Position numbers and translations under genes: made by a program. From IMG/VR virus record IMGVR_UViG_3300022841_000016, positions 1 through 62,118 of that record: a DNA stretch of 62,118 nt; one strand, written 5' to 3'. The notes under the pieces were generated by a model that saw nothing but the letters and a program-made list of their open reading frames with translations, made no database searches and had not been told where the DNA came from. Positions 1 through 62,118 of this stretch are shown one piece after another. The number at the start of each line of letters is the position of its first letter. Within the stretch, counting starts at the first letter, position 1. Source of the stretch: a virus.

Positions 1-1728
1 ATCAAAACAATACACTCCTGTGCCCTGATTAAGAGTAGAAAATCTATCTTTCATTGCTCTTAGTGAGTACCAGAATTTACTTACTGGATTCTGTAACCAT
101 GCTTGTTTACCTATAGTCTGTATCTTACAAGCTTTGGCTATCTCTTTAACAGACCAATTCTTCTTCCAATAAGTCAATAATAGTATTTCACATTGTTGTA
201 ATGGAATACCTGTTGACCTTGACATTGTAGGACCACCTACACCATATACTGCACCATAATTTACAGTCTTAAAATCAGCTCTTTGCTTCTTTATCCATGT
301 ATGCTTAGAAATATCTCTATCAGTGTGTACATTATCATGACTCCAATCTTTGAACCATTGCACATCTGCTTTAGATAACCCCATTGCTTCTCCTGTTACC
401 TCAAATCCAAACTCTGCTAAATCCAAGTGAGGATCAAATCCTGGTACTTGCATTGATTCAACATACTTTGGGTCAAAATAATACATATAGTGTTGTTTAG
501 TTCTATCCTCTAATGAAGACATATCTGAACCACATAATGTCATACCTTCTGGTGCAATTAAGCAACCTCTAATATGAGCACCATCTCTCCAATCTTCTTT
601 ACCTGTTGGTTTAGGAAGATTAACCACTACTGAATGTTTAAATCTAAGAGTATTTGTTAAGCCTGATATTTTAGCCTTGATATACCCTTCTTTATCTACA
701 TCTCTCAAGAAACCACTTAGTAAACCTATTCTGTGCTTGATTACATAAAGCATATCTAGCTCTTCTAGTCTAGGTTCTTCCTTATACAATAGCTTTACAG
801 ACTCACATATACCTTCACCTCTTGGTAATGATACTTGTGGTATCTTTCTTACTTTGTAGTTTTCATCCTTCTCATATTTAAAAGTACTTGGTTCCCACCC
901 TAGAGTGTAAAGCCAATCTTTTAGTTGTTTGTGGGAGTTAGGATTACCTGGTTCTGTTGACTTTTCTAGCTTTAGTGGCTCATCATAATCATCATCTAAA
1001 CCTAAATCAGCTAATAAAGATAACCAATTCTCTGCTAATTTAGAGATTGTACCATCTTTTTTATTGAATACTTTAGGCTTTTTGATGGTCTTATAGATAA
1101 TATTTTCAGGCATTATCTCCACCAATAGCTCTTGTTTTCTTTCAAACTCTTCTTTAAAATTAGAAAGATTAAGGGTACTCTTCTGAACATCTAGCTTCCA
1201 CTTGATGTCCTCTTGCTCTTTAGCACATTCCATCTTGTACATTAAGTACCCTATAATCCTTTTGATTTGAGTCTCATCATGATTGTAGAGGTCTTGCAAG
1301 TATTTAATCTGCTTATCAAAGACAAGCTTATTAATCTTCACATCCTCTACTACTCTATCAATATAAACAGCTATAGGCTGTTCACTCCAATCCTCCACAA
1401 CAGGCTTTGGCACTCCAAAACTTTCTCCCCAGGCTCCTAAACCATGTGAATTTTTGTTTGGATATAGATACCAACTTAACATCAATGTATCTATAATCCT
1501 AGCTGTTGGGTTTATCTTCAGTATCTTCTTAAATAATGGTAAATCATACCTAATAATATTATGGCAAACTAAGGTCATGTCCTTTTGTCTCAAGAACCTA
1601 ACCATTTGATTGTAGTCAGTGATAACACCTGATTTATGTGTATCTAGGTTGTGCCATCCAATTACATGGATTTTACTCACTGTGTCCAGTAAGCCATCAC
1701 TTTCTGCATCAATTATATATCTTGCCAT
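1..1728 (-). CDS. DNA polymerase, family A, with 3'-5' exonuclease (C-terminus beyond window)
   Basis: Replicative polymerase of the phage. The 576 residues in the window start at an ATG at 1728 and run off the left edge. The exonuclease residues are visible: D7 and E9 in IIDAESDG, N57/D62 in HNIIRYD, and D129 in VVEDVKIN, spaced as in T7-type enzymes. Polymerase motif A is GSDMSSLEDRT with D402. Motif B is RADFKTVNYG, with R483, K487 and Y491 in the RxxxKxxxYG pattern. Motif C (HD) must lie outside the window. It is the last gene seen in a minus-strand unit with the coiled-coil and helicase genes, 22 bases from its upstream neighbour. Crassvirales carry either family A or family B polymerases; this one is family A. 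Confidence 0.93.
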   Translation of the reverse strand, partial: MARYIIDAESDGLLDTVSKIHVIGWHNLDTHKSGVITDYNQMVRFLRQKDMTLVCHNIIRYDLPLFKKILKINPTARIIDTLMLSWYLYPNKNSHGLGAWGESFGVPKPVVEDWSEQPIAVYIDRVVEDVKINKLVFDKQIKYLQDLYNHDETQIKRIIGYLMYKMECAKEQEDIKWKLDVQKSTLNLSNFKEEFERKQELLVEIMPENIIYKTIKKPKVFNKKDGTISKLAENWLSLLADLGLDDDYDEPLKLEKSTEPGNPNSHKQLKDWLYTLGWEPSTFKYEKDENYKVRKIPQVSLPRGEGICESVKLLYKEEPRLEELDMLYVIKHRIGLLSGFLRDVDKEGYIKAKISGLTNTLRFKHSVVVNLPKPTGKEDWRDGAHIRGCLIAPEGMTLCGSDMSSLEDRTKQHYMYYFDPKYVESMQVPGFDPHLDLAEFGFEVTGEAMGLSKADVQWFKDWSHDNVHTDRDISKHTWIKKQRADFKTVNYGAVYGVGGPTMSRSTGIPLQQCEILLLTYWKKNWSVKEIAKACKIQTIGKQAWLQNPVSKFWYSLRAMKDRFSTLNQGTGVYCFD

Positions 1729-1750
1729 AACTATTATTGGGGTTTAATTA

Positions 1751-2041
1751 TTAATTTAATCTATCTTTCTCTTGTAATTCAGAAACTTGGTCTTGCAACC
1801 TTTGGCATCTTATGTTAAGCTTCTTATTCCTAACATGTGCACCCATCATTTCCTCTTTGTAAGAGACTAATTTAGACGTTTGTTTACTCATTGACCTTAT
1901 ATCTTCTTTAAAGTCTGATAAGTTCTTTACTGCATTAATTGCAGTGCTTTCCTGTAATCTAAGTTGCTTCTTAAGCTCCTTAATGTAAGACAGTGAGAAT
2001 TGTAACTTCTCAAAGTCAGTAAGCTGTTCATGCTTAAACAT
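1751..2041 (-). CDS. Small coiled-coil protein between helicase and DNA polymerase
   Basis: A 96-residue protein rich in Lys, Glu, Gln and Leu, with heptad-like stretches at both ends (YIKELKKQLRLQE and RLQDQVSELQEKDRLN), so a coiled coil over most of its length is likely. Its ATG lies inside the last codons of the helicase gene, giving an 8-base overlap that suggests translational coupling. The context points to a replication accessory role, but no family was recognised. Confidence 0.8.
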   Translation of the reverse strand: MFKHEQLTDFEKLQFSLSYIKELKKQLRLQESTAINAVKNLSDFKEDIRSMSKQTSKLVSYKEEMMGAHVRNKKLNIRCQRLQDQVSELQEKDRLN

Positions 2042-3305
2042 TGTACAATATAACTAGGTTACTAGCTCTTGTTACTGCTGTGTACAACAGTCTTGTCTTT
2101 TCTTTGTCAACTCTATTTCTATTGATGTTTCCAATATTAATAATAGTGTCTTTGTAAGTTGAACCTTGACTCTTGTGTACAGATATTGCATGATTGTACT
2201 TGAAATTCAGAAACTGTTCTGAAAATGCATAGTATTCTACCCAGTCAATAATCTTACTAATTGCAAGACCTTTTAACTTTCTTTCATTTTGATGGTGCAA
2301 TGCAATAAAATCTTCATGTACAGCATCTATCTCATTATTTATGACATATACTTTGTACTCAAATCTTGCATTACCACAATAGAAATTCTTGGTAGTCACT
2401 TCTAAGCTTTCAACTAGCAATTCATAATTGTTGTAGAGTGTATTCTCTTCATCAATTACATATTGTCCATTTAATACTAGAGTTTCTCCAATTTCAATAA
2501 GCTTTGGTTGTCCATATATCTGTGCTCTGACTGAGAAATTGATTGAATCAACCTCTGCATTTGTCCAAGCTATGTACTTTAGTTCATCTGTCCCATTAGC
2601 TTCTGCTAATTTATAGATAATTTTCTTCCTATCATCAGAATAAAGGAATCCTGTTCTGTTTATTCCTTCTCCATGAGTGTTTTCTTCTTTGTTATATATT
2701 TTACTAAGGTCATTACTCAGCTCTATGATTGGGTTTCCCAACCCTTGTCTGATAATTTCAGTAAGTTTAACTGTGTACCAATTCTGGTGAAATACAGGTG
2801 AGTGTAATTCTTTTACAGGGTTAACTTGCTTTTCATCTCCTATAAATAACATAGGAAAATCATATTGTTCTAGCAATGTCAACTGGTATTTAGTCAACAT
2901 TGAAGACTCATCTACAATAAGTAGACTAGCTCTTTTGAAAGGAGCATCCTCTCTTCTAAAACTTTGCAAGAAATTCTTCTGACCTTTCTTGTTTATTTTC
3001 ATCTTAAGTCTTAGTGCCCTATGAATTGTACAAAATACAACTGGGTCTTGTTCTTCTTCCATTGCAACTTTAGTTTTTAACACTGACAATGCTTTATGGG
3101 TTGGTGCTGCTATGTATATTTTACCACTCCCTATTGTTTGTGCAAACTCTTCTAATAAAAAGTTAACTAAAGTAGTTTTACCTACTCCTGCAGAGCCTAT
3201 TAAAACTATCTTCTCTCTGCCTTGTCTTATTTGAGTTAGAATATCATCTAACTTTTCTTGCTGATGTGATGTTGGAACCACATTAATAACTTTTCTATCT
3301 ATCAT
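2034..3305 (-). CDS. SF1B DNA helicase, Dda/RecD-like
   Basis: A 423-residue ATP-dependent helicase, probably 5'-3', for replication or recombination. Walker A is GSAGVGKTT with K43. Motif Ia is IAAPTHKAL. Walker B is LLIVDESSM with D132/E133. Motif III is FIGDEKQVNPV, motif V contains AISVHKSQGSTY, and motif VI is LLYTAVTRAS near the C-terminus. The length matches phage Dda-type helicases. It lies directly upstream of the coiled-coil and polymerase genes. Leader space to its right includes the terminator of the preceding unit. Confidence 0.93.
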   Translation of the reverse strand: MIDRKVINVVPTSHQQEKLDDILTQIRQGREKIVLIGSAGVGKTTLVNFLLEEFAQTIGSGKIYIAAPTHKALSVLKTKVAMEEEQDPVVFCTIHRALRLKMKINKKGQKNFLQSFRREDAPFKRASLLIVDESSMLTKYQLTLLEQYDFPMLFIGDEKQVNPVKELHSPVFHQNWYTVKLTEIIRQGLGNPIIELSNDLSKIYNKEENTHGEGINRTGFLYSDDRKKIIYKLAEANGTDELKYIAWTNAEVDSINFSVRAQIYGQPKLIEIGETLVLNGQYVIDEENTLYNNYELLVESLEVTTKNFYCGNARFEYKVYVINNEIDAVHEDFIALHHQNERKLKGLAISKIIDWVEYYAFSEQFLNFKYNHAISVHKSQGSTYKDTIINIGNINRNRVDKEKTRLLYTAVTRASNLVILYNV

Positions 3306-3331
3306 GTTACAAAATTGCTAATTGATTAATT

Positions 3332-3364
3332 AAAAAGGTGTGGGATAAATGAATACCCCACACC
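3332..3364 (-). terminator. Intrinsic terminator after the 207-residue gene
   Basis: Arms GGTGTGGG (3337-3344) and CCCACACC (3357-3364) pair perfectly over 8 bp around a 12-base loop. Read on the minus strand, the hairpin is followed by TTTTTA. It sits 8 bases beyond the stop of the minus-strand gene ending at 3372. Confidence 0.85.
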
Positions 3365-3371
3365 ATCAGTC

Positions 3372-3995
3372 TTACAGGGTCTGACCTGCTACTGTATGTG
3401 CACCTAGTAATTCAGCACTTATCTGTGCTGATGCATAAAAATCATTTGCTATCTCAGTTCTCATTTCAACATCTGCTTTAGCAGTGTTAGAATAAAAGAT
3501 TGCTCTGTACTGAGGTTTACCATTGGTGTCTAAAATAATCTGACCAGCATTTTCATGCCCATTGCCAAACTTTACTACTTGTGAGTCTGCATAGTCATCC
3601 ATAGTCTTTAAACCAACTTCTATTGAATAGACTTGGTTGTCAGAAAGGATTGGTCTGTTACTCATAATTCTGTAAAGACATGCAGTTTCTGCAATTCTTC
3701 CTAGAACATCATCTGAAGTTACACCTACTGGTACATCTATCCAAGCCACTCTGTTTTCAGTGTTAGCAAATTCTTTCTCTTCAAAACCAAAGTCAGTCAT
3801 CTGAAATGGATTCTCTTGTAAAGAATTAGTAATTTGCTTTGATGGATAGAAAGCTGTAGTTGTTACTGCTTGTCTTAATTGAGCAGTAATTGTGCCTTCT
3901 TTTTGGTATGCACCTGCATACACTTTGTCAATTGTAATTGCTGTTGCACTTACTTCTCTTCTTACAGCTGCTGCTGCATCATTGTTGTTTTCCAT
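3372..3995 (-). CDS. Unknown protein, 207 residues, own transcription unit
   Basis: I do not recognise the family with confidence. It is a soluble mixed-composition protein with an Ala/Asn-rich N-terminus (MENNNDAAAAV) and no membrane segment. It sits alone between two strong terminators (about 3350 and 4093), which suggests independent and possibly high expression. Position beside the helicase and polymerase makes an abundant single-strand DNA-binding or other replication accessory protein plausible, but no OB-fold signature or acidic C-terminal tail is visible, so this is inference only. Confidence 0.75.
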   Translation of the reverse strand: MENNNDAAAAVRREVSATAITIDKVYAGAYQKEGTITAQLRQAVTTTAFYPSKQITNSLQENPFQMTDFGFEEKEFANTENRVAWIDVPVGVTSDDVLGRIAETACLYRIMSNRPILSDNQVYSIEVGLKTMDDYADSQVVKFGNGHENAGQIILDTNGKPQYRAIFYSNTAKADVEMRTEIANDFYASAQISAELLGAHTVAGQTL

Positions 3996-4076
3996 TTTTG
4001 TTGTTTTATGGATTAATACTAATTAATTTGGTATGATTTAGTTTAAAGCCAATTATCATAGGAAATGCTTGTACAT

Positions 4077-4108
4077 AAAAAACCCTTAACATTACATTAA
4101 GGGTTTTT
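4077..4108 (-). terminator. Strong intrinsic terminator
   Basis: A 12-bp perfect stem, AAAAACCCTTAA (4078-4089) with TTAAGGGTTTTT (4097-4108), and a 7-base loop. It is A/T-flanked on both sides, so it could work in both directions. It lies 20 bases beyond the stop of the minus-strand gene ending at 4129. Confidence 0.9.
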
Positions 4109-4128
4109 ATAGGTTTGGTTAGTTGATC

Positions 4129-4572
4129 TTATTTTAAAGGCTTCTGTGACTCTATTTCTGCTGATTTAGCTTGCATTAAACTGTCAAGTTCTTTTGCCAT
4201 CATAGTGTTCTGCTCTTGTAGTCTACCCATCTCTTGTAATAGTTGATTAACCTTACTGTTACCAGTAATAGCTAAGAACATTATTTGAGGTTGTGTTAAA
4301 CCTTTCTTTACATAGAAGTCAATTGCTGCTACTAGTGTAGAAATTCCTGTTGCTGGGTCTGACAATTCTGTCTCAACATTCACTGCTTCATCAATTTTAT
4401 CTCTTGATAATGCATGTTTCTCTACAAGCTCTGCTATTACTGCATCTTCAGCAGCTTTCATTTCTGCTAGCTTGTCATTCTGTGCTTTTTCAGCTCTATC
4501 TAGTGCTTCTGTATCTTTATCAGATACATCTGTATTAGCTTTCATATTTACTACCTTACTATCTTTTGCCAT
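4129..4572 (-). CDS. Unknown alpha-helical, coiled-coil protein
   Basis: A 147-residue protein, charged and largely helical. Residues about 20-55 (ALDRAEKAQNDKLAEMKAAE and following) and the C-terminus (LLQEMGRLQEQNTMMAKELD) look like coiled coils flanking a more hydrophobic middle. No signal peptide, membrane segment or catalytic motif is visible. It is followed by a strong terminator and precedes the 207-residue gene. Function unknown. Confidence 0.75.
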   Translation of the reverse strand: MAKDSKVVNMKANTDVSDKDTEALDRAEKAQNDKLAEMKAAEDAVIAELVEKHALSRDKIDEAVNVETELSDPATGISTLVAAIDFYVKKGLTQPQIMFLAITGNSKVNQLLQEMGRLQEQNTMMAKELDSLMQAKSAEIESQKPLK

Positions 4573-4605
4573 CTTAATGTAATTTAAGTTTAATGTTTAT
4601 AATTG

Positions 4606-4917
4606 TTAATTCTGTTTTGCTTTTTCTATGACACTTTCTAAGTGTTTAGATATAATAAATATCATCTGCTGTCTGTTCTTAGAATTTAACTTGGGAGCAT
4701 AATGTGATTGTATCTCAAAAGCAGTCTTTCTACAACTAACATACACACCTACTTCATATTCATAAGAGTTCTTTACAATAACCTCAAACATTCCACTGTT
4801 GGAATATCTAAAGCCTTGTAGTTCTATGAACTCTCTTAATAAATAGTATGATAGCTTGTGTAATGTGTTAATCTTAGCAGGTATTTCTATTTCTGGGCTA
4901 TAATATTGTTCTTTCAT
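4606..4917 (-). CDS. Unknown protein, 103 residues
   Basis: A small soluble protein with alternating hydrophobic and charged segments (YEYEVGVYVSCRKTAFEIQS looks like paired beta strands) and a Lys-rich C-terminus. The ATG at 4917 lies just after the terminator hairpin at 4940-4959, so it probably starts its own transcript together with the gene ending at 4129. No family recognised. Confidence 0.7.
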   Translation of the reverse strand: MKEQYYSPEIEIPAKINTLHKLSYYLLREFIELQGFRYSNSGMFEVIVKNSYEYEVGVYVSCRKTAFEIQSHYAPKLNSKNRQQMIFIISKHLESVIEKAKQN

Positions 4918-4930
4918 TTGTATTTATAGG

Positions 4931-4959
4931 TTAATAAAACCTCTCCTGAAAAGGAGAGG
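4931..4959 (-). terminator. Intrinsic terminator with four-base loop
   Basis: Stem CCTCTCCT (4940-4947) with AGGAGAGG (4952-4959) around a GAAA loop (TTTC on the minus strand), followed on the minus strand by TTTTATTAA. It ends the unit of small genes that finishes at 5021. Confidence 0.85.
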
Positions 4960-5020
4960 AAATTGCTATGAAAAAGAAATGGTTGACCTATACACCATCA
5001 GGTTTTGTCTAAAAGTTAAC

Positions 5021-5191
5021 TTATAAGTTAAGTTCTCTCTCTATTTCTGCTAATCTTCTGCTATATTCTGCTTCCCTAAGAAATTTCTCTCTCTTCTTTG
5101 TCTTCCTTTCTTGAAGATATGGTGGCAAGAATAATGCTACAAATGTTGTAAATAATACTGCAAATAATATGATAATTACTTGATAATTCAT
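5021..5191 (-). CDS. Small single-pass membrane protein, 56 residues
   Basis: One hydrophobic helix at residues 2-23 (QVIIILFAVLFTTFVALFL) is followed by a charged stretch (QERKTKKREKFLREAEYSRR) that looks like a cytoplasmic coiled coil under the positive-inside rule. The ATG overlaps the stop of the upstream 44-residue gene as ATGA. Function unknown; small early membrane proteins of this kind often act on host envelope functions. Confidence 0.7.
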   Translation of the reverse strand: MNYQVIIILFAVLFTTFVALFLPPYLQERKTKKREKFLREAEYSRRLAEIERELNL

Positions 5192-5322
5192 GATACTAAG
5201 GTCTTAAATAGAGGTTTATGCTCTGGTTCTACAATCACTCTTGACCCTATTCTTTTGAAGTCAGTAGTGTATTCAATTTTGGTGGACTTAATTCTTGTCC
5301 TAAGTTTTTTTAATACTTTCAT
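5188..5322 (-). CDS. Small basic protein, 44 residues
   Basis: The N-terminus is strongly basic (MKVLKKLRTRIKSTK), followed by a short beta-prone segment (GSRVIVEPEH). It is translationally coupled to the next gene through an ATGA overlap and lies 13 bases after the stop of the 87-residue gene. The length and tight packing support a real gene, although it is very short. Function unknown. Confidence 0.6.
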   Translation of the reverse strand: MKVLKKLRTRIKSTKIEYTTDFKRIGSRVIVEPEHKPLFKTLVS

Positions 5323-5335
5323 AGCTTAATTCTGT

Positions 5336-5599
5336 TTATTGTATGAGCTGGATTTCCTCTATAGGTATTCCATCCATGTAATCAAAGGGTTCTAGCTGAA
5401 TCTCAGTGATTTGTTCTTCAAATAGATATGCAGGTAAAGTTTCCTGGCTATCAAATAATTTCTTTGTTGACATGTGAACATTGTTGTGTTCCTTGAGGTC
5501 TTTAATAAATCTTGCTCCCCAATACTTTAAGTCATCTTCTTCTGCAATTAACCAATCTAAAAAGATAGGTTTACTAATGGTAAATCTTTTCTTACTCAT
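5336..5599 (-). CDS. Unknown acidic protein, 87 residues
   Basis: Soluble, with Trp and Phe spread through it and an acidic C-terminal half (FDYMDGIPIEEIQ). It lies 6 bases downstream of the 57-residue gene and upstream of two micro-ORFs, all on the minus strand, so these form one small operon ending at the terminator near 4945. Not recognised. Confidence 0.7.
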   Translation of the reverse strand: MSKKRFTISKPIFLDWLIAEEDDLKYWGARFIKDLKEHNNVHMSTKKLFDSQETLPAYLFEEQITEIQLEPFDYMDGIPIEEIQLIQ

Positions 5600-5605
5600 G
5601 TTTTT

Positions 5606-5779
5606 CTATTTAATAGACTCAAACTTAGTATGAAACTCTTCTGCTTCTCTAACATACATCTTACCTTGTTCATCAAAGTAACCAATCATCTTCTGACCAT
5701 CTTGGTCATTAGTAGTGTTAGTAAAAGAGTCACCATATCTAGTGTAAATCTTTCTGTTCTTAATGTTTCTATATTTCAT
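5606..5779 (-). CDS. Small unknown protein (57 residues; longer GTG start possible)
   Basis: The reading frame continues upstream to a GTG at 5854 (82 residues). I prefer the internal ATG at 5779, because the extra N-terminal stretch does not look like a folded domain and an A/T-rich leader precedes the ATG. The protein is basic at the start (MKYRNIKNRKIYTRYGD) and acidic toward the end (REAEEFHTKF). Start uncertain; function unknown. Confidence 0.55.
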   Translation of the reverse strand: MKYRNIKNRKIYTRYGDSFTNTTNDQDGQKMIGYFDEQGKMYVREAEEFHTKFESIK

Positions 5780-6026
5780 AAATAAAGTTTTTAAAGTGTG
5801 TAAGATAATAAAATCATTTGAAGTAGCTTTGTTTATTAATGTAACTAAATACACCCAGGAATAACTTAGTTTACCTTCCTGCTTTGGCAGTAAATACTTG
5901 CTTCAAATGAAATATGCTTCTAACTATCATTAAGCATTGGCATCATTTTAATAGAACTTCCTACTTTTACATAGAACTGTGCTTCCCCCTTACAGTAACA
6001 CAACATAGAGCTGATGACATTATTGT

Positions 6027-6146
6027 TTATCTGTTTACAATCCATCCACTTCTTTTAGTGGGTTTGGTTGAACAGTATGTAGTTGACCTGCAACTACTCA
6101 TTAACACTAAGATTATTAATGTTAGAATTATGTGTTTTGTTTTCAT
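6027..6146 (-). CDS. Tiny lipoprotein, 39 residues
   Basis: The short product is a short basic N-terminus, a hydrophobic stretch and a lipobox LMSSC with the acceptor Cys at residue 19, which leaves a mature chain of only about 20 residues. The frame is open upstream to 6245 (72 residues), but the internal ATG at 6146 gives a textbook lipoprotein signal, so I chose it. In other phages, lipoproteins of this size serve as outer spanins (Rz1) or receptor-blocking exclusion factors (T5 Llp). The early-block location, away from the lysis genes, favours the second. Confidence 0.55.
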   Translation of the reverse strand: MKTKHIILTLIILVLMSSCRSTTYCSTKPTKRSGWIVNR

Positions 6147-6263
6147 AATTATTTGAATATTAAAAATAGTAGTTACAGTGACACTTGACTGTAAAGAAGC
6201 TAACTTGGATAGACCTGCTATGTCTTGCTCTTTCATGTTATTCACTCCTACTTCTACTATTAG

Positions 6264-6437
6264 TTATTTTATAAATTCTGCTTTTTTAGCATATCTTATT
6301 AATGCTTGTAATGTTGAATCTTCAAGGAATATAACCTTGTTTTCATGATGATTAACAGCTAATACTAATTGATAGCCTTCATCATGAATGTACACACCAT
6401 CTCCAAGATGGTCTGGCTTTAATAATTCTCTTGCCAT
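6264..6437 (-). CDS. Unknown small protein, 57 residues
   Basis: The frame starts MARELLKPDHLGDGVYIHDE and ends KKAEFIK. The middle alternates hydrophobic and polar residues (YQLVLAVNHHENKVIFLED), which suggests a small beta-sheet fold followed by a helix. The ATG at 6437 lies 2 bases after the stop of the 81-residue gene, so the two are very probably co-translated. Not recognised. Confidence 0.65.
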   Translation of the reverse strand: MARELLKPDHLGDGVYIHDEGYQLVLAVNHHENKVIFLEDSTLQALIRYAKKAEFIK

Positions 6438-6439
6438 GG

Positions 6440-6685
6440 CTAATCTATTAAGTCTTTAACTTCTGGTACTATTAACCAAGTTTTTGGTCTGCCATCTTCT
6501 CTAGCAAAATCATCTCTTTCTGCTTTACTATAAGCATAAGCAGCTGCTGCAAAGTGTCCATTGTCTACCACACATACTAAGTTTGGTTTAAATCCAGAGT
6601 CTGTTGGTGTTGCTTTGTATCTTATAGATAACATTGTAACTTTCTCTGCTGCTGTAATTCCTATTCCATTGATATACTTTCCCAT
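6440..6685 (-). CDS. Unknown small protein, 81 residues
   Basis: It begins MGKYINGIGITAAEKV and contains an aromatic/Ala segment (NGHFAAAAYAYSKAERDDF) and a beta-like end (KTWLIVPEVKDLI). No membrane or catalytic motif. It is first in a two-gene unit with the 57-residue gene. The 272 bases upstream contain a folded-looking element and may be its leader. Function unknown. Confidence 0.65.
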   Translation of the reverse strand: MGKYINGIGITAAEKVTMLSIRYKATPTDSGFKPNLVCVVDNGHFAAAAYAYSKAERDDFAREDGRPKTWLIVPEVKDLID

Positions 6686-6957
6686 GTTCTTTTATGCTTT
6701 TAGTTTATATAGCTATTCTATATGTTAGTTATTAAAATGTTAAAGAGAGTGCTGTAACACTAATGTGAGCTTGGTTGGATCCAAACACTCTCTTATACTG
6801 CATATCTTGGCTCTCACACCTCAATATTCCAGTATAGTTTACCCCTTAGTTTCCAATAGTACTGAATCAGTTAACCTTGAGTAGGTTTTTCTAATGTTCT
6901 TATTGTTCCCTTGTTACCCACTTGCCAACAGTGGTAGTTTTATATTTAACAAATATA
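6686..6957. other. Gene-free interval with a junction-like fold
   Basis: No convincing ORF on either strand. The main feature is a 9-bp perfect stem (6743-6751 with 6786-6794) enclosing a smaller helix around TTGGATCCAA and a short CAC/GTG hairpin. This could be a regulatory leader, a small RNA or an unusual terminator of the gene ending at 6958. It is too short and lacks the arms of a tRNA. Confidence 0.4.
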
Positions 6958-7239
6958 TTAATTATGTTGTTCCCTAGATTCTCTAAACATCTCTTTAAGT
7001 TTAGGAACTGTATGAGTAATAAATACACTCAGCACTTCAAATTCCCAATTCATGTTTGGTTCAGGTATATGATTTTGTAATGTTTTCATAGTCCTTTCCC
7101 ATTGTATGTTCTCTTCAGGTGCTTTAAAACTAGCATCATCATAGTTCCATTTTAGGTCTTTGATAAGTTCTAATTGGTTTTCTGGTACAAGTGATAACAT
7201 ATTAGCTATCACTGTTGTACATATTCTTCTACCTTTCAT
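6958..7239 (-). CDS. Unknown protein, 93 residues
   Basis: Helical-looking, with several Trp residues (LIKDLKWNYDD, ENIQWERTMK) and a charged C-terminus. The ATG at 7239 lies 1 base beyond the upstream 109-residue gene, so the two are probably co-translated. No family recognised. Confidence 0.7.
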   Translation of the reverse strand: MKGRRICTTVIANMLSLVPENQLELIKDLKWNYDDASFKAPEENIQWERTMKTLQNHIPEPNMNWEFEVLSVFITHTVPKLKEMFRESREQHN

Positions 7240-7240
7240 G

Positions 7241-7570
7241 CTATTGTTCTAAGTGTTCATTAGTTTCATGATTGGCTTGTTCCATCATGTCTGCTTCTGA
7301 TTCAATGTCTTCCATAAACATTTCACTCCATTCTCCTGGAGTTGTACTTGTAATTACAAACTCTCTTTGAGCTGCAGTGAAATTAGGAAATACATCCTGT
7401 ACTTTCATGTTATTTTGAAAGTAATCACTGTATTGTTGAGGTGACATTACCACATAATATGGCTGTTTTGTAGAAGTACATTCTTTTATGAGCATCAGTG
7501 TATCTGCTTGCACACATAGTATTGGCTTCTTTGAATCAAATACTTTCTTTAATGGTTCTATTATATTCAT
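7241..7570 (-). CDS. Unknown acidic protein, 109 residues
   Basis: The N-terminal half has alternating strand/helix character (KKPILCVQADTLMLIKE, QPYYVVMSPQQYSDYF). The C-terminal third is strongly acidic (MFMEDIESEADMMEQ and more). It lies between the 66- and 93-residue genes with tight spacing. Acidic early proteins in phages are sometimes DNA mimics or host-factor inhibitors, but nothing specific supports that here. Confidence 0.7.
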   Translation of the reverse strand: MNIIEPLKKVFDSKKPILCVQADTLMLIKECTSTKQPYYVVMSPQQYSDYFQNNMKVQDVFPNFTAAQREFVITSTTPGEWSEMFMEDIESEADMMEQANHETNEHLEQ

Positions 7571-7582
7571 AGCTTTAAGGTA

Positions 7583-7783
7583 TTATGAGTCTTTGAAGAA
7601 ATCCATTGGATGTTCTCCTGTTACTCTGGTTGATAATATTTTAGTTCTTTGGATGTTGATAATACTATTAGATGTCTTTACTAATGTATTACCTCTATCA
7701 AGACTTATTTTCTTTTCAGATACATCTTCAAATACTTGAAGCATTTTATCTGTTAATTCAATGTAGTTCTTTGCTTTTGACAT
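7583..7783 (-). CDS. Small phage protein of the ~60-residue helical family
   Basis: 66 residues. The pattern of LTDKMLQVFEDVSEKKISLD, then NTLVKTSNSIINIQRTKI, then a short end with PMDFF resembles a widespread group of small phage proteins of unknown function that have two helices and a C-terminal FL/FF tail. The ATG lies 26 bases inside the end of the HNH-type gene. Function unknown. Confidence 0.7.
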   Translation of the reverse strand: MSKAKNYIELTDKMLQVFEDVSEKKISLDRGNTLVKTSNSIINIQRTKILSTRVTGEHPMDFFKDS

Positions 7784-8291
7784 GTCTATGTAGTTTAAGT
7801 GTTATTTTCTTTAGTTTATATAACTCATCAGGTAGTTCATCTATTTTTAATCTCATAATAGATGATATGTAAGATTTGGTAATCTTTTCTCTGCCTTTAT
7901 CATTTCTTTCTTTCCTCTTTTCAATGAAAACATTGTTATGTTTGTACTTATGATACTGCTCATTTGCTGTTTTTTCTGATGGTGCTCTATAGTAGAGGTT
8001 ATCAAGGGAACAGTTAGCAGGATTATTATCCTTGTGAATTAATGGTACATCTATGTCATAGATGTTAACTATTTTAAAGTGTTTTCCCATTAATTGCTTC
8101 ATTAACTTCTCTTTCTTATTCACACATACTTTTAAAGTATTAGTGCCTTTATCTAAGTAGCCATATAATATTCTATCTCTTACAACAAGTGTTTTTGAAG
8201 GATGTATGTACCAATGTCTAATAACTACACCATCTTCTCTTATAGAATACTGTTTATTGGTGCCTAGTATGTATTTTGTTTGAAGTATCAT
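7758..8291 (-). CDS. HNH-type endonuclease-like protein
   Basis: 177 residues. The segment VPLIHKDNNPANCSLDNLYY at about residues 82-101 fits the HNH (beta-beta-alpha metal) pattern of phage homing endonucleases, in which a His-x-Asp is followed by N and a DNL. It is preceded by strands that could form the first part of the fold and followed by a very basic tail (IEKRKERNDKGREK) suited to DNA binding. No intron or intein is visible nearby, so it may be free-standing or act in packaging or recombination. The leader upstream is long. Confidence 0.6.
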   Translation of the reverse strand: MILQTKYILGTNKQYSIREDGVVIRHWYIHPSKTLVVRDRILYGYLDKGTNTLKVCVNKKEKLMKQLMGKHFKIVNIYDIDVPLIHKDNNPANCSLDNLYYRAPSEKTANEQYHKYKHNNVFIEKRKERNDKGREKITKSYISSIMRLKIDELPDELYKLKKITLKLHRHVKSKELH

Positions 8292-8505
8292 AGCTGTATT
8301 ATTAAATTAGATTAAAAATAAATGTTAAATAATTAGGATGGTAACTTGAGAATATGGAGATTTACACTATGCTAATCTCTGAAGCACTAGCCTTATTGTC
8401 CACCTAGGGTGTACAATTCTTTTGGAGAGTGTGAGAACCTTTAATCCTTTTGCTCTACTTTTTGATACTTAAGTCACTGATATCTATGTAGATATGTGTG
8501 AAATG

Positions 8506-8559
8506 GTATATAAAAACACTAACCCTCATCTCCTTTAATGTTGGGAATAAAGTGTTTTT
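8506..8559 (-). terminator. Terminator-like stem with long loop
   Basis: AAAAACACT (8512-8520) pairs with AGTGTTTTT (8551-8559) across about 30 bases that contain a short CCC/GGG inner pairing. On the minus strand the stem ends in TTTTTATATA. It could end a short transcript that begins near 8920. Confidence 0.5.
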
Positions 8560-8920
8560 AGGGTATTACTGCATACTTTAATGGAGAATACTATTGGTTA
8601 TTAAATGGGTATTAGTAATGTTTGGCTAATGGTTGACACAAATGTTGGTTTTCCTATTTGGCTATTGTATAAAATCATTTTGATTCTTTGGATGTGAAAT
8701 AGGGGGTATAATTGTATAGGGTTACACTGTAACACACATATCTACATGATTAACAGACAGTTATAACTGTATTATCCCTACCTATTCCCTCCAAAAAGTA
8801 CATTATACTTCTCTCCCTTAAATATAAAGGTCAGCTTTCTCTATTCATTGTCACTGGTTACTAAGTAGAGTTATAAAAATTAACTTATCTCTACAACAAG
8901 AGCATTACTAGAGTTACCTG
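8560..8920 (-). ncRNA. Candidate non-coding transcript
   Basis: This stretch lies between a copy of the promoter-like motif (8925-8952) and the terminator-like stem at 8512-8559, but has no ORF longer than about 25 codons. By analogy with the other two motif copies, which each precede a short gene, a transcript of roughly 400 bases is expected here. No known RNA family was recognised. Low confidence. Confidence 0.3.
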
Positions 8921-8924
8921 ACCA

Positions 8925-8952
8925 TAATTAGTGAGGGTATTGCAATGGGATA
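8925..8952 (-). promoter_or_regulatory. Phage promoter-like motif, copy 1
   Basis: In plus orientation it reads TTAGTGAGGGTATTGCAATG followed by GGATA. It matches the other two copies at AGnnAGGGTwTTGmAAT. On the minus strand it would drive transcription leftward into a gene-free stretch. Confidence 0.45.
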
Positions 8953-8969
8953 CTTATAAGAAAATGTAA

Positions 8970-8993
8970 CAACTCTGCTTTGACACAGAGTTG
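8970..8993 (-). terminator. Hairpin after the 82-residue gene
   Basis: CAACTCTG (8970-8977) and CAGAGTTG (8986-8993) form an 8-bp perfect stem with an 8-base loop, 15 bases beyond the stop of the gene ending at 9008. The minus-strand tail TTACATTTTC is only weakly T-rich, so termination is likely but less certain than at other sites. Confidence 0.6.
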
Positions 8994-9007
8994 ATACATT
9001 GCTATGA

Positions 9008-9256
9008 TTACATGCTGAAGATAACAGCAGCACCAGGCTTAACATTGGTAAGACAAGCCTGAGAAAGGTCACCATCTTCAGGGATTAACATTTTGTATTC
9101 CTTGCTACCATCAATAGCAGCTTGGACTTTGTAGTTCTGACCATTGTCAGCAGCTAAGAAGAGTTTACCAGTTTTTGGATTCTCCAATACATCCATTTTG
9201 GTTGCATTAACTTTAGCTTTAAATTCAGTTACAGTAAGAAATGTGATTTGTGACAT
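9008..9256 (-). CDS. Small monocistronic protein, 82 residues
   Basis: Soluble, beta-rich looking (QITFLTVTEFKAKV, KLFLAADNGQNYKVQ, GAAVIFSM). It has its own promoter-like motif (9287-9315) and its own hairpin terminator (8970-8993), and it uses more C-ending codons than its neighbours. These features suggest an abundant early product. A DNA-binding or host take-over role is possible. No family recognised. Confidence 0.75.
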   Translation of the reverse strand: MSQITFLTVTEFKAKVNATKMDVLENPKTGKLFLAADNGQNYKVQAAIDGSKEYKMLIPEDGDLSQACLTNVKPGAAVIFSM

Positions 9257-9286
9257 AATATATGTTTATTTAAGGCAGAATTGCCA

Positions 9287-9315
9287 GTACTAAGTTAGGG
9301 TATTGAAATGGGTTA
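9287..9315 (-). promoter_or_regulatory. Phage promoter-like motif, copy 2
   Basis: In plus orientation it contains AAGTTAGGGTATTGAAATGG. It lies about 31 bases upstream of the ATG at 9256 and between the terminator of one small gene and the start of the next, which is where a promoter is needed. It does not match the TAnnTTTG host consensus. Confidence 0.6.
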
Positions 9316-9354
9316 TTTTAAAAACAAAGATGATCCCTGTTATGGGACCATCTT
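9316..9354 (-). terminator. Intrinsic terminator after the small membrane protein gene
   Basis: Arms AAGATGATCCC (9327-9337) and GGGACCATCTT (9344-9354) pair along 11 positions. The one mismatch becomes a G-U wobble when transcribed from the minus strand, which fixes the direction. The minus-strand tail is TGTTTTTAAAATA. It abuts the stop of the gene ending at 9356. Confidence 0.85.
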
Positions 9355-9355
9355 G

Positions 9356-9610
9356 TTAGATAATGTACACTGTATAATGAGTGCTTATTTTCTCTATAGC
9401 TTGTAACAGCTCAGTGCTATATCCTAATGTGTCTTCTGAGTGAGAGAATAATAAGGTATTTCCCACTATTTCTAGGTGACCCATATCAGTCATAATACTC
9501 ATAGCTTGTGCCATAGATACTACATCAGTAGATGAGGTATATATAATGACACATAATAATGTTAATGAGATGATAAATATTGTACATGCAATTGCTCTTC
9601 TGATAGTCAT
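9356..9610 (-). CDS. Small membrane-anchored protein, 84 residues
   Basis: The N-terminus MTIRRAIACTIFIISLTLLC and following residues form one transmembrane helix or uncleaved signal anchor (residues about 7-26) with a basic start, so the C-terminal about 58 residues are probably periplasmic. It is the first gene of the minus block and has its own promoter-like motif and terminator, so it is likely an early product. Function unknown. Confidence 0.7.
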   Translation of the reverse strand: MTIRRAIACTIFIISLTLLCVIIYTSSTDVVSMAQAMSIMTDMGHLEIVGNTLLFSHSEDTLGYSTELLQAIEKISTHYTVYII

Positions 9611-9632
9611 AGTTTTAGATTTAGATTGTTCA

Positions 9633-9661
9633 GTAATGAGTTAGGGTTTTGAAATAGGAAC
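9633..9661 (-). promoter_or_regulatory. Phage promoter-like motif, copy 3
   Basis: In plus orientation it contains TGAGTTAGGGTTTTGAAATA. It lies about 23 bases upstream of the ATG at 9610. The shared core with copies 1 and 2 is GAGGG/TAGGG, then TWTTG, then MAAT. Confidence 0.6.
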
Positions 9662-9960
9662 TGTAGATAGTAGATAGCATGACAGTGCTCTCTTTCTTTA
9701 CATCACATGATGTAGATGATAAGATGTAGATGATAACATAACATCATAGTTAAGTAACAACATAGATACATAGTTAGATAGAGAGTTAGATGATAACAAA
9801 AGGTTAGGGTACATAATTATTTATTACTGCCAGGAAAAACTTTCCATTTCCACAAAGGCTAGGGGGAGTTTCCCTTTTTGGAAAGTGAGTGGGTCATGTT
9901 TCAAGGAGGGTTACACATTTCAAATATCTCCACATTTTATTTTTTTAAAAAATTTTTAAA

Positions 9961-10030
9961 ATGTGACAAAATCCCCTATTAAAATTTGACCCTCAACAAA
10001 TCACTATGTGACATATTCCCTATTAATTTT
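9961..10030 (+). repeat. Tandem direct repeat in the control region
   Basis: Two copies of ATGTGACAnAnTnCCCTATTAA begin at 9961 and 10006, 45 bases apart, and each is followed by an A/T stretch. The spacing is about four helical turns, as for operators or promoter elements facing the same side of the DNA. No similar copy was noticed elsewhere in the window. Confidence 0.65.
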
Positions 10031-10131
10031 AACATCTTTTGTGATACTTCCTTTCTCTTTTACCAAGTATCACAGAAAGTGTTAAATTATTCCTTACCTT
10101 TGGTATTCATAAATATTTGAATTAGTAAGTT

Positions 10132-10160
10132 CCTACCATTTTTGGTAGGTTTTACTTTTC
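10132..10160 (+). terminator. Terminator-like hairpin in the control region
   Basis: CCTACCA (10132-10138), loop TTTT, TGGTAGG (10143-10149), then TTTTACTTTTC on the plus strand. With no gene upstream on this strand, it may end a short leader RNA or insulate the right block. Confidence 0.6.
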
Positions 10161-10237
10161 ACAACCACTCCACAACTACCTTACTATGTGTCTATAATTA
10201 AATTCATTTTAATATGAATAAAGTTAAATATTTTGTT

Positions 10238-10245
10238 TAACTTTG
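10238..10245 (+). promoter_or_regulatory. Possible Bacteroidota -7 box (TAACTTTG)
   Basis: It matches the TAnnTTTG host sigma consensus upstream of the first plus-strand gene, with a leader of about 105 bases. No clear -33 TTTG partner lies at the expected distance, so the call is weak. Confidence 0.3.
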
Positions 10246-10356
10246 AAGTATGGAACAACATAAGTCAAATGAATGCACACCTAAGAGGAGGTTGTATTCC
10301 CCAAATTATTTATTCTCAATACAAAGCACATCAGTGTTTTCAACTCCTGCTTCATT

Positions 10357-10593
10357 ATGACAGTAGAAGAAAAAGTACTGCCCTATATGGAATGGGCACA
10401 TAAGCTTAGGGTACTAGACCTCAAGCTTGGAATGGAGAAAGCTAGGGTAAAGGAAAAGATGGAAATCTTGTCTACCAAAGCTAGGAGAAAAGGTATCACA
10501 GCACCTATAGTTTTATCTATCCCTAGTTTAGTAGAGGAATTGGAAGTACAACTTTCAGCTCACTTAGAATTAATTAAGTTCAATGAAAAGTAA
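10357..10593 (+). CDS. Unknown helical protein, first gene of the right block
   Basis: 78 residues, charged and helix-rich (LRVLDLKLGMEKARVKEKM), probably coiled coil at residues 15-45. The gene ends inside the start of the next one (11-base overlap), so the two are translationally coupled. Its position first after the control region suggests early right-block expression. Function unknown. Confidence 0.75.
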   Translation: MTVEEKVLPYMEWAHKLRVLDLKLGMEKARVKEKMEILSTKARRKGITAPIVLSIPSLVEELEVQLSAHLELIKFNEK

Positions 10594-11050
10594 ACTAAGC
10601 CAAGAGAATGTAAACCAAATGCTAAAGCAGTGGGGAGAAACAAAGCTTGGTACAGGTTTATGGGTTAAAGACCCTAATATGTATGAAATACAATTAAAAG
10701 GAAATAAAATGACAGAGGAAAGATTTGAGGAAATAGTAGAAGACACTCTTGCACAAATAAAGGAGACTATACTTGTCAAGGGTAAAGAATACAGAAGGAA
10801 TAAAGACCCTTTTCATAACTTTAATCAGGGAGCAAAGCTAACTGGTAACACTAAGTATGAAGTATTGGATGGTTTTAAACTTAAGCATGATATATCTATA
10901 CAGGATATTGTCAATGATTACAAGAAGATGACACCTTCTAGTGAGAGTATTATTAATGAGAAGATGAATGATATTTTGATCTACACTATAGTTAAGAAAG
11001 CTATGATGATAGAGGACACTATATCATTCCATAAGGTAACAAGAAAGTAA
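10583..11050 (+). CDS. Nmad1/DUF1599-like phage protein
   Basis: 155 residues. From about residue 60 the pattern is KGKEYRRNKDPFHNFNQGAK, then EVLDGFKLKHDISIQDIV, then an INEKMNDILIYTIV segment and a final ED. This fits the nucleotide-modification-associated/DUF1599 family often found in phages: a charged D-x-F-x-NF block, a GF-x-KH block and a late E-K-x-x-D helix. The family has been linked by gene context to modified or salvaged nucleotides. The first 45 residues are extra relative to the core. Confidence 0.6.
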   Translation: MKSKLSQENVNQMLKQWGETKLGTGLWVKDPNMYEIQLKGNKMTEERFEEIVEDTLAQIKETILVKGKEYRRNKDPFHNFNQGAKLTGNTKYEVLDGFKLKHDISIQDIVNDYKKMTPSSESIINEKMNDILIYTIVKKAMMIEDTISFHKVTRK

Positions 11051-11070
11051 CAGTATAAAAGAAAACAAGG

Positions 11071-11424
11071 ATGAATACATTAAAGAAAAAACTAACATTA
11101 CCCAAGAGTGAGTACTACACAAAGCATTTATCAATAGTGAATGTGTTTTTACCAGTTAAGATGACACCTAAAGAGATTGAGGTTTTGTCTGCATTTATGT
11201 CTTTAGAGGGAGACATTGCAGAGCAAAGATTTGGTACCTCAGCCAGGAAGATTGTCATGGATGAAATGAATATTAAGCCTGGAGGATTAGGTAACTATTT
11301 TAAGAGTCTTAAAGAGAAAGGCTTTTTGACAGATGACGCACAGAATAAGTTTAAGATATACACTATGTTGTATCCAGACCCAACTGTTCAAAACTATATG
11401 TTTCAATTACAAAAACAAGTATAA
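11071..11424 (+). CDS. Winged-helix-like protein conserved in crAss-like phages
   Basis: 117 residues. The segment MTPKEIEVLSAFMSLEGDI, then a basic helix, then MNIKPGGLGNYFKSLKEKGF reads as a winged helix-turn-helix, with the second helix around KPGGLGNYFKSL placed for DNA contact. Crassvirales genomes carry similar small proteins near the head genes. A transcription regulator is likely, but a structural role cannot be excluded. The stop abuts the GTG start of the next gene. Confidence 0.55.
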   Translation: MNTLKKKLTLPKSEYYTKHLSIVNVFLPVKMTPKEIEVLSAFMSLEGDIAEQRFGTSARKIVMDEMNIKPGGLGNYFKSLKEKGFLTDDAQNKFKIYTMLYPDPTVQNYMFQLQKQV

Positions 11425-11826
11425 GTGTCTAGAGTTATATTTACAGAAGAATTGATCTCTTCTTTTTATGAGAAGATATCCAAGGAGTACCCTGACCTGC
11501 CACCTGCTACTATTGATAAGATATGCAGGGCAGAGTTTAGGATGATGAAAGATTCTATGACTTCTGGTAAGTTGGAAGATTTCAGACTGCAGTATTTGTT
11601 TAAGTTGACAGTCTCTCCACAAAGAGTTATGAAGCAGTTGACTTACATGCACAAGAATAAGGATATTATAAATGAGAGGTCTTTCAATCATTATCATAAG
11701 ATATTGTTAGACCATATTAAAAATAACAAACTAAAGTTCAAGAAATATGAAGAAAGAATCACAAAATACACAGGGTACACAAGGGGACAAATTGATAAAG
11801 GAGAATATGTTAGTGATGGACATTAA
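11425..11826 (+). CDS. Conserved Bacteroidota-phage protein, GTG start
   Basis: 133 residues, basic toward the C-terminus. The pattern ICRAEFRMMKDSMTSGKLED followed by FRLQYLFKLTVSP resembles a family common in Bacteroidota phages, in which a helix is followed by an R-x-x-Y-x-F strand as in IHF/HU-like arms. The similarity is too weak to assert DNA binding. The GTG immediately follows the previous TAA, and the 3' end overlaps the next gene. Confidence 0.55.
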   Translation: MSRVIFTEELISSFYEKISKEYPDLPPATIDKICRAEFRMMKDSMTSGKLEDFRLQYLFKLTVSPQRVMKQLTYMHKNKDIINERSFNHYHKILLDHIKNNKLKFKKYEERITKYTGYTRGQIDKGEYVSDGH

Positions 11827-12232
11827 TGCCATACCTATAGACCATGGAATGGATTCAGAACAATGGGCAAGAATAATAAGGACAGACAATATATGTTTTT
11901 ATGACTCTGTTAAGGGAGATAAGCCTACCTTTATGAATGTAGATTCAAGCATAAAAGTGTTTGACGTACAAGATGAAATAGCAATGTCAGCATTAGAAGA
12001 TATACTTAAAGGAAAAGATCCTGTAGAAGTAGTCACTGCTGCTAGCACTGTACTAGGTGAACAAGTACATTTTGATAATCATTTGACTGAAAGAGAGGTT
12101 GGGCAATTAGAAATAGACAATCCTTTGAGTAGTGAGAATGTTACTAGAGTAGACACAGGCTTTACTTCAGAAGAGAATGAGTTCATGGATAGAACCATGA
12201 GTGGTATTAACTTAATAGATGACACAGAATGA
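11807..12232 (+). CDS. Small acidic protein sharing a motif with the portal
   Basis: About 141 residues from the ATG at 11807; the ATG at 11816 is equally possible and better spaced from AAAGGAG at 11797. The start is inside the previous gene. The N-terminus MDINAIPIDHGMDSEQW matches the portal segment NINAIPKSSGIDIEKW (residues 457-472) at INAIPxxxGxDxExW. The rest is acidic (a run of E/D near the end) and unrecognised. It may mimic or contact the portal interface. Its 3' end overlaps the next ATG as ATGA. Confidence 0.6.
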   Translation: MLVMDINAIPIDHGMDSEQWARIIRTDNICFYDSVKGDKPTFMNVDSSIKVFDVQDEIAMSALEDILKGKDPVEVVTAASTVLGEQVHFDNHLTEREVGQLEIDNPLSSENVTRVDTGFTSEENEFMDRTMSGINLIDDTE

Positions 12233-12363
12233 TAGAAGTATATTATGACCCTATATTAGGGTGTACAGGTTTCAAGTTTAGCAAACCTTTAGGGGGACAC
12301 AAAAGTCAAAGAGAAAAAGACAATGACCCTATTAACATTAATAAAAGGAGGAAAAATGAATAG
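12229..12363 (+). CDS. Micro-ORF, 44 residues
   Basis: It starts MIEVYYDPILGCTGFKF and ends with a basic KRRKNE tail. The start overlaps the previous stop as ATGA, and the 3' end covers the Shine-Dalgarno sequence and start of the next gene. This compact overlap pattern supports translation, but the product has no recognisable family. Confidence 0.5.
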   Translation: MIEVYYDPILGCTGFKFSKPLGGHKSQREKDNDPININKRRKNE

Positions 12364-12571
12364 TATATACTTATTAGGAGTAGAAGGTAGTAAGAGTTTT
12401 GACCTTATAAGACAAGAACAGTCTTACTTAATGAAACTAGAAATTTCTGAAGATGTACGTAATTGGTTACTTATGCATGATGTAGAAGTACAATCAAATG
12501 GTTCAAGAGTGTTTATCTGTAACAAAGTAAGGTATGTAGATTTAGGATTAAAAATACAAAAAGATGAATAA
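12356..12571 (+). CDS. Unknown protein, 71 residues, with strong Shine-Dalgarno
   Basis: The ATG at 12356 is preceded by AAAAGGAGGAAAA, one of the few strong Shine-Dalgarno matches in the window. This decides the start over an upstream in-frame ATG at 12323. The protein has a beta-like start (NSIYLLGVEGSKSF) and a VRNWLLMHDVEVQ middle. Arg in DVRNW is encoded by CGT, a rare CG-containing codon here. Function unknown. Confidence 0.65.
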   Translation: MNSIYLLGVEGSKSFDLIRQEQSYLMKLEISEDVRNWLLMHDVEVQSNGSRVFICNKVRYVDLGLKIQKDE

Positions 12572-12989
12572 GTACTACAAACCAACAGAAGAAGAATTTG
12601 TTGAAGATTTAGAGTGTGAGTTGTATGATGAGGAGTTTAACTCATGGACTCCAGTGTTATTAGACAGGAATGCTGCTAGTGCTTTTCTTCCATTGTGGCA
12701 AGCTGGGGACATTAGGGTTAAGTATTTAAACACTACTGATTTTAATAAAGTAGGATACACTTTAAAGTTAAGTAAGGTAGGTACAGAGACTGTAATAGTT
12801 GACATTGCTCCTGATGGTAAAGAAACAAGTGAAGAGAGAGATGTGTATGACACAGAGAACTTAACTATCTTACATAAAAATGTGGAGGTAGGGTATTTCT
12901 ATCCACAGAAACCTGTAGATAACATTAAAATGGATGGTAAACACTACAGTGTGAAGAACATAACAGAGTTAAGAAAATTATTAATATGA
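12564..12989 (+). CDS. Conserved crAss-like phage protein (YYKPTEEEF family)
   Basis: 141 residues. The start MNKYYKPTEEEFVEDLECEL resembles a group of small proteins from Crassvirales and other Bacteroidota phages that open with YYxPTxEEF and continue with a Y/W-rich beta domain. The function of that group is unknown. It overlaps the preceding gene by 8 bases and the next by 4 (ATGA). Confidence 0.6.
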   Translation: MNKYYKPTEEEFVEDLECELYDEEFNSWTPVLLDRNAASAFLPLWQAGDIRVKYLNTTDFNKVGYTLKLSKVGTETVIVDIAPDGKETSEERDVYDTENLTILHKNVEVGYFYPQKPVDNIKMDGKHYSVKNITELRKLLI

Positions 12990-13372
12990 AAGCAAAAATA
13001 AATTTATTAAATATAAAGTCTTACCTTGTAGGCAATTTTAGATATGCCATTTATGAGAATAGATGGAGCTTTCTTATAAGGAGACATATATTGGAGCAGA
13101 TATATTGGAGAATTGAAGTTATGGACTATGTTTGTTACAAGGAAGGCAGTTGTATAATGTGTGGATGTACCACCACTGCTTTACAAATGTCAAACAAAGC
13201 TTGTGAAAAACCTTGTTATCCTACTATGTTAAGTAAAGATAATTGGAATACATTCAGAAGTGGAGGTTTGATTAAGGATATAAGACTACAGGTAATTTGG
13301 AAGATGGTTAATAAAAAACCTGAAGTAGTGTACAGTAGTAATGAATTAATAAAAATAACTCACAGACTTTAA
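12986..13372 (+). CDS. Cysteine-rich protein, possible metal binder
   Basis: 128 residues. The middle has seven Cys in about 50 residues, including CYKEGSCIMCGCTTTALQMS and ACEKPCYP, a spacing suited to zinc or disulphides. The end is a basic helix. It sits directly before the DUF1573-like gene, which also has a CGCTT motif. Similar Cys-rich proteins occur near head genes in other Bacteroidota phages. Role unknown. Confidence 0.55.
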   Translation: MKAKINLLNIKSYLVGNFRYAIYENRWSFLIRRHILEQIYWRIEVMDYVCYKEGSCIMCGCTTTALQMSNKACEKPCYPTMLSKDNWNTFRSGGLIKDIRLQVIWKMVNKKPEVVYSSNELIKITHRL

Positions 13373-13375
13373 TAT

Positions 13376-13678
13376 ATGAATTGGGAAGCAACACATATTG
13401 AGATAGATAAAGTAAAAGCAGGAGAGAAACACATAATGCTATTTAAAGCTGCTGGAAAAGTCCCAGAAGATTTTAAGATAGATAAGCTAGAAGTATCATG
13501 TGGTTGTACCACTCCTGAGTTTGATAAAGAACAAGGAACACTGTTAGTTACATTTAAAGCTGGAGCAGTGCCTAGACATTTACAAGAAGAAGGGAAGTAT
13601 ATAACAACTAAAAGAGTAATTTTGTCTTCTAATTATGGAGATACTACTTTCACTTTTAGAGCAACAATTGTAAAGTAA
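13376..13678 (+). CDS. DUF1573-like beta-sandwich protein
   Basis: 100 residues. The KIDKLEVSCGCTTPEF segment, a long beta domain and a final strand FTFRATIVK match the DUF1573 pattern common in Bacteroidota, in which a conserved V-x-x-S-CGCT precedes an immunoglobulin-like sandwich. Cellular members are usually exported, but this one has no signal peptide, so it probably acts in the cytoplasm or in the virion. The stop overlaps the next ATG as TAATG. Confidence 0.65.
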   Translation: MNWEATHIEIDKVKAGEKHIMLFKAAGKVPEDFKIDKLEVSCGCTTPEFDKEQGTLLVTFKAGAVPRHLQEEGKYITTKRVILSSNYGDTTFTFRATIVK

Positions 13679-14238
13679 TGGATTTATTCAAAGTAGAAGG
13701 GAATTTAGTAATACCAACAGAGCATGCTTTGTTAGTATCTCCTTACTCTGATATTTGGGATAGAGACCCAGATCCAAAGAAGTTAAGTGCCAAGAGACAG
13801 TTTGCATACATTGAGTTGTGTTGCAGCTATAAGAAAAGCAATCCTTATAAGGGGTTTGCTGAAGCAGTAAGAAAACAAAAGGTAATACAAGCAATATACA
13901 GGGAAGAAGCAGAGTTATTTGTAGAAGACCAACTTATTGTTGAAGGGATGGAGTTATATGAGAAGTTAAGAGTAGAAGCATCTCCAACCTTGCAGTATTA
14001 TCTATCAGCAAAAGCAGGAGCTGAGAAAATGTTAAAGTGGCTTAATGATTTTGATATGGAAGACCTTAATGAAAGAACAGGTCTGCCATTGTATAAGCCA
14101 AGAGAGATAACCTCAGCATTGAAAGATAGCTATGAGGTAATGAAGACATTAAACTCTATGGAAGAGAAAGTCCAAGAGCAATTGTTTGAGTCTACAAAGA
14201 CTATAGGTAACAAGGAGATTAATCACTTTGAAAAGTAA
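13678..14238 (+). CDS. Probable small terminase-like protein of crAss-like phages
   Basis: 186 residues. The block TEHALLVSPYSDIWDRDPDP, then a KRQFAYIELCCSYKKSNPY block, then helices recalls a conserved protein encoded just before terL in crAss-like and related phages. The position directly upstream of the terminase large subunit makes a packaging role likely. No canonical HTH is obvious. Small-terminase function is inferred from place only. Confidence 0.5.
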   Translation: MDLFKVEGNLVIPTEHALLVSPYSDIWDRDPDPKKLSAKRQFAYIELCCSYKKSNPYKGFAEAVRKQKVIQAIYREEAELFVEDQLIVEGMELYEKLRVEASPTLQYYLSAKAGAEKMLKWLNDFDMEDLNERTGLPLYKPREITSALKDSYEVMKTLNSMEEKVQEQLFESTKTIGNKEINHFEK

Positions 14239-14241
14239 AGT

Positions 14242-14391
14242 ATGACAGTAACACAGACACTTAGCTTACACATAGAGGATAAAATTAGTTATCATGAAAA
14301 GCTTAGAATACAATTTGAAGCTAGTGAACAATTTGAGCAGTGTGCTAGGCATAGAGATGAGGTAACAAAACTTAAAAAGATGTTAGCTTAA
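14242..14391 (+). CDS. UVR-motif micro-protein, 49 residues
   Basis: The C-terminal two thirds, FEASEQFEQCARHRDEVTKL followed by KKML, fits the UVR motif of UvrB/UvrC: an FE, then ARxRDE, then a Leu-rich helix. That motif forms an alpha-hairpin for protein-protein contact. Nothing else is present. The stop overlaps the terL start as TAATG, so it is coupled to terminase. It could be a terminase partner or an unrelated helical hairpin. Confidence 0.55.
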   Translation: MTVTQTLSLHIEDKISYHEKLRIQFEASEQFEQCARHRDEVTKLKKMLA

Positions 14392-16457
14392 TGGTTACAG
14401 AAACTAAGATTAGAGACAAAGATGGCAAGTGGCTGAAGAGTGACTTGTTCAGAGTAGAAGCTATTAAGTTCCAAAAGTATGGATACTTCTGTTCTGATTA
14501 TTGGGGAACTGCAGGATGGATAGAATATTGGGAAGAGCAGTTAAAAAGATGTAAGGATGGATTTGAGATACAAGGAGAGAGAATAACAGGTCATCATTAT
14601 ATGTATCTAAATTTTTGTCAGATACAAGTAGTAAAGAAATTAGAAGGGAAGAAGGCTTCCAAGAAAACAACTACTTTTCCAGATTTCTGGGATGGAGATT
14701 ATGATTACTTTTGGTCTCTTGAGATTGCAAGAAATGGGATAGAGAAACAAGAGTTGGAGGACCTTAACCTAGGGGTGAAACCACACCCTGACTTCCTAAC
14801 AGGAGGTTTCCACATGATTGTGGGGAAGAGTAGAAGGAAAGGTTATAGTTACAAGAATGGAGCAATTTCTGCTAACTATTATAATACTGAAAGAAAAGCA
14901 CAGGTTATCATTGGTGCATCAGAAAAGAAGTTTTTGTACCCTAAAGGTACAATGGGTATGACAAGTGATTACCTAAACTTCCTTAATGAGTTTACAGGTT
15001 GGAGAAAATCCAGAGATTATGTAGACAAGCAAGACCATAGAAAAGCATCTTTTAAGAAGAAAATAAATGGGGTAGATATTGAGTCTGGTTATCAGTCAGA
15101 AGTATTTGCCCTAACCTTTAAAGATAATGCTGATGCTGCCAGGGGTAAGGATGGTATAGTTGTATTACTAGAAGAAGCAGGAGCATTTCCTAACTTAAAA
15201 GCTTCTTATGCAGCCATCAAACCTGCACTTACTGCAGGGATGTACATTACAGGACAAATCATTATATTTGGAACAGGTGGAGATATGAAATCAGGTACAG
15301 CAGATTTTGCTGACATGTTTTATAATCCAGTAGCTTATGGCTTAATGCCATTCATTAACACTTGGGATGACAATGCCCAAGAGACTACTTGTGGATTCTT
15401 CCACCCAGTGACAAAGAACCTAGAAGGGTTCTATGATTTGCAAGGTAATTCAAACATTCCTGCAGCCTTAGAGTTTGAACAATCAAGAAGAAAAGTCATA
15501 CTTGAAAGTAGTAATAACAGTACAGCATATCAAAGACATGTTCAGGAGTTTGCACTAAAGCCATCAGAAGCTTTTTTAACAGTGTCCACAAATGATTTTC
15601 CTGTCATAGAATTAAGAGCACAACTTAACAGAGTATTAAGAGAAAAGTTGATGTTAAAGAAGGGAACACCAGTCTCCCTAAGAAGAGCAGAAGGGGGTAA
15701 AATCCTAGCTGAACCAGATCTGGTCAACAAGTTAAACCCAATAATACATTACAAAGTAAAGGAAGCAGACTTAACAGGATGCCCTGTTATCTTTGAGTTT
15801 CCATCTAATCCACCTAAAGGCTTGTATAAAATAGGGTATGACCCTTATAGGCAAGACCAAACTTCTGGTGTATCTTTGGCAGCAGTATATGTTTACAAAA
15901 CAATACAGAAAGGAAACAGCACTAAAAACATTATTGTTGCTACTTATGTAGGTAGACCACAGACCTCAGATTCCTGCAATAGAATTGTAGAGCTTCTAGC
16001 AGAATTATACAATGCAGAAGTAATGTATGAGAATGAAGTACCTGATGTAAAGAAATACTTTGAAAGAAGAAAGAAGCTACATTTACTTGCAGCACAACCT
16101 GATGGTGTAATATCTAAGAATATCAAAGCTTCAAGAGTAGCTAGAGTATATGGGTGTCACATGAATGAGAAGTTGAAAGATGCTGGTGCCAAGTACATAA
16201 AGCAGTGGCTACTAGAGGAGAGGGATTTTGATGAAAATGGAGATGTACTACTAAATTTAGATTTTATATATGATGTTGGTTTACTAGAAGAGTTGATTCT
16301 TTACAATAAAAAGGGTAACTTTGATAGAGTTATGTCATTGATGCAAGTTATGTTTCAAGTAGAGGAAGATGAACTAGGCAAAGAGTACTCTGACACAGGG
16401 GAACAAAACCAGAATATAAAAGACTTATTGGAACTTAATTTGTTTAACAAAAACTAA
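14391..16457 (+). CDS. terL: Terminase large subunit
   Basis: DNA-packaging motor, 688 residues. The ATPase half has a modified Walker A GKSRRKGYS at residues 145-153 and Walker B IVVLLEEAG ending at residue 264, whose second Glu serves as the catalytic carboxylate. The nuclease half begins with a strand ending in GYDPYRQD (D484), the first metal ligand of the RNase H-like fold. A later MYENE block and DGVISKN follow. Walker A of this RRKGYS type is typical of crAss-like terminases. It is followed after 10 bases by the portal gene. Confidence 0.92.
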   Translation: MVTETKIRDKDGKWLKSDLFRVEAIKFQKYGYFCSDYWGTAGWIEYWEEQLKRCKDGFEIQGERITGHHYMYLNFCQIQVVKKLEGKKASKKTTTFPDFWDGDYDYFWSLEIARNGIEKQELEDLNLGVKPHPDFLTGGFHMIVGKSRRKGYSYKNGAISANYYNTERKAQVIIGASEKKFLYPKGTMGMTSDYLNFLNEFTGWRKSRDYVDKQDHRKASFKKKINGVDIESGYQSEVFALTFKDNADAARGKDGIVVLLEEAGAFPNLKASYAAIKPALTAGMYITGQIIIFGTGGDMKSGTADFADMFYNPVAYGLMPFINTWDDNAQETTCGFFHPVTKNLEGFYDLQGNSNIPAALEFEQSRRKVILESSNNSTAYQRHVQEFALKPSEAFLTVSTNDFPVIELRAQLNRVLREKLMLKKGTPVSLRRAEGGKILAEPDLVNKLNPIIHYKVKEADLTGCPVIFEFPSNPPKGLYKIGYDPYRQDQTSGVSLAAVYVYKTIQKGNSTKNIIVATYVGRPQTSDSCNRIVELLAELYNAEVMYENEVPDVKKYFERRKKLHLLAAQPDGVISKNIKASRVARVYGCHMNEKLKDAGAKYIKQWLLEERDFDENGDVLLNLDFIYDVGLLEELILYNKKGNFDRVMSLMQVMFQVEEDELGKEYSDTGEQNQNIKDLLELNLFNKN

Positions 16458-16467
16458 AAATATAACA

Positions 16468-18864
16468 ATGGCAGATATTGGAAAAGGGGTTAGACTCTCA
16501 CTACAGCAAAAGAACTCCAACAAAAAGCAATGGTTTAAAGACAGAGCCAATGCATTAAAAGGAGCTTCTTTTACTTCTTCTACTCACAGTGGGGGAGTAT
16601 CAGAATACAAAAGAAAGAAAGTCAACTATGACTTGTACAACAACATTATAAACCAAGAAGATTTTGCTTATGTATGTAAGCCTTTTGGTGCTGGTTCAGG
16701 AGAATTACCTGCAACCTTTACAAACAAGGATATTACTTCTCCTAGAATAAAGGCAGTGATAGGGATGGAAATGAAAAGACCATTCTCATTTAAGACACTA
16801 GCAGTTAATGAAGAAGCTACCAACAGAAAAGAAAAGGTAAAGTTTGACATGATTAAAGAGTACACTGTATCTCAAATTATGGCTCCTATACAAGCAGAGG
16901 TAGAACAGAAGTATCAAGCACAAGCAAAAGGTAGAGAACTTACTCCTGATGAATCAAAGCAGATAGAGCAAGCAATGGCTGAAGAGATGAAAGCTATGAC
17001 ACCCCCTGAAGTAGGGAAGTACATGTCTAGGCAACATCAAGATCCAGCTGAAGCACTTGGACATCAACTGTTACAAGGGATTGTACAGAAGCAGGATGTA
17101 AAAAGAAAGTTTGACAAAGGTTGGAAACATGCAACATTATCTGGGGAAGAAATTTACTGGGTAGGACAGGTTAGGGGAAAACCTAGCTTAGGAGTGACTA
17201 ATCCTATTAGGTTTGATTATGACAAATCTCCTGATACAGATTTTATTGAAGATGGAGAATGGGCAGTAGCAGAATATAGAATGACACCATCTCAGTTTGT
17301 TACCATGTTTGGAGATGAATTGACAGATGAACAAATAGACCAAGCATACACTGAAGCAAAAGGTGGAGGTCCTACAAATGCTGGAGATTGGGCATTCAAT
17401 GAAACTGAAAGCCAAACAGGAAACACTTTATCAGTTTTCCATTACACATGGAAAGGACTTAGAAGAATAGGTTTCTTAGAGTATGCTGACTTAGCAACAG
17501 GAGAAACTCAGATGACTGTAGTTGGAGAAAACTACAAAATGGACAAAGACTTAGGAGACATAAAAATGTCTTGGGAGTGGATTCCAGAAGTATATGAAAC
17601 TTATGTAGCAAGAGGAGATATGTATCTTAGGATGCAACCTGTTGAAGGGCAACACAAAGATTTAAACAATTTATTTGAATCTAAGCTACCTTATTATGGA
17701 GCAGCTTATGACAACTTAAATTCTGAGACAACATCATTGATGGACAGAATGAAAGTGTGGCAATACTACTACAACATCATTATGTACAGGGTAGAGCTAT
17801 TAATGGCTTCTGACAAGGGTAAGCTATTACTTATGAATATTAATGCCATACCTAAGTCTTCAGGTATAGACATAGAGAAGTGGTTGTACTATGCAGAAGC
17901 TTTAAAGATAGGTTGGGTTAATCCTAATGAAGAAGGTAACAAAGGTTTAGATGTGACTAACATGGCTAAACAAGTTGACATGTCTTTAATGTCTGACATA
18001 CAGAAGTATATTGACTTAGCAGGATACATAGATGACCAATGTGGGAAGTCTGTAGGTATTACTGATGGGTTAATAGGACAGATTGAGCAAAGAGATGCAG
18101 TAGCAAATACACAACAGAATATGTCTTCTGCTTCTACTATCTTAGAACCTTACTTTGACTTACATAATCATGTAAAGAGAAATGTACTTCAGGCACTGAT
18201 AGAGCAATGTAAAATATCATACTCTGATTCAGAAGATGAATTTATTACATATACTTTAGATGACTTGTCTACTGAAATGTTAAAAGTAGATGCTGGACTA
18301 TTAGATTCTTCTACTTATGGAATATTTGTAACCTCATCTTCTAAAGCTTATGAAGCAGTGGAACTAGTTAAACAACTAGCACATGCAGCACAGCAGAACA
18401 ATTCTATAAAGCTGTCTAGTGTTATTAAAGTAATTAGAGCTGAAGGAATACAAGAAGCAGAAGAATTACTTGAGACAGGAGAAAATGAAATGACTCAACA
18501 AAATCAAGCACAACAATTACAAGCTATACAAGAGCAAGGTAAAAATGAAGAAGCTGCAAGACAATGGCAAAGAGAGACAATGGATCTTACTCAAGCTAAT
18601 ACATTGGAGCAAATCCAAGCTAAAGGGGAAATTGACCTACAAAAGCAAGCTATGCTTTCTATGGGATTCAATGAGAACAAAGACATGGATAATGATGGCA
18701 CACCAGATATAGTAGAGCTATATAAGGATGGTGCAGATGCAGACTTAAAAATGAGGAAGCAGAATTTAGATGAAAAAAAGTTTGAAGAGGACAAGAAACA
18801 GAACAAAGAGAAAAACTCTATAGAGAAACAAAAAATAACTCAAGCAAAACAAAAGAAAGAATAA
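16468..18864 (+). CDS. Portal protein
   Basis: 798 residues; forms the dodecameric DNA gate at the capsid vertex. It is placed between terL and the scaffold/capsid genes. The GYIDDQCGKSVGITDGLIGQ segment and the DAVANTQQNMSSAS block resemble the stem/crown region of crAss-like portals. The last 130 residues are Gln/Glu/Lys-rich coiled coil. That tail contains DMDNDGTPDIVEL (from residue 739), a DxDxDGxxD calcium-binding loop like those in thrombospondin-3 repeats. Residues 457-472 share a motif with the gene at 11807. Confidence 0.9.
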   Translation: MADIGKGVRLSLQQKNSNKKQWFKDRANALKGASFTSSTHSGGVSEYKRKKVNYDLYNNIINQEDFAYVCKPFGAGSGELPATFTNKDITSPRIKAVIGMEMKRPFSFKTLAVNEEATNRKEKVKFDMIKEYTVSQIMAPIQAEVEQKYQAQAKGRELTPDESKQIEQAMAEEMKAMTPPEVGKYMSRQHQDPAEALGHQLLQGIVQKQDVKRKFDKGWKHATLSGEEIYWVGQVRGKPSLGVTNPIRFDYDKSPDTDFIEDGEWAVAEYRMTPSQFVTMFGDELTDEQIDQAYTEAKGGGPTNAGDWAFNETESQTGNTLSVFHYTWKGLRRIGFLEYADLATGETQMTVVGENYKMDKDLGDIKMSWEWIPEVYETYVARGDMYLRMQPVEGQHKDLNNLFESKLPYYGAAYDNLNSETTSLMDRMKVWQYYYNIIMYRVELLMASDKGKLLLMNINAIPKSSGIDIEKWLYYAEALKIGWVNPNEEGNKGLDVTNMAKQVDMSLMSDIQKYIDLAGYIDDQCGKSVGITDGLIGQIEQRDAVANTQQNMSSASTILEPYFDLHNHVKRNVLQALIEQCKISYSDSEDEFITYTLDDLSTEMLKVDAGLLDSSTYGIFVTSSSKAYEAVELVKQLAHAAQQNNSIKLSSVIKVIRAEGIQEAEELLETGENEMTQQNQAQQLQAIQEQGKNEEAARQWQRETMDLTQANTLEQIQAKGEIDLQKQAMLSMGFNENKDMDNDGTPDIVELYKDGADADLKMRKQNLDEKKFEEDKKQNKEKNSIEKQKITQAKQKKE

Positions 18865-18956
18865 GGAATAAGTTAAATTTGGCTATTAGGGTTAATCTCT
18901 AATAGTTAAGTTTAATACTTAACTTATCTTAATATTAATACTTAAATTTACATTAA
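18865..18956 (+). other. Portal-scaffold spacer with weak hairpin
   Basis: CTATTAG (18883-18889) can pair with CTAATAG (18899-18905), but no clear T-run follows at once. It may slow transcription or act in RNA processing between portal and scaffold genes. Confidence 0.3.
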
Positions 18957-20141
18957 ATGCCAGGAACAGAACAAACCCAAGACAACAAGACTGCAGAAGC
19001 ACAAGCAGCAACAGACACAGCATTAGACAATTTTCAATGGGATGATACAGGAGGAGGAGACTTTTTTGGTATTGCTGAAACAGGAACCAAAGAAGATGTA
19101 AAACCTGATGTTGTTTCAGATGTTAAAAAGGAAGATGGAAAAGAACCCACTCCTAAAGCTGATACAAAGAAAGAAGGAGAAGAGGAAGATGAAGAAGAAG
19201 ATAGTTTCTTTGATATTGTAGACAAGCCAGGAGAAACAAAAGAAGGAGAAGAGGACCAGGGAAGTGATGAGGATGTAGATAAAGATTACTACAAAACTTT
19301 AGCTTCTAGAATGAAAGAAGATGGTATCTTTCAAAATGTAGATATTCCTGAAGGGGAAGATTTTACAGAAGATAAGTTCATTGAATTACAGGATTTAGAG
19401 ATAGATTCAAGGGTAGAGGAAGCTTTTGAGGGATTCTTTTCAGAACTAGACGCTGATGGTGCTGCATTTTTAAAGCACAAGAAAGAAGGTGGAAGTACTG
19501 AAGATTTCTTTAAAACTTATGGTCAGAGTACAGGTGCTCCACAAGGAGACTTGGATGATGAGTCCTATCAAGAACAGGTCAGCAGATATTACTATGAACA
19601 AGAAGGAGAAGATCCTGAAGACATAGATGATAAGATTGAGTGGCTTAAAGATAGTGGCAAGTTAGAAAAGTATGCACAGAAGTTTGATGGTAAGTTAAAA
19701 GAAAATGACAAGAAGACCAAAGAAGATTTAGCAAATAATACCAAAGCTGCAGAAAAGACTGCAGAAGAAGGTAGGTTAGCTTTTGCTACAAGTGTCCAAG
19801 AAGCTTTAGAAGCTATAGAAGAAGTGGACAACTTTAAATTTACTAAAGAGAGTAAGAAAACTTTACTCCCTTTTATCACTAAAGCCACTGTAAAAGTTGG
19901 GAAGAACAAGCATATAACAGGTATGCAGGATAAGTTAAGTGCTACACTTAAAGATCCTAATAAAATGTTAGTACTTGCTCAATTATTACAGAATGATTTT
20001 GATGTTTCTAGTATCATTAACAGTGCAACCACTGCTAAGACTAAAACATTGAAGGATGACATTCAAAGAAAAAAGACTTCTGTAAGACCTACAAATTCAG
20101 GTAAAGCAGGTAGTAGAAAAAGCCTTTCAGAATTTTTCTAA
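18957..20141 (+). CDS. Scaffolding-like acidic protein
   Basis: 394 residues between portal and major capsid protein, the usual place of a scaffold. The first 110 residues are highly acidic and low in complexity (EGEEEDEEEDSFFD), the middle is charged helical, and the C-terminus is basic (RKKTSVRPTNSGKAGSRKS), as expected for a scaffold whose tail binds the capsid protein. No protease motif is visible. Whether it stays in the mature virion cannot be told. Confidence 0.75.
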   Translation: MPGTEQTQDNKTAEAQAATDTALDNFQWDDTGGGDFFGIAETGTKEDVKPDVVSDVKKEDGKEPTPKADTKKEGEEEDEEEDSFFDIVDKPGETKEGEEDQGSDEDVDKDYYKTLASRMKEDGIFQNVDIPEGEDFTEDKFIELQDLEIDSRVEEAFEGFFSELDADGAAFLKHKKEGGSTEDFFKTYGQSTGAPQGDLDDESYQEQVSRYYYEQEGEDPEDIDDKIEWLKDSGKLEKYAQKFDGKLKENDKKTKEDLANNTKAAEKTAEEGRLAFATSVQEALEAIEEVDNFKFTKESKKTLLPFITKATVKVGKNKHITGMQDKLSATLKDPNKMLVLAQLLQNDFDVSSIINSATTAKTKTLKDDIQRKKTSVRPTNSGKAGSRKSLSEFF

Positions 20142-20183
20142 AAAAGTAATTATAAATTAAAACTAATATTAAAAAGTTAGATT

Positions 20184-21629
20184 ATGGTAGGTAACAAATT
20201 AATTACCAAACAAATGCCTTGGCATGCTAACATGACAGAGATGAACCATTTAGGTAAAGCTCTTATTGCAAAGCCAGACAAGTTTGAGTCAAAAATTGGA
20301 CAGTTGTTTACAGCTGAAAAGTATTCTGATAACCCTTTAACTGCTATGGCACTTAAAGAAGGTAGAGAGGAAAACACCAATTCTTCTATGTGGGAATGGG
20401 ATATGCGTGCTGCAAGCACTAGACCTTTAGTAGTACTAGAAGATGTATCTCCTGGAGATACAACAAAAGGAAAGTTCAAAGGGACTTTCAAAATCAAATT
20501 AGATGAGAACTGGTATGAGCCAGGAGACATCATTACTCCAGGAACTACTAACAAGAAGTTCCAATGTAGAGTACAAGAAGAGCGTGTTCCTCATGGGAAA
20601 GGTTTTATCTACACTTTACGTTTGATGAGTGATAACCCACAATTGTTTATTCCTTCTATGTATTTCAAAGCAGGAACACAATGGGGTAAATTGTATTCTC
20701 AATATGCTGAAGCTGAAACTCAATCAGGTTCTACACAATATGCTTTGCCTATCACTATGGCAAACAGAATGTCTAGATTCAGAAAGAAGTACAAGGTTAC
20801 AGGAGATGCACACAATGAGGTATTGGCTGTAAAGATTCCAGACTCAATGGGTACTTACCATGATTCATGGGTTAAGTATGCAGAGGTAGAGTACTGGCAA
20901 CAATGGTACAGAGAAATTGAAAGAGGATACTGGTACTCAAGAAGTACAGATTCAGTATTATCTGCCAATGGTAGACCAATCAGAACAGGACCAGGATTAC
21001 AAGAGATGTTAGAAGATTCTCACACACAGCGTTATTCTCACTTAACTGCAAGGTTAATTGAAGAGTACTTAATGGGTATTTTCTACTCAAGAGTTAAGCC
21101 AGGTGCTGCAAGAAAAATCAAAGGATATTCAGGTGAATATGGAATGATTAACTTCCACAGAGCTATACAAGATTGGGCAACTAAAACTGGATTTATTCAG
21201 GTGGTACAAGATTTATTTATCCAGAAGGGTTCTTCTGAATACAATGATAATGCTGTATCTGCAGGTTACCAATTCACAAAATACAGAATGGCAAATGGTG
21301 CTGAATTAGAATTAATTCACAATCCACTTTATGATGATAGAGAAATCAATTTTGAAATTGACCCTGTTACAGGTTACCCTCTTGAATCTCAAAGAATCAC
21401 ATTCTTAGATTTCTCAGGAGAAGGTAAATCTTCTAACTGTAGAATAGTAAACAAAAACAAGTCATACAAACTTGGGTATGTTGCTGGTTTGACCAACCCT
21501 TATGGTCCTAATGATGGAAAGTTAATGAGCCATTCAGGTGACTTCTATGAAATGCATGTTGAGAAACAATCAGGTATGCACATTGAAGACATTGGAAGAT
21601 GTGGTGAATTAATCCTTTCTAGAAACTAG
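20184..21629 (+). CDS. Major capsid protein (HK97-fold expected)
   Basis: 481 residues, close to the roughly 490 of crAss-like capsid proteins. It lies right after the scaffold and has its own strong terminator. Features include an N-terminal arm, AASTRPLVVLEDVSPGD, and a C-terminal half with GAELELIHNPLYDDREINFE, a pattern I associate with Crassvirales capsids. Four of the 12 CG dinucleotides seen in the window are CGT Arg codons here, a sign of codon selection for high expression. No SD; the leader is A/T-rich. Confidence 0.9.
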   Translation: MVGNKLITKQMPWHANMTEMNHLGKALIAKPDKFESKIGQLFTAEKYSDNPLTAMALKEGREENTNSSMWEWDMRAASTRPLVVLEDVSPGDTTKGKFKGTFKIKLDENWYEPGDIITPGTTNKKFQCRVQEERVPHGKGFIYTLRLMSDNPQLFIPSMYFKAGTQWGKLYSQYAEAETQSGSTQYALPITMANRMSRFRKKYKVTGDAHNEVLAVKIPDSMGTYHDSWVKYAEVEYWQQWYREIERGYWYSRSTDSVLSANGRPIRTGPGLQEMLEDSHTQRYSHLTARLIEEYLMGIFYSRVKPGAARKIKGYSGEYGMINFHRAIQDWATKTGFIQVVQDLFIQKGSSEYNDNAVSAGYQFTKYRMANGAELELIHNPLYDDREINFEIDPVTGYPLESQRITFLDFSGEGKSSNCRIVNKNKSYKLGYVAGLTNPYGPNDGKLMSHSGDFYEMHVEKQSGMHIEDIGRCGELILSRN

Positions 21630-21648
21630 GAACAAAAGGACAACTTAG

Positions 21649-21680
21649 AGTCAGGGATTGAGTTCCCTGACTTTATTTTA
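21649..21680 (+). terminator. Intrinsic terminator after the major capsid gene
   Basis: AGTCAGGGA (21649-21657) pairs perfectly with TCCCTGACT (21664-21672) around a 6-base loop and is followed by TTATTTTAT. Confidence 0.9.
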
Positions 21681-21776
21681 TACCATCAGAGAAGATGATT
21701 AAAATCAAATACTAAGTTCATTAACATACAATGAAAAGAACTATATACAAGAATTAATATTTATAAGCAAAACATT

Positions 21777-22571
21777 ATGGCAAAAGTAGAAATTAGACCA
21801 TTAAGTATTCCAAAATGGCATGGTAAAACAGATCAGGAATCTTTCACACAACCACATACAATAGAAGCTTTATATGACCACAATACAGGTGGTTATGCAA
21901 CTGGACTAACTGAACAAGAAGTAGAAAAGTATCAAAAAAAGTTAAAAGTAGACTTATCAAGTACTTTCAATCAAGATGAACCACACTCTTTCTGGAACAG
22001 CAAGATGGGTTCAATTAAATTGGAGAATGCAACAATGATCTTAGATGATGCAATTGCACTTGAATTTGTCAGAGTTAAAATGCTTAAAGCAAGCAAGTAT
22101 GTTGCTAACAGTATGAAAGATTGGGAGAATGGATTGTACCCTGAAGCTACACATGTAATTTTTGATGAATCTGAAGAAGAGAACATCAAAGCAAGTAAAG
22201 CTAAGAAAAGACAGGCTGCAGTTAAATTATCCTTAGACCTCTCTAAAGATGCACAAGCTAGTATCATTCAGATATTAACTAACAAATCTGTAAGAGGTAA
22301 AAGTGACAACTATTTGGTTGGGGAGATTGATGACCTTATTAAAGATAGATTGGATGACTTCCTAAGAGAAGCTAGTAAAGACAAGAAAGACTTGTTTACT
22401 ACAGCAGCAGTTATGGAAGCAATTCACAGAAATATCTTGACAAAAGAAGGTACAGCAGTTTTCTATCTATCAGATAAGATTGGCTATGATTTTGAATCAG
22501 CTGTTGAATGGTTCCAAGATCCACAGAACCAAAACATGAAGACTAGCATCTTAGGTAAACTAAATAGTTAG
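21777..22571 (+). CDS. Conserved head-region structural protein
   Basis: 264 residues directly downstream of the capsid gene, where crAss-like phages encode a conserved structural or head-assembly protein of similar size. The N-terminus is beta-like (AKVEIRPLSIPKWHGKTDQE). The centre is helical and charged (EEENIKASKAKKRQAAVKLS). No catalytic motif. Likely virion-associated, by position. Confidence 0.65.
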   Translation: MAKVEIRPLSIPKWHGKTDQESFTQPHTIEALYDHNTGGYATGLTEQEVEKYQKKLKVDLSSTFNQDEPHSFWNSKMGSIKLENATMILDDAIALEFVRVKMLKASKYVANSMKDWENGLYPEATHVIFDESEEENIKASKAKKRQAAVKLSLDLSKDAQASIIQILTNKSVRGKSDNYLVGEIDDLIKDRLDDFLREASKDKKDLFTTAAVMEAIHRNILTKEGTAVFYLSDKIGYDFESAVEWFQDPQNQNMKTSILGKLNS

Positions 22572-22590
22572 ACTTCTAAAACAATTAAAA

Positions 22591-23310
22591 ATGAATATAA
22601 AAGAAATGCATTATGATTTTAAGAGTAAGCTTAATAAGCTAGACTCACAACAATACAGAAACTTAAAGGTTCCTGAGATTGATTGGAAGATTAATGAAGC
22701 AATTGAACTATTCACTAAGATTGTGGCTGAACCCAAATTTGCAACCAGATTAGGGTTTGAAATAAGTCAGAGAGTAATTGATGATATCAGAACTATTGTT
22801 GTTAACTCAAAGTCCTTGACTAAGACTACAGAAGATGCAGACACTGCTATCTTTAGTTTACCAAGTGATTACTTTAATTATGTAAGCACAGGTAAATTAA
22901 TAATGAAAAGTGGAGCATGTGAACTAGCTGCAGACAAGGTATTTGTAAGACAACATGATGATAGTTTTCAAGTAAGTTCATTTGATAAAAGCTCTTTCCT
23001 TTGGAGAGAAGTTAACATCAGATTTTTTAATGGAGGTATAAAGGTGTTCACATCTGGAGAGTTTTCTGTAAAAAGTTTTAATATAGATTACATCAAACAA
23101 CCTGTATCTGTGAATAACAGTGAAAGTTTTGTGGGAGGTAGCTATAAAACTTTGGCAGGAGTGGTTCTATCTACTAATGTAGATTGTGACTTACCTAGTA
23201 CAGTCCACAGAGAAATTATAGATTTAGCTGTAGCTATAGCATCAGGTGATTTACAAGTTCCTGATTTAACAATTAAAAAAGATAAGTTGAATTATAATCA
23301 ACTTTCATAA
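22591..23310 (+). CDS. Head-tail ring (adaptor) protein-like
   Basis: 239 residues. The layout WKINEAIELFTKIVAEPKFA, then FEISQRVIDDIRTIVVN, then SLPSDYFNYVSTGKL and a C-terminal HREIIDLAVAIASG resembles head-tail connector/ring proteins of crAss-like podoviruses. In these, an N-terminal helical pair precedes a beta insertion marked by the LPxDY turn. It probably sits below the portal. Inferred from pattern and place. Confidence 0.6.
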   Translation: MNIKEMHYDFKSKLNKLDSQQYRNLKVPEIDWKINEAIELFTKIVAEPKFATRLGFEISQRVIDDIRTIVVNSKSLTKTTEDADTAIFSLPSDYFNYVSTGKLIMKSGACELAADKVFVRQHDDSFQVSSFDKSSFLWREVNIRFFNGGIKVFTSGEFSVKSFNIDYIKQPVSVNNSESFVGGSYKTLAGVVLSTNVDCDLPSTVHREIIDLAVAIASGDLQVPDLTIKKDKLNYNQLS

Positions 23311-23334
23311 GTCAAACATTTAAAATTAAAAATT

Positions 23335-24366
23335 ATGTCAAGAAACAATGATGTTTTTACAGTATTAATTCCAACAGTTGCAACAATTGCAGTAGCAGGA
23401 ACAGGCTTAGGTGCCTTAGCAGAAGGTGCTCTTGGAGCATTTGATTATGATACAAACTTAGCAGTAGATGGACCAGTAGATAAGTTCTTCTTTGCAGTAG
23501 GTATTAAAGATTTAGATGGTGTCTCTGACATCAACAGATCAGGTGGTACACACATCCAATCAAGAAACATAGTATCTTTAACAAGCAACTGTTATACTGC
23601 ACCTGTGCAGATGGTTACAGCTAGTGAGTTGAAAGTTATGCGTTGTGGTGGAGAAGTAGGTGTAAAAGTTGAAATCAGAAACCAAGAAGCTTACAGATTA
23701 AATGGTTACAATCAAGTTGTAAAAAACTTTATAGTACCAACATCTGAATGTGTTGATTGTGATTCTACTTGTGAGGATGAAAATTCTGCTGCAGTTTTAC
23801 AAAGCTTAGTTGATTTAATCAATGATGATGCTGATAAAGTTGTAGTTGCAAGTATTACAAGTGTAACTGCAAATTCAGTAGTAACTCAAAGTTTAGTTAT
23901 GACTGTTAATCCTAAATCATTGAAGAAATTCTCTGAAATTAACTTAGGATACTTTTTCCCTAACCAAACAGAAATCATTGTGACTTCTACAAAAGGGTTT
24001 AAGAATGCTACTATTACTACACCAATGGTGTATGAAGAAGGAGCAGGAACAGATGTTAAGCAATTAGAGTATGTTGCTAATGGATGGAAGAACAGTACTC
24101 CTTACAGAGTGTCTCCTTTAAATGGAGTTGCTTTAGAAGGTGCACAGTACTTTGCTGACCAAGATAAGAAGTATGATTTGATACACTTAAGTTATGACCA
24201 AGTTTCTGTTTCAGGATGGGAATCTAATGCTCATTTCATGAGAACAATCATTGCAACTTCTAATGAAGCAGGAGCTTTAAGTAAGAATGTAGGAGATTTT
24301 GTCAATGTAATGACAGCTGGTAAAGTTGATGCTATTGAAGTATGTGACAACCAACCTTCTTCTTAG
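23335..24366 (+). CDS. Probable abundant head protein (auxiliary capsid or decoration)
   Basis: 343 residues. The Gly/Ala-rich N-terminus IPTVATIAVAGTGLGALAEG is followed by a beta-rich body and a Cys cluster CVDCDSTCEDE near residue 140. It has its own terminator and one of the rare CGT Arg codons, both suggesting strong expression. Position after the capsid and ring genes fits an auxiliary capsid or other multicopy structural protein. Exact role not determinable. Confidence 0.55.
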   Translation: MSRNNDVFTVLIPTVATIAVAGTGLGALAEGALGAFDYDTNLAVDGPVDKFFFAVGIKDLDGVSDINRSGGTHIQSRNIVSLTSNCYTAPVQMVTASELKVMRCGGEVGVKVEIRNQEAYRLNGYNQVVKNFIVPTSECVDCDSTCEDENSAAVLQSLVDLINDDADKVVVASITSVTANSVVTQSLVMTVNPKSLKKFSEINLGYFFPNQTEIIVTSTKGFKNATITTPMVYEEGAGTDVKQLEYVANGWKNSTPYRVSPLNGVALEGAQYFADQDKKYDLIHLSYDQVSVSGWESNAHFMRTIIATSNEAGALSKNVGDFVNVMTAGKVDAIEVCDNQPSS

Positions 24367-24390
24367 TATTCTTTAAATTAATATAAATAG

Positions 24391-24420
24391 GGGTTAAGGA
24401 TAAACCTTAACCCTTATTTT
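24391..24420 (+). terminator. Intrinsic terminator
   Basis: GGGTTAAGG (24391-24399), loop ATAAA, CCTTAACCC (24405-24413), then TTATTTTTTT on the plus strand. It separates the core head genes from the decoration region. Confidence 0.92.
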
Positions 24421-24453
24421 TTTAGTATCTTACAAACACTTAAAAATCTTAAG

Positions 24454-25395
24454 ATGGCAGACGTAAATCATACATTAACTACACTACAAGATGTTAACTA
24501 CATCTTAAACAATGAGCCTACAGCCATTGGATTTACTCTCTCTGAGATAGACCCTTGTACAGCAGATAAGACCATTTTAGTAGGTACTATTGAGCCTGGG
24601 GTTAACTACAAGTTACCTATAAAAGTAGATGGCAGGTATAGTGTAAAGCTAGAACTGTTAGATACTGAATCTACTATTATAATAAACCATTATGTAAAGT
24701 TACAATTATCAACTATAGAGAGCATATTTTCTGTTACCTGTGATTGTGGTTGTGGATGTGCAGATTGCACAGACCTAAACTTAGACATATACAAAGCACT
24801 ACTAGCAACAAGAAATAAGATAGATACCTTAAAATATTTGTCTTCTCCTAAGTATGACTCTTTCTTTCAGAAAGTTCATAAGGGAATTAGTTGTTTAATA
24901 GAGCCACAAATTTATTGTGACATTACTACAGAATCTGTAACAGGTGTATCACAATACAATTCACAACTTACTAAAGATTTGATATCTTTAGATTATTTAA
25001 TAATGTACTTTGCTGACCTTAGAGATGTTTCAGATTTAGATGAGATTGCTTACATCAATGATAAGTATCAATCAGAGTCTATACTTTGTTGTATAAACTC
25101 TTCTGGAGTTAACATCAAAGAAATACAAGACATAGTAAATAGCACAACAACTACTACTTTATGTCCTGTATGTCCTGAGTACACAACAACAGCTTGTCCA
25201 ACAACAACAACCACTACCACTGAAGAAGTAACAACTACTGAAGATCCAGTAACAACTACTACTACAGAGGACCCAGTTACAACAACAACTAGTACAAGTA
25301 CAACAACAACAACTAGCACCACAACAAGCACAACTACAACTACCACAGCAGCACCAGATGATTGTGAGTTAGTAGGAACTGCAGATGAGGTATAA
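24454..25395 (+). CDS. Virion protein with Cys cluster and Thr-rich tail
   Basis: 313 residues. An N-terminal beta domain is followed by a dense Cys motif (CDCGCGCADC near residue 95), a helical segment, a second Cys block (CPVCPEYTTTACP), then about 60 residues of almost pure Thr with EEV, EDP and S interruptions. It ends in CELVGTADEV, a motif repeated at the end of the next gene product. The Thr stalk is mucin-like and may be O-modified. Probably a surface or collar fiber protein. Confidence 0.6.
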   Translation: MADVNHTLTTLQDVNYILNNEPTAIGFTLSEIDPCTADKTILVGTIEPGVNYKLPIKVDGRYSVKLELLDTESTIIINHYVKLQLSTIESIFSVTCDCGCGCADCTDLNLDIYKALLATRNKIDTLKYLSSPKYDSFFQKVHKGISCLIEPQIYCDITTESVTGVSQYNSQLTKDLISLDYLIMYFADLRDVSDLDEIAYINDKYQSESILCCINSSGVNIKEIQDIVNSTTTTTLCPVCPEYTTTACPTTTTTTTEEVTTTEDPVTTTTTEDPVTTTTSTSTTTTTSTTTSTTTTTTAAPDDCELVGTADEV

Positions 25396-25410
25396 AATAA
25401 TTATAGAGAT

Positions 25411-26145
25411 ATGACAATAATATTGACATTAACAACAGCAGGTATAGACACTACTGCTTTTAATCTTTATTCCAATGCAGACAGTTATACTGCTATACAA
25501 GATACTGCCACTAGAGCAGAATTGATGGCAGGTAAAACAGTTACAATGCCAGCAGGTACTACAGCAATAAAATGTGTAGCTACAGGTGAGTGTTCTTCTG
25601 AATTGTTTGTATCAGTAATAAACAAGTTAGCTCCATCAGGTTCTATCTCTGGAGGAGATTTATTAACATGTGTTAATACAAGTAACATCTTAACTGCAAA
25701 TGTAGTTTACCAAGGTACACCTTCTTACTTGTGGTCTCCAGGAGGAGCAACTACACAAAACTTAACTGTCAATAGTCCAGGTACATATTCAGTACAGGTT
25801 ACAGATAGTTACAATAACAAGACAAGTACTATCACTAAAATAGTTTCAGAAAATGTAATAGCACCTTCAGTCAACATAGTTGAGACAGGTTCATTACCAG
25901 GTTCTGTAACACTAAGTGCAAGTGGGTCTACTGCACAAGGTAGTAAGACTTATTTGTGGAGTACAGGAGAAACTTCTGCTAACATTATAGTAAATGGACC
26001 AGGAGTGTATGATGTTACAGTAACAGGAGGACTTAATGGATGTACAGCTAATCAGAGCATACAAGTTCTTGATTGCTCAATGATAGGGACAATAGAAGAT
26101 GTTACCCCAGAATGTGAAATGGAAGGTAATGCAGAAGAAGTATAA
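25411..26145 (+). CDS. Decoration protein with shared N-terminal module and two Ig/PKD-like repeats
   Basis: 244 residues. Residues 1-62 (ILTLTTAGIDTTAFNLYSNA onward) are repeated in the next gene product and probably anchor to the virion. Two PKD/SprB-like repeats follow, each with a tyrosine-tryptophan turn and a PGxY strand (YLWSPGGATTQNL with SPGTYSVQVTD, and YLWSTGETSANI with GPGVYDVTVTG). The end CEMEGNAEEV echoes CELVGTADEV. Such repeats often mediate adhesion. Confidence 0.7.
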   Translation: MTIILTLTTAGIDTTAFNLYSNADSYTAIQDTATRAELMAGKTVTMPAGTTAIKCVATGECSSELFVSVINKLAPSGSISGGDLLTCVNTSNILTANVVYQGTPSYLWSPGGATTQNLTVNSPGTYSVQVTDSYNNKTSTITKIVSENVIAPSVNIVETGSLPGSVTLSASGSTAQGSKTYLWSTGETSANIIVNGPGVYDVTVTGGLNGCTANQSIQVLDCSMIGTIEDVTPECEMEGNAEEV

Positions 26146-26166
26146 ACAAGTTAACAATTATAAATT

Positions 26167-27075
26167 ATGATAACAAAAATAACATTAACAACAGCAGGGA
26201 TTGATACTACATCATTTACTTTGCATTCAGATGCAGACAATTATGCTGCAACTCTTGCAACTGTAAGTAGGTCTCAATTACTAGCAGGGTATGATGTTAC
26301 AGTTCCTAGTGGCACAACAATAGTTAAAGTACAAGCTACAGGAGCTTGTTCTACTAGCATTTTGTTGTCAATAACAGCTACAACTGCAGCACCTGCAAAT
26401 TGTCAAGTATGGACAGCTACAATGGCTGGACAAGTTCAATCAGGAGAAAGCATGACAGTTAATGCTGTTCTTTGTGATGGAAACAGTATTACTTATGTTT
26501 TATATGAAGGAGAGTCTGTAAACTTCTGTGGTACTATAACTAGTAGCACACTTAATGGAGGAACACTAACCTCTGGTTCAGCTTGTACTTCTGCTTACAG
26601 AAGTGTAGTACTTGCATCTAGTGGGAACAATGATTACAGTGCTTGTGCTTCATCAAGTTACACAAATTTCTATATGCCTAATGGTTCAAGACTATTAACT
26701 GCAACAAACATTTTTAGTGCTGCAAGTGGTGGAACAAGACCAGGTGCACTTTTCTTTAGAGAAGCATCTACAATAGGTTGGAGACAATGGACTGGAACTG
26801 CATTTGGAGGACAAGGAGAATGTGTTTCTACAGATTGTAAAACATGGACATTGACTAGTAGTAATCATCCATCAGGAGAGTTTACTGAAATAAGATATAC
26901 TCCTTGTGAAGGAGGTCCTCAGATAACAATAACTACTGGAGGTCAGACAAGTCAATCTTTCTGTGCTGATATAGACTTTATAGAGATAGTAGATATGCCA
27001 GGATGGGATGGAGTTAAAGATGACAACATGGTTGGTGGATACAGTAATTTAACAGCAACAAGTCAAAGCTGTTAA
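26167..27075 (+). CDS. Decoration protein with shared module and two Cys-Trp beta domains
   Basis: 302 residues. It has the same N-terminal module as the gene before. After a short Thr/Ala linker come two related domains, CQVWTATMAGQVQSGESM ending in VNFCGTI, and CKTWTLTSSNHPSGEFTE ending in SFCADI. Each has a C-x-W start, a mid-domain C-[DE]-G and an FC end, a beta domain common in Bacteroidota phages. The stop overlaps the nucleotidyltransferase start as TAATG, so the two are translationally coupled. Confidence 0.7.
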   Translation: MITKITLTTAGIDTTSFTLHSDADNYAATLATVSRSQLLAGYDVTVPSGTTIVKVQATGACSTSILLSITATTAAPANCQVWTATMAGQVQSGESMTVNAVLCDGNSITYVLYEGESVNFCGTITSSTLNGGTLTSGSACTSAYRSVVLASSGNNDYSACASSSYTNFYMPNGSRLLTATNIFSAASGGTRPGALFFREASTIGWRQWTGTAFGGQGECVSTDCKTWTLTSSNHPSGEFTEIRYTPCEGGPQITITTGGQTSQSFCADIDFIEIVDMPGWDGVKDDNMVGGYSNLTATSQSC

Positions 27076-27518
27076 TGACTGATGAACTAATTAAATTAAT
27101 AAAACAACTTGTAAAGGTCACCCATTCAAGGGTGATCTTTGTAGGGAGTTTTGTAGACACCATAAGAGGTATATCTGGAACACCAAGAGATATAGACATT
27201 ATTGTAAGAAAAGAAGACTTAGCTGCCTTAGAAGTTCTAGGAGAAGTTATCCCTTTAAAATACAATCCTATGTTTAAAGGTAGAGAAAGATATTTCATAA
27301 AGACTGAAGTTATACCTATAGATGTATTTGTAGGAGATGGTCATTTAAGTGGTGCCACATTTGAAGATGTACTAGTAGGAGAAACACTTGTAAAGGTGTA
27401 CTCTAAAGAAAGTGAAATAGAATCAGCTGCAAAGCTTGCAGAACATGTTGAATCAATTCATTTAAGTACCTCAAGAAAGTATTTAAAAAGAGCAAACAAA
27501 TTAAAAGAAAGACTATAG
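27075..27518 (+). CDS. Minimal nucleotidyltransferase (MNT-type)
   Basis: 147 residues. The Pol beta-like nucleotidyltransferase signature is complete: VGS at residues 23-25, DID at 39-41 (D39/D41) and a third Asp in PIDVFV (D83). No HEPN partner gene is adjacent. The gene is coupled upstream to a decoration protein and downstream (TAGTG) to a glycosyltransferase, which suggests that it modifies a virion component or prepares a nucleotide-activated group. Substrate unknown. Confidence 0.75.
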   Translation: MTDELIKLIKQLVKVTHSRVIFVGSFVDTIRGISGTPRDIDIIVRKEDLAALEVLGEVIPLKYNPMFKGRERYFIKTEVIPIDVFVGDGHLSGATFEDVLVGETLVKVYSKESEIESAAKLAEHVESIHLSTSRKYLKRANKLKERL

Positions 27519-28438
27519 TGAGATATATATGTGCACAACCTACTAACAATTACTATACTTGGCAAGTAGAGGTGTTGATACAGAACTTTAAAAAGCAAGG
27601 AGTTAATCCTAATCAGATTGATATCTTGTGTTCTACTACTACAGGGGAGATTCCTGAAGTATGGAAAAGGTTACAAGCACATTATAACACTGTAAGGTTC
27701 TTCTTTTACAAAGACACAAGAAAGGATAAAAGTTATATACCTTCTATCTATTTTAATTTAATGAAAAATCACATGATGGCTCACCCTGAATTAGAAAAAG
27801 AAAGGTTATTTTTACATGACAGTGATATAGTGTTTACTAGACCCCCAGAAGTTAGTTGGGTTGAAGGTAAAACCTGGTATATGAGTGATACAAATTCATA
27901 CATAAACTATGACTATATACAGAAGAAAGGAGATGACATCTATAAGATGATGTGTCAGATTATAGGGATAGACCCACTGATACCAAAATTAATGAATAGT
28001 AACTCTGGTGGTGCACAGTATATAATCATAGGAGAGAACTGGAAGTTTTGGGAAAAGGTAGAAAGAAATAGCATTGAGTTGTATTCTTATTTTAAAAGAG
28101 TTGAAAGCTCTTATGTTAAGAAGCATCAGAATGACTACCCCATACAGAAGTGGACTGCAGGAATGTGGTCATTGCTTTGGAATGCTTGGAGAAATGGTCA
28201 TGAAACCAAAGTAGATACAAGACTAGATTTTGGGTGGAGCACTCAAGATATTGATGTAACTAAAAAGAATTGGATTTTACATAATGCAGGAGTGACTGAC
28301 AATCAAAGTAGATTGTTTTTTAAAGGAGAGTACTTACACAAGTTGCCTTATAAAAGAATACTAGATATAGACAAAGACAAAGCTAGTTTCTATTATTGGA
28401 CAGAAGTACAGGAAGCAGGTAAAAATACAATTTTATAA
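27518..28438 (+). CDS. Glycosyltransferase-like protein, GT-A with DSD motif, GTG start
   Basis: 306 residues. HDSDIVF (D101/D103) is a GT-A DxD metal site. The blocks GIDPLIPKLMNSNSGGAQY, KWTAGMWSLLWNAWRNGHET and WILHNAGV are placed as in plant Hyp O-arabinosyl/Ser O-galactosyltransferases (GT95/GT96-like), where IDPxGNSP and a late W/GH region follow the DxD. That family acts on protein Hyp/Ser. The similarity is from memory and needs a profile search. The GTG start overlaps the previous stop. Confidence 0.6.
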   Translation: MRYICAQPTNNYYTWQVEVLIQNFKKQGVNPNQIDILCSTTTGEIPEVWKRLQAHYNTVRFFFYKDTRKDKSYIPSIYFNLMKNHMMAHPELEKERLFLHDSDIVFTRPPEVSWVEGKTWYMSDTNSYINYDYIQKKGDDIYKMMCQIIGIDPLIPKLMNSNSGGAQYIIIGENWKFWEKVERNSIELYSYFKRVESSYVKKHQNDYPIQKWTAGMWSLLWNAWRNGHETKVDTRLDFGWSTQDIDVTKKNWILHNAGVTDNQSRLFFKGEYLHKLPYKRILDIDKDKASFYYWTEVQEAGKNTIL

Positions 28439-28456
28439 AACATAAACAATAAACCT

Positions 28457-28762
28457 ATGGCTAGCATCATTAAACAAATAGATTACCTATACAGAGAGGT
28501 AAAATGCCTAAAAGCAAAACAGAGTGTACAAAGTGGTACAGGTGGTGGAGGAGCTGGAGGTAGTGGAGACAAACATCTTACATACATTCAACCTGCTGAA
28601 CTAGAAGAGTGGGTAATAGAACATAACTTAGACAAATATCCATCTACAGTAATTGTAGATGATAATGAAGTGGAAGTAGAAGCTTCAATTCAACACATTA
28701 CCAGAAATAAATTAATAATAACATTCACACCTGGCTTCTCTGGAAAAGCCTACTTAAACTAA
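28457..28762 (+). CDS. Short fiber tip-type protein
   Basis: 101 residues: a coiled-coil start (KQIDYLYREVKCLKAKQS), a Gly-rich hinge (GTGGGGAGGSG), then a beta domain with HLTYIQPAELEEWVIEHNL, STVIVDD and a final SGKAYLN. This HNL-x-x-x-PS-V-VD layout is widespread in phage receptor-binding or neck fibers of Bacteroidota phages. Likely a trimeric attachment protein. Confidence 0.65.
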   Translation: MASIIKQIDYLYREVKCLKAKQSVQSGTGGGGAGGSGDKHLTYIQPAELEEWVIEHNLDKYPSTVIVDDNEVEVEASIQHITRNKLIITFTPGFSGKAYLN

Positions 28763-28768
28763 ACTACA

Positions 28769-29713
28769 ATGGCAGAAAGAAAATTTCTATCAGATATTAA
28801 TTTATCTGGAAATCAATTGCTGAGAGCTGTGTTTCACAATGCATCATCAGCACCAACATCACCAAAGGAAGGTCAAGCCTACTTTAACACAGCAAGTAAT
28901 ACACTTTTAATCTATGCAGGAGGTTCTTGGGTAGATGCATTAGGTGCAAACTCAGCAACACAATTAGGAGATGGTACTAGAAATGGTACTACCTATGGTA
29001 TTGACTCTGATGGGTCTCAAGATGACATTATCTTACAAAGTGCAACTACCTCTTTAGCAGGTCTATTAAGTGCTGCTAAGTTCAATGAGATTGTAGCCAA
29101 CAATGCTAAAGTGTCTAATGTAGATCACCCATTAGTTGAAGCACCAGTACCTTCTGATGCAGTGTTTACAGATACTGAAACATTAACTACTTTAGGTTTG
29201 GCTGGAAACAACCTTACTTATGTAGATGAAAATGGAGATACAACTACTTTAGATTTAACTCTTTATTTAGATGATACTAATGCAGCAAGAATTGCAAGTG
29301 GAACTTTAAATGGTAGTACAGGTATTGCAACATTCACAAGAGATGATGCTAGTAGTTTTGAGATTAACATGTCTGCATTTTTAGATGCAATTACTCTAAA
29401 CAATACTTTGACAAGTGATTCTACAACAGAAGGATTAACTGCAGCTCAAGGTAAGGTATTAAAAACATTAGCAGATTCAAAAGCTAAAAGATACTCAGGT
29501 ACTTTTGGTAATGGTTCTTTACTTGTTTTATCAGTACCTGCTTCAACACACCAAGTAAATTCTAATGGACAATTTTCAGTTTTTACTGCACTTGTAAGTA
29601 CAGGGGAACAAGTAGAATGTGAAGTTGTAATAAACTACACTAATGGAAACATTACAATTGAAACTAATGAAGCTGTTGGAAATGCAGATTTATTAGTGAC
29701 AGTAATTGGATAG
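28769..29713 (+). CDS. Tail or head fiber protein
   Basis: 314 residues. The start MAERKFLSDINLSGNQLLRA followed by a PTSPKEGQAYFNTASN block is a common fiber opening, in which a small beta domain takes up a PxxGxxYFN turn. The middle is a low-complexity beta region with repeated DxT segments. The C-terminal third is a compact domain (KRYSGTFGNGSLLVLSVPAS). Probably forms a trimer. Confidence 0.65.
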   Translation: MAERKFLSDINLSGNQLLRAVFHNASSAPTSPKEGQAYFNTASNTLLIYAGGSWVDALGANSATQLGDGTRNGTTYGIDSDGSQDDIILQSATTSLAGLLSAAKFNEIVANNAKVSNVDHPLVEAPVPSDAVFTDTETLTTLGLAGNNLTYVDENGDTTTLDLTLYLDDTNAARIASGTLNGSTGIATFTRDDASSFEINMSAFLDAITLNNTLTSDSTTEGLTAAQGKVLKTLADSKAKRYSGTFGNGSLLVLSVPASTHQVNSNGQFSVFTALVSTGEQVECEVVINYTNGNITIETNEAVGNADLLVTVIG

Positions 29714-29743
29714 TTATCTGAGTAACATTTAAAAAACAATACA

Positions 29744-30193
29744 ATGGCAAAAAGAAAATTTATAGTTAATATAGAAGCTACCTCTTTCATAAAGAAGAAT
29801 GGTACTTCCTCTCAGATTTTAAGGGCAGATGGAAGTGTGGATGGTAACATTTATACTTCTCTAAAAAGAGTGGGTAGTAACTTACCTACTACTGTTTCTA
29901 AGGTTTCAGGTAATCACACTATAGATTTTTCAGCTAACAATAACTTCCTGATAAATGCATCAGGAAGTTATAGTATTGTTGCTTCTATTTCAGCAGCAAA
30001 TGTTGGTCAATCTGGCATGATTACTATAGTAAATTCTGCAGGAGTGACTCCAGGAAATTTACCTAGTAACCTTCTTACATCAAATGGACATGAACCAGCT
30101 TGGGTTACAGCAAGTGGTAAAACTTCCATATTATCTTATTATGTGATAAATGCAACACAGGCAATAGTAAATTACATTGGTGACTTTTCTTAA
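29744..30193 (+). CDS. Short fiber-like protein
   Basis: 149 residues. It opens MAKRKFIVNIEATSFIKKNG and continues TSSQILRADGS, the typical KKNGTSSQxLxADGS adaptor turn of Bacteroidota phage fibers. It ends in a beta domain (GQSGMITIVNSAGV). It shares the basic KRKF start with the preceding 314-residue protein (ERKF). Likely virion surface. Confidence 0.6.
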   Translation: MAKRKFIVNIEATSFIKKNGTSSQILRADGSVDGNIYTSLKRVGSNLPTTVSKVSGNHTIDFSANNNFLINASGSYSIVASISAANVGQSGMITIVNSAGVTPGNLPSNLLTSNGHEPAWVTASGKTSILSYYVINATQAIVNYIGDFS

Positions 30194-30204
30194 TATAAAG
30201 ATAT

Positions 30205-31908
30205 ATGAATATAGGGTTCAGCAAAATCATAGAGTGGAACACATCTAAATCCACTACTACAAGTTTTAATACTTCTAGGAATACTAGTACTAGCTACATT
30301 ACAACTAATGTTACAGCTACTACTTGGAGTACATCTAAGTCTACTACTACTGATTATGTTACCTCACATTCAACTCAGACTAATGTTCCTACATCTAGGT
30401 CTACAACTACAACTTATAACACATCTAAGTCAACAACAACTACCTACATTACAACTAGGTCTACAACAACAAGCTATAATACTAGTCACAGTACAACTAC
30501 TACCTTTGATACAACTATTTCAACAGTTGTAACATGGATTACTAGTCACAGTACTAATACAGTGTACAACACTACTAAAAACACTAGTACTACTTATAAC
30601 ACATCAAGAGCTACTAATACAACTTTTAGTACTTCTAAATCTACTACCACTACTTTCAGTACTACTGTGAGTACTAGCACTAGTTATCTTACTTCTAGAG
30701 CTACTACCACATCATGGAACACAAGTAAAAGTACTACCACTGTTTATAATACAAGCAGAAATACTACTACTACTTATGAGACTTCTAAGGCTACCACAAC
30801 AACATGGTCTACAAATAGGTCTACATCAGTATCACAGTCTACATCAAGGTCTACCACAACCACATATAACACTAGTAAAAGCACTACAACTACTTACAAT
30901 ACCAGTAGAGCTACTACTACAACATACAGTACCAGTAAATCAACTGTTACAACATACAATACAAATCATAGCACCACTACTACTTTTAACACAAGTATTG
31001 CTACTACAACAACTTGGAATACACTTAGGTCTACAAGCACTACTTACAATACAAGTAAGATAACTAACAGTAGCTTTAACACTAGTAGAACTACTACAAC
31101 TAACTTTACAACTAGTAAGAGTACAACTACCACTTGGATTACTAGTAGGGCTACTACAACAACATATAACACTAGCCATAGTACTACCACTACATGGAAT
31201 ACTTCTTACAATACAGTTACTACTTATAATAGTAGCACAAGTTTTACTACTACTTGGAGTACAAATAGAAGTACAGCAAAATCTCATAGTACAAGTAAAA
31301 GTACTACAACTACCTGGAGTACATCAAAATCCACTACTACTACTTGGAATACTAGCAAGAGTACTACTACTACTTATAATACTTCAACAAGTACTATAAC
31401 AAACTACAATACTTCTCACAGTACTACAACTACTTTTAACACAAGTATAAGTACAGTGACTACATACAACACATCTAGGTCTACAACCTGGAATACAAAT
31501 GTATCTACAAATACTTCTTTTAGTACTACTAGGACAACAGGTACAACTTTTAATACAAGTAGAAGTACAAATACAACTTGGATAACATCTAAAAGTACAA
31601 CTACTACTTATTACACTAGTCACAGTACTACTAAGAGTACTAATAGTATGAGAAATACTAGTAGACTTACTAATGTAAGTACTACTACAAGCTATAATAC
31701 CCTTGTAGATACTACAACTACTTATATTACATACTATAATGTAATAACTAGTTGGAACACAACAAGGTCAACAACTACTACTTACAATACAACTACTGGT
31801 AGAAGTACTAGTTGGGTTACATCAAGAAGTACAACAACAACTTATGACACTTCTGGAGGAGGAGGAGGAAATTATGACCCATCACCACCATTCCCATCTC
31901 CATCATAA
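30205..31908 (+). CDS. Ser/Thr-rich 10-residue repeat protein A, 567 residues
   Basis: From about residue 10 to 550 the whole chain is a degenerate 10-residue repeat with consensus S-T-x-T-[TS]-[YFW]-x-T-[SN]-[KRH], about fifty copies, such as STTTTYNTSK. Ser plus Thr make up roughly two thirds. An aromatic residue recurs every 10 positions and so does a basic one. It ends in GGGGGNYDPSPPFPSPS. No signal peptide or Cys. The pattern could form a beta-solenoid or triple beta fiber, or a mucin-like glycosylated stalk. At DNA level the region is a low-complexity 30-base period of ACTACT/ACAAGT. Confidence 0.8.
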   Translation: MNIGFSKIIEWNTSKSTTTSFNTSRNTSTSYITTNVTATTWSTSKSTTTDYVTSHSTQTNVPTSRSTTTTYNTSKSTTTTYITTRSTTTSYNTSHSTTTTFDTTISTVVTWITSHSTNTVYNTTKNTSTTYNTSRATNTTFSTSKSTTTTFSTTVSTSTSYLTSRATTTSWNTSKSTTTVYNTSRNTTTTYETSKATTTTWSTNRSTSVSQSTSRSTTTTYNTSKSTTTTYNTSRATTTTYSTSKSTVTTYNTNHSTTTTFNTSIATTTTWNTLRSTSTTYNTSKITNSSFNTSRTTTTNFTTSKSTTTTWITSRATTTTYNTSHSTTTTWNTSYNTVTTYNSSTSFTTTWSTNRSTAKSHSTSKSTTTTWSTSKSTTTTWNTSKSTTTTYNTSTSTITNYNTSHSTTTTFNTSISTVTTYNTSRSTTWNTNVSTNTSFSTTRTTGTTFNTSRSTNTTWITSKSTTTTYYTSHSTTKSTNSMRNTSRLTNVSTTTSYNTLVDTTTTYITYYNVITSWNTTRSTTTTYNTTTGRSTSWVTSRSTTTTYDTSGGGGGNYDPSPPFPSPS

Positions 31909-31929
31909 AATTAAATTAAAAGAAACAAC

Positions 31930-32538
31930 ATGGCAATAGATCAGACATATTATAAAATGGGAGATGTTACTACTACTAATCATCTTACTTCTCCTAATAC
32001 AAAAAATATTAATGCTTGGTACAAAGAGTGGAAACCTCTTTTAGATGCAAGTGTATTTGATGCTTACATAGTAGGAAATGTGGCTGAAAAAATATTTGGT
32101 AAATCTATTATACCTACAGTAGATTTTGATGTAGCTTTGCTAGGAGACATAGCAGAGGATTATGAAAGCTTAAAAGTGTTAATGGATGAAGCTGTAAGAA
32201 TAGGTTTTGACAACAAATTTTTAGTTGATATATTTCACAATGATGCTTTGTTAGACATACAGAATTTTAAGCCTATTGTTCAGATAAGACAGTTTAATCA
32301 TTTTAAAAGGTCTAATGCTGATGGCTCAAACAAAAAAGAATACAAAGTAGAAGGTAAAGACCTTGAAGAAATTTATGGTGGGATGGTTAAAGCAACCTAT
32401 ACTAATACTGATATTATTCCTGTTAGTTGTTATAAAGCAAGAGCAAGGTTTAAAGATGGAGACTACATTGGAATACAAATAAATGTAAAAGATGCATTTG
32501 ATGCAGATGACAACCTTTTGGGTAAAGAATTAATTTAA
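31930..32538 (+). CDS. Second nucleotidyltransferase-fold protein
   Basis: 202 residues. Nucleotidyltransferase residues are visible: YIVGN (G49/N50), VDFDVAL with D65/D67, and LVDIF with D100. The domain is more divergent than the gene at 27075 (GN instead of GS) and has an N-terminal extension of about 40 residues. It sits exactly between the two Ser/Thr repeat genes, which points to those proteins as possible substrates or partners. No HEPN or antitoxin neighbour. Confidence 0.65.
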   Translation: MAIDQTYYKMGDVTTTNHLTSPNTKNINAWYKEWKPLLDASVFDAYIVGNVAEKIFGKSIIPTVDFDVALLGDIAEDYESLKVLMDEAVRIGFDNKFLVDIFHNDALLDIQNFKPIVQIRQFNHFKRSNADGSNKKEYKVEGKDLEEIYGGMVKATYTNTDIIPVSCYKARARFKDGDYIGIQINVKDAFDADDNLLGKELI

Positions 32539-32555
32539 GATAAAAAGAAAAGAAT

Positions 32556-34190
32556 ATGCCTAATACTTCCCATTCTACTACAACTTCTTGGAACACTTCA
32601 AGAACTACTTATGTTGTTACTAACACAAGTCATACTACAACTACAAGTTGGAGTACAAGTAAAAGTACAGGTTATTCTAGGTCTACATCTAAAATTACTA
32701 ATGAAAGTTATAGTACTTCAAAAAGCACTGTTACAACATGGTCTACAACTGTTTCAACAGCTGTACCAGTAAACACACAAAAGACAACTACATATTATAC
32801 TTCTAAAAGTACTATTACAAATTATTCAACTAGTTTAACAACTACCACAACTTATGGTACATCAAGAAGTACCACTACAACTTTTGCAACTTCAAAGAGT
32901 ACAGTAACTGTAAGGTCTACTTCAAGAACTACTACTTTTGCTACAACTAGAAGTACAAGTACTACCTGGTCAACCTCTAGAAGTACTACAACAACTTACA
33001 TAACTACTAGGGCTACTACTACTACTTATGCCACAAGTAAGGCTACAACAACTACTTTTGCTACTAGCCAGAGTACAACAACAACTTTTAATACCAATAA
33101 GTCAACTACAACTACTTATACCACTAATTATAATGTTATAACTAGTTTTAATACATCAAGGTCTACTACTGTAACTAATTCTACAACAAAGAATACCTCT
33201 ACTTATCATAGTACTAACAGAAGTACCACAACTACTTATAATACTGCTAGGTCAACTACAACTAGTTGGGCAACAAGTAAATCCACTACTACTACATTCC
33301 TTACATCTAGTAGCTGGACAACTACTTTTAGTACTATAACAAATTTTACAACTACTTATAATACTTCTCATAATACTAACACAACTGTTAGTACCTCAAG
33401 AAGTACTAATACAACCTGGTCTACTACTAGAAGCACAGTTACCACATACAATACTAATCACAGTACAGTGACAAGTTATAACACTAATCATAGTACTACA
33501 ACAACATTTGCTACAAGTCATAGCACTACTACCACTTATGCTACTAACCATGCAACTACAACTACATGGACAACTACATACAATAGAATAACTAGTTTTG
33601 ATACAAGCAAGTCAACTACTACAACATATAATACTTCTCACACTACCTCTACTACTTTTAGTACTAATCACAGTACTACTACTACATGGAGCACTAGTCA
33701 AAGTACTATAACTAATTACAGTACAAGTCATGCTACAAATACATCTTGGTTAACTGACAGAAGCACAACCACAACTTGGAACACTACTTCTTCTATTACC
33801 ACTACTTATAACACTAGTCATACAACTGTAACTACTTATAATACCAATCATAGTACAGTTACTAACTATTCTACAAGTAGTTCAAGAAACACTACATGGT
33901 CTACACAGAGAAGTACTACAACTACTTACTCAACAAGCCATATTACATTAACAAACTATAATACTAACCATAGCACAACTACCACATACAGTACATCAAA
34001 AAGTACTACAACCACATACAACACATTAAAAGCAACAACTACTAGTTATAACACAACTTACAATACCACTACTACATTTAGTACAAGTACATCTAAGTTG
34101 ACAAACTATTCTACTAGTCATAGCACAACAACAACCTGGTCTACCAGTAGATCTACAACAACTACTTTTACAACAACATGGTATGTTTAA
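32556..34190 (+). CDS. Ser/Thr-rich 10-residue repeat protein B, 544 residues
   Basis: It is repetitive from the first residues (SHSTTTSWNTSRTT) to the C-terminus (TFTTTWYV). The repeat is the same 10-residue unit as in protein A, also with the aromatic at position 6 and often K, R or H at position 10 (STTTTYATSK, STTTTFNTNK). It has no distinct anchor or tip domain, unlike protein A, so it may co-assemble with A or be held by another protein. Probably a paralogue by duplication. Function unknown. Confidence 0.8.
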   Translation: MPNTSHSTTTSWNTSRTTYVVTNTSHTTTTSWSTSKSTGYSRSTSKITNESYSTSKSTVTTWSTTVSTAVPVNTQKTTTYYTSKSTITNYSTSLTTTTTYGTSRSTTTTFATSKSTVTVRSTSRTTTFATTRSTSTTWSTSRSTTTTYITTRATTTTYATSKATTTTFATSQSTTTTFNTNKSTTTTYTTNYNVITSFNTSRSTTVTNSTTKNTSTYHSTNRSTTTTYNTARSTTTSWATSKSTTTTFLTSSSWTTTFSTITNFTTTYNTSHNTNTTVSTSRSTNTTWSTTRSTVTTYNTNHSTVTSYNTNHSTTTTFATSHSTTTTYATNHATTTTWTTTYNRITSFDTSKSTTTTYNTSHTTSTTFSTNHSTTTTWSTSQSTITNYSTSHATNTSWLTDRSTTTTWNTTSSITTTYNTSHTTVTTYNTNHSTVTNYSTSSSRNTTWSTQRSTTTTYSTSHITLTNYNTNHSTTTTYSTSKSTTTTYNTLKATTTSYNTTYNTTTTFSTSTSKLTNYSTSHSTTTTWSTSRSTTTTFTTTWYV

Positions 34191-34214
34191 ATTATTTATT
34201 ATCTTAGCACAGAA

Positions 34215-34787
34215 ATGGATACAATAAAAGATAGAATAACTTGGTTACAAGGAGAAGATAAAAAGTACAGTAAGCTTTATTCTTCTGGATATCCTCATGG
34301 GGGACCTATGGGATTAGTAACAGTCTTTGATATTCCCAAAGAAAAAAAGTGTATAGATTTAGGATGTGGATTAGGAGAATTGAGTAAACACTTTACAGAC
34401 TACACAGGAGTGGATGTCTCTAGCTGGGTTATAGGCTCAAACAAACAAAGAAAAATTAATGGTACTTACTACCATGCTTCTTTAGATAATCTAACTTGTA
34501 TAAACAAGAACCAATATGATGTAGGTATCTGTTCAGATGTAATGGAGCATATCCCTGAAGAAAAAGTAGGAGTTATTTTAAAAAGTATATCTTTGTTAAA
34601 AGTAGGAACTTTTTATTTTGACATAGCTCTTCTGCCAAGTTCTAATGTAGATGAAGAAGGAAAAAATTTACACCTTACTCTTTGGAAACAAGAAAGATGG
34701 GTAGAAGAACTAAAAAAGTATTTTAAATTAAAAGAAGGTAAAATTTGTGAAGGAAGTCTTAGAGTAAGTTGTACCTTGAAACAATAA
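34215..34787 (+). CDS. SAM-dependent methyltransferase, class I
   Basis: 190 residues. The glycine-rich SAM loop is CIDLGCGLGEL (residues 46-56). Motif II is the acidic TGVDVS at 64-69, and motif IV is SDVMEHI (107-113), as in small-molecule or sugar methyltransferases rather than DNA methylases: no DPPY or PC motif. It follows the second Ser/Thr repeat gene and precedes a glycosyltransferase-like gene, so a role in tailoring a glycan or fiber is plausible. Substrate not determinable. Confidence 0.8.
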   Translation: MDTIKDRITWLQGEDKKYSKLYSSGYPHGGPMGLVTVFDIPKEKKCIDLGCGLGELSKHFTDYTGVDVSSWVIGSNKQRKINGTYYHASLDNLTCINKNQYDVGICSDVMEHIPEEKVGVILKSISLLKVGTFYFDIALLPSSNVDEEGKNLHLTLWKQERWVEELKKYFKLKEGKICEGSLRVSCTLKQ

Positions 34788-34811
34788 TTATTAATAATTA
34801 AAAACAGAAGT

Positions 34812-35213
34812 ATGAATGCACAAACAATTATTTTAATTATCCTAGGATTAGGATTTTTTATTACAGCACTACTAGTGCTAAAGAAAAGAAAACCACAAAG
34901 TATTAATGTTACAACAACCACTAAAGCAGTAGCTACAACTACAGTAAAGCCTAGTGATGTTGATCCAAGTGATGTTAAACCAAGTGATCCAATTGCTACT
35001 ACAACTACAACTACAAAGGCACCACAACCTAGTCCTAGCATTGATGCTACTAGATACAAGCCTAACCCTAGACCAAAGAAGAATCCAGCTCCAAAAAAGA
35101 AACCAAATCCAAGACCTAAAAAAGAAGCAGTTAAAGTTGCACCTAAGAAGGTTGTTAGAAAGGTTAAAGAAGAGCCTAAAGCAAAACCAAGAAAACCTAA
35201 AGCTAAAAAATAA
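34812..35213 (+). CDS. Membrane-anchored protein with Thr/Pro/Lys-rich tail
   Basis: 133 residues. One transmembrane helix at residues 5-23 (TIILIILGLGFFITALLVL) is followed by KKRK, which by the positive-inside rule puts the rest in the cytoplasm. Next come a Thr-rich segment with repeated PSDVDPSDVKPSDP and a highly basic Pro/Lys tail (PNPRPKKNPAPKKKPNPRPK and more). The tail could bind nucleic acid or an acidic partner. A TonB-like proline-lysine rod is another option if the topology is reversed. No family recognised. Confidence 0.65.
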   Translation: MNAQTIILIILGLGFFITALLVLKKRKPQSINVTTTTKAVATTTVKPSDVDPSDVKPSDPIATTTTTTKAPQPSPSIDATRYKPNPRPKKNPAPKKKPNPRPKKEAVKVAPKKVVRKVKEEPKAKPRKPKAKK

Positions 35214-35221
35214 GTTACAAT

Positions 35222-36130
35222 ATGGAAATGTTTGACCAAAAAGTTCTTAAAGAGAGGATTGGAGAACTTAAGAAAAGTAATAACCTAAAGACATTAGAAC
35301 CTGTAGAAAGGTATTTACTTGAAAAGTTAAAGAAGACTGGTGTGAAAGCCAACTATGATGTATTGTGTGAGGAGATGCCTTACTTTGATACAATAGGTTA
35401 CACAGAGTATGCAACCAACTTTATTATGTCCCCACTTAATCTAAAGATGAAAGAAGACATGATGAGGGATGCAGAGCAGGATACAGATGAATATGAAATA
35501 TTAGATTATGCATCTCATTTTGCTGATAACATTAAGAATAATTTAGCTAATAAATACAAAGACAGATTATCTGACTTTGATGGATACAAAGAGGTTACAG
35601 CTTTAGTAGTTTTACCAGGGTCTAATAAACTAAAGTCAGCTGTTTGTATCAACAAGTTAAAAGAGATAAAGAGATTGTATGGTGATGATGTTTATTTTAA
35701 ACCTCACCCACTTACAACACATGCTTTCATTGGTGAGTTGAAAGACTTATTTGGTGAGAACAGTATATTACCTAGAGAGATTGATTTGTATTATTTCCTA
35801 GCAAAAGTAGATAAGGTCTACACAACCCACATAAGTGAAAGTGCAGTTTATGCCATAGCTTTGGGTAAGAAGATTGAGCCTATTGATGTTTACAATGAAA
35901 TAAGACAAGGATCTTTTTACAGTATAAATGTAGGTCTTTTTGAAAATCAATATGAAGGCAAAGAGTGGATTAACAAAGTCTTCTCAAGTCCAAAGTCAGG
36001 AGTGATAAATCCTAATCTTGATAAAGATTGGAAAAAGAAAGTAGATTTATATTTAGAATACATTTTAGAAAAAAGGGAAATGTATAAAGATTGGTACATA
36101 GACAGTAGAGTACCAAAAGAAAAAAAGTAA
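35222..36130 (+). CDS. GT-B-like glycosyltransferase (capsule/sialyltransferase type)
   Basis: 302 residues. The C-terminal half has VYFKPHPLTTHAFIGE (KPHP near residue 160), then ILPREIDLYYFLAKVDKVYT and a THISESAVYAIALGKKIEPI segment. This order (KPHP, a short acidic helix, then S-x-S-x-x-x-x-A-x-x-x-GK) resembles the donor-binding half of polysialyl and capsule glycosyltransferases of GT-B fold. The N-terminal half is shorter and unassigned. It closes the fiber region before the lysis genes. Confidence 0.6.
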   Translation: MEMFDQKVLKERIGELKKSNNLKTLEPVERYLLEKLKKTGVKANYDVLCEEMPYFDTIGYTEYATNFIMSPLNLKMKEDMMRDAEQDTDEYEILDYASHFADNIKNNLANKYKDRLSDFDGYKEVTALVVLPGSNKLKSAVCINKLKEIKRLYGDDVYFKPHPLTTHAFIGELKDLFGENSILPREIDLYYFLAKVDKVYTTHISESAVYAIALGKKIEPIDVYNEIRQGSFYSINVGLFENQYEGKEWINKVFSSPKSGVINPNLDKDWKKKVDLYLEYILEKREMYKDWYIDSRVPKEKK

Positions 36131-36186
36131 AGAAGTAATTTAATAAAGTACCCCCTAGTGACAGCAACAAATATAAATCCCAGGGA

Positions 36187-36759
36187 ATGACAACATTTGT
36201 ACACACATTAAAACAAGCAACTATGGAAGGATTCTCCTTGTACATACAGTACTTTATTAAATTGTTTCTCAGTATTAAGCTTTTTGCAACCCCAAGTGGG
36301 ATGGTATCTGGGATTTCAGTAACTACTGTATTATTATTAAGTTCAGTTCAACAGTCAATACTTCTGTTATTAGGACTATTTATGTTAGACTTTGCAACAG
36401 GTATAGCAGCTTCAATAAAAGAACAAGTAGATTACAGAAAAAAGAACCCTGACTTTCCTAAGAACAATTTTGTATCCTCTGAAAAACTAAAGCTGTCACT
36501 AGTTAAACTCTTTACATATACTACTGTAATATTATCAGTAAATGGTATAGAAACTATCTTCAAAATAAAAACATTTTCTTTTCCTAGCATTACAACACAT
36601 AATTATTCTATCACTTTAATTGTGATAGGAGTGTGTACTACAATAGAATTTTACTCTATCTTCTTTGAGAACTTCAAAAGGATGGGGTTTGACATTATTA
36701 GTGGTATTACTAAAACTGTCAAGGCTGCTAAAAAAGTTTATGATGAAGTAAAAAAATAA
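36187..36759 (+). CDS. Holin-like membrane protein
   Basis: 190 residues with three to four hydrophobic segments (about 18-32, 46-78 with LLLLGLFMLDFATGIAAS, 104-120, 139-155). The DFATGI-AS motif and SEKLKLSLVK match the phage holin family 4 (toxin secretion/phage lysis type) common in Bacteroidota phages. It precedes the hydrolase-like gene by 4 bases. Probably controls lysis timing. Confidence 0.8.
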   Translation: MTTFVHTLKQATMEGFSLYIQYFIKLFLSIKLFATPSGMVSGISVTTVLLLSSVQQSILLLLGLFMLDFATGIAASIKEQVDYRKKNPDFPKNNFVSSEKLKLSLVKLFTYTTVILSVNGIETIFKIKTFSFPSITTHNYSITLIVIGVCTTIEFYSIFFENFKRMGFDIISGITKTVKAAKKVYDEVKK

Positions 36760-36763
36760 AACA

Positions 36764-37369
36764 ATGGCAACAAAAGTAAAAAGTTACACAGATAAAGAAC
36801 TCCTTGACAGAATGAAAAGCTTAGATAGCTTTACTCACATGCCAGAGTCACACCACATAATTGCATTAAGAAGCAAAGAAGATGTGGCAGACAGGTATGA
36901 TGATAAACTCTATCTGTTTAAAGGAGAGAAGTTTGTCTCAGTAATGAGTTGTACAACCAACAGTGGTAAGTATGGCTTATTAAACTTTATGAAGTGGAAT
37001 AAGAAAGGCACTGCTGTAATTAAATTTGATGAAGTATATTATGATACTTTCATGAAATCTGATGGGGACTGTGTTAGACACCACAATAGTAAGATGCCAT
37101 GTCTAAGACAAATGGGTCCTATGAAGTATTATAGAGACAACAACAAAGACTTAAAGATAGATGAAGCTGGAGAAGTATTTGAAGCTAACAATAGTACCAA
37201 TATACATGGGAACTCTTATGTAGCAAAGAAAGGAATAATTTCCTGGACAATTGGTAAATGGGGTACAGGATGCATAGTTGTAAATGACCTTACAAAATAC
37301 TTTGAAGTTTTACTGTTAAGAATAAAGTTTAACAAGTTAATTACCTTCACAGGTTTAAAAGAATTTTAA
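36764..37369 (+). CDS. Endolysin candidate, YkuD-like fold
   Basis: 201 residues. HIIALRSKEDVADRYDDKLY, then VIKFDEVYYDTF, then YYRDNNKDLKID, then NIHGN (H148) and a final WTIGKWGTGCIVV (C170) match a Bacteroidota phage family in which an IH and a late WSxGC recall the His/Cys pair of YkuD L,D-transpeptidase-type enzymes. Position between two holin-like genes argues for peptidoglycan cleavage. Here the usual Ser before GC is Thr. Confidence 0.7.
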   Translation: MATKVKSYTDKELLDRMKSLDSFTHMPESHHIIALRSKEDVADRYDDKLYLFKGEKFVSVMSCTTNSGKYGLLNFMKWNKKGTAVIKFDEVYYDTFMKSDGDCVRHHNSKMPCLRQMGPMKYYRDNNKDLKIDEAGEVFEANNSTNIHGNSYVAKKGIISWTIGKWGTGCIVVNDLTKYFEVLLLRIKFNKLITFTGLKEF

Positions 37370-37371
37370 TT

Positions 37372-37875
37372 ATGAGTGAAAACCCAAAGCTAAGAAAGAA
37401 TGGAGGACCAGGCACCAAGACAGGAAATTTCCTAAGAGGTGTACTAGGTGCTGCTCCTAAACTTATTGACCTTGTTACAGGGGGTAAGTTCACAGATGCC
37501 ATTAGTTTAATTTCAGGTTCCCCTACTAATGCAGGGTTATCTGCAGATGAAGCTGACAAGGTGTTTAACATGATACAAGAAGATATCAAAGACATACAGA
37601 ATGCTAGGCAGATGCAAACAGAGATAGCTACTTCTGCTAACTCAACTAAACTAGCTAAAAACTTTGTTTACTATTTAGCTATTGGAGTGTTTACATTCTC
37701 AGTAGCAGTAGTAATACTTTTATTCTTTAAGGAAGTTCCTGAAAAGAACAAAGATGTAGTAAACTTTATTTTAGGAGTACTCATAGGTACAGGTCTAACA
37801 GGAATCTTTAACTACTTTTTTGGTAGCTCTAAAGGGTCAAAAGATAAAGCAGACTTACTGTCTGCACTAAAATAA
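37372..37875 (+). CDS. Second holin-like or 3TM-type membrane protein
   Basis: 167 residues. The soluble N-terminal half ends in a helix with DKVFNMIQEDIKDIQNARQM. Two membrane segments follow (NFVYYLAIGVFTFSVAVVIL and FILGVLIGTGLTGIFNYFFG). The layout recalls the Holin_3TMs family. It could be the actual holin with the 190-residue protein as partner. The stop overlaps the next ATG as TAATG. Confidence 0.65.
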   Translation: MSENPKLRKNGGPGTKTGNFLRGVLGAAPKLIDLVTGGKFTDAISLISGSPTNAGLSADEADKVFNMIQEDIKDIQNARQMQTEIATSANSTKLAKNFVYYLAIGVFTFSVAVVILLFFKEVPEKNKDVVNFILGVLIGTGLTGIFNYFFGSSKGSKDKADLLSALK

Positions 37876-38129
37876 TGGCAACTACTACAACAGACAAAGC
37901 TATTTTCTCAATGGAATTGAGTAAGTTAATCCCCTTAATTGTGGGATTAATGTTGGCTACAAATACTGTGTCTCTTACAATACAAAGACTATCTAACCTA
38001 GAGGAGAAAAGTGATTATGACATCAAGGCAACCAAAAGAAGAATAGACAACTCAAGAACAGAGATTAAGTATGAAACAGAGATCAAAGATTTAAGGAGAG
38101 ACTTGAAGCACTGTAAAGAGAAAAGTTAA
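37875..38129 (+). CDS. Small membrane coiled-coil protein, possible spanin
   Basis: 84 residues. One hydrophobic helix at about 17-37 (LIPLIVGLMLATNTVSLTI) is followed by a long charged coiled coil (KATKRRIDNSRTEIKYETEI). Single membrane anchor plus coiled coil and coupling to lysis genes match an inner-membrane spanin (Rz-like). No embedded Rz1-type lipoprotein was seen on the same stretch. Confidence 0.6.
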   Translation: MATTTTDKAIFSMELSKLIPLIVGLMLATNTVSLTIQRLSNLEEKSDYDIKATKRRIDNSRTEIKYETEIKDLRRDLKHCKEKS

Positions 38130-38185
38130 GATTAAACTGAAAGATAATTAAGGTTCTACAAGCTAGAAGTTTAATTATTTTTTAC

Positions 38186-38193
38186 TAACTTTG
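38186..38193 (+). promoter_or_regulatory. Bacteroidota-type -7 promoter box, possibly leaderless
   Basis: TAACTTTG fits the TAnnTTTG consensus of the Bacteroidota primary sigma factor. A GTTTAA stretch lies about 17 bases upstream, near where the -33 element should be. The start codon of the nuclease gene begins at 38199, so transcription would start at or a few bases before the ATG. Confidence 0.5.
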
Positions 38194-38198
38194 TGTTC

Positions 38199-38981
38199 AT
38201 GGAACACAAGGAAATTGGTAGAAAGCTTATTGAGCACTTCAAAGTAATGATATTTGATGAGCCTTCTCACACATACAAAGTAGCAGGAAAAGGGTTAACA
38301 CCTGTATCAACTTTCATTAAGAAATTTGTGAAACCTTTTGATGTAGACAAGGTAGCACCTTTCTCTGCAAAGAAAGAAGGAGTTACAGTAGAAGAGATTA
38401 AAGCAAAATGGGACAAGATAAAGAATGAAGCCTGTGACAATGGTACTAAAGTACATGACTTTGGAGAAAGATTTGTAATAGATAAATACAAAGTAGAGTC
38501 TGATTTAGAATACAGTAGTGTTTTACAACACTTAAAGAATGATGAAAAGTTACAACCTAAGTCAGAAGCCTTAGTAAAGTTTTGGAAGAAAATGCCAGAA
38601 CACTACTATCCAGTAGCTTTAGAGCTTAGGATGTTTTGTTTAGAGATGGGCATTGCAGGTACAGCAGATATAATACTTGTGGACAAAAGAGATGGTAGTT
38701 TAGTTATTGCTGATTACAAAACCAATAAGGATTTGTTTAAACAGTACAAACAACAAAAGTTATTAGGTATCTTTAAGCACATGAATGATACTCCTTACAG
38801 TAAGTACAAAGTTCAGCTTTCTACTTATCAAATTCTACTAGAAAAGGTAGGATTTAAAGTGAGTAGAAGATTTTTAATTTGGTTAAAAGAAGATGGGGAA
38901 TATGAAATATTTGACACCTCTGATATTACCAAAGATATTATAAGCTATTTTAAAGCTAAAGTAGAATATGCAAATTGGTAA
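38199..38981 (+). CDS. PD-(D/E)XK nuclease, Cas4/RecB-like
   Basis: About 260 residues from the ATG at 38199; a GTG 6 bases upstream lies inside the promoter box and is less likely. The catalytic layout is clear: GTKVHDFGE with H86/E90, MGIAGTADII with D157, and LVIADYKTNK with D172 and K174. This is the order of RecB/Cas4-type exonucleases and many phage recombination nucleases. A Cys cluster for an iron-sulfur site is not visible. Likely role in recombination or DNA processing for packaging. Confidence 0.85.
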   Translation: MEHKEIGRKLIEHFKVMIFDEPSHTYKVAGKGLTPVSTFIKKFVKPFDVDKVAPFSAKKEGVTVEEIKAKWDKIKNEACDNGTKVHDFGERFVIDKYKVESDLEYSSVLQHLKNDEKLQPKSEALVKFWKKMPEHYYPVALELRMFCLEMGIAGTADIILVDKRDGSLVIADYKTNKDLFKQYKQQKLLGIFKHMNDTPYSKYKVQLSTYQILLEKVGFKVSRRFLIWLKEDGEYEIFDTSDITKDIISYFKAKVEYANW

Positions 38982-38994
38982 AACATAAAAAGTA

Positions 38995-39720
38995 ATGGCA
39001 CTAACAGGAAACATTATACAAAGGGTTCAAAGTCTTTATAGTAAAGGCATAGAATCTGGGTCTTCAAGGTTAATGAGAAGACACATTTATTCTAAAATGG
39101 TAAGTGTCAGAGCACTCTTATTCTTTAATAAGATAAATAAAAGACAATTCATTTCTAAGTTTAATTACACTATGCTATCTTGTGTAGAGTTAATTAAGAC
39201 TACAGAAGATAATTGTCCTTGCTTGCCTGCACCAGGATGCAAGATTCTAAGAACTAAACATAAATTACCTAAGCCTGTAAACAGTATCAATGGTTATATG
39301 ATTGACTCTGTGATGTCTGTAAACCATGGCACCATCTTTCATGAGGTAACTTACAAAAGTAAAATATGGAGAGCTGCAGATAAGTACTCTTCAAGTAAGC
39401 CTGACTTCTTTATAAAAGATGACTATTTATACATTACCTCTACAAGAACACTAGAATCCATAAACATCTTAGGTTTGTTTGCACATCCTTTAGATGCTTT
39501 AAACTACCCTTCAAAATGTGAAGAGGTAACAACTTGTCCTACACATCCCACTGAAATGGAGTTTCCTTTAGATGAGGAATTGGTAGATGCTTTAGTAGAA
39601 CTTACTGTACAAGAAATTGCTGCAGGATTTGCAGTAGGGTATGAAGATAAAAGGAATGATGGATCAGACCATGTAGAAGGTTCACAACAACCACAGAGAA
39701 GACAACAGAGAAGACAATAG
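38995..39720 (+). CDS. Ring/collar protein of crAss-like type
   Basis: 241 residues. The segment SLYSKGIESGSSRLMRRHIY, then CPCLPAPGCKILRTKHKLP, resembles crAss-like collar ring proteins, in which an early YSKG precedes a Cys-rich PC-x-PxPGC strand. The C-terminus is Gln/Arg-rich and probably disordered (QQPQRRQQRRQ). It likely connects portal and tail. Confidence 0.7.
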   Translation: MALTGNIIQRVQSLYSKGIESGSSRLMRRHIYSKMVSVRALLFFNKINKRQFISKFNYTMLSCVELIKTTEDNCPCLPAPGCKILRTKHKLPKPVNSINGYMIDSVMSVNHGTIFHEVTYKSKIWRAADKYSSSKPDFFIKDDYLYITSTRTLESINILGLFAHPLDALNYPSKCEEVTTCPTHPTEMEFPLDEELVDALVELTVQEIAAGFAVGYEDKRNDGSDHVEGSQQPQRRQQRRQ

Positions 39721-39723
39721 CCT

Positions 39724-40200
39724 ATGAATAATATATTATCCTCATATAAATATTACAGGTCAGCAGGAGGTGGCTTAGAAGTTAATAGAAAGGACTTTTG
39801 TAAAATTGTAAATGAGTTTAATAAACACATCATGCAATTTGTTTTTGATGGAGATGAAGTTAAGCTGCCTGAAAAGATGGGCACTATCTCTGTAAAAGGT
39901 AAAAAGATTAAAACAGAGTTTGATGAAGAGCTAGGTAGAATTACTAACCAGGCTGTAGATTATCAAGAAACTAATAAGCTTTGGGCAAAGTGTCCAGAGT
40001 GTCAAAAGAAAAAGCAAATGGTTTATCATTTGAATGAACACTCTGATGGCATTAGATATAAGTTCTTTTGGAGTAAAGAAAGAATGATAGTAGAATACAA
40101 GTTGTTTTACACTATGATTTTTACAAGAACAAACAAAAGACATTTGTCTCAGTTAATACAAAAAGGACAAGAGTTCTATGTTGAACCTACTAAATTTTAA
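39724..40200 (+). CDS. Conserved crAss-like protein with HU/IHF-like segment
   Basis: 158 residues. It opens SYKYYRSAGGGLEVNRKDFC and has EVKLPEKMGTISVKGKK, a strand-turn-strand like the arm of HU/IHF proteins, then a Cys pair (KCPECQKK) and a conserved basic end. Crassvirales are reported to encode IHF-like proteins, and this pattern is a weak match. A tail or DNA-ejection role is equally possible. Confidence 0.5.
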   Translation: MNNILSSYKYYRSAGGGLEVNRKDFCKIVNEFNKHIMQFVFDGDEVKLPEKMGTISVKGKKIKTEFDEELGRITNQAVDYQETNKLWAKCPECQKKKQMVYHLNEHSDGIRYKFFWSKERMIVEYKLFYTMIFTRTNKRHLSQLIQKGQEFYVEPTKF

Positions 40201-40203
40201 ATT

Positions 40204-40458
40204 ATGAGTGAAATAAAAATGACTAAAAGTTCTTCAGAAGGAACTGGTGTACCAAAAGGTGCAGAAATATTAAAGAAAGACACTACTGTAAGAGTAGAGA
40301 AAATTGAAAATGGGTTTATAATCTCTAAAAATACAGAGATAAGATACAAAATAAAAGATAGGACTGACTATGCTTATGTAGACAAAAAGTATTTTAGTGA
40401 AACAGACCCTATGGAGATTAAGCTAAATGGCAAAAGTCTTTCAGATGATTTTAAATAA
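40204..40458 (+). CDS. Small unknown protein, 84 residues
   Basis: Ser/Gly/Lys-rich disordered N-terminus, then a beta-like segment (TTVRVEKIENGFIISKN, YAYVDKKYFSET). No Cys or membrane part. It sits 3 bases after its upstream neighbour in the collar gene set, so it may be a small structural protein. Not recognised. Confidence 0.65.
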   Translation: MSEIKMTKSSSEGTGVPKGAEILKKDTTVRVEKIENGFIISKNTEIRYKIKDRTDYAYVDKKYFSETDPMEIKLNGKSLSDDFK

Positions 40459-40473
40459 TTAAAAAATAAGTAA

Positions 40474-41439
40474 ATGAAGGAACTAACTTACACTACTGTA
40501 AATAGGATATTCTCTAAGATAGCTAGAGACTTAGGATTAGATAACTTTTCTGAGGTTGATGCTATTGAATGGGCAGGAGAAGCTTTAGAAGCTATTGATG
40601 CTGTCACTATGCTAGAAGAATGTGTAGAATTTGTGGAAGTAAAAAACCATGCTGCACAGTTACCTTTGTTTACAAACTCAATTATACAAGTAGCACAACA
40701 CAATGGAGTAATCACTACTCCTGTTAAAGTTGAGACTGCAGAAGAAGAAGAACATGAATTTCCTGACCATACTTGTGGTATAGAAAGTGATGCTGGGTAT
40801 TCTCACATACCTGTAGATGATAATGGTTATCCTTTGTTTGACTCTGATGTTTACAAATGGAAGCCAAACATCAATGTACAAATAGAGTACAACAACTTTA
40901 AATGTTCTGATGCTTACAAAAACACTTGGACTCCAGTTAGGCTAGCAGACCATTCATTTTTTAACAGTATAGTTTGTAAAGAGCCAGACAGTGAGCAACT
41001 TTATTCTAACTCTAGGAGTGAATACACTATTGTAGGAAACAACACATTAAGATTTTCTTTTCAAGAAGGTTATGTTGCAATAGCAATTAACAGACAAAAG
41101 TTAGATGAGAATGGACACCCAATGATTCCTGACCATTATTCTTACACAACTGCAGTAACTATGTACATCACAATGAAGATGATGGGTAGAATGTGGTACA
41201 GTGGGAGAGAAGGTTATGAAAAAAGATACTTAAAAGCTGAAGCTGATTGGCAATGGTATTGTAAACAAGCAGGTAACAGAGGATTAATGCCTAGAGGTAT
41301 TGACCAATTTCAAAACATGCTTGACCAATCTCAATACTTATTACCTAATAACTTTAGGTACAATCAATTCTTTAAAGACTTAAGTAGACCAGAGAGCAGA
41401 AAGTTCAATGACCCAGATGGAAGAAATAATGTGCAATAA
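40474..41439 (+). CDS. Ring/collar protein 2 of crAss-like type
   Basis: 321 residues. VNRIFSKIARDLGLDNFSEV, then an EWAGEALEAI helix, then FVEVKNHAAQLPLFTNSIIQ is the N-terminal pattern I associate with Crassvirales ring/tail-hub proteins, where a Dx-EWxGEAL helix precedes a V-x-N-x-x-x-LP strand. The middle carries an acidic HEFPDHTCG insertion. The C-terminus has many Tyr and Arg residues. It is directly upstream of the muzzle-type gene. Confidence 0.75.
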   Translation: MKELTYTTVNRIFSKIARDLGLDNFSEVDAIEWAGEALEAIDAVTMLEECVEFVEVKNHAAQLPLFTNSIIQVAQHNGVITTPVKVETAEEEEHEFPDHTCGIESDAGYSHIPVDDNGYPLFDSDVYKWKPNINVQIEYNNFKCSDAYKNTWTPVRLADHSFFNSIVCKEPDSEQLYSNSRSEYTIVGNNTLRFSFQEGYVAIAINRQKLDENGHPMIPDHYSYTTAVTMYITMKMMGRMWYSGREGYEKRYLKAEADWQWYCKQAGNRGLMPRGIDQFQNMLDQSQYLLPNNFRYNQFFKDLSRPESRKFNDPDGRNNVQ

Positions 41440-41449
41440 ATAATATACT

Positions 41450-44400
41450 ATGGCTCAGAAAACACAACAAGGTCCTGTACCTAAAAGAGGTTTAATTACT
41501 GACACTTCACATCTTAATCAACCCCCAGGTGCATTAACTTTTGCACTTAATGTTGTTAATGAAAGTGAAGATGGAGACATGGGTTGGAGATCCAATGAAC
41601 AAAGTAATGAGCCTTGTTATACTTTAACAAGTGGATATATCCCTTTAGGGGAAATTTACATTGACAAGAATGATAGTTTATTGCTGTCAGTATCAGAAGA
41701 TGGTACTATGTCTGAAATAGGCATCATTGGTGTTAACTGTCAATATACTGTTTTAGTAAATGCAGACTTAGGATTCAAAGCTGAAAATCAAATTAGTGGT
41801 ACTTATAGATTAAGAAGGGGTTGTGAAAGAACTTTTTACTTTACTACACCCACTCCTATGCTATTTAATATGGATAAACTCAATGACTTTAAAGTTGATG
41901 AGACAGACTCTGATAGTGATTGGGACCCTGCAAAGTTTAAGTTGTTTAAAGTTTATGAAAGTATTCCAACTTTTCAGTTCATTGAAGTAATAGAAAATGG
42001 ACTACTAGCTCCAGGTTCTTACAATGCTTCTATACAATACTTAGACAATGACTTAAATCCTACAGAGTGGATTACAACTTGTGAGCCAATTAAGATTTAT
42101 AATGATTCAGTAAGTAAGAAGTACAGTGCTATAGAAGGTTCAACCAATGTTGTAAATGCTGCACTTAATTTTGGATTAACTAACAAAGCAATAAAGTTTA
42201 GCTTTACTGACTTTGATACATCTTATCCTTACTATAGAGTAGCTATCATTTCATCTAACACAGGTAGTGGTTTAGTGAATGAGGTAACTTTTTCAAGCCC
42301 TATTTCAACTAACATAAAAACATATACTCATACAGGTTCTTCATCTACTGTTACCACTGGTACAGAAAATGAGATACTGGCATTTAACAATGTCATTGAA
42401 GAAGCAGAATTTGTAGAGCAAATAGAAAACAAATTAATACTTGGAAAGACTAAAGGTGTACAGATTAACTTCTGTGGACTACAGAAGTATGCAAGTAAAA
42501 TAAAGTCAGATGTAAGACTAGAAGAAACAACCCTTAACATCATAGGTGGCAATAACCCTAAAACAGCTACTGTAAACTTTGATGGAGTAGGTTATATGCC
42601 AGGAGAAATATATTCTTTTGGAATAGTCTACATATTTGAAGGTAGTATTCTTTCTCCTGTGTTTCACATACCAGGAAAAGCAGAAGGACATATCTCTAGC
42701 ATGTCAGACAACAACTTACTAGATTCTCCTTACCAATCTACTTCCTGTAAAGGATTCTGGGGACTAGATTCTCAAGGTGGTACTTTGCTAGGTCAGCCTA
42801 TTAGGCATCACAGATTTCCTACAAGGTCAGAAATTAATGAACCTTTATTTACTGAAGACACTAATGCTGAAAGTTTTACATTAAATAATCTTGTACTTAC
42901 TTTAAGTGCTAGTGCAGTTACAGGTACAACCATATCTTATGAGGTATCTTATAAAATAGATGGTACACCTAAGACATTTAACACTTCTTTCTTGTCATCA
43001 GTATTTGATCCTGCAGAAGGGTTAGAAAGGACTGTTGCAACTACAAGAGGAGTTATAACAGAAATAATAATAACAGAAGACATAGATGGTGCAGGGTACA
43101 CAGAGATTACACCTGGAGTAGAATCCACATCTGGAGTAACCTATGCTCAATCCATAGTAGCAAGAGTAGTAGAAACTGAAGATGCTGTCTACACTTCTAA
43201 AATAATGGGTATTACTTTCTCAGGAATAACTGTTCCTGAAGAAGTTTCTACCAATGGGTACAAAGTAATAGGGTATTACATAGTTAGAAATGAAAGAACT
43301 GAAGATGAGAAAACTGTTTTAGATTCTGGAGTAATGACACCTATGATGTTAGAAGAAAGAGGGTTTGTGGCTCATGGTCATATCTTTCCTAATTTATCTG
43401 ACACTAGTAGAATAGACAAAGACATCTTTGGTCTTATACATCCAGAGAATAAGTTTAATGGTCTTGAGTATAAGAACTTAACACAAATTACACAAGAAGG
43501 AGAATACAGAATAGTTTCTCAGGCTTTATCATCAGTGCTTACACAAGATGTAGGTGCAGGAACTTCCTATGACCCTGATGTACACAAAGGTTTTGATGGA
43601 GATGGAATTACTTTGCATACTCTTACAAGAGATACTAAAGTTTCTTATCATCAGAAAACTAAGGAATGGATTAACCCTGAAAAAAGAGGAGAAGTTTTTT
43701 ACCTTAATGCTTTAAACTATAAGACAGTTAAAGATAGTGATGACAAAAGTCAAGATGTTTATAATGTATCTGGAGATAACAAAATAGGTATAGTACAACT
43801 AGAAGAGGATATTACTGATGTAAATGACATACATAAAAAATTACCTTATGTAATGCTTAAAAGAGATCTCTCTTCTCCTTATGGAAGTTTCAGAACTCTA
43901 CAGTATTACAAGGAAAATGTAAATCCAATTTACTTTGATACTACCACAGAAGATAAAGATGATGTTACCAAGAATGGGGAACAAGCTTATATCTTAAATG
44001 GAGATAGTTACATAGCACCTATGAAATATCATAGTGCACTGTTTAATAATTTTAGTCTTGCAGATAGAGATACCAAGTCTTCTTTTTGGACTATCCTTGC
44101 AGGAGTATTACTAGTAGTAGTAGGGGTTGCAGGAGCATTAATATCTGGAGGTAGTTCTTTGGCACTTGCTGCAACAGGACTTGCTGCTTTGTCAGCTACA
44201 GCTGCAGTAGTAGTTACAGCTGTATCAATTGCAGCAATAGGTTATGGTCTATCTACTTTGTCAAGTGGTATAGAAATGGCTAATGTAATTGAAGTGTATC
44301 AGAAAATGTATGAAGCAGGTCTTAGGGACACTATACAAGATGATGACACTAAGACTATATTTGATGACAGAAACCAAGCTGATGATGAATTTCAATGGCT

Positions 44401-47101
44401 TGGAGATGTAGTATCAAACTTATGGTTTGAGAGTGGAGTAAATATAGCACTTAGAAATGGTGTTACTTCTATACACTCTGCTTACATAGATGCTCCTACT
44501 GCTATGACTGACTACTATCCAGAGACTGAAAACTTGACTACCAATTCAATAGAAGGGTATTTAAGATACATGACAGGTGCTGGAAGTGCTCCTCAGAACT
44601 ATTTAGATTCTTACATGTTAGAGAAGCTGACTGTAGTAGATGCAGAAAATTCTGATGGTAGATTATACAGAGGGTATGCAGGTGCAGAGATATATGCATT
44701 GAACAGAGATTACCAAAGAACTAACAAGCAAAAAATATTCTATGCTTTAGGTTTAGAGTATGACTGTTGTTCAAACTGTACAGAAGACTTTCCTCACAGA
44801 ACATATTACTCAGAGCAATCTTTTCAAGAAGAGCTTATTGATAATTATAGAGTTTTCTTACCTAACAATTATAGAGACCTTGAGGGTGAGAAAGGGGTGA
44901 TAACTGATTTGTTCAGAATACAGAACAATTTATACATCCAAACTGAAGGAGCTTTATGGCATTTGCCACAAACTATACAAGAAAGAGTAACAGGGGATGT
45001 TGTGTCCTTCATTGGTACAGGAGAGTTTTTTGCTATCCCACCAAGAAAGATCACTGACACTGATAAAGAGAGTGCAGGTACTCTGCACAATTGGGCAAGA
45101 ATGAAGACACCAAGTGGTGTATTCTTTGTATCTGCTACAGAGGGGAAAGTATATTTATTTGATGGGAACAGTTTACAGCCAATAGTTGGAGGTAATGAAA
45201 CCTGGTTCAAGAATAACTTACCAGTAAAAGCAGATTTAGACTATTTAATTTCATCAGGAGTGAATTATCCTTTGGCAAATAATCCCTCAAGCAAATTTGG
45301 TACAGGGTTTATTTCAACTTATGATACACAAAAAGAAAGATTTATATTAACTAAAAAAGATTATGTTCTTTCTAGTGGAATTTTAGATAGCACAGATTAC
45401 ATTACTTGTTCAAAAGATGGGCAGATAATAATCTTTGAGCCAGTAAGTGAAATAATAGCAGCAAGGCTAGCAGATGGTTGGAACTATGAAGGTTTAGAAG
45501 ATTGCAAAATGAAGTTTTCTTCAGAAGTAGTCACACAAACAACTGAAATAATACAAACAGAAACTATCATTGCTAACAAGGCTGATATCCATGTGTTCTT
45601 TGATACATCAGGTTCATTTGATGTAACAGCTTTAGGACAGATAGACAATACTATAGATGCTTGGTTAATTAACTTTAGAGCTTCAAACCCAAGTTGGACA
45701 GGAGATGTGTTTAAATACAATGACCAAACAGAGAGATGGGTAACTTATGCAGACATAATTGCAACTGATAACAGAAACAATTATAATGGTATCACTTCAG
45801 ATAAAGATGTAGTAGTAATTTCATTTTGTAATGAAGCTTCTCCTTCTTATCACAGTAGTGCTAATACTTTGCAAGCTACAACTACAGCATTCCTAGATGA
45901 CTATGATAAGTTTACAGGTACTAACTTGAATGGAAACAATCCAGCACAAGATAGTCTGTACTCTAGCTTTAAGTCTTTTAAAGGAATACATTATCCTATA
46001 GTATTTCCTAATGACCATTGGACAGCACCTTCACAAGCTTTTGTGTTAAACTCTCTAGCTGCACTGAGAGGTACAAGATATACTTTTTCAGAAGTAAATG
46101 CTTTGACAGAAAACTTAGGTTTTGCATCAGGTGCATGGGATATTTTAAAAGCTTCTTTACAAGAGCCTAATTCTTATCCTAACAATGGACTAGAAAACTT
46201 TGGTTGGTTAATTAAACATGATAGGTTTAAAGATGCACAAGGAAGTGTTATAGATACTACAGAGTTTACTAATGACATTACTTTACTTTTAGAAGGTAGT
46301 AATACCACAGTAGAAGAGCAAGTGTTAGTAAATGTAATAGACACTGTAGTAGACTATACATCAGGTAGAGTAGAGTCTGACCCTATACAATATGACTTGT
46401 CTTGGACTATGAGTTATTCTTTAAAAGATAAAGAATGGGTATCATGGCATTCATACACTCCTAACTTTTATTTCTATAGACTACAAGAACATTATTCTTG
46501 GAGAAGTGGAGATAGCCAATTATGGAAACATAACAAAGCTAACCACTATCAAACTTTCTATGGTGTAAGACATCCTCATATCATTGAGTATGTAGACAAC
46601 AAGAAACCTAGGGAAACTAAAATTTGGGACTACTTGAATATACAATCTCATGCACAAGAGTTTAATCCTACTTACCAGGACTATGTTGATAAGGACATTA
46701 CTTTCAACAAGCTTATTGCTTACACTTCTAAACAGTCAACAGGGTTAGTAAACCTGGTTGTCAAAGATGAAGAGTTGGACTACTTAGACAACCAAGTAGT
46801 AAACAATGTAGACAGTATCTTAGTTGACAGAACAGAAAGAGACTGGCACTTAAATGATTTAAGAGATGTAGTAGTTGATTACACTCTTCCATTATTCAGA
46901 AGAGACAATCTTTCATTACAATCTGAACATTATACAGATAAGGTGCTTAACACTATTGTATTAGATTACAATAAGGAATGGAATGAACTACAAAGTTTTA
47001 GAGATAAATATTTGGTACTAAGACTTATTTTTGATAATTTTGATAACATAAAATTAATTACTAACTTTACAGAGGAGATTGAACACAAGTCTTTTAGTTA
47101 A
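41450..47101 (+). CDS. Muzzle-type tail protein, 1,883 residues
   Basis: The start PKRGLITDTSHLNQPPGALT, then ALNVVNESEDGDMG, is the crAss-like muzzle/tail stabilization opening. Central blocks such as FPHRTYYSEQSFQEELIDNY belong to the same fold. Two unusual insertions are present: a hydrophobic hairpin at about residues 880-936 (LAGVLLVVVGVAGAL and a long Ala/Val stretch), and a von Willebrand A-like domain with MIDAS DTSGS at residues 1385-1389, followed by a central KDVVVISFCNEA strand. The C-terminus is again typical tail protein. It plugs the tail end and probably opens at the membrane. Confidence 0.8.
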   Translation: MAQKTQQGPVPKRGLITDTSHLNQPPGALTFALNVVNESEDGDMGWRSNEQSNEPCYTLTSGYIPLGEIYIDKNDSLLLSVSEDGTMSEIGIIGVNCQYTVLVNADLGFKAENQISGTYRLRRGCERTFYFTTPTPMLFNMDKLNDFKVDETDSDSDWDPAKFKLFKVYESIPTFQFIEVIENGLLAPGSYNASIQYLDNDLNPTEWITTCEPIKIYNDSVSKKYSAIEGSTNVVNAALNFGLTNKAIKFSFTDFDTSYPYYRVAIISSNTGSGLVNEVTFSSPISTNIKTYTHTGSSSTVTTGTENEILAFNNVIEEAEFVEQIENKLILGKTKGVQINFCGLQKYASKIKSDVRLEETTLNIIGGNNPKTATVNFDGVGYMPGEIYSFGIVYIFEGSILSPVFHIPGKAEGHISSMSDNNLLDSPYQSTSCKGFWGLDSQGGTLLGQPIRHHRFPTRSEINEPLFTEDTNAESFTLNNLVLTLSASAVTGTTISYEVSYKIDGTPKTFNTSFLSSVFDPAEGLERTVATTRGVITEIIITEDIDGAGYTEITPGVESTSGVTYAQSIVARVVETEDAVYTSKIMGITFSGITVPEEVSTNGYKVIGYYIVRNERTEDEKTVLDSGVMTPMMLEERGFVAHGHIFPNLSDTSRIDKDIFGLIHPENKFNGLEYKNLTQITQEGEYRIVSQALSSVLTQDVGAGTSYDPDVHKGFDGDGITLHTLTRDTKVSYHQKTKEWINPEKRGEVFYLNALNYKTVKDSDDKSQDVYNVSGDNKIGIVQLEEDITDVNDIHKKLPYVMLKRDLSSPYGSFRTLQYYKENVNPIYFDTTTEDKDDVTKNGEQAYILNGDSYIAPMKYHSALFNNFSLADRDTKSSFWTILAGVLLVVVGVAGALISGGSSLALAATGLAALSATAAVVVTAVSIAAIGYGLSTLSSGIEMANVIEVYQKMYEAGLRDTIQDDDTKTIFDDRNQADDEFQWLGDVVSNLWFESGVNIALRNGVTSIHSAYIDAPTAMTDYYPETENLTTNSIEGYLRYMTGAGSAPQNYLDSYMLEKLTVVDAENSDGRLYRGYAGAEIYALNRDYQRTNKQKIFYALGLEYDCCSNCTEDFPHRTYYSEQSFQEELIDNYRVFLPNNYRDLEGEKGVITDLFRIQNNLYIQTEGALWHLPQTIQERVTGDVVSFIGTGEFFAIPPRKITDTDKESAGTLHNWARMKTPSGVFFVSATEGKVYLFDGNSLQPIVGGNETWFKNNLPVKADLDYLISSGVNYPLANNPSSKFGTGFISTYDTQKERFILTKKDYVLSSGILDSTDYITCSKDGQIIIFEPVSEIIAARLADGWNYEGLEDCKMKFSSEVVTQTTEIIQTETIIANKADIHVFFDTSGSFDVTALGQIDNTIDAWLINFRASNPSWTGDVFKYNDQTERWVTYADIIATDNRNNYNGITSDKDVVVISFCNEASPSYHSSANTLQATTTAFLDDYDKFTGTNLNGNNPAQDSLYSSFKSFKGIHYPIVFPNDHWTAPSQAFVLNSLAALRGTRYTFSEVNALTENLGFASGAWDILKASLQEPNSYPNNGLENFGWLIKHDRFKDAQGSVIDTTEFTNDITLLLEGSNTTVEEQVLVNVIDTVVDYTSGRVESDPIQYDLSWTMSYSLKDKEWVSWHSYTPNFYFYRLQEHYSWRSGDSQLWKHNKANHYQTFYGVRHPHIIEYVDNKKPRETKIWDYLNIQSHAQEFNPTYQDYVDKDITFNKLIAYTSKQSTGLVNLVVKDEELDYLDNQVVNNVDSILVDRTERDWHLNDLRDVVVDYTLPLFRRDNLSLQSEHYTDKVLNTIVLDYNKEWNELQSFRDKYLVLRLIFDNFDNIKLITNFTEEIEHKSFS

Positions 47102-47130
47102 GATTAATCTTAATAAACATTCATCTACAA

Positions 47131-48576
47131 ATGAAGAAAACTAGAAAAACTAAAAGAACTATTGGCAAATATGCCATGGGTTCAGGGAACACAGGAGTAA
47201 TCAAAGGTTACATGCCTGACCCTTCTGAAGTCTTAAGACAGAATGAGATTAATTTAGACATAGCTAAAGCTGAAGCTGCTGACAATCCTTTTGTAAAAGG
47301 TCTTGACATGATAGGTCAATTAGCCACACAAACAGGTTTAAACATGTTAGGTGGTGCTATGAAAAAAGGCAAACCTAATGTTGACAAAGTACAAAAAGGA
47401 ATAAACAAAGACATGGATGATGGTCTTATGGTGTTAGCAAAAGGTAGTGGAGTAGAAGGTGTACAAGGTAAAGGAGAACAAGTTCCTGTCAGAGTAGAAA
47501 AAGGAGAACTTCTTGAAACTCCAGATGGGGTAGTTACTAAAGAAGGTGGAGAGAGACATGGTAAAGATGGAGAAGGTGGTAACACTAAATTTGTTGAAGA
47601 AGGCACTATTGTAACTTCTGATAATGAAGATATTAAGATTGCTGGAAAGACCATGGCAGAAAGAAAAGAAATTAGAATAGCTAGACTAAGTAAAATATCT
47701 AAGTCTTTAGAGACAGACCCTACTGATGCTCTAGCTAAAGAAACTTATAAAAGGACTTCAGAAAAAAATGAGTATGAAGAGCAAGCTGACTTACAAGTTC
47801 AAGAGTTTGCAAGAATGATGGCAGGAGAAAGTGAAAAGATGTTTGCAACAGGTACAGGCAAAGAAGGAGTTAAAAGTTATAGTAAAGGTACAGATGGTAA
47901 AGGTGTTAAATCTTTTGGTGGGAAACTGCTAGATGGTTTTAAAGACTTTGCAGGAGGATTTACACCAGGAGATGTTATGGGTATAGCTGGTAATATCTTT
48001 CAAGGAAACTCTGCCCTTAGTCAAGCAAGAAACAATGCAGCTGGCAGTACCCCTAATGAAAATCAATTTGCTAACTATGGAGATGATGCAATGGCAACTT
48101 TAGGAGAAGCTGATGCTCAAATAATAGGTATGCAAGGTCAAGCTGAAAAGAAGTTAGACCAAGAAAGAACTGGTGCTATCAATAGAGTTAGAAAATCCTC
48201 TAGGAGTGCCAATGTAGTTAATGCAATGCAATTGGGAATAGATGCTCAAGCTAATGCATCAATGGCAGATATATATAGTAAGTTTGCACAAACAACTTTA
48301 AACAATATTTACAAAAAAGCTGGATTACAAACTGATATTGACCAAAAGAAAATGACAGGAGCAGGTGTAGCTGATATTGCTAACAGAATGGATGCTGATA
48401 ATGCAGACACTCAATTGGGGGTTGCCAAAGAAACTTATGCAAGAAGCTTACAACAAACAGGTAAAGACTTAAATCAAAATAAAAAGTCTAATGTTTTAGC
48501 TAATCTTACAGCACAGTTATCTAAGTATGGTTTAATTGCACAAGATGATGGAACTATTACTACTAAAAAAGTATAA
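47131..48576 (+). CDS. Cargo/ejection protein, gp45-like
   Basis: 481 residues. VPVRVEKGELLETPDGVV, then KFVEEGTIVTSDNEDIKIAG, resembles the E-x-GE-x-x-x-TPDG module seen in crAss-like cargo proteins. Gly-rich repeated tracts (KGSGVEGVQGKGEQ, KGTDGKGVKS) and a C-terminal helical half surround it. It follows the muzzle gene directly, as in crAss001. Probably packed in the capsid or tail and ejected with DNA. Confidence 0.7.
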   Translation: MKKTRKTKRTIGKYAMGSGNTGVIKGYMPDPSEVLRQNEINLDIAKAEAADNPFVKGLDMIGQLATQTGLNMLGGAMKKGKPNVDKVQKGINKDMDDGLMVLAKGSGVEGVQGKGEQVPVRVEKGELLETPDGVVTKEGGERHGKDGEGGNTKFVEEGTIVTSDNEDIKIAGKTMAERKEIRIARLSKISKSLETDPTDALAKETYKRTSEKNEYEEQADLQVQEFARMMAGESEKMFATGTGKEGVKSYSKGTDGKGVKSFGGKLLDGFKDFAGGFTPGDVMGIAGNIFQGNSALSQARNNAAGSTPNENQFANYGDDAMATLGEADAQIIGMQGQAEKKLDQERTGAINRVRKSSRSANVVNAMQLGIDAQANASMADIYSKFAQTTLNNIYKKAGLQTDIDQKKMTGAGVADIANRMDADNADTQLGVAKETYARSLQQTGKDLNQNKKSNVLANLTAQLSKYGLIAQDDGTITTKKV

Positions 48577-48578
48577 GC

Positions 48579-50546
48579 ATGGGAAGATTTTATAAAGCAA
48601 CACCTGGGAATTTCATAGATAATAAGATGTATGAAACACCTTTTGAAGAGATTGCAGGCACTATAGGTCAAATAGACAAAAACATTACTGAAACTTATGA
48701 TGAAGGAAGAAACATTTTAGATGCTTCTGAATCTCAAAAATTAGAATCAGATGATCCAGCAGTTACTGCAAGGTTTGGTAAGTATAGTGACATAGTAGAA
48801 CAAAGTACTATAGCTATGGATAAGAACCCACTTGACTTTGTAAAGCACAATGGTAAGCTAAGGAAAGCTTCTAGGGACTTGTCAACTGATATGAAGACAG
48901 GTATCATTGGTAGAGCACAAGAACAGTTTGAAACTTACAATAAGGAAACAGCTGAACTAGATGCAAGAACAGATTTAACTCAAACTACTAAAGACCTTAA
49001 AAAGTCTCACATACTTGCTCAATATAAAAAAGCTGGCTCTTTGAACTACAATCAAGAAACAGGTGCTTTCAATAAAATAAGTACTTTTAACTCTGACTTA
49101 GTTGGAGAGATTGTAGATGAAGATGCTTACTTAACTAAAGTAGACAAAGGTTTCCAATTCCAATCAGAAGGAGGAGGTAGCAGTAGGGTAGGTAAAGTTG
49201 CAGGAAGTAATGATGACATGCTAATCACTAGTTCTAGTAATAGAACTACTAGGAGTGCTGCTAGAGTTCAATCATATTTAGAAAAAGATTTAGACTCTAA
49301 AGACTATGTAAAAAGTAGGAGACAAATACATCAAATGGAAATGGACATGAATGGTCCCTCTAAAAAGTTAAATAAAGATGGTACTCCTATGACACCTCAA
49401 CAATTAGCTGAACAAGACAAAAGAGACCTTGTTGCTAAAGGTGTAGAGAAACTTACAGGAAGTAGAGGAGCTTACAAAACATCAGCTTCTGGATTACCTG
49501 GAGCAGGCACTAACAAGAAAAAATCTACAGGAAGAGTAGATACAGGTACTGACATTGATGATACTTCTTCTACAGTAATGCCAGCAGAAACAATTGTTAA
49601 AACTAAATCAAAAGATACAAAACTTCAAAGAATATTTGACTTTGATTCAAATGACATTCCTATTACTAATGACATGACAGATGCTGAAAAATTACCTTTA
49701 CAAAACATGGCAGCATCTAAAGAAAAACTTACTAAAGCAGGATTTAAAAATGCAGAGAGTTTGTATTCTAATACTGTAGATGGATTTACTTTAGACAAAC
49801 TTGATGTATTAAGTACTGCTTTAGTAGATTCAGGTCTTTTAGATATAAATTTACCAGCTTTTGAAAAAAGAAAAGCTTCTATTGATTACTTAAATACCAA
49901 GGCAGCTCAAAAGACTAGAACAACTCTTATAATTCCTGAGTTTAATGATGGAGTTGAAGCAACAGAAGGAGACATATTAGAAGCAACAGAAGTTGTTAGA
50001 GGCATGGTTAACTCTACAGATCAAACTCAAGCAGTTGGAGAAATTTATATAACTGAAGGAGGTAAAACTAAAAAATTACCCTCTGGAATGAGTTTTAATG
50101 ACTTGGCAACTAAATCAGGAGCTGTATATATTCAACCAACAGGCAAAGGTCCATCTAGTGTACAAGAAATAGGTAGTGACAAAAATGGTTGGAAAGACAA
50201 AGCAGGTAATTTAATAAAAGCACAAGAAGCTAATAAAGAAAAAGGTATTAGGAAAGGACAGACACTAAGTAGAGCTTACATAGCTGAGAACCTTCCTGAC
50301 ACAAAAATAATGACTCAGAAAGTAGCTGGAAAAAATATTTACAACAATACAAAGAACCTTATCCATATAGTTCCTGGGGACATGAAGCAAGAAATTTTTA
50401 CTGTCTATGACATAAATGGTAAAATGAAAGAAGTTAAAAGGTATGTAGCAATAGCTAAACTTCTTAGAACTAACCCAGATGGAACTCCAGGAGAAACTGT
50501 AAGTGTTAAAATAGTGCTTGACCCAGAAGATTACAAAACAAACTAA
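48579..50546 (+). CDS. Second cargo protein, 655 residues
   Basis: The first 200 residues are helical and charged (FEEIAGTIGQIDKNITETYD). The centre is low-complexity and basic (STGRVDTGTDIDDTSSTVMP). The last 250 residues look globular. No catalytic motif. It starts 2 bases after the previous stop and precedes the giant protein, the position of crAss-like cargo genes. Likely internal virion protein. Confidence 0.6.
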   Translation: MGRFYKATPGNFIDNKMYETPFEEIAGTIGQIDKNITETYDEGRNILDASESQKLESDDPAVTARFGKYSDIVEQSTIAMDKNPLDFVKHNGKLRKASRDLSTDMKTGIIGRAQEQFETYNKETAELDARTDLTQTTKDLKKSHILAQYKKAGSLNYNQETGAFNKISTFNSDLVGEIVDEDAYLTKVDKGFQFQSEGGGSSRVGKVAGSNDDMLITSSSNRTTRSAARVQSYLEKDLDSKDYVKSRRQIHQMEMDMNGPSKKLNKDGTPMTPQQLAEQDKRDLVAKGVEKLTGSRGAYKTSASGLPGAGTNKKKSTGRVDTGTDIDDTSSTVMPAETIVKTKSKDTKLQRIFDFDSNDIPITNDMTDAEKLPLQNMAASKEKLTKAGFKNAESLYSNTVDGFTLDKLDVLSTALVDSGLLDINLPAFEKRKASIDYLNTKAAQKTRTTLIIPEFNDGVEATEGDILEATEVVRGMVNSTDQTQAVGEIYITEGGKTKKLPSGMSFNDLATKSGAVYIQPTGKGPSSVQEIGSDKNGWKDKAGNLIKAQEANKEKGIRKGQTLSRAYIAENLPDTKIMTQKVAGKNIYNNTKNLIHIVPGDMKQEIFTVYDINGKMKEVKRYVAIAKLLRTNPDGTPGETVSVKIVLDPEDYKTN

Positions 50547-50563
50547 AATAAAATATCATTAGT

Positions 50564-53500
50564 ATGAATGAAGAAGAGTTTTTATTAAAGTATAACTTGA
50601 AGTACAATGAGATTGGTGCACTTACTACATTAAATGATGTCTATGTAAGTGAGTTTTCTAATGAAGAGGGTAGTGTTAAAAGTCATGTTTCAAAAGCAGA
50701 TTTTGACCTTAACAACAAACAACAAGGAGAGGTTATTAAATCAGGCTATGAGTTTGATGAAACTAGTGACTATGGAGAGTATGACCAAAAGAAACAATCT
50801 GTAGCTAAAGCTAAACTAAATACTTATCTTCAAGACCCTAGTTTTACTACTTTAAGTGAGTTGCCTGAAAATGGTTCTAAAGACCCTAACTATCAAGTAG
50901 CTTTTGATGGAATAATGAAAGAGAAGCAGAAAAAGGGAGAGGACTATTTTTCTTCTTTTGAAGCTATGGAACAAAACATTAGCAGAACTAGACAACAAGA
51001 TATAGAAGATAATGTAGTTCTTTCTTCTTTGGAAACAGATGAAGAAAGAAAAAGTTACATAGCTAACCAAGCAAACCTTAAAAAGTTAGAAAAGGAACAT
51101 GGTAAAGATGATAAAACTTTAATTAAAGAAGCAGCAGAGATAGAGGACTTAGCTATAGGACCAAATGGTATTCCTATGATGAGACCAGATGAAGATGCTA
51201 ACATTATAGAAAAAGGTATGTTTTCTGTGATGAAAGGTTTTTCTGATGCAAAGTCTTGGGCACTAGCAGGTATGACAAGTGCAGGAGAAGGAATAGAAGA
51301 TGAGAAAGCAAAAGCAGAATACTTAAGACTAAAAGATGAAGAGCATGTTTTAATTGCACCTATTGCAACTAAAAAGAAGATGGAGCTTCAGGCTAAAATG
51401 GATCTTTTAGAGAAACAAGCAGAAGATGTAGGCTACTGGTCTAGGGACTATGCTATGCTTAATAGGCAACACCAACAAATGGGTAAGAAAATAATGGAGT
51501 TAGATAACTTTGTTAATAAGGCTCAATTTGATTGGAGTATATTTTCTTCTAAAACTATTACTGATATAGCATCTTTAGGTTTTACAGATGTACATGAACA
51601 ACTACTTATTGATTTAGCTATCAGTAAGAAAATGGAAAACAAAGAAGAATTAAGTGACTTAGAAAAAGGATACTTAGAAACTCAACATACATTAAAAGAT
51701 ATTGATGGTTTACCATTAGAGCAATCTTTTATGCATCAAGTTACAGGAGGTACAGTACAATCCTTTTCTTTTCTTTTAGGAGGTATAGGAGGTAGAGCAG
51801 CAGGTAAAGTTATCTCAAGAGGTATCACTACTAAACTTGCTAAATTGTCTACTCCTTTAGTAAAAACTCTAGCAGTGTCTGCAAATGTGGGAACACAAAC
51901 TTTGTTACACTCAAACACTTATAATGAATCTCTAAAACAATATGTAGGAGATGTAGAGATTACAGAAGATGCAGAAGGACAACCTGTATTTTTAGCTAGA
52001 CATGATTTGTACAATTCTATAAAAGAAGAGAACAGATTAAAACTTGTAGGACTTGATAGAGCTATTTTCCAAAATGAAGGAAATGCAAAAGTAGTTGCTG
52101 AACTAGAGGCATCAAAGAAAAGTTTAACAGCTTATGACAATAGTGTTAAGATGCCTATGTCAGGTGCAAAGTCTTTATTGTATGGAGGATTTGAAACACT
52201 TAAAGAAGTAGGGTCTGAACAATTTGGTGGTGCTATCTTAGGTAAACTAGGTTCTGGAGCAAAAGGTTCTATTGCTTGGATGGGTAAAAAAGCTAACATT
52301 GGTCCTAACAAATTAAGTATAGGATTAGAAAAAGCAAGAAGAAAATTCTCTAGCCTTGACAGTAATGCTTTAAATGATTTTAACAGAATGGCAACTGCTG
52401 TACCTGGTAAAAAATTAATTGGAGGGCAAGGAGAAGAAATGTTTGAAGAGGTACTAGTGCAAGTTATACCTACTGTAGGTAGTGATTGGCAAGATTACAA
52501 GAATCAATTAAGTGAATTAACTAAAGCTGATTTCTATGTAAAAATTGCAGCACAAACTTTTTTGATGAGGTCTGGTATGAAAGGAGTTTCAAGTGCCAAA
52601 CAAAAGTATGACACTTTTACTAAACTGTCTTCTAAAGACAGAGCCACAGCTAAGAAAGCACAAGAAGAGATGGAAGTTCTTTTTAAAACAATGGGTAAAA
52701 AAGGTGGAACCCAGGCAGATTTTAACAAGGCATTCATGCAAATAGGAGAAGGTAAATTCTCTATAACTGATTACAACAATGCTATACAAGGCTTACAAGA
52801 GTCAGGAAATTTTGAAGAGGTTTCTACTCAAGAAGAAATGAAAAGAGACTTTGCTCAAAAGCAAATTCAAGCAGTACAAGCACAAGGAAAGTTAAAAGAA
52901 TTTAAGAAAGCTCTTAACAAAGCTAAGTACAATAAGAATTTAGATGCAGGAACTAAAGGTCACATGGCTTTCTTATCACAAGAAATAAATGAAATTGAAG
53001 GAGATGATGCTACCTATGTAAACAGTACTCAAGTAATAAACTTAAAGTCTAAAAAGAAATATACTGATAGAGCACTTGCTAAGTTAGAAACTTCTGCTCT
53101 TAATCAAGATATTAATGAAAGTGAAGCTTTAGATGAGATTAATAAAAAGCTGAACACTAAAGATAAAACTGTTAAAGAAATTTTCAAAGGAGACTTAAAG
53201 TTTTCTCTTGGGAACATTGCAGGTATGTCTAATAATGCACAAGAATATTTAGCATTAGAGCAACAAAGACACTCTATGACTGAAGCTTCTAATGAGTTAC
53301 AAAAAGAAATTGAGAGAGTTACTGACTTCAAACATCAAAATGTATTGATGAATGAACAAGATTACAGTGCTTACATTGCTAGAGTAAACAAGAAAGTTTT
53401 TAAAGGAGAAATCACTGCTGACCAATTTCAAAAGTATATAGCTGACCAACCTAGGTCTGACTTTAAAAAGAATTTAACTCCTGAGAGTTTAAGTAAAATT

Positions 53501-56500
53501 AACAGTGCTATACATGAAGAGTTAGTTAGCAATGAAACTGCTGTAAGAAAGTATTCTGCATTCCAAAAGCAAATGGAAGCAAGAGCTAAAGAAAAAGCAG
53601 CAGCAGAGAAGGCAGCTGCTTCCTTTAAAAAAGGAGGAGATGATGTAACTAAACCTGATGCAGAAACAATCAAAGCACAAGGACAAGAAACTGTTGCAGA
53701 AACAGCTACACCTTTGACAGAAGAAGTAGTGGCAAAAAGTGTAGAAACTCCTAAAGCCAAGACTACTGCTGAACAACAAGAATATCATCAAGTTAATTCT
53801 GATAATATCTTTGGTGCATTAAATGCAGTAGCAGAAGCAACATCTGTTTTACCAGAAACAAATGTAACTTCTGAAACAAGAAAAGATAAACTTGTTCAAA
53901 GCAAACAAGGAGCAATAGAACAAGCTAAACTAGAACAAGTTGTTACAGACTTAAAAGCAGAAAAAGTTGCTTTAAGAGATAAAGATGGAACAATTTCTGA
54001 TGAAAACATGAAAAGGTTTAAGTCTATACAAAAACTTATTTCAAAAGCAACTAAAAAAGCTACTAGGGCAGATACTTCAAATGGTGTATTTCATGCAATT
54101 AAAACTAAAAGTCCTGTAGATGGAGATCCAGTTGTTTTAACACAATCAGATGCAATAAAAGCAGAACAAGATATACAAGAAATAATAACTAATGGTCTTA
54201 AAAATAAAAAAGACAGCAATGATATTTTATCAGAAATAACATCAAAATATAGTTTTGACATTTCTACTGTAAGTAGTATTCTTAATTATATTGAGGACCA
54301 AGATTCAAGTGTACCAGAAGTAGGTAACAACAAACAATCATTTGCAGCATGGAGAAAAGCTTCTTATGACAATAAGAGAGTAGAGGAAGACACAGATGAT
54401 ACAGAAGACCTTGATGAAGATGGTTACATAGAAATGATGTTACCAGGAGGTACATACTTAAATGATAAAACTACTGCAACCCTTAAAGCTTATTATGAAG
54501 ATAAGATTAAATGGGAAGGAGTTTCTCCCACCTTTCAAGACTTTTGGCTTGAAGCAATTCAAGAAGGTTTTATTGCTAAGAATGATTTAAGCAAAGAACA
54601 AATTAAAATGCTTGGTTTAAATTGGCAACAAGCTGGTAATGGTAAGAGTAATTGGGAATCTATTTGGGACAAGAATTATGTTAAGCCTAATAGTTTTTTA
54701 TCACAAGTCTTTGAAGAGAATGGTTCTTTAGTTAAAACAGAGGAAGAGGTTATTGCAGAAATAGAAGAAGCATCTGAAGCTGCTGTAATTAAAGCAGAGC
54801 CACAACAAGTAATAAACCCTACAACAGGAGCAGTAGTTCCAGTAACTTCTGTAGCAGGTAAAACTTCAGTAGTTACTGCTAAAGCTAATTTTAAAGCAAT
54901 AGCTTATCAGAATGAAACATCAGATGTACAAACAGTAAATGGTAAAAAAGTAATACAAGTATCAAAACAAGATACTAATCAAGGTGTACCAATGCTTGCT
55001 GAAAGTAAAACTATAAACATTGTGGCTACTTTAAATAGTAACCCAGGAGATATATGGTCAGTAGCAATGGCAACAGAAGCTGAATGGGATATACCAGTAG
55101 AAGTTACAAATACTGCTAATTGGACAACAGAGTTTATGCCTTTTTCTACATGGGTAAAAAGAAATATCAAAGGAAGAAGCATTGAAGACTTTCAAAATTC
55201 TCCAGAGTACATTAACAAAGTGCCTATGTTGTATAGAAACAACAAACAGCAAGTTGTTGGTGTAGTAGCTGACTCTGATTGGTACAGTCCTTTGACAATA
55301 AAAGATTCAAGTAAAAAGAATGGAGAATTTGTAGAGCTTAATAACCCTACTGCTGCACATGCTAAGTCTATAAAGGAAGGTAAAGACAACACTATAGCAC
55401 TTAGACAAAAGATAGCTAGTGGAGAGGTTACAAACATGGAAGTTGAAACTAGAGATGGAAGTCCTTATGCTAAAGTCCCTAGAAATCTGCCTGCAGTTTC
55501 ACTAGAGAAAGCTTCTCCTACTTCTGAAATTGTATTCTTTAAGACAGGTAATTTCTATGGCTTAAACAATGAAAAAATAAATGAAGACAAGACTAAGGCT
55601 ATTACTAATCCAGGTCTTATTAAAAAGTTAAATCAACAGAATAATTCAGGAAACAATAGTGCTTATTATATGAGTCCTGTTTATATCAAAGATGGTGTAC
55701 AGTTTTATGAAGTGATAGCTGTTCTTAGAAAAAATGAGAACAATGAAAATAGTGCTTTTGATGCAGACATACAAACTTCTAAGTATATCTTAGGTGCACA
55801 AAAAGTTTTAAAGTTTCCTGATGCAAACCAACAAGAGTTAGGTATTACTAAAACAGAAGCTTTAGCTCTTCAAGCATTAGTGAAAGCTCAAACAGGTTTA
55901 GATATTCAAGACTATGGTGTAGCTAAAGAACTAGTTCATGGATTAATTGCAATACAAGGTTTAAACAGTGATGCTAAAGACAGTAAGTTTACTGTATCTT
56001 CTAAGAATGTACCAATAATGTACCAAGATAAAAATGGTAACCTTGATACAAAAGAAGTAAGTTTTACAGATGCATTGTTCTTAGGACAAAGTACAGTAGT
56101 GCAAAACACTTATGTAAACAGTAATAATTCAAAAGGTATTACAATCTCTAAAAATTCAGAGGGATCTTTTGATGTAAATGTAGCTGAAACTTATGAAAAG
56201 TTTTTAAGGAAGAGATTGTTTACAGATGTTGTGAGTTATGATATAGGTACTGAAGGTAATCCAAAATTTACCCATTCAGTTCAGCCTATCATTAAGCTAA
56301 AAACTACCACAGCAGTGTCTGTAACTGTTGCACCTCAAGTAAAGAATGAAGTAAAGCCTACAATAGCTGTAGCAAAAGAGACATTAACTGAAGAGCAAAA
56401 TGAACAAGTCTTAGCTGCACAAAATGCTTTAAGACTGTTAAATGCTTTAAATGAAGGCTCTATTTCTGAAGACTACATAGGAGATTTAAAAAACATAAGT

Positions 56501-59500
56501 AATGTAAAGAAAGCATTAAACTTAGTTTCAACTTTCTTACCTAAACAACAAAGAGAGTTAGGTGGTTACATGTTTTCTTTAATAGCAAACAACAGTACAG
56601 AAGCAAACAACTTAAATAACACTGAGTTTAAACAGTTAATTGAAAGACTTTATAAAGATAACTTTAGAGCAAAGAAAGCTGAGATTACAGCACAGTACAA
56701 TATCATAAAAAGTATTGCAGATAGTGGCAACAGTTCAGAAGCTATACAAGAGCTTTTAAAGAACTTAGTTGCTACTGTAGACAATTTAGATATGGTCATT
56801 AATAACTTTGACCAAATCTATTTAAAAAAGATAAGGGAAGCAGGTAAGAAGAAATTTATAGATACTAATGTTAAGTCTGCAAAAGACTTAGAAAAAGAAC
56901 TAGACAAAGAAGCTTCACAAGCTGAACAAGGGTATGTAAAAGATTACAATCAATCTTCTAATGAAGTAGTACATAAAGATAAGATTAGCAAGAAGCTAAA
57001 GAAAATATTTTCTGAGGTGAGTACAGGTGAGACTGGTTTTATGGGTATAGATTTATACCAAAACTATGACAAGGTGTACAACAAGATAGCTAGCTTTATG
57101 TCTAACCCTTTACCATTGTCTCCAAACTTTGATACAATGATAGCTAAACTGGAGACAATTCCAGAGTTTGCTTCTATTGTAGCAAGTTTAAAAGAGTCTG
57201 ATGTTGATGTTCAAAATGGGTTTGTATCTAACATGTATAAGTATGCAGCTAATGCAAAGTTTATAGCCTTTACTACTAATGGACAAACTGGTTTAGAAGG
57301 AGAAGTTTGGTTTAGTAACAGAAACAATTTAAAGCAAAAGATAAGAGAAACTTGGGACAACAACTTTAAAAGGAGTGATGTTGTTACACAAGATTCACTT
57401 AACCAAGAAAAGTTACAAAAGTTAGCTGACCAATATGATAGTTGGAAAGGAGAAGGCTTTAACCAGGACCCAGAAGTACTTAAAGAATGGTTAAGAAGTT
57501 TTGGTCTTGATATTTCTGAAGGTACTTGGGATGAACTTGTTGAAGGTAATCTTATGATTAACAGAACAGGTCTTAGTAATGAGAAGCTATCTTTTGAAGA
57601 CTTGTTTTATGATGAAGGCAAAAGAAGAGACAGATTGTTTTCTAGTTTAGCAAACTATGCTAAGACTTATGCTAAAACTAGTTCTGCAATAGACTTTACT
57701 AAAAATGATAAGTTAGTTCCTTTTGAAGATATGAATAATATCATGAAAGGGTTAATTGAAATTGAGTCTCATCACAATGCATCTCTTGCAAACATTACAA
57801 GAAGAGATGGTGGTAAGACTGTAAGTGAGATAGTTTTTCCTAGTCATTTCCTAGACACTTTTAATGCTCTATCTAATAGTGCTGGTACAGATAAAGCTGG
57901 CATCAAAGCACTACAAGAAACTGCTTATGCAGAGAACTCTTATTGGTTAGACTTATTAATGAATGAACCTGCTATGGCTGATGTATTCAGTTATGGAGAA
58001 ACAGGGTTGATGTCTATGAGAAACATGGACAAGCCAATGAATGATTACAGTAAAATAGAAAACTTAAGTTCTCTGGATTACATGTATCATCAAAGAGCAA
58101 TGTTCCAATTCATGAGAACAGAACCTTTCCCAAGATATAAAGGTTTTAAAATGAGAGTAGCAACAATGTCAATACCTACATCTTCTGATAAAGGTAGAAT
58201 GATGTTACTTAAAGTTCCTGTATTTGACTTACTTGCAATGGAGAATACTCTTACTGCAAATGACAATGGAACAGTAAACTTTAGTCAAGACTTAAATGAC
58301 TTACTTTTTGAGCAGTTAGTGAAGCCTGAACTTAACAGAATAGTAGAACATAAACTACTTGAAACTGAGCCAGACATAAAGAACTACAACAAAGGTGCAG
58401 TAAGATTTAATGCAATGGCTGGGTTGAATACTCTTAAAAACTCTGAAGGAGTGTCTGCTGTAAAATTCTTAGAGCAAGGTGGGTCAATAAAAGATTTCAC
58501 ATCTCAATATAAAGATGCTGCAGTTGCTCACATTAAAGAGTTAATGGAGAATGATGTAGTGCAAAACTTAAGTGTTATTGGAGACACAAATCAAAACTCT
58601 GATAACTTTAACAAAAAAGAGTACATAAGTAGAAACACTGCTACTACAAATCAAAAGAAGAAATTAGCTGAATTTGACTATGTAATAAATAGTTACTTTA
58701 ACAACACAAACATAATGCAAACTATGGCAGGAGACCCTGCTATATACTTCAACTCAAAAGGAAGTGATTCTACTATAGATGACAAAGCTTTACAAGCACA
58801 GTACTCAAAAGAATTAGGAGTAAACATGGGTAAAAGACTTGCCTTAATGATTGCACCTGGTATTGTTACAGCTAACTCTGATACTCAAAAACACATTCAG
58901 CTGTTCTTGAAAGACCAAAGTGAAGTTGCTAGTATGGCAGAAAACATTGTAGAGTTTCATTATGGAAAGGATGCTTTAAAAGAAGAGTTCATGGGTAAAA
59001 CCTATGACCAACACATTAAAGATTTAAGAGATAAGAAGTCTACTGATGTAGTTAAGGAACAATTAAATTTAAAGTTTGCTAAAGTAGCTAAATTCTTTGA
59101 TATTGAATCTACTGATGCACAAGAGTACACTACACTTAGAGAACATTTAAGATTGTTAGTAGGAGAAGGTAAAATTACTCAAGACAAGGCTGATGAAATT
59201 CATGACCATGTGTTTGTAAAAAAGTTACCTTTAGATAGAAATGATAAAGATGTTCAATTGGTTTTACAACCTATGAAGCCTGTTTACACAGGGTCTGTTA
59301 TCAAAGATGGTATCAATAGAATAATGTATATCAAATCTTCTTCTTTCCCATTAATTCCAGACCTAATTACTGGAACAGGTTTAGAGCCACTAATGAATAA
59401 GATGAATGAGATTCAAGAACTTTCAGGAGGTAAAACTGTAAGAGCTTCATATCAATCTGCTAATAAAGTAGGTGCTATGGCAACTGAAATAGATCCTTTT

Positions 59501-60352
59501 AGTCAAAATGATTTAGATGGATTAACTACTAATTGGAACAGTACAGATTTACACCCTACTGATAGTATGGTTCTTAATGGTATGGGTCTTAAAATACAAC
59601 AAGACATACCATTTAAGTCTGCTGTAAAAGGAGATGATAAGGTATCTATGGGTACACAAATTTTCAAACTATTATTTGGAGATGGAGTTGCAGATATTAA
59701 CACAGATGACTTTGATGGTGCTTCATTACAAGAAGAGTTCTTTGAAGCTTTTTCTGTAATGATAGACATTAGCAAGCAAAACTTGTTAGACAAATTAGGG
59801 TTAGATGAAAACTACAAGCCTATTGATAAAGCTGAATCTTTTGAAAAACTTAGTGAGTTATTAAAAGAATCTGCAGAAGAAAGAGACTTCTCTGATAATG
59901 ATTTAAAATTATTAGATGTAAATGAATCAACAAAAAGGGATGGCTCTAAGGTAAATCACTTTACCTTGCCACTATGGTTTTCTGGGAACAGTAACAAGTT
60001 TGAATCTATGCTTACTGCTATTGTAAACAATAAGATATTTAAACAAAAATTACCAGGAAACTCTTTTGTAGTAGGGTCTGAAGCAGGTCTTACAATAAGA
60101 ACACAAGAAGATTTGTTCCAAGAAACAGAAGAAGTTGTAGAAGAAGTAGTAGTGCCACAAAAAGCACAACCTGTTGCAACTGACTTGACTGCTGAACAAA
60201 AAGCAGAAGCTAAACCTGAGTTATCAATGTCTTTTGTAAGTAGGTCTGAACTTACTAACTCTGAAGATATAGATAAAACTCTTGAAGATAACAATAGAAT
60301 AAAAGATGAGTACACAGAACTTGAAGACTTAATGGGTTGTTTATGGCAGTAG
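50564..60352 (+). CDS. Giant virion protein with crAss-like RNA polymerase-related C-terminal region
   Basis: 3,262 residues. The first 250 are helical. Residues about 385-680 hold Gly/Ala-rich amphipathic stretches (SFLLGGIGGRAAGKVISRG) and a GEEMFEEVLVQ motif of ejected polyvalent proteins. The rest mixes disordered and globular parts. The last about 600 residues match the order I recall for crAss-like virion RNAP: FDYVINSYFNNTNIMQTMAG, YIKSSSFPLIPDLITGTGLE, VSMGTQIFKLLFGDG and NNKIFKQKLPGNSFVVGSEA. The expected catalytic TGSDFDID block is absent; NTDDFDGAS at residue 3046 lacks the third Asp. The chain ends in an acidic tail. Confidence 0.65.
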   Translation: MNEEEFLLKYNLKYNEIGALTTLNDVYVSEFSNEEGSVKSHVSKADFDLNNKQQGEVIKSGYEFDETSDYGEYDQKKQSVAKAKLNTYLQDPSFTTLSELPENGSKDPNYQVAFDGIMKEKQKKGEDYFSSFEAMEQNISRTRQQDIEDNVVLSSLETDEERKSYIANQANLKKLEKEHGKDDKTLIKEAAEIEDLAIGPNGIPMMRPDEDANIIEKGMFSVMKGFSDAKSWALAGMTSAGEGIEDEKAKAEYLRLKDEEHVLIAPIATKKKMELQAKMDLLEKQAEDVGYWSRDYAMLNRQHQQMGKKIMELDNFVNKAQFDWSIFSSKTITDIASLGFTDVHEQLLIDLAISKKMENKEELSDLEKGYLETQHTLKDIDGLPLEQSFMHQVTGGTVQSFSFLLGGIGGRAAGKVISRGITTKLAKLSTPLVKTLAVSANVGTQTLLHSNTYNESLKQYVGDVEITEDAEGQPVFLARHDLYNSIKEENRLKLVGLDRAIFQNEGNAKVVAELEASKKSLTAYDNSVKMPMSGAKSLLYGGFETLKEVGSEQFGGAILGKLGSGAKGSIAWMGKKANIGPNKLSIGLEKARRKFSSLDSNALNDFNRMATAVPGKKLIGGQGEEMFEEVLVQVIPTVGSDWQDYKNQLSELTKADFYVKIAAQTFLMRSGMKGVSSAKQKYDTFTKLSSKDRATAKKAQEEMEVLFKTMGKKGGTQADFNKAFMQIGEGKFSITDYNNAIQGLQESGNFEEVSTQEEMKRDFAQKQIQAVQAQGKLKEFKKALNKAKYNKNLDAGTKGHMAFLSQEINEIEGDDATYVNSTQVINLKSKKKYTDRALAKLETSALNQDINESEALDEINKKLNTKDKTVKEIFKGDLKFSLGNIAGMSNNAQEYLALEQQRHSMTEASNELQKEIERVTDFKHQNVLMNEQDYSAYIARVNKKVFKGEITADQFQKYIADQPRSDFKKNLTPESLSKINSAIHEELVSNETAVRKYSAFQKQMEARAKEKAAAEKAAASFKKGGDDVTKPDAETIKAQGQETVAETATPLTEEVVAKSVETPKAKTTAEQQEYHQVNSDNIFGALNAVAEATSVLPETNVTSETRKDKLVQSKQGAIEQAKLEQVVTDLKAEKVALRDKDGTISDENMKRFKSIQKLISKATKKATRADTSNGVFHAIKTKSPVDGDPVVLTQSDAIKAEQDIQEIITNGLKNKKDSNDILSEITSKYSFDISTVSSILNYIEDQDSSVPEVGNNKQSFAAWRKASYDNKRVEEDTDDTEDLDEDGYIEMMLPGGTYLNDKTTATLKAYYEDKIKWEGVSPTFQDFWLEAIQEGFIAKNDLSKEQIKMLGLNWQQAGNGKSNWESIWDKNYVKPNSFLSQVFEENGSLVKTEEEVIAEIEEASEAAVIKAEPQQVINPTTGAVVPVTSVAGKTSVVTAKANFKAIAYQNETSDVQTVNGKKVIQVSKQDTNQGVPMLAESKTINIVATLNSNPGDIWSVAMATEAEWDIPVEVTNTANWTTEFMPFSTWVKRNIKGRSIEDFQNSPEYINKVPMLYRNNKQQVVGVVADSDWYSPLTIKDSSKKNGEFVELNNPTAAHAKSIKEGKDNTIALRQKIASGEVTNMEVETRDGSPYAKVPRNLPAVSLEKASPTSEIVFFKTGNFYGLNNEKINEDKTKAITNPGLIKKLNQQNNSGNNSAYYMSPVYIKDGVQFYEVIAVLRKNENNENSAFDADIQTSKYILGAQKVLKFPDANQQELGITKTEALALQALVKAQTGLDIQDYGVAKELVHGLIAIQGLNSDAKDSKFTVSSKNVPIMYQDKNGNLDTKEVSFTDALFLGQSTVVQNTYVNSNNSKGITISKNSEGSFDVNVAETYEKFLRKRLFTDVVSYDIGTEGNPKFTHSVQPIIKLKTTTAVSVTVAPQVKNEVKPTIAVAKETLTEEQNEQVLAAQNALRLLNALNEGSISEDYIGDLKNISNVKKALNLVSTFLPKQQRELGGYMFSLIANNSTEANNLNNTEFKQLIERLYKDNFRAKKAEITAQYNIIKSIADSGNSSEAIQELLKNLVATVDNLDMVINNFDQIYLKKIREAGKKKFIDTNVKSAKDLEKELDKEASQAEQGYVKDYNQSSNEVVHKDKISKKLKKIFSEVSTGETGFMGIDLYQNYDKVYNKIASFMSNPLPLSPNFDTMIAKLETIPEFASIVASLKESDVDVQNGFVSNMYKYAANAKFIAFTTNGQTGLEGEVWFSNRNNLKQKIRETWDNNFKRSDVVTQDSLNQEKLQKLADQYDSWKGEGFNQDPEVLKEWLRSFGLDISEGTWDELVEGNLMINRTGLSNEKLSFEDLFYDEGKRRDRLFSSLANYAKTYAKTSSAIDFTKNDKLVPFEDMNNIMKGLIEIESHHNASLANITRRDGGKTVSEIVFPSHFLDTFNALSNSAGTDKAGIKALQETAYAENSYWLDLLMNEPAMADVFSYGETGLMSMRNMDKPMNDYSKIENLSSLDYMYHQRAMFQFMRTEPFPRYKGFKMRVATMSIPTSSDKGRMMLLKVPVFDLLAMENTLTANDNGTVNFSQDLNDLLFEQLVKPELNRIVEHKLLETEPDIKNYNKGAVRFNAMAGLNTLKNSEGVSAVKFLEQGGSIKDFTSQYKDAAVAHIKELMENDVVQNLSVIGDTNQNSDNFNKKEYISRNTATTNQKKKLAEFDYVINSYFNNTNIMQTMAGDPAIYFNSKGSDSTIDDKALQAQYSKELGVNMGKRLALMIAPGIVTANSDTQKHIQLFLKDQSEVASMAENIVEFHYGKDALKEEFMGKTYDQHIKDLRDKKSTDVVKEQLNLKFAKVAKFFDIESTDAQEYTTLREHLRLLVGEGKITQDKADEIHDHVFVKKLPLDRNDKDVQLVLQPMKPVYTGSVIKDGINRIMYIKSSSFPLIPDLITGTGLEPLMNKMNEIQELSGGKTVRASYQSANKVGAMATEIDPFSQNDLDGLTTNWNSTDLHPTDSMVLNGMGLKIQQDIPFKSAVKGDDKVSMGTQIFKLLFGDGVADINTDDFDGASLQEEFFEAFSVMIDISKQNLLDKLGLDENYKPIDKAESFEKLSELLKESAEERDFSDNDLKLLDVNESTKRDGSKVNHFTLPLWFSGNSNKFESMLTAIVNNKIFKQKLPGNSFVVGSEAGLTIRTQEDLFQETEEVVEEVVVPQKAQPVATDLTAEQKAEAKPELSMSFVSRSELTNSEDIDKTLEDNNRIKDEYTELEDLMGCLWQ

Positions 60353-60717
60353 ATAAAAAGAACAAAGATTTTATAGAAGAATTTGCAATAAGTGAGAAGA
60401 GACACAGGGAACTTATTCTCACTATCAAAGGCATAGTTAATGAAATGCCTAAGACTGAAATAGACCTTTCTTCTTTAGAGACAGTAAAGGATTCTATTAA
60501 CAAACTCATTAGTACTCAAAAGTTTGCAAACACTACTCCTGACAATAAAGTAGAACTATTGGACAGTATTAAGAATTTAAGTGCTAACTTTGTAGAAAGC
60601 ATGGTTGAGTTAAGAGCTGCAGTTGAGCTATCTAACAGACCCAAAGAGTATGTTTTTCATGTTGAAAGAGACAATGAAGATAATAAGATTACTAAAGTAA
60701 TAGCTAAAACTAAATAA
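60343..60717 (+). CDS. Small helical protein after the giant gene
   Basis: About 124 residues from the ATG at 60343, which overlaps the end of the giant gene by 10 bases. Basic/acidic helices (KNKDFIEEFAISEKRHREL) and a C-terminal strand pair (KEYVFHVERDNEDNKITKVI). The stop overlaps the next ATG as TAATG. Possible assembly partner of the preceding protein or of tail fibers. Not recognised. Confidence 0.65.
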   Translation: MAVDKKNKDFIEEFAISEKRHRELILTIKGIVNEMPKTEIDLSSLETVKDSINKLISTQKFANTTPDNKVELLDSIKNLSANFVESMVELRAAVELSNRPKEYVFHVERDNEDNKITKVIAKTK

Positions 60718-60884
60718 TGAAAGCATTTGCAATTGTACAAGATACACAGAACACTGGAGACCAGGACTTATCTGCATATCAAACAATTGAAAATGCAGAT
60801 TATAAACTATCACTAAAATCAGATACAGACCATGAACATGAAATAGGTAACATGAAATTGTTATTTGAAAACTCTTTATTATAA
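60717..60884 (+). CDS. Small unknown protein, 55 residues
   Basis: The frame opens MKAFAIVQDTQNTGDQDLSA and ends with MKLLFENSLL. No Cys or membrane part. The TAATG overlap with the previous gene supports translation. Function unknown; it lies at the start of the tail-fiber cluster. Confidence 0.6.
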   Translation: MKAFAIVQDTQNTGDQDLSAYQTIENADYKLSLKSDTDHEHEIGNMKLLFENSLL

Positions 60885-60927
60885 ACACAATTACTATTAA
60901 TATATACAACCATTAACAACAAACACA

Positions 60928-61575
60928 ATGAGCTTAATCCAAAGAATTTCAGACTTAACCATCAGGGTTGGTACTGAATTTAAAACAGTAAAAACGTTAA
61001 TAGCAGGAACTGCATCTGGTAGTTTAACAGCATTAACAACAACAGTAAAGACAAGTATTCTTGCAGCAATCAACTCACTTAAAACTGAAGTAGATGGCAA
61101 GCAAGCAAATTTAGGTTACACACCTGAAGATGAAAACAACAAAGGTCAAGCAAATGGATATGCTCCATTAGATGCTAATGCCAAAGTACCTGCTGCACAT
61201 TTACCTGCTTATGTAGATGATGTATTAGAATCAGCTGATTTTGCTAGTTTACCAGCTTCTGGTGAAACAAGTATTATCTATGTAACATTAGATGATAACA
61301 TCACTTACAGATGGACAGGTTCAGGGTATGTAGAGATTTCTAAATCTTTAGCTTTAGGAGAAACTTCTTCTTCTGCATATAGAGGAGATAGAGGTAAGAT
61401 TGCTTATGACCATTCACAGATTACAGATGCTAACCCACACCAAACTACATTTGAGCAATTATTAGCAAAACCTACAACAATTGCTGGGTTTGGAATTACA
61501 GATGCATTTACTAAAGATGAAATTGGAGATGTAACCACAAACTATGTGTCTGCATTTGAATCAGCTTTGCTATAA
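60928..61575 (+). CDS. Tail fiber protein with common knob modules
   Basis: 215 residues. An N-terminal helix (LIQRISDLTIRVGTEFKTVK) precedes modules known from many tail fibers: NGYAPLDANAKVPAAHLPAY, then YRWTGSGYVEISKSLALGET, then YRGDRGKIAYDHSQITDANP. The order (APLD...LP, YRW-SGS, SSSAYRGDRGK, YDHS, PHQTT) is highly characteristic of phage fibers. Its N-terminal helix resembles that of the next gene. Confidence 0.8.
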   Translation: MSLIQRISDLTIRVGTEFKTVKTLIAGTASGSLTALTTTVKTSILAAINSLKTEVDGKQANLGYTPEDENNKGQANGYAPLDANAKVPAAHLPAYVDDVLESADFASLPASGETSIIYVTLDDNITYRWTGSGYVEISKSLALGETSSSAYRGDRGKIAYDHSQITDANPHQTTFEQLLAKPTTIAGFGITDAFTKDEIGDVTTNYVSAFESALL

Positions 61576-61578
61576 TAC

Positions 61579-61854
61579 ATGAGTCTAGTATCTAAAATAT
61601 ATGACTTAGCTGCAAGAATTGCACTAGAAATTAAATCACTTAGGGAGTCAAGGTTGAAAAATACCTCTGACACCCTAGATGGTGATTTAGATATTACAGG
61701 TTATGTTAAAGCAAATGGAACTGTTGAGGGATCTAATTTATCAGGTAACAACACAGGAGACCAAGACACTATATACCCAATGGTACATAGTGCAAATATG
61801 ATGATGAAGCAACAAACTGAATTTATTAAATCTATAAACAACAATTGGATATGA
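61579..61854 (+). CDS. Small fiber-associated protein, 91 residues
   Basis: It opens SLVSKIYDLAARIALEIKSL, a helix resembling the one opening the preceding fiber gene, followed by a short beta segment with LDGDLDITGYVKAN and a GNNTGDQD turn seen in fiber trunks. It probably uses the shared helix to dock to the same tail partner. The stop overlaps the next ATG as ATGA. Confidence 0.65.
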   Translation: MSLVSKIYDLAARIALEIKSLRESRLKNTSDTLDGDLDITGYVKANGTVEGSNLSGNNTGDQDTIYPMVHSANMMMKQQTEFIKSINNNWI

Positions 61855-62057
61855 CATCAGAAGAAATAGCTATTATGGCTTTGCAACAAACTAATTCTGA
61901 ATTAGTAGCTGCTGTTAATACAACCAAAGCAAATATAGAATCATCAATAAATGATGCAGTTGTCTTAGCTGGAGATACAGTAGTAGCAGGGTTAATATCA
62001 GTTACTAGTAATTCCATAGCTTCTAAGACTATGTTTCTTAGATACTTAAATAAATAA
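61851..62057 (+). CDS. Small helical protein, 68 residues
   Basis: From the ATG at 61851 (ATGA overlap with the previous gene) the product is almost all helix-forming (EEIAIMALQQTNSELVAAVN), with Thr/Ala/Ser content typical of fiber connector coiled coils. Function unknown; part of the fiber cluster. Confidence 0.6.
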   Translation: MTSEEIAIMALQQTNSELVAAVNTTKANIESSINDAVVLAGDTVVAGLISVTSNSIASKTMFLRYLNK

Positions 62058-62060
62058 ATT

Positions 62061-62118
62061 ATGCCAACAAATCAAGACATAGTAGACAACATAGTTGTTT
62101 TAGATGACTCAGTTCAAG
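62061..62118 (+). CDS. Start of a further gene, cut by the window end
   Basis: The ATG at 62061 opens MPTNQDIVDNIVVLDD with no stop before the window ends. It begins 3 bases after the previous stop, so it probably continues the fiber cluster. Too short to assign. Confidence 0.5.
   Translation, partial: MPTNQDIVDNIVVLDDSVQ

Follow-up and report, generated by a model that had tools for sequence, protein, structure and literature searches.

The depletion of CpG in vertebrate genomes and in the viruses of vertebrates is ascribed to methylation-deamination and to avoidance of ZAP. The DNA analysed here (the window: positions 1-62118 of IMG/VR virus record IMGVR_UViG_3300022841_000016, 62,118 bases) has lost the same dinucleotide genome-wide; however, it belongs to a bacteriophage, the loss is more extreme, and there is no TG/CA compensation at fourfold sites. 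A second described system is the avoidance of orthodox Type II restriction sites by phages, as reported in PMC6286503. Here too there is a dsDNA phage with no methyltransferase detected, depleted of GGCC, GATC, GAATTC, GGTACC, CATATG and GTATAC; unlike Type II-site avoidance, a dinucleotide has been lost in all flanks, palindromic or not, about 150-fold. Restriction avoidance is of a known kind; the degree, and a dinucleotide as the target, are new. The closest described phage is FpV4 (genus Fipvunavirus), with a known host, Flavobacterium psychrophilum, which shares core genes with the window and is CG-poor (ratio 0.065; 106 CGs kept in 88 kb), but only 7 of its 106 remaining CGs are RCGY, and it avoids 12 of 27 6-bp palindromes versus 4 of 34 in the window. 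No published account of CG loss in this FpV4-related family appeared in searches of an open-access literature collection.

The dinucleotide count gave 12 CGs in the window versus 1,752 expected from its base composition (G 18.3 %, C 15.4 %), a strand-symmetric observed/expected ratio of 0.007; 200 mononucleotide shuffles retained 1754 ± 35 CGs (minimum 1679). The first-pass annotation, made by eye, had described a near-absence of CG and listed 12 positions (1877, 11337, 11965, 12458, 19451, 20406, 20583, 20619, 21030, 23641, 24462 and 60995); the exhaustive count bears out the near-absence and reproduces the list exactly, with none missed. There is no CG at all in 53 of the 62 1-kb bins, and the longest CG-free run spans 36,533 bases (approximately 24464 to 60994, about 36.5 kb). 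The ratio lies far below 0.3, and family relatives are not uniform: their ratios are graded from 0.00 to 0.90, with differences even between fairly near ones. A sequencing or assembly artefact is ruled out by the many contigs, and the cultured phages FpV4 and FPSV-D5, that are also CG-poor; a further contig, G002, is almost identical to the window (2 differences in 54,974 aligned bases), which also counts against an artefact. The features that identify the window and locate a third of the surviving CGs are:

2034-3305, minus strand: Dda-like helicase
7758-8291, minus strand: protein resembling HNH endonucleases (phrog_959, E 1.6e-9; the Pfam HNH_3 match falls short of its cut-off)
14391-16457, plus strand: terminase large subunit (phrog_6681, E 3.7e-162)
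16468-18864, plus strand: portal protein (phrog_6547, E 1.8e-175)
20184-21629, plus strand: major capsid protein (phrog_11589), sharing 61.5 % identity with the capsid of Flavobacterium phage FpV4
20406-21031, plus strand: part of the major capsid gene in which CGT arginine codons account for four of the 12 surviving CGs
38193-38981, plus strand: PD-(D/E)XK exonuclease (PF12705, phrog_298)
41450-47101, plus strand: crAss-type muzzle/virion protein (PF25731; phrog_15100 over 41450-45500)

The terminase, portal, capsid and muzzle are homologous to those of crAss-like phages and FpV4 relatives, and by this sequence comparison the window is identified as a crAss-like phage related to F. psychrophilum phage FpV4; the crAss-like label rests on gene homology, the taxonomy in the FpV4 record not naming Crassvirales. 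One scan of genome contigs for a host yielded a single contig of 4.2 kb, binned with Nanoarchaeota but taken as mis-binned, and thus no host is indicated; the capsid had no match in plasmids. Gene content does not separate low-CG from high-CG relatives, and is uninformative on the CG level because the long family genomes compared included no high-CG member.

The depletion extends over all codon phases and over non-coding DNA. CGN and NCG codons, noted earlier as almost unused, are indeed so (5 observed/263 expected and 1/497), C|G across codon junctions is equally scarce (3/581), CG outside the 46 ORFs used numbers 3 versus 259 expected, and outside all ORFs of at least 70 aa there is none versus 155 expected. 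When the same amino acids were re-coded using codon frequencies pooled from five low-GC loci of relatives (loci that are somewhat CG-poor in their own right), 748 ± 19 CGs resulted versus 9 observed (50,166 coding bases). Junctions and non-coding DNA as empty as the CGN codons rule out a codon or tRNA effect alone and lend no support to the tRNA limits that the first-pass annotation had offered as a cause. Widely shared genes are as depleted (7/1045 in genes present in at least 10 of 16 genomes) as rare ones (4/532 in genes present in at most 3 of 16), which rules out an escape of rare, perhaps young, genes.

Selection could instead act at the level of RNA or translation, with CG in messages disfavoured by a codon-pair effect or by an enzyme that cleaves transcripts. 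This reading gains weight from the relatives, since in all but three of the genomes compared coding and non-coding DNA differ: CG depletion is 1.2-3.8 times weaker outside than inside coding DNA in phi14:2 and in 12 family genomes (all the large ones except the window, G002 and G009), and CGN codons are specially avoided in G005 (0.027) and G007 (0.020). Either an effect on transcripts or functional elements in non-coding DNA would fit the weaker non-coding depletion; tRNA genes in G004 (34 CGs inside 24 of them) and a repeat near 56.4 kb in G003 contribute part of it, and most of it persists when tRNA genes are removed. Against the RNA level stand, in the window, the CG-free non-coding DNA, junctions depleted as strongly as codons, and survivors whose flanks are symmetrically constrained, and we consider such selection quite improbable.

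A host-wide cause, in which the phage mirrors a CG-poor host or a host without CGN tRNAs, would agree with the low ratios of other Bacteroidota phages, mildly to clearly CG-poor (phi14:2, 0.46; cr56_1, 0.63 over 50 kb; phi4:1, 0.26 over 12 kb). In PMC12132194, four Bacteroidota phages carry 1,203-2,126 CpG and the range for Bacillota phages starts at 89. However, in phages from other lineages that infect F. psychrophilum, in two cases the same strain, the ratios are 0.84-1.96; CG loss is thus unnecessary on that host, which is the host of FpV4 and may not be that of the window. With FpV4 included, phages of this species spread from 0.065 to 1.96 and share no CG signature, giving no support to the host-wide bias proposed at first. 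As the depleted junctions and non-coding DNA also speak against tRNA supply, we regard a host-wide cause as scarcely credible.

Methylation of CpG by a host or phage CG methyltransferase, followed by decay of CG to TG and CA, was another proposed cause, supported by the impression that TG and CA were common. They are raised in the window, though only moderately (TG/CA ratio 1.19), and AG/CT is raised more (1.34); in GC-rich relatives TG/CA reaches 1.39, and a T excess before G is present in part of the family (the GC-rich group, made up of L107-L118 with G021, and also G011, G027, L027 and others), which counts against selection at the DNA level. However, at fourfold sites before G in the window, C is lost while T falls from 0.45 to 0.33 and A rises from 0.36 to 0.60; T before G also falls in close kin, and NCN codons of the window and close kin gain T rather than A. 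At freely varying sites there is thus no TG/CA gain in the window, a TG gain being seen in some relatives, and the window carries no deamination signature. Across 74 loci the CG ratio correlates positively with the TG-type (Spearman +0.31, p 0.008) and CA-type (+0.28, p 0.016) signatures, where deamination predicts negative values (p values rough, the loci being related and a few overlapping). Where relatives that are 73-83 % identical differ at a CG site, the alternatives are mixed (TG, AG, CA) and the changes are not polarisable. In a search with three models, cytosine-5 methyltransferase PF00145 was found in none of 36 family records, some of them fragments, and PF01555 or PF02086 in none of 18. 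Among the F. psychrophilum phages, FpV9 carries a cytosine methyltransferase, one is annotated in FPSV-S1 and FPSV-S27, and none of the three families was found in phage 6H; in phages infecting the same strain of host, CG ratios stay above 1.5, a further point against deamination, which we judge very improbable.

Type II restriction-site avoidance does operate in the window: counting as avoided those words depleted beyond their sub-words, 4 of 34 palindromic non-CG 6-mers are avoided versus 1 of 1365 non-palindromic ones. Only GGCC (0 versus 18 expected) and GATC (38 versus 165) stand out among non-CG palindromes with an expectation of at least 12, with four more 6-mers at an expectation of at least 6. 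Many host Type II systems with CG-containing sites of 4-6 bp (candidates include CCGG, CGCG, GCSGC, CGCAG, TCGA and ACGT) could cause losses that sum to a CG-free genome. Consistent with this, 14 of 15 family genomes avoid non-CG palindromes; single CG words are wholly missing from individual relatives (CCGG in FpV4, G003 and G004; TCGA in G003; GCGC in G003, G008, G009, G011 and G027); and PMC11837570 gives F. psychrophilum CSF259-93 12 restriction systems, five of the eight tabulated sites containing or able to contain CG. Several sites modified or cut in F. psychrophilum are absent or lowered in FpV4 (CCGG 0 observed/30 expected, CGCG 0/30, CTGAAG 6/49, GATC 0/215), the strain compared being CSF259-93 and not FpV4's own. 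However, FpV4 avoids GATC, for which CSF259-93 has no cutting enzyme, and does not avoid CCNGG (58 observed versus 67 expected), which that strain cuts, a mismatch that counts against a restriction-type reading. In the window, CG loss is not confined to recognisable 4-bp palindromic sites: contexts covered by no such palindrome are as empty (6 observed/1175 expected) as palindromic ones (6/494), and likewise in FpV4 (85/1084 and 18/478), which speaks against ordinary site avoidance as the whole explanation. Among non-CG words of the window, avoidance is sparse (6 of 45 palindromes, none of 99 non-palindromic 4-mers), and CG is depleted in all ten context classes; moreover, according to PMC6286503, phages show no avoidance of Type I and IIG sites and rarely avoid Type III sites. 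Summed losses at ordinary sites are unlikely, in our view, to be the only cause. Of the causes first listed, restriction-type selection fits best, yet ordinary-site avoidance alone is insufficient.

The surviving CGs are informative about what reads them. CCGG, GCGC, TCGA and CGCG are absent from the window, as first noticed, ACGT occurs six times, and all 12 survivors are RCGY (chance 1.4e-7 if flanks are independent, ignoring codon effects). Survivors are constrained on both flanks, the pattern that duplex recognition would require. The exempted contexts differ from those of the window in 11 of the 12 relatives tested (Fisher p < 0.01; RCGY in 0 of 9 survivors in L013 and 1 of 17 in L014), L012 being the exception (6 of 8, p 0.15). 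The specificity for CG context seems to differ between lineages, most close relatives tested sparing non-RCGY contexts.

A near-CG-free genome points to strong selection by something reading CG, and chemical decay of C is not favoured. The explanation we tentatively prefer, at somewhat less than even confidence, is sustained selection that acts on the DNA duplex and disfavours the CG core as such, most probably through a nuclease-like reader of the restriction type. The putative agent would recognise only 2-3 bases, its targets in the lineage of the window being all YCG/CGR and most RCGY; a phage without a detected DNA methyltransferase would escape by having no targets, and the agent could belong to hosts, or to the phage, which would use it to destroy host DNA. 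We are not aware of any enzyme with bare CG as its cutting site, which counts against a nuclease, as the stronger coding than non-coding depletion in most relatives counts against selection on DNA. The high CG ratios of other F. psychrophilum phages, some of which, though not 6H, have a cytosine methyltransferase found or annotated, are a further point against this explanation. A more specific proposal, possible but doubtful, is a self/non-self system reading bare CG (YCG/CGR here) in duplex DNA, with flank specificity varying and CCGG-sparing relatives protected by methylation: the reader would be either a previously undescribed bacterial defence nuclease recognising CG, or a nuclease of the phage that degrades the DNA of the host and spares phage DNA because the latter contains no CG.

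A natural, protein-coding stretch of phage genome of 62 kb thus exists almost without CG. The cause is open to testing, since the ratio spans 0 to 0.9 within the family and the restriction repertoire is known for the host species on which one member is grown. If a reader of 2-3 bases is indeed responsible, this would be a new form of self/non-self discrimination in phage-bacteria conflict.

The loss of CG is extreme, genome-wide and lineage-variable, and within the window it carries no deamination signature. The first-pass annotation listed all of the window's CGs and missed none: there are 12, against 1752 expected (observed/expected ratio of 0.007), and shuffling the window sequence gave 1754 ± 35. 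The near-absence of CGN and NCG codons, also noted there, held on counting (5 observed against 263 expected, and 1 against 497, respectively); C|G across codon junctions was found 3 times vs. 581 expected, CG outside the 46 ORFs used 3 times vs. 259 expected, and the longest CG-free run covers 36,533 bases.

The window is a 62-kb virus record whose terminase, portal and capsid belong to phage families common to crAss-like phages, and it encodes a crAss muzzle protein; tRNA genes were looked for in it and none was found. Its capsid is 61.5% identical to those of the Flavobacterium psychrophilum phages FpV4 and kin, and G002 is a near-duplicate of the window phage, with 2 differences over 54,974 aligned bases. 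The comparison with relatives proposed by the first-pass annotation gave a non-uniform CG ratio: over 121 viral-contig loci, some overlapping, it ranges from 0.000 to 0.897, being below 0.1 in 51 and above 0.3 in 18.

Table. CG observed/expected ratio in family genomes.
FpV4: 0.065
G003: 0.048
G021 and G025 (GC-rich): about 0.08
G019: 0.26
G008: 0.43

In a capsid tree of 99 rows, whose deep branches are unsure, one supported clade (n = 11) places L065 (0.59) and L075 (0.80, a locus of only 4 kb) alongside nine further members at 0.04–0.24; the trait therefore seems to change rapidly within the family. One family contig of 4.2 kb (L123) sits in a Nanoarchaeota genome bin, probably by a binning error. 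A stretch of FpV4 (L125:13878-16948; FpV4 record 63878-66948) carries a ThiF (E1-like) gene among genes of no assigned function, with relatives in 10 of the 16 genomes compared, FpV4 counted; as a neighbour gives a weak JAB match (E 0.0076, under the cut-off), the domain matches allow a possible ubiquitin-like conjugation cassette.

Methylation-deamination, a cause put forward from the sequence, is not supported in the window: fourfold sites (codons without middle C) have less T before G, not more. When the next base is G rather than another base, T drops from 0.450 to 0.333 and C from 0.070 to 0.000, and A rises from 0.363 to 0.602; in NCN codons T mostly replaces the missing G. Both deamination signatures are weaker at lower CG (Spearman +0.31 and +0.28; 74 related loci, each 8 kb or longer, some few of them sharing a contig). 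T before G is raised in the GC-rich group (L107-L118 and G021), G011, G027, L027 and others, so deamination may contribute there.

The CG-loss genomes avoid restriction sites, and no methyltransferases were detected in them (PF00145, 0 of 36 family records; PF01555 and PF02086, 0 of 18; some records are fragments). Of the non-CG palindromic 6-mers, 34 could be tested in the window and 4 of these fall below a ratio of 0.2, vs. 1 of 1365 non-palindromic ones; GATC and GGCC are depleted. FpV4 avoids 12 of 27 non-CG palindromic 6-mers and is without, or low in, CCGG, CGCG, GCSGC, CGCAG, CTGAAG and GATC; GTATNAC is mildly avoided and CCNGG unavoided. The sites compared are known from another F. psychrophilum strain than FpV4's, one described as lacking an enzyme that cuts GATC (PMC11837570). 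Some palindrome avoidance occurs in 14 of 15 family genomes (the near-identical window and G002 included) and none in G005. Restriction avoidance is real, yet insufficient for the CG loss: CG is as scarce outside 4-bp palindromes as inside, and 0 of 99 non-palindromic non-CG 4-mers are avoided, so the bulk of the loss needs a reader of CG itself, or nearly.

All 12 surviving window CGs are RCGY (about 472 expected), with YCG/CGR at 0 vs. about 1280 expected. RCGY accounts for 0/9, 1/17, 0/5 and 0/5 CGs in the near relatives L013, L014, L007 and L053 (all five of L053 being ACGA), and for 6/8 in L012, a difference from the window that is not significant (p 0.15). CGC/GCG are nearly gone from G019 (L147-L151), which has an excess of CCGG (159, ratio 1.72); CCGG is kept better than other CG in G005, G007, G009, G011, G013, G019, G021, G025 and G027, is missing or hyper-avoided in the window, FpV4, G003, G004 and the Bacteroidota phage phi14:2, and is lowered in G008. 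These exemptions by lineage fit enzymes that differ in methylation state or in specificity, and are not what a fixed polymerase bias would predict.

Among the F. psychrophilum phages compared, CG loss is not a host-wide property. FpV9 and Fpv6 (CG 1.54, AG/CT 0.43, TA 0.47) have the same recorded host strain as FpV4 (950106-1/1) and no place among the window capsid matches; strain FPS-D15 is the recorded host of both FPSV-D35 (0.84) and the FpV4-like FPSV-D5 (0.10, first 50 kb). FPSV-S1, FPSV-S27 and FPSV-S18 reach 1.90, 1.96 and 1.54 (12 kb each, as for FPSV-D35). FpV9 encodes a cytosine-5 methyltransferase (best solved relatives 8yf3 and M.HaeIII) and Dcm-type methylases are annotated in FPSV-S1 and FPSV-S27, which suggests, from few cases, that these phages either methylate or avoid. 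Phage 6H (0.96) does not fit this pattern, giving no match to the three methyltransferase families searched; an integrase is annotated in it, and FPSV-D35 is of the same genus. FpV9 has 1 CATG vs. 140 expected, no CTAG and 0 CGCG vs. 66 expected, a strong avoidance of another kind on FpV4's host strain; whole L128 and L129 (FpV9, Fpv6) and L199 lie at the CG extreme opposite to the window. Five further Bacteroidota phages (12 kb each) gave 0.94, 0.26, 0.79, 0.56 and 0.64; the second of these, Cellulophaga phage phi4:1, outside the family (L194, 20001-32000; CG 0.26, AG/CT 1.42), indicates that lower ratios also occur elsewhere.

With tRNA genes removed beforehand, non-coding CG is 1.3 to 3.8 times less depleted than coding CG in 12 family genomes and 1.2 times in phi14:2, the exceptions being the window and G002 (zero non-coding CG) and G009 (0.9); a transcript-level component may exist, and the remaining non-coding CG is partly a repeat in G003 and apparent tRNA-like stretches in FpV4 and G004. 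The G003 genome, otherwise CG-poor, has a short repeated TATCGTAT-like motif with a CG cluster near 56438-56488. G004 (L137-L141) and G007 (L157-L161) carry 24 tRNA genes each, and CGN codons are far more avoided than other CGs in G007 and G005.

We infer selection by a nuclease-like agent that reads a CG core and may belong to the host or to the phage itself.
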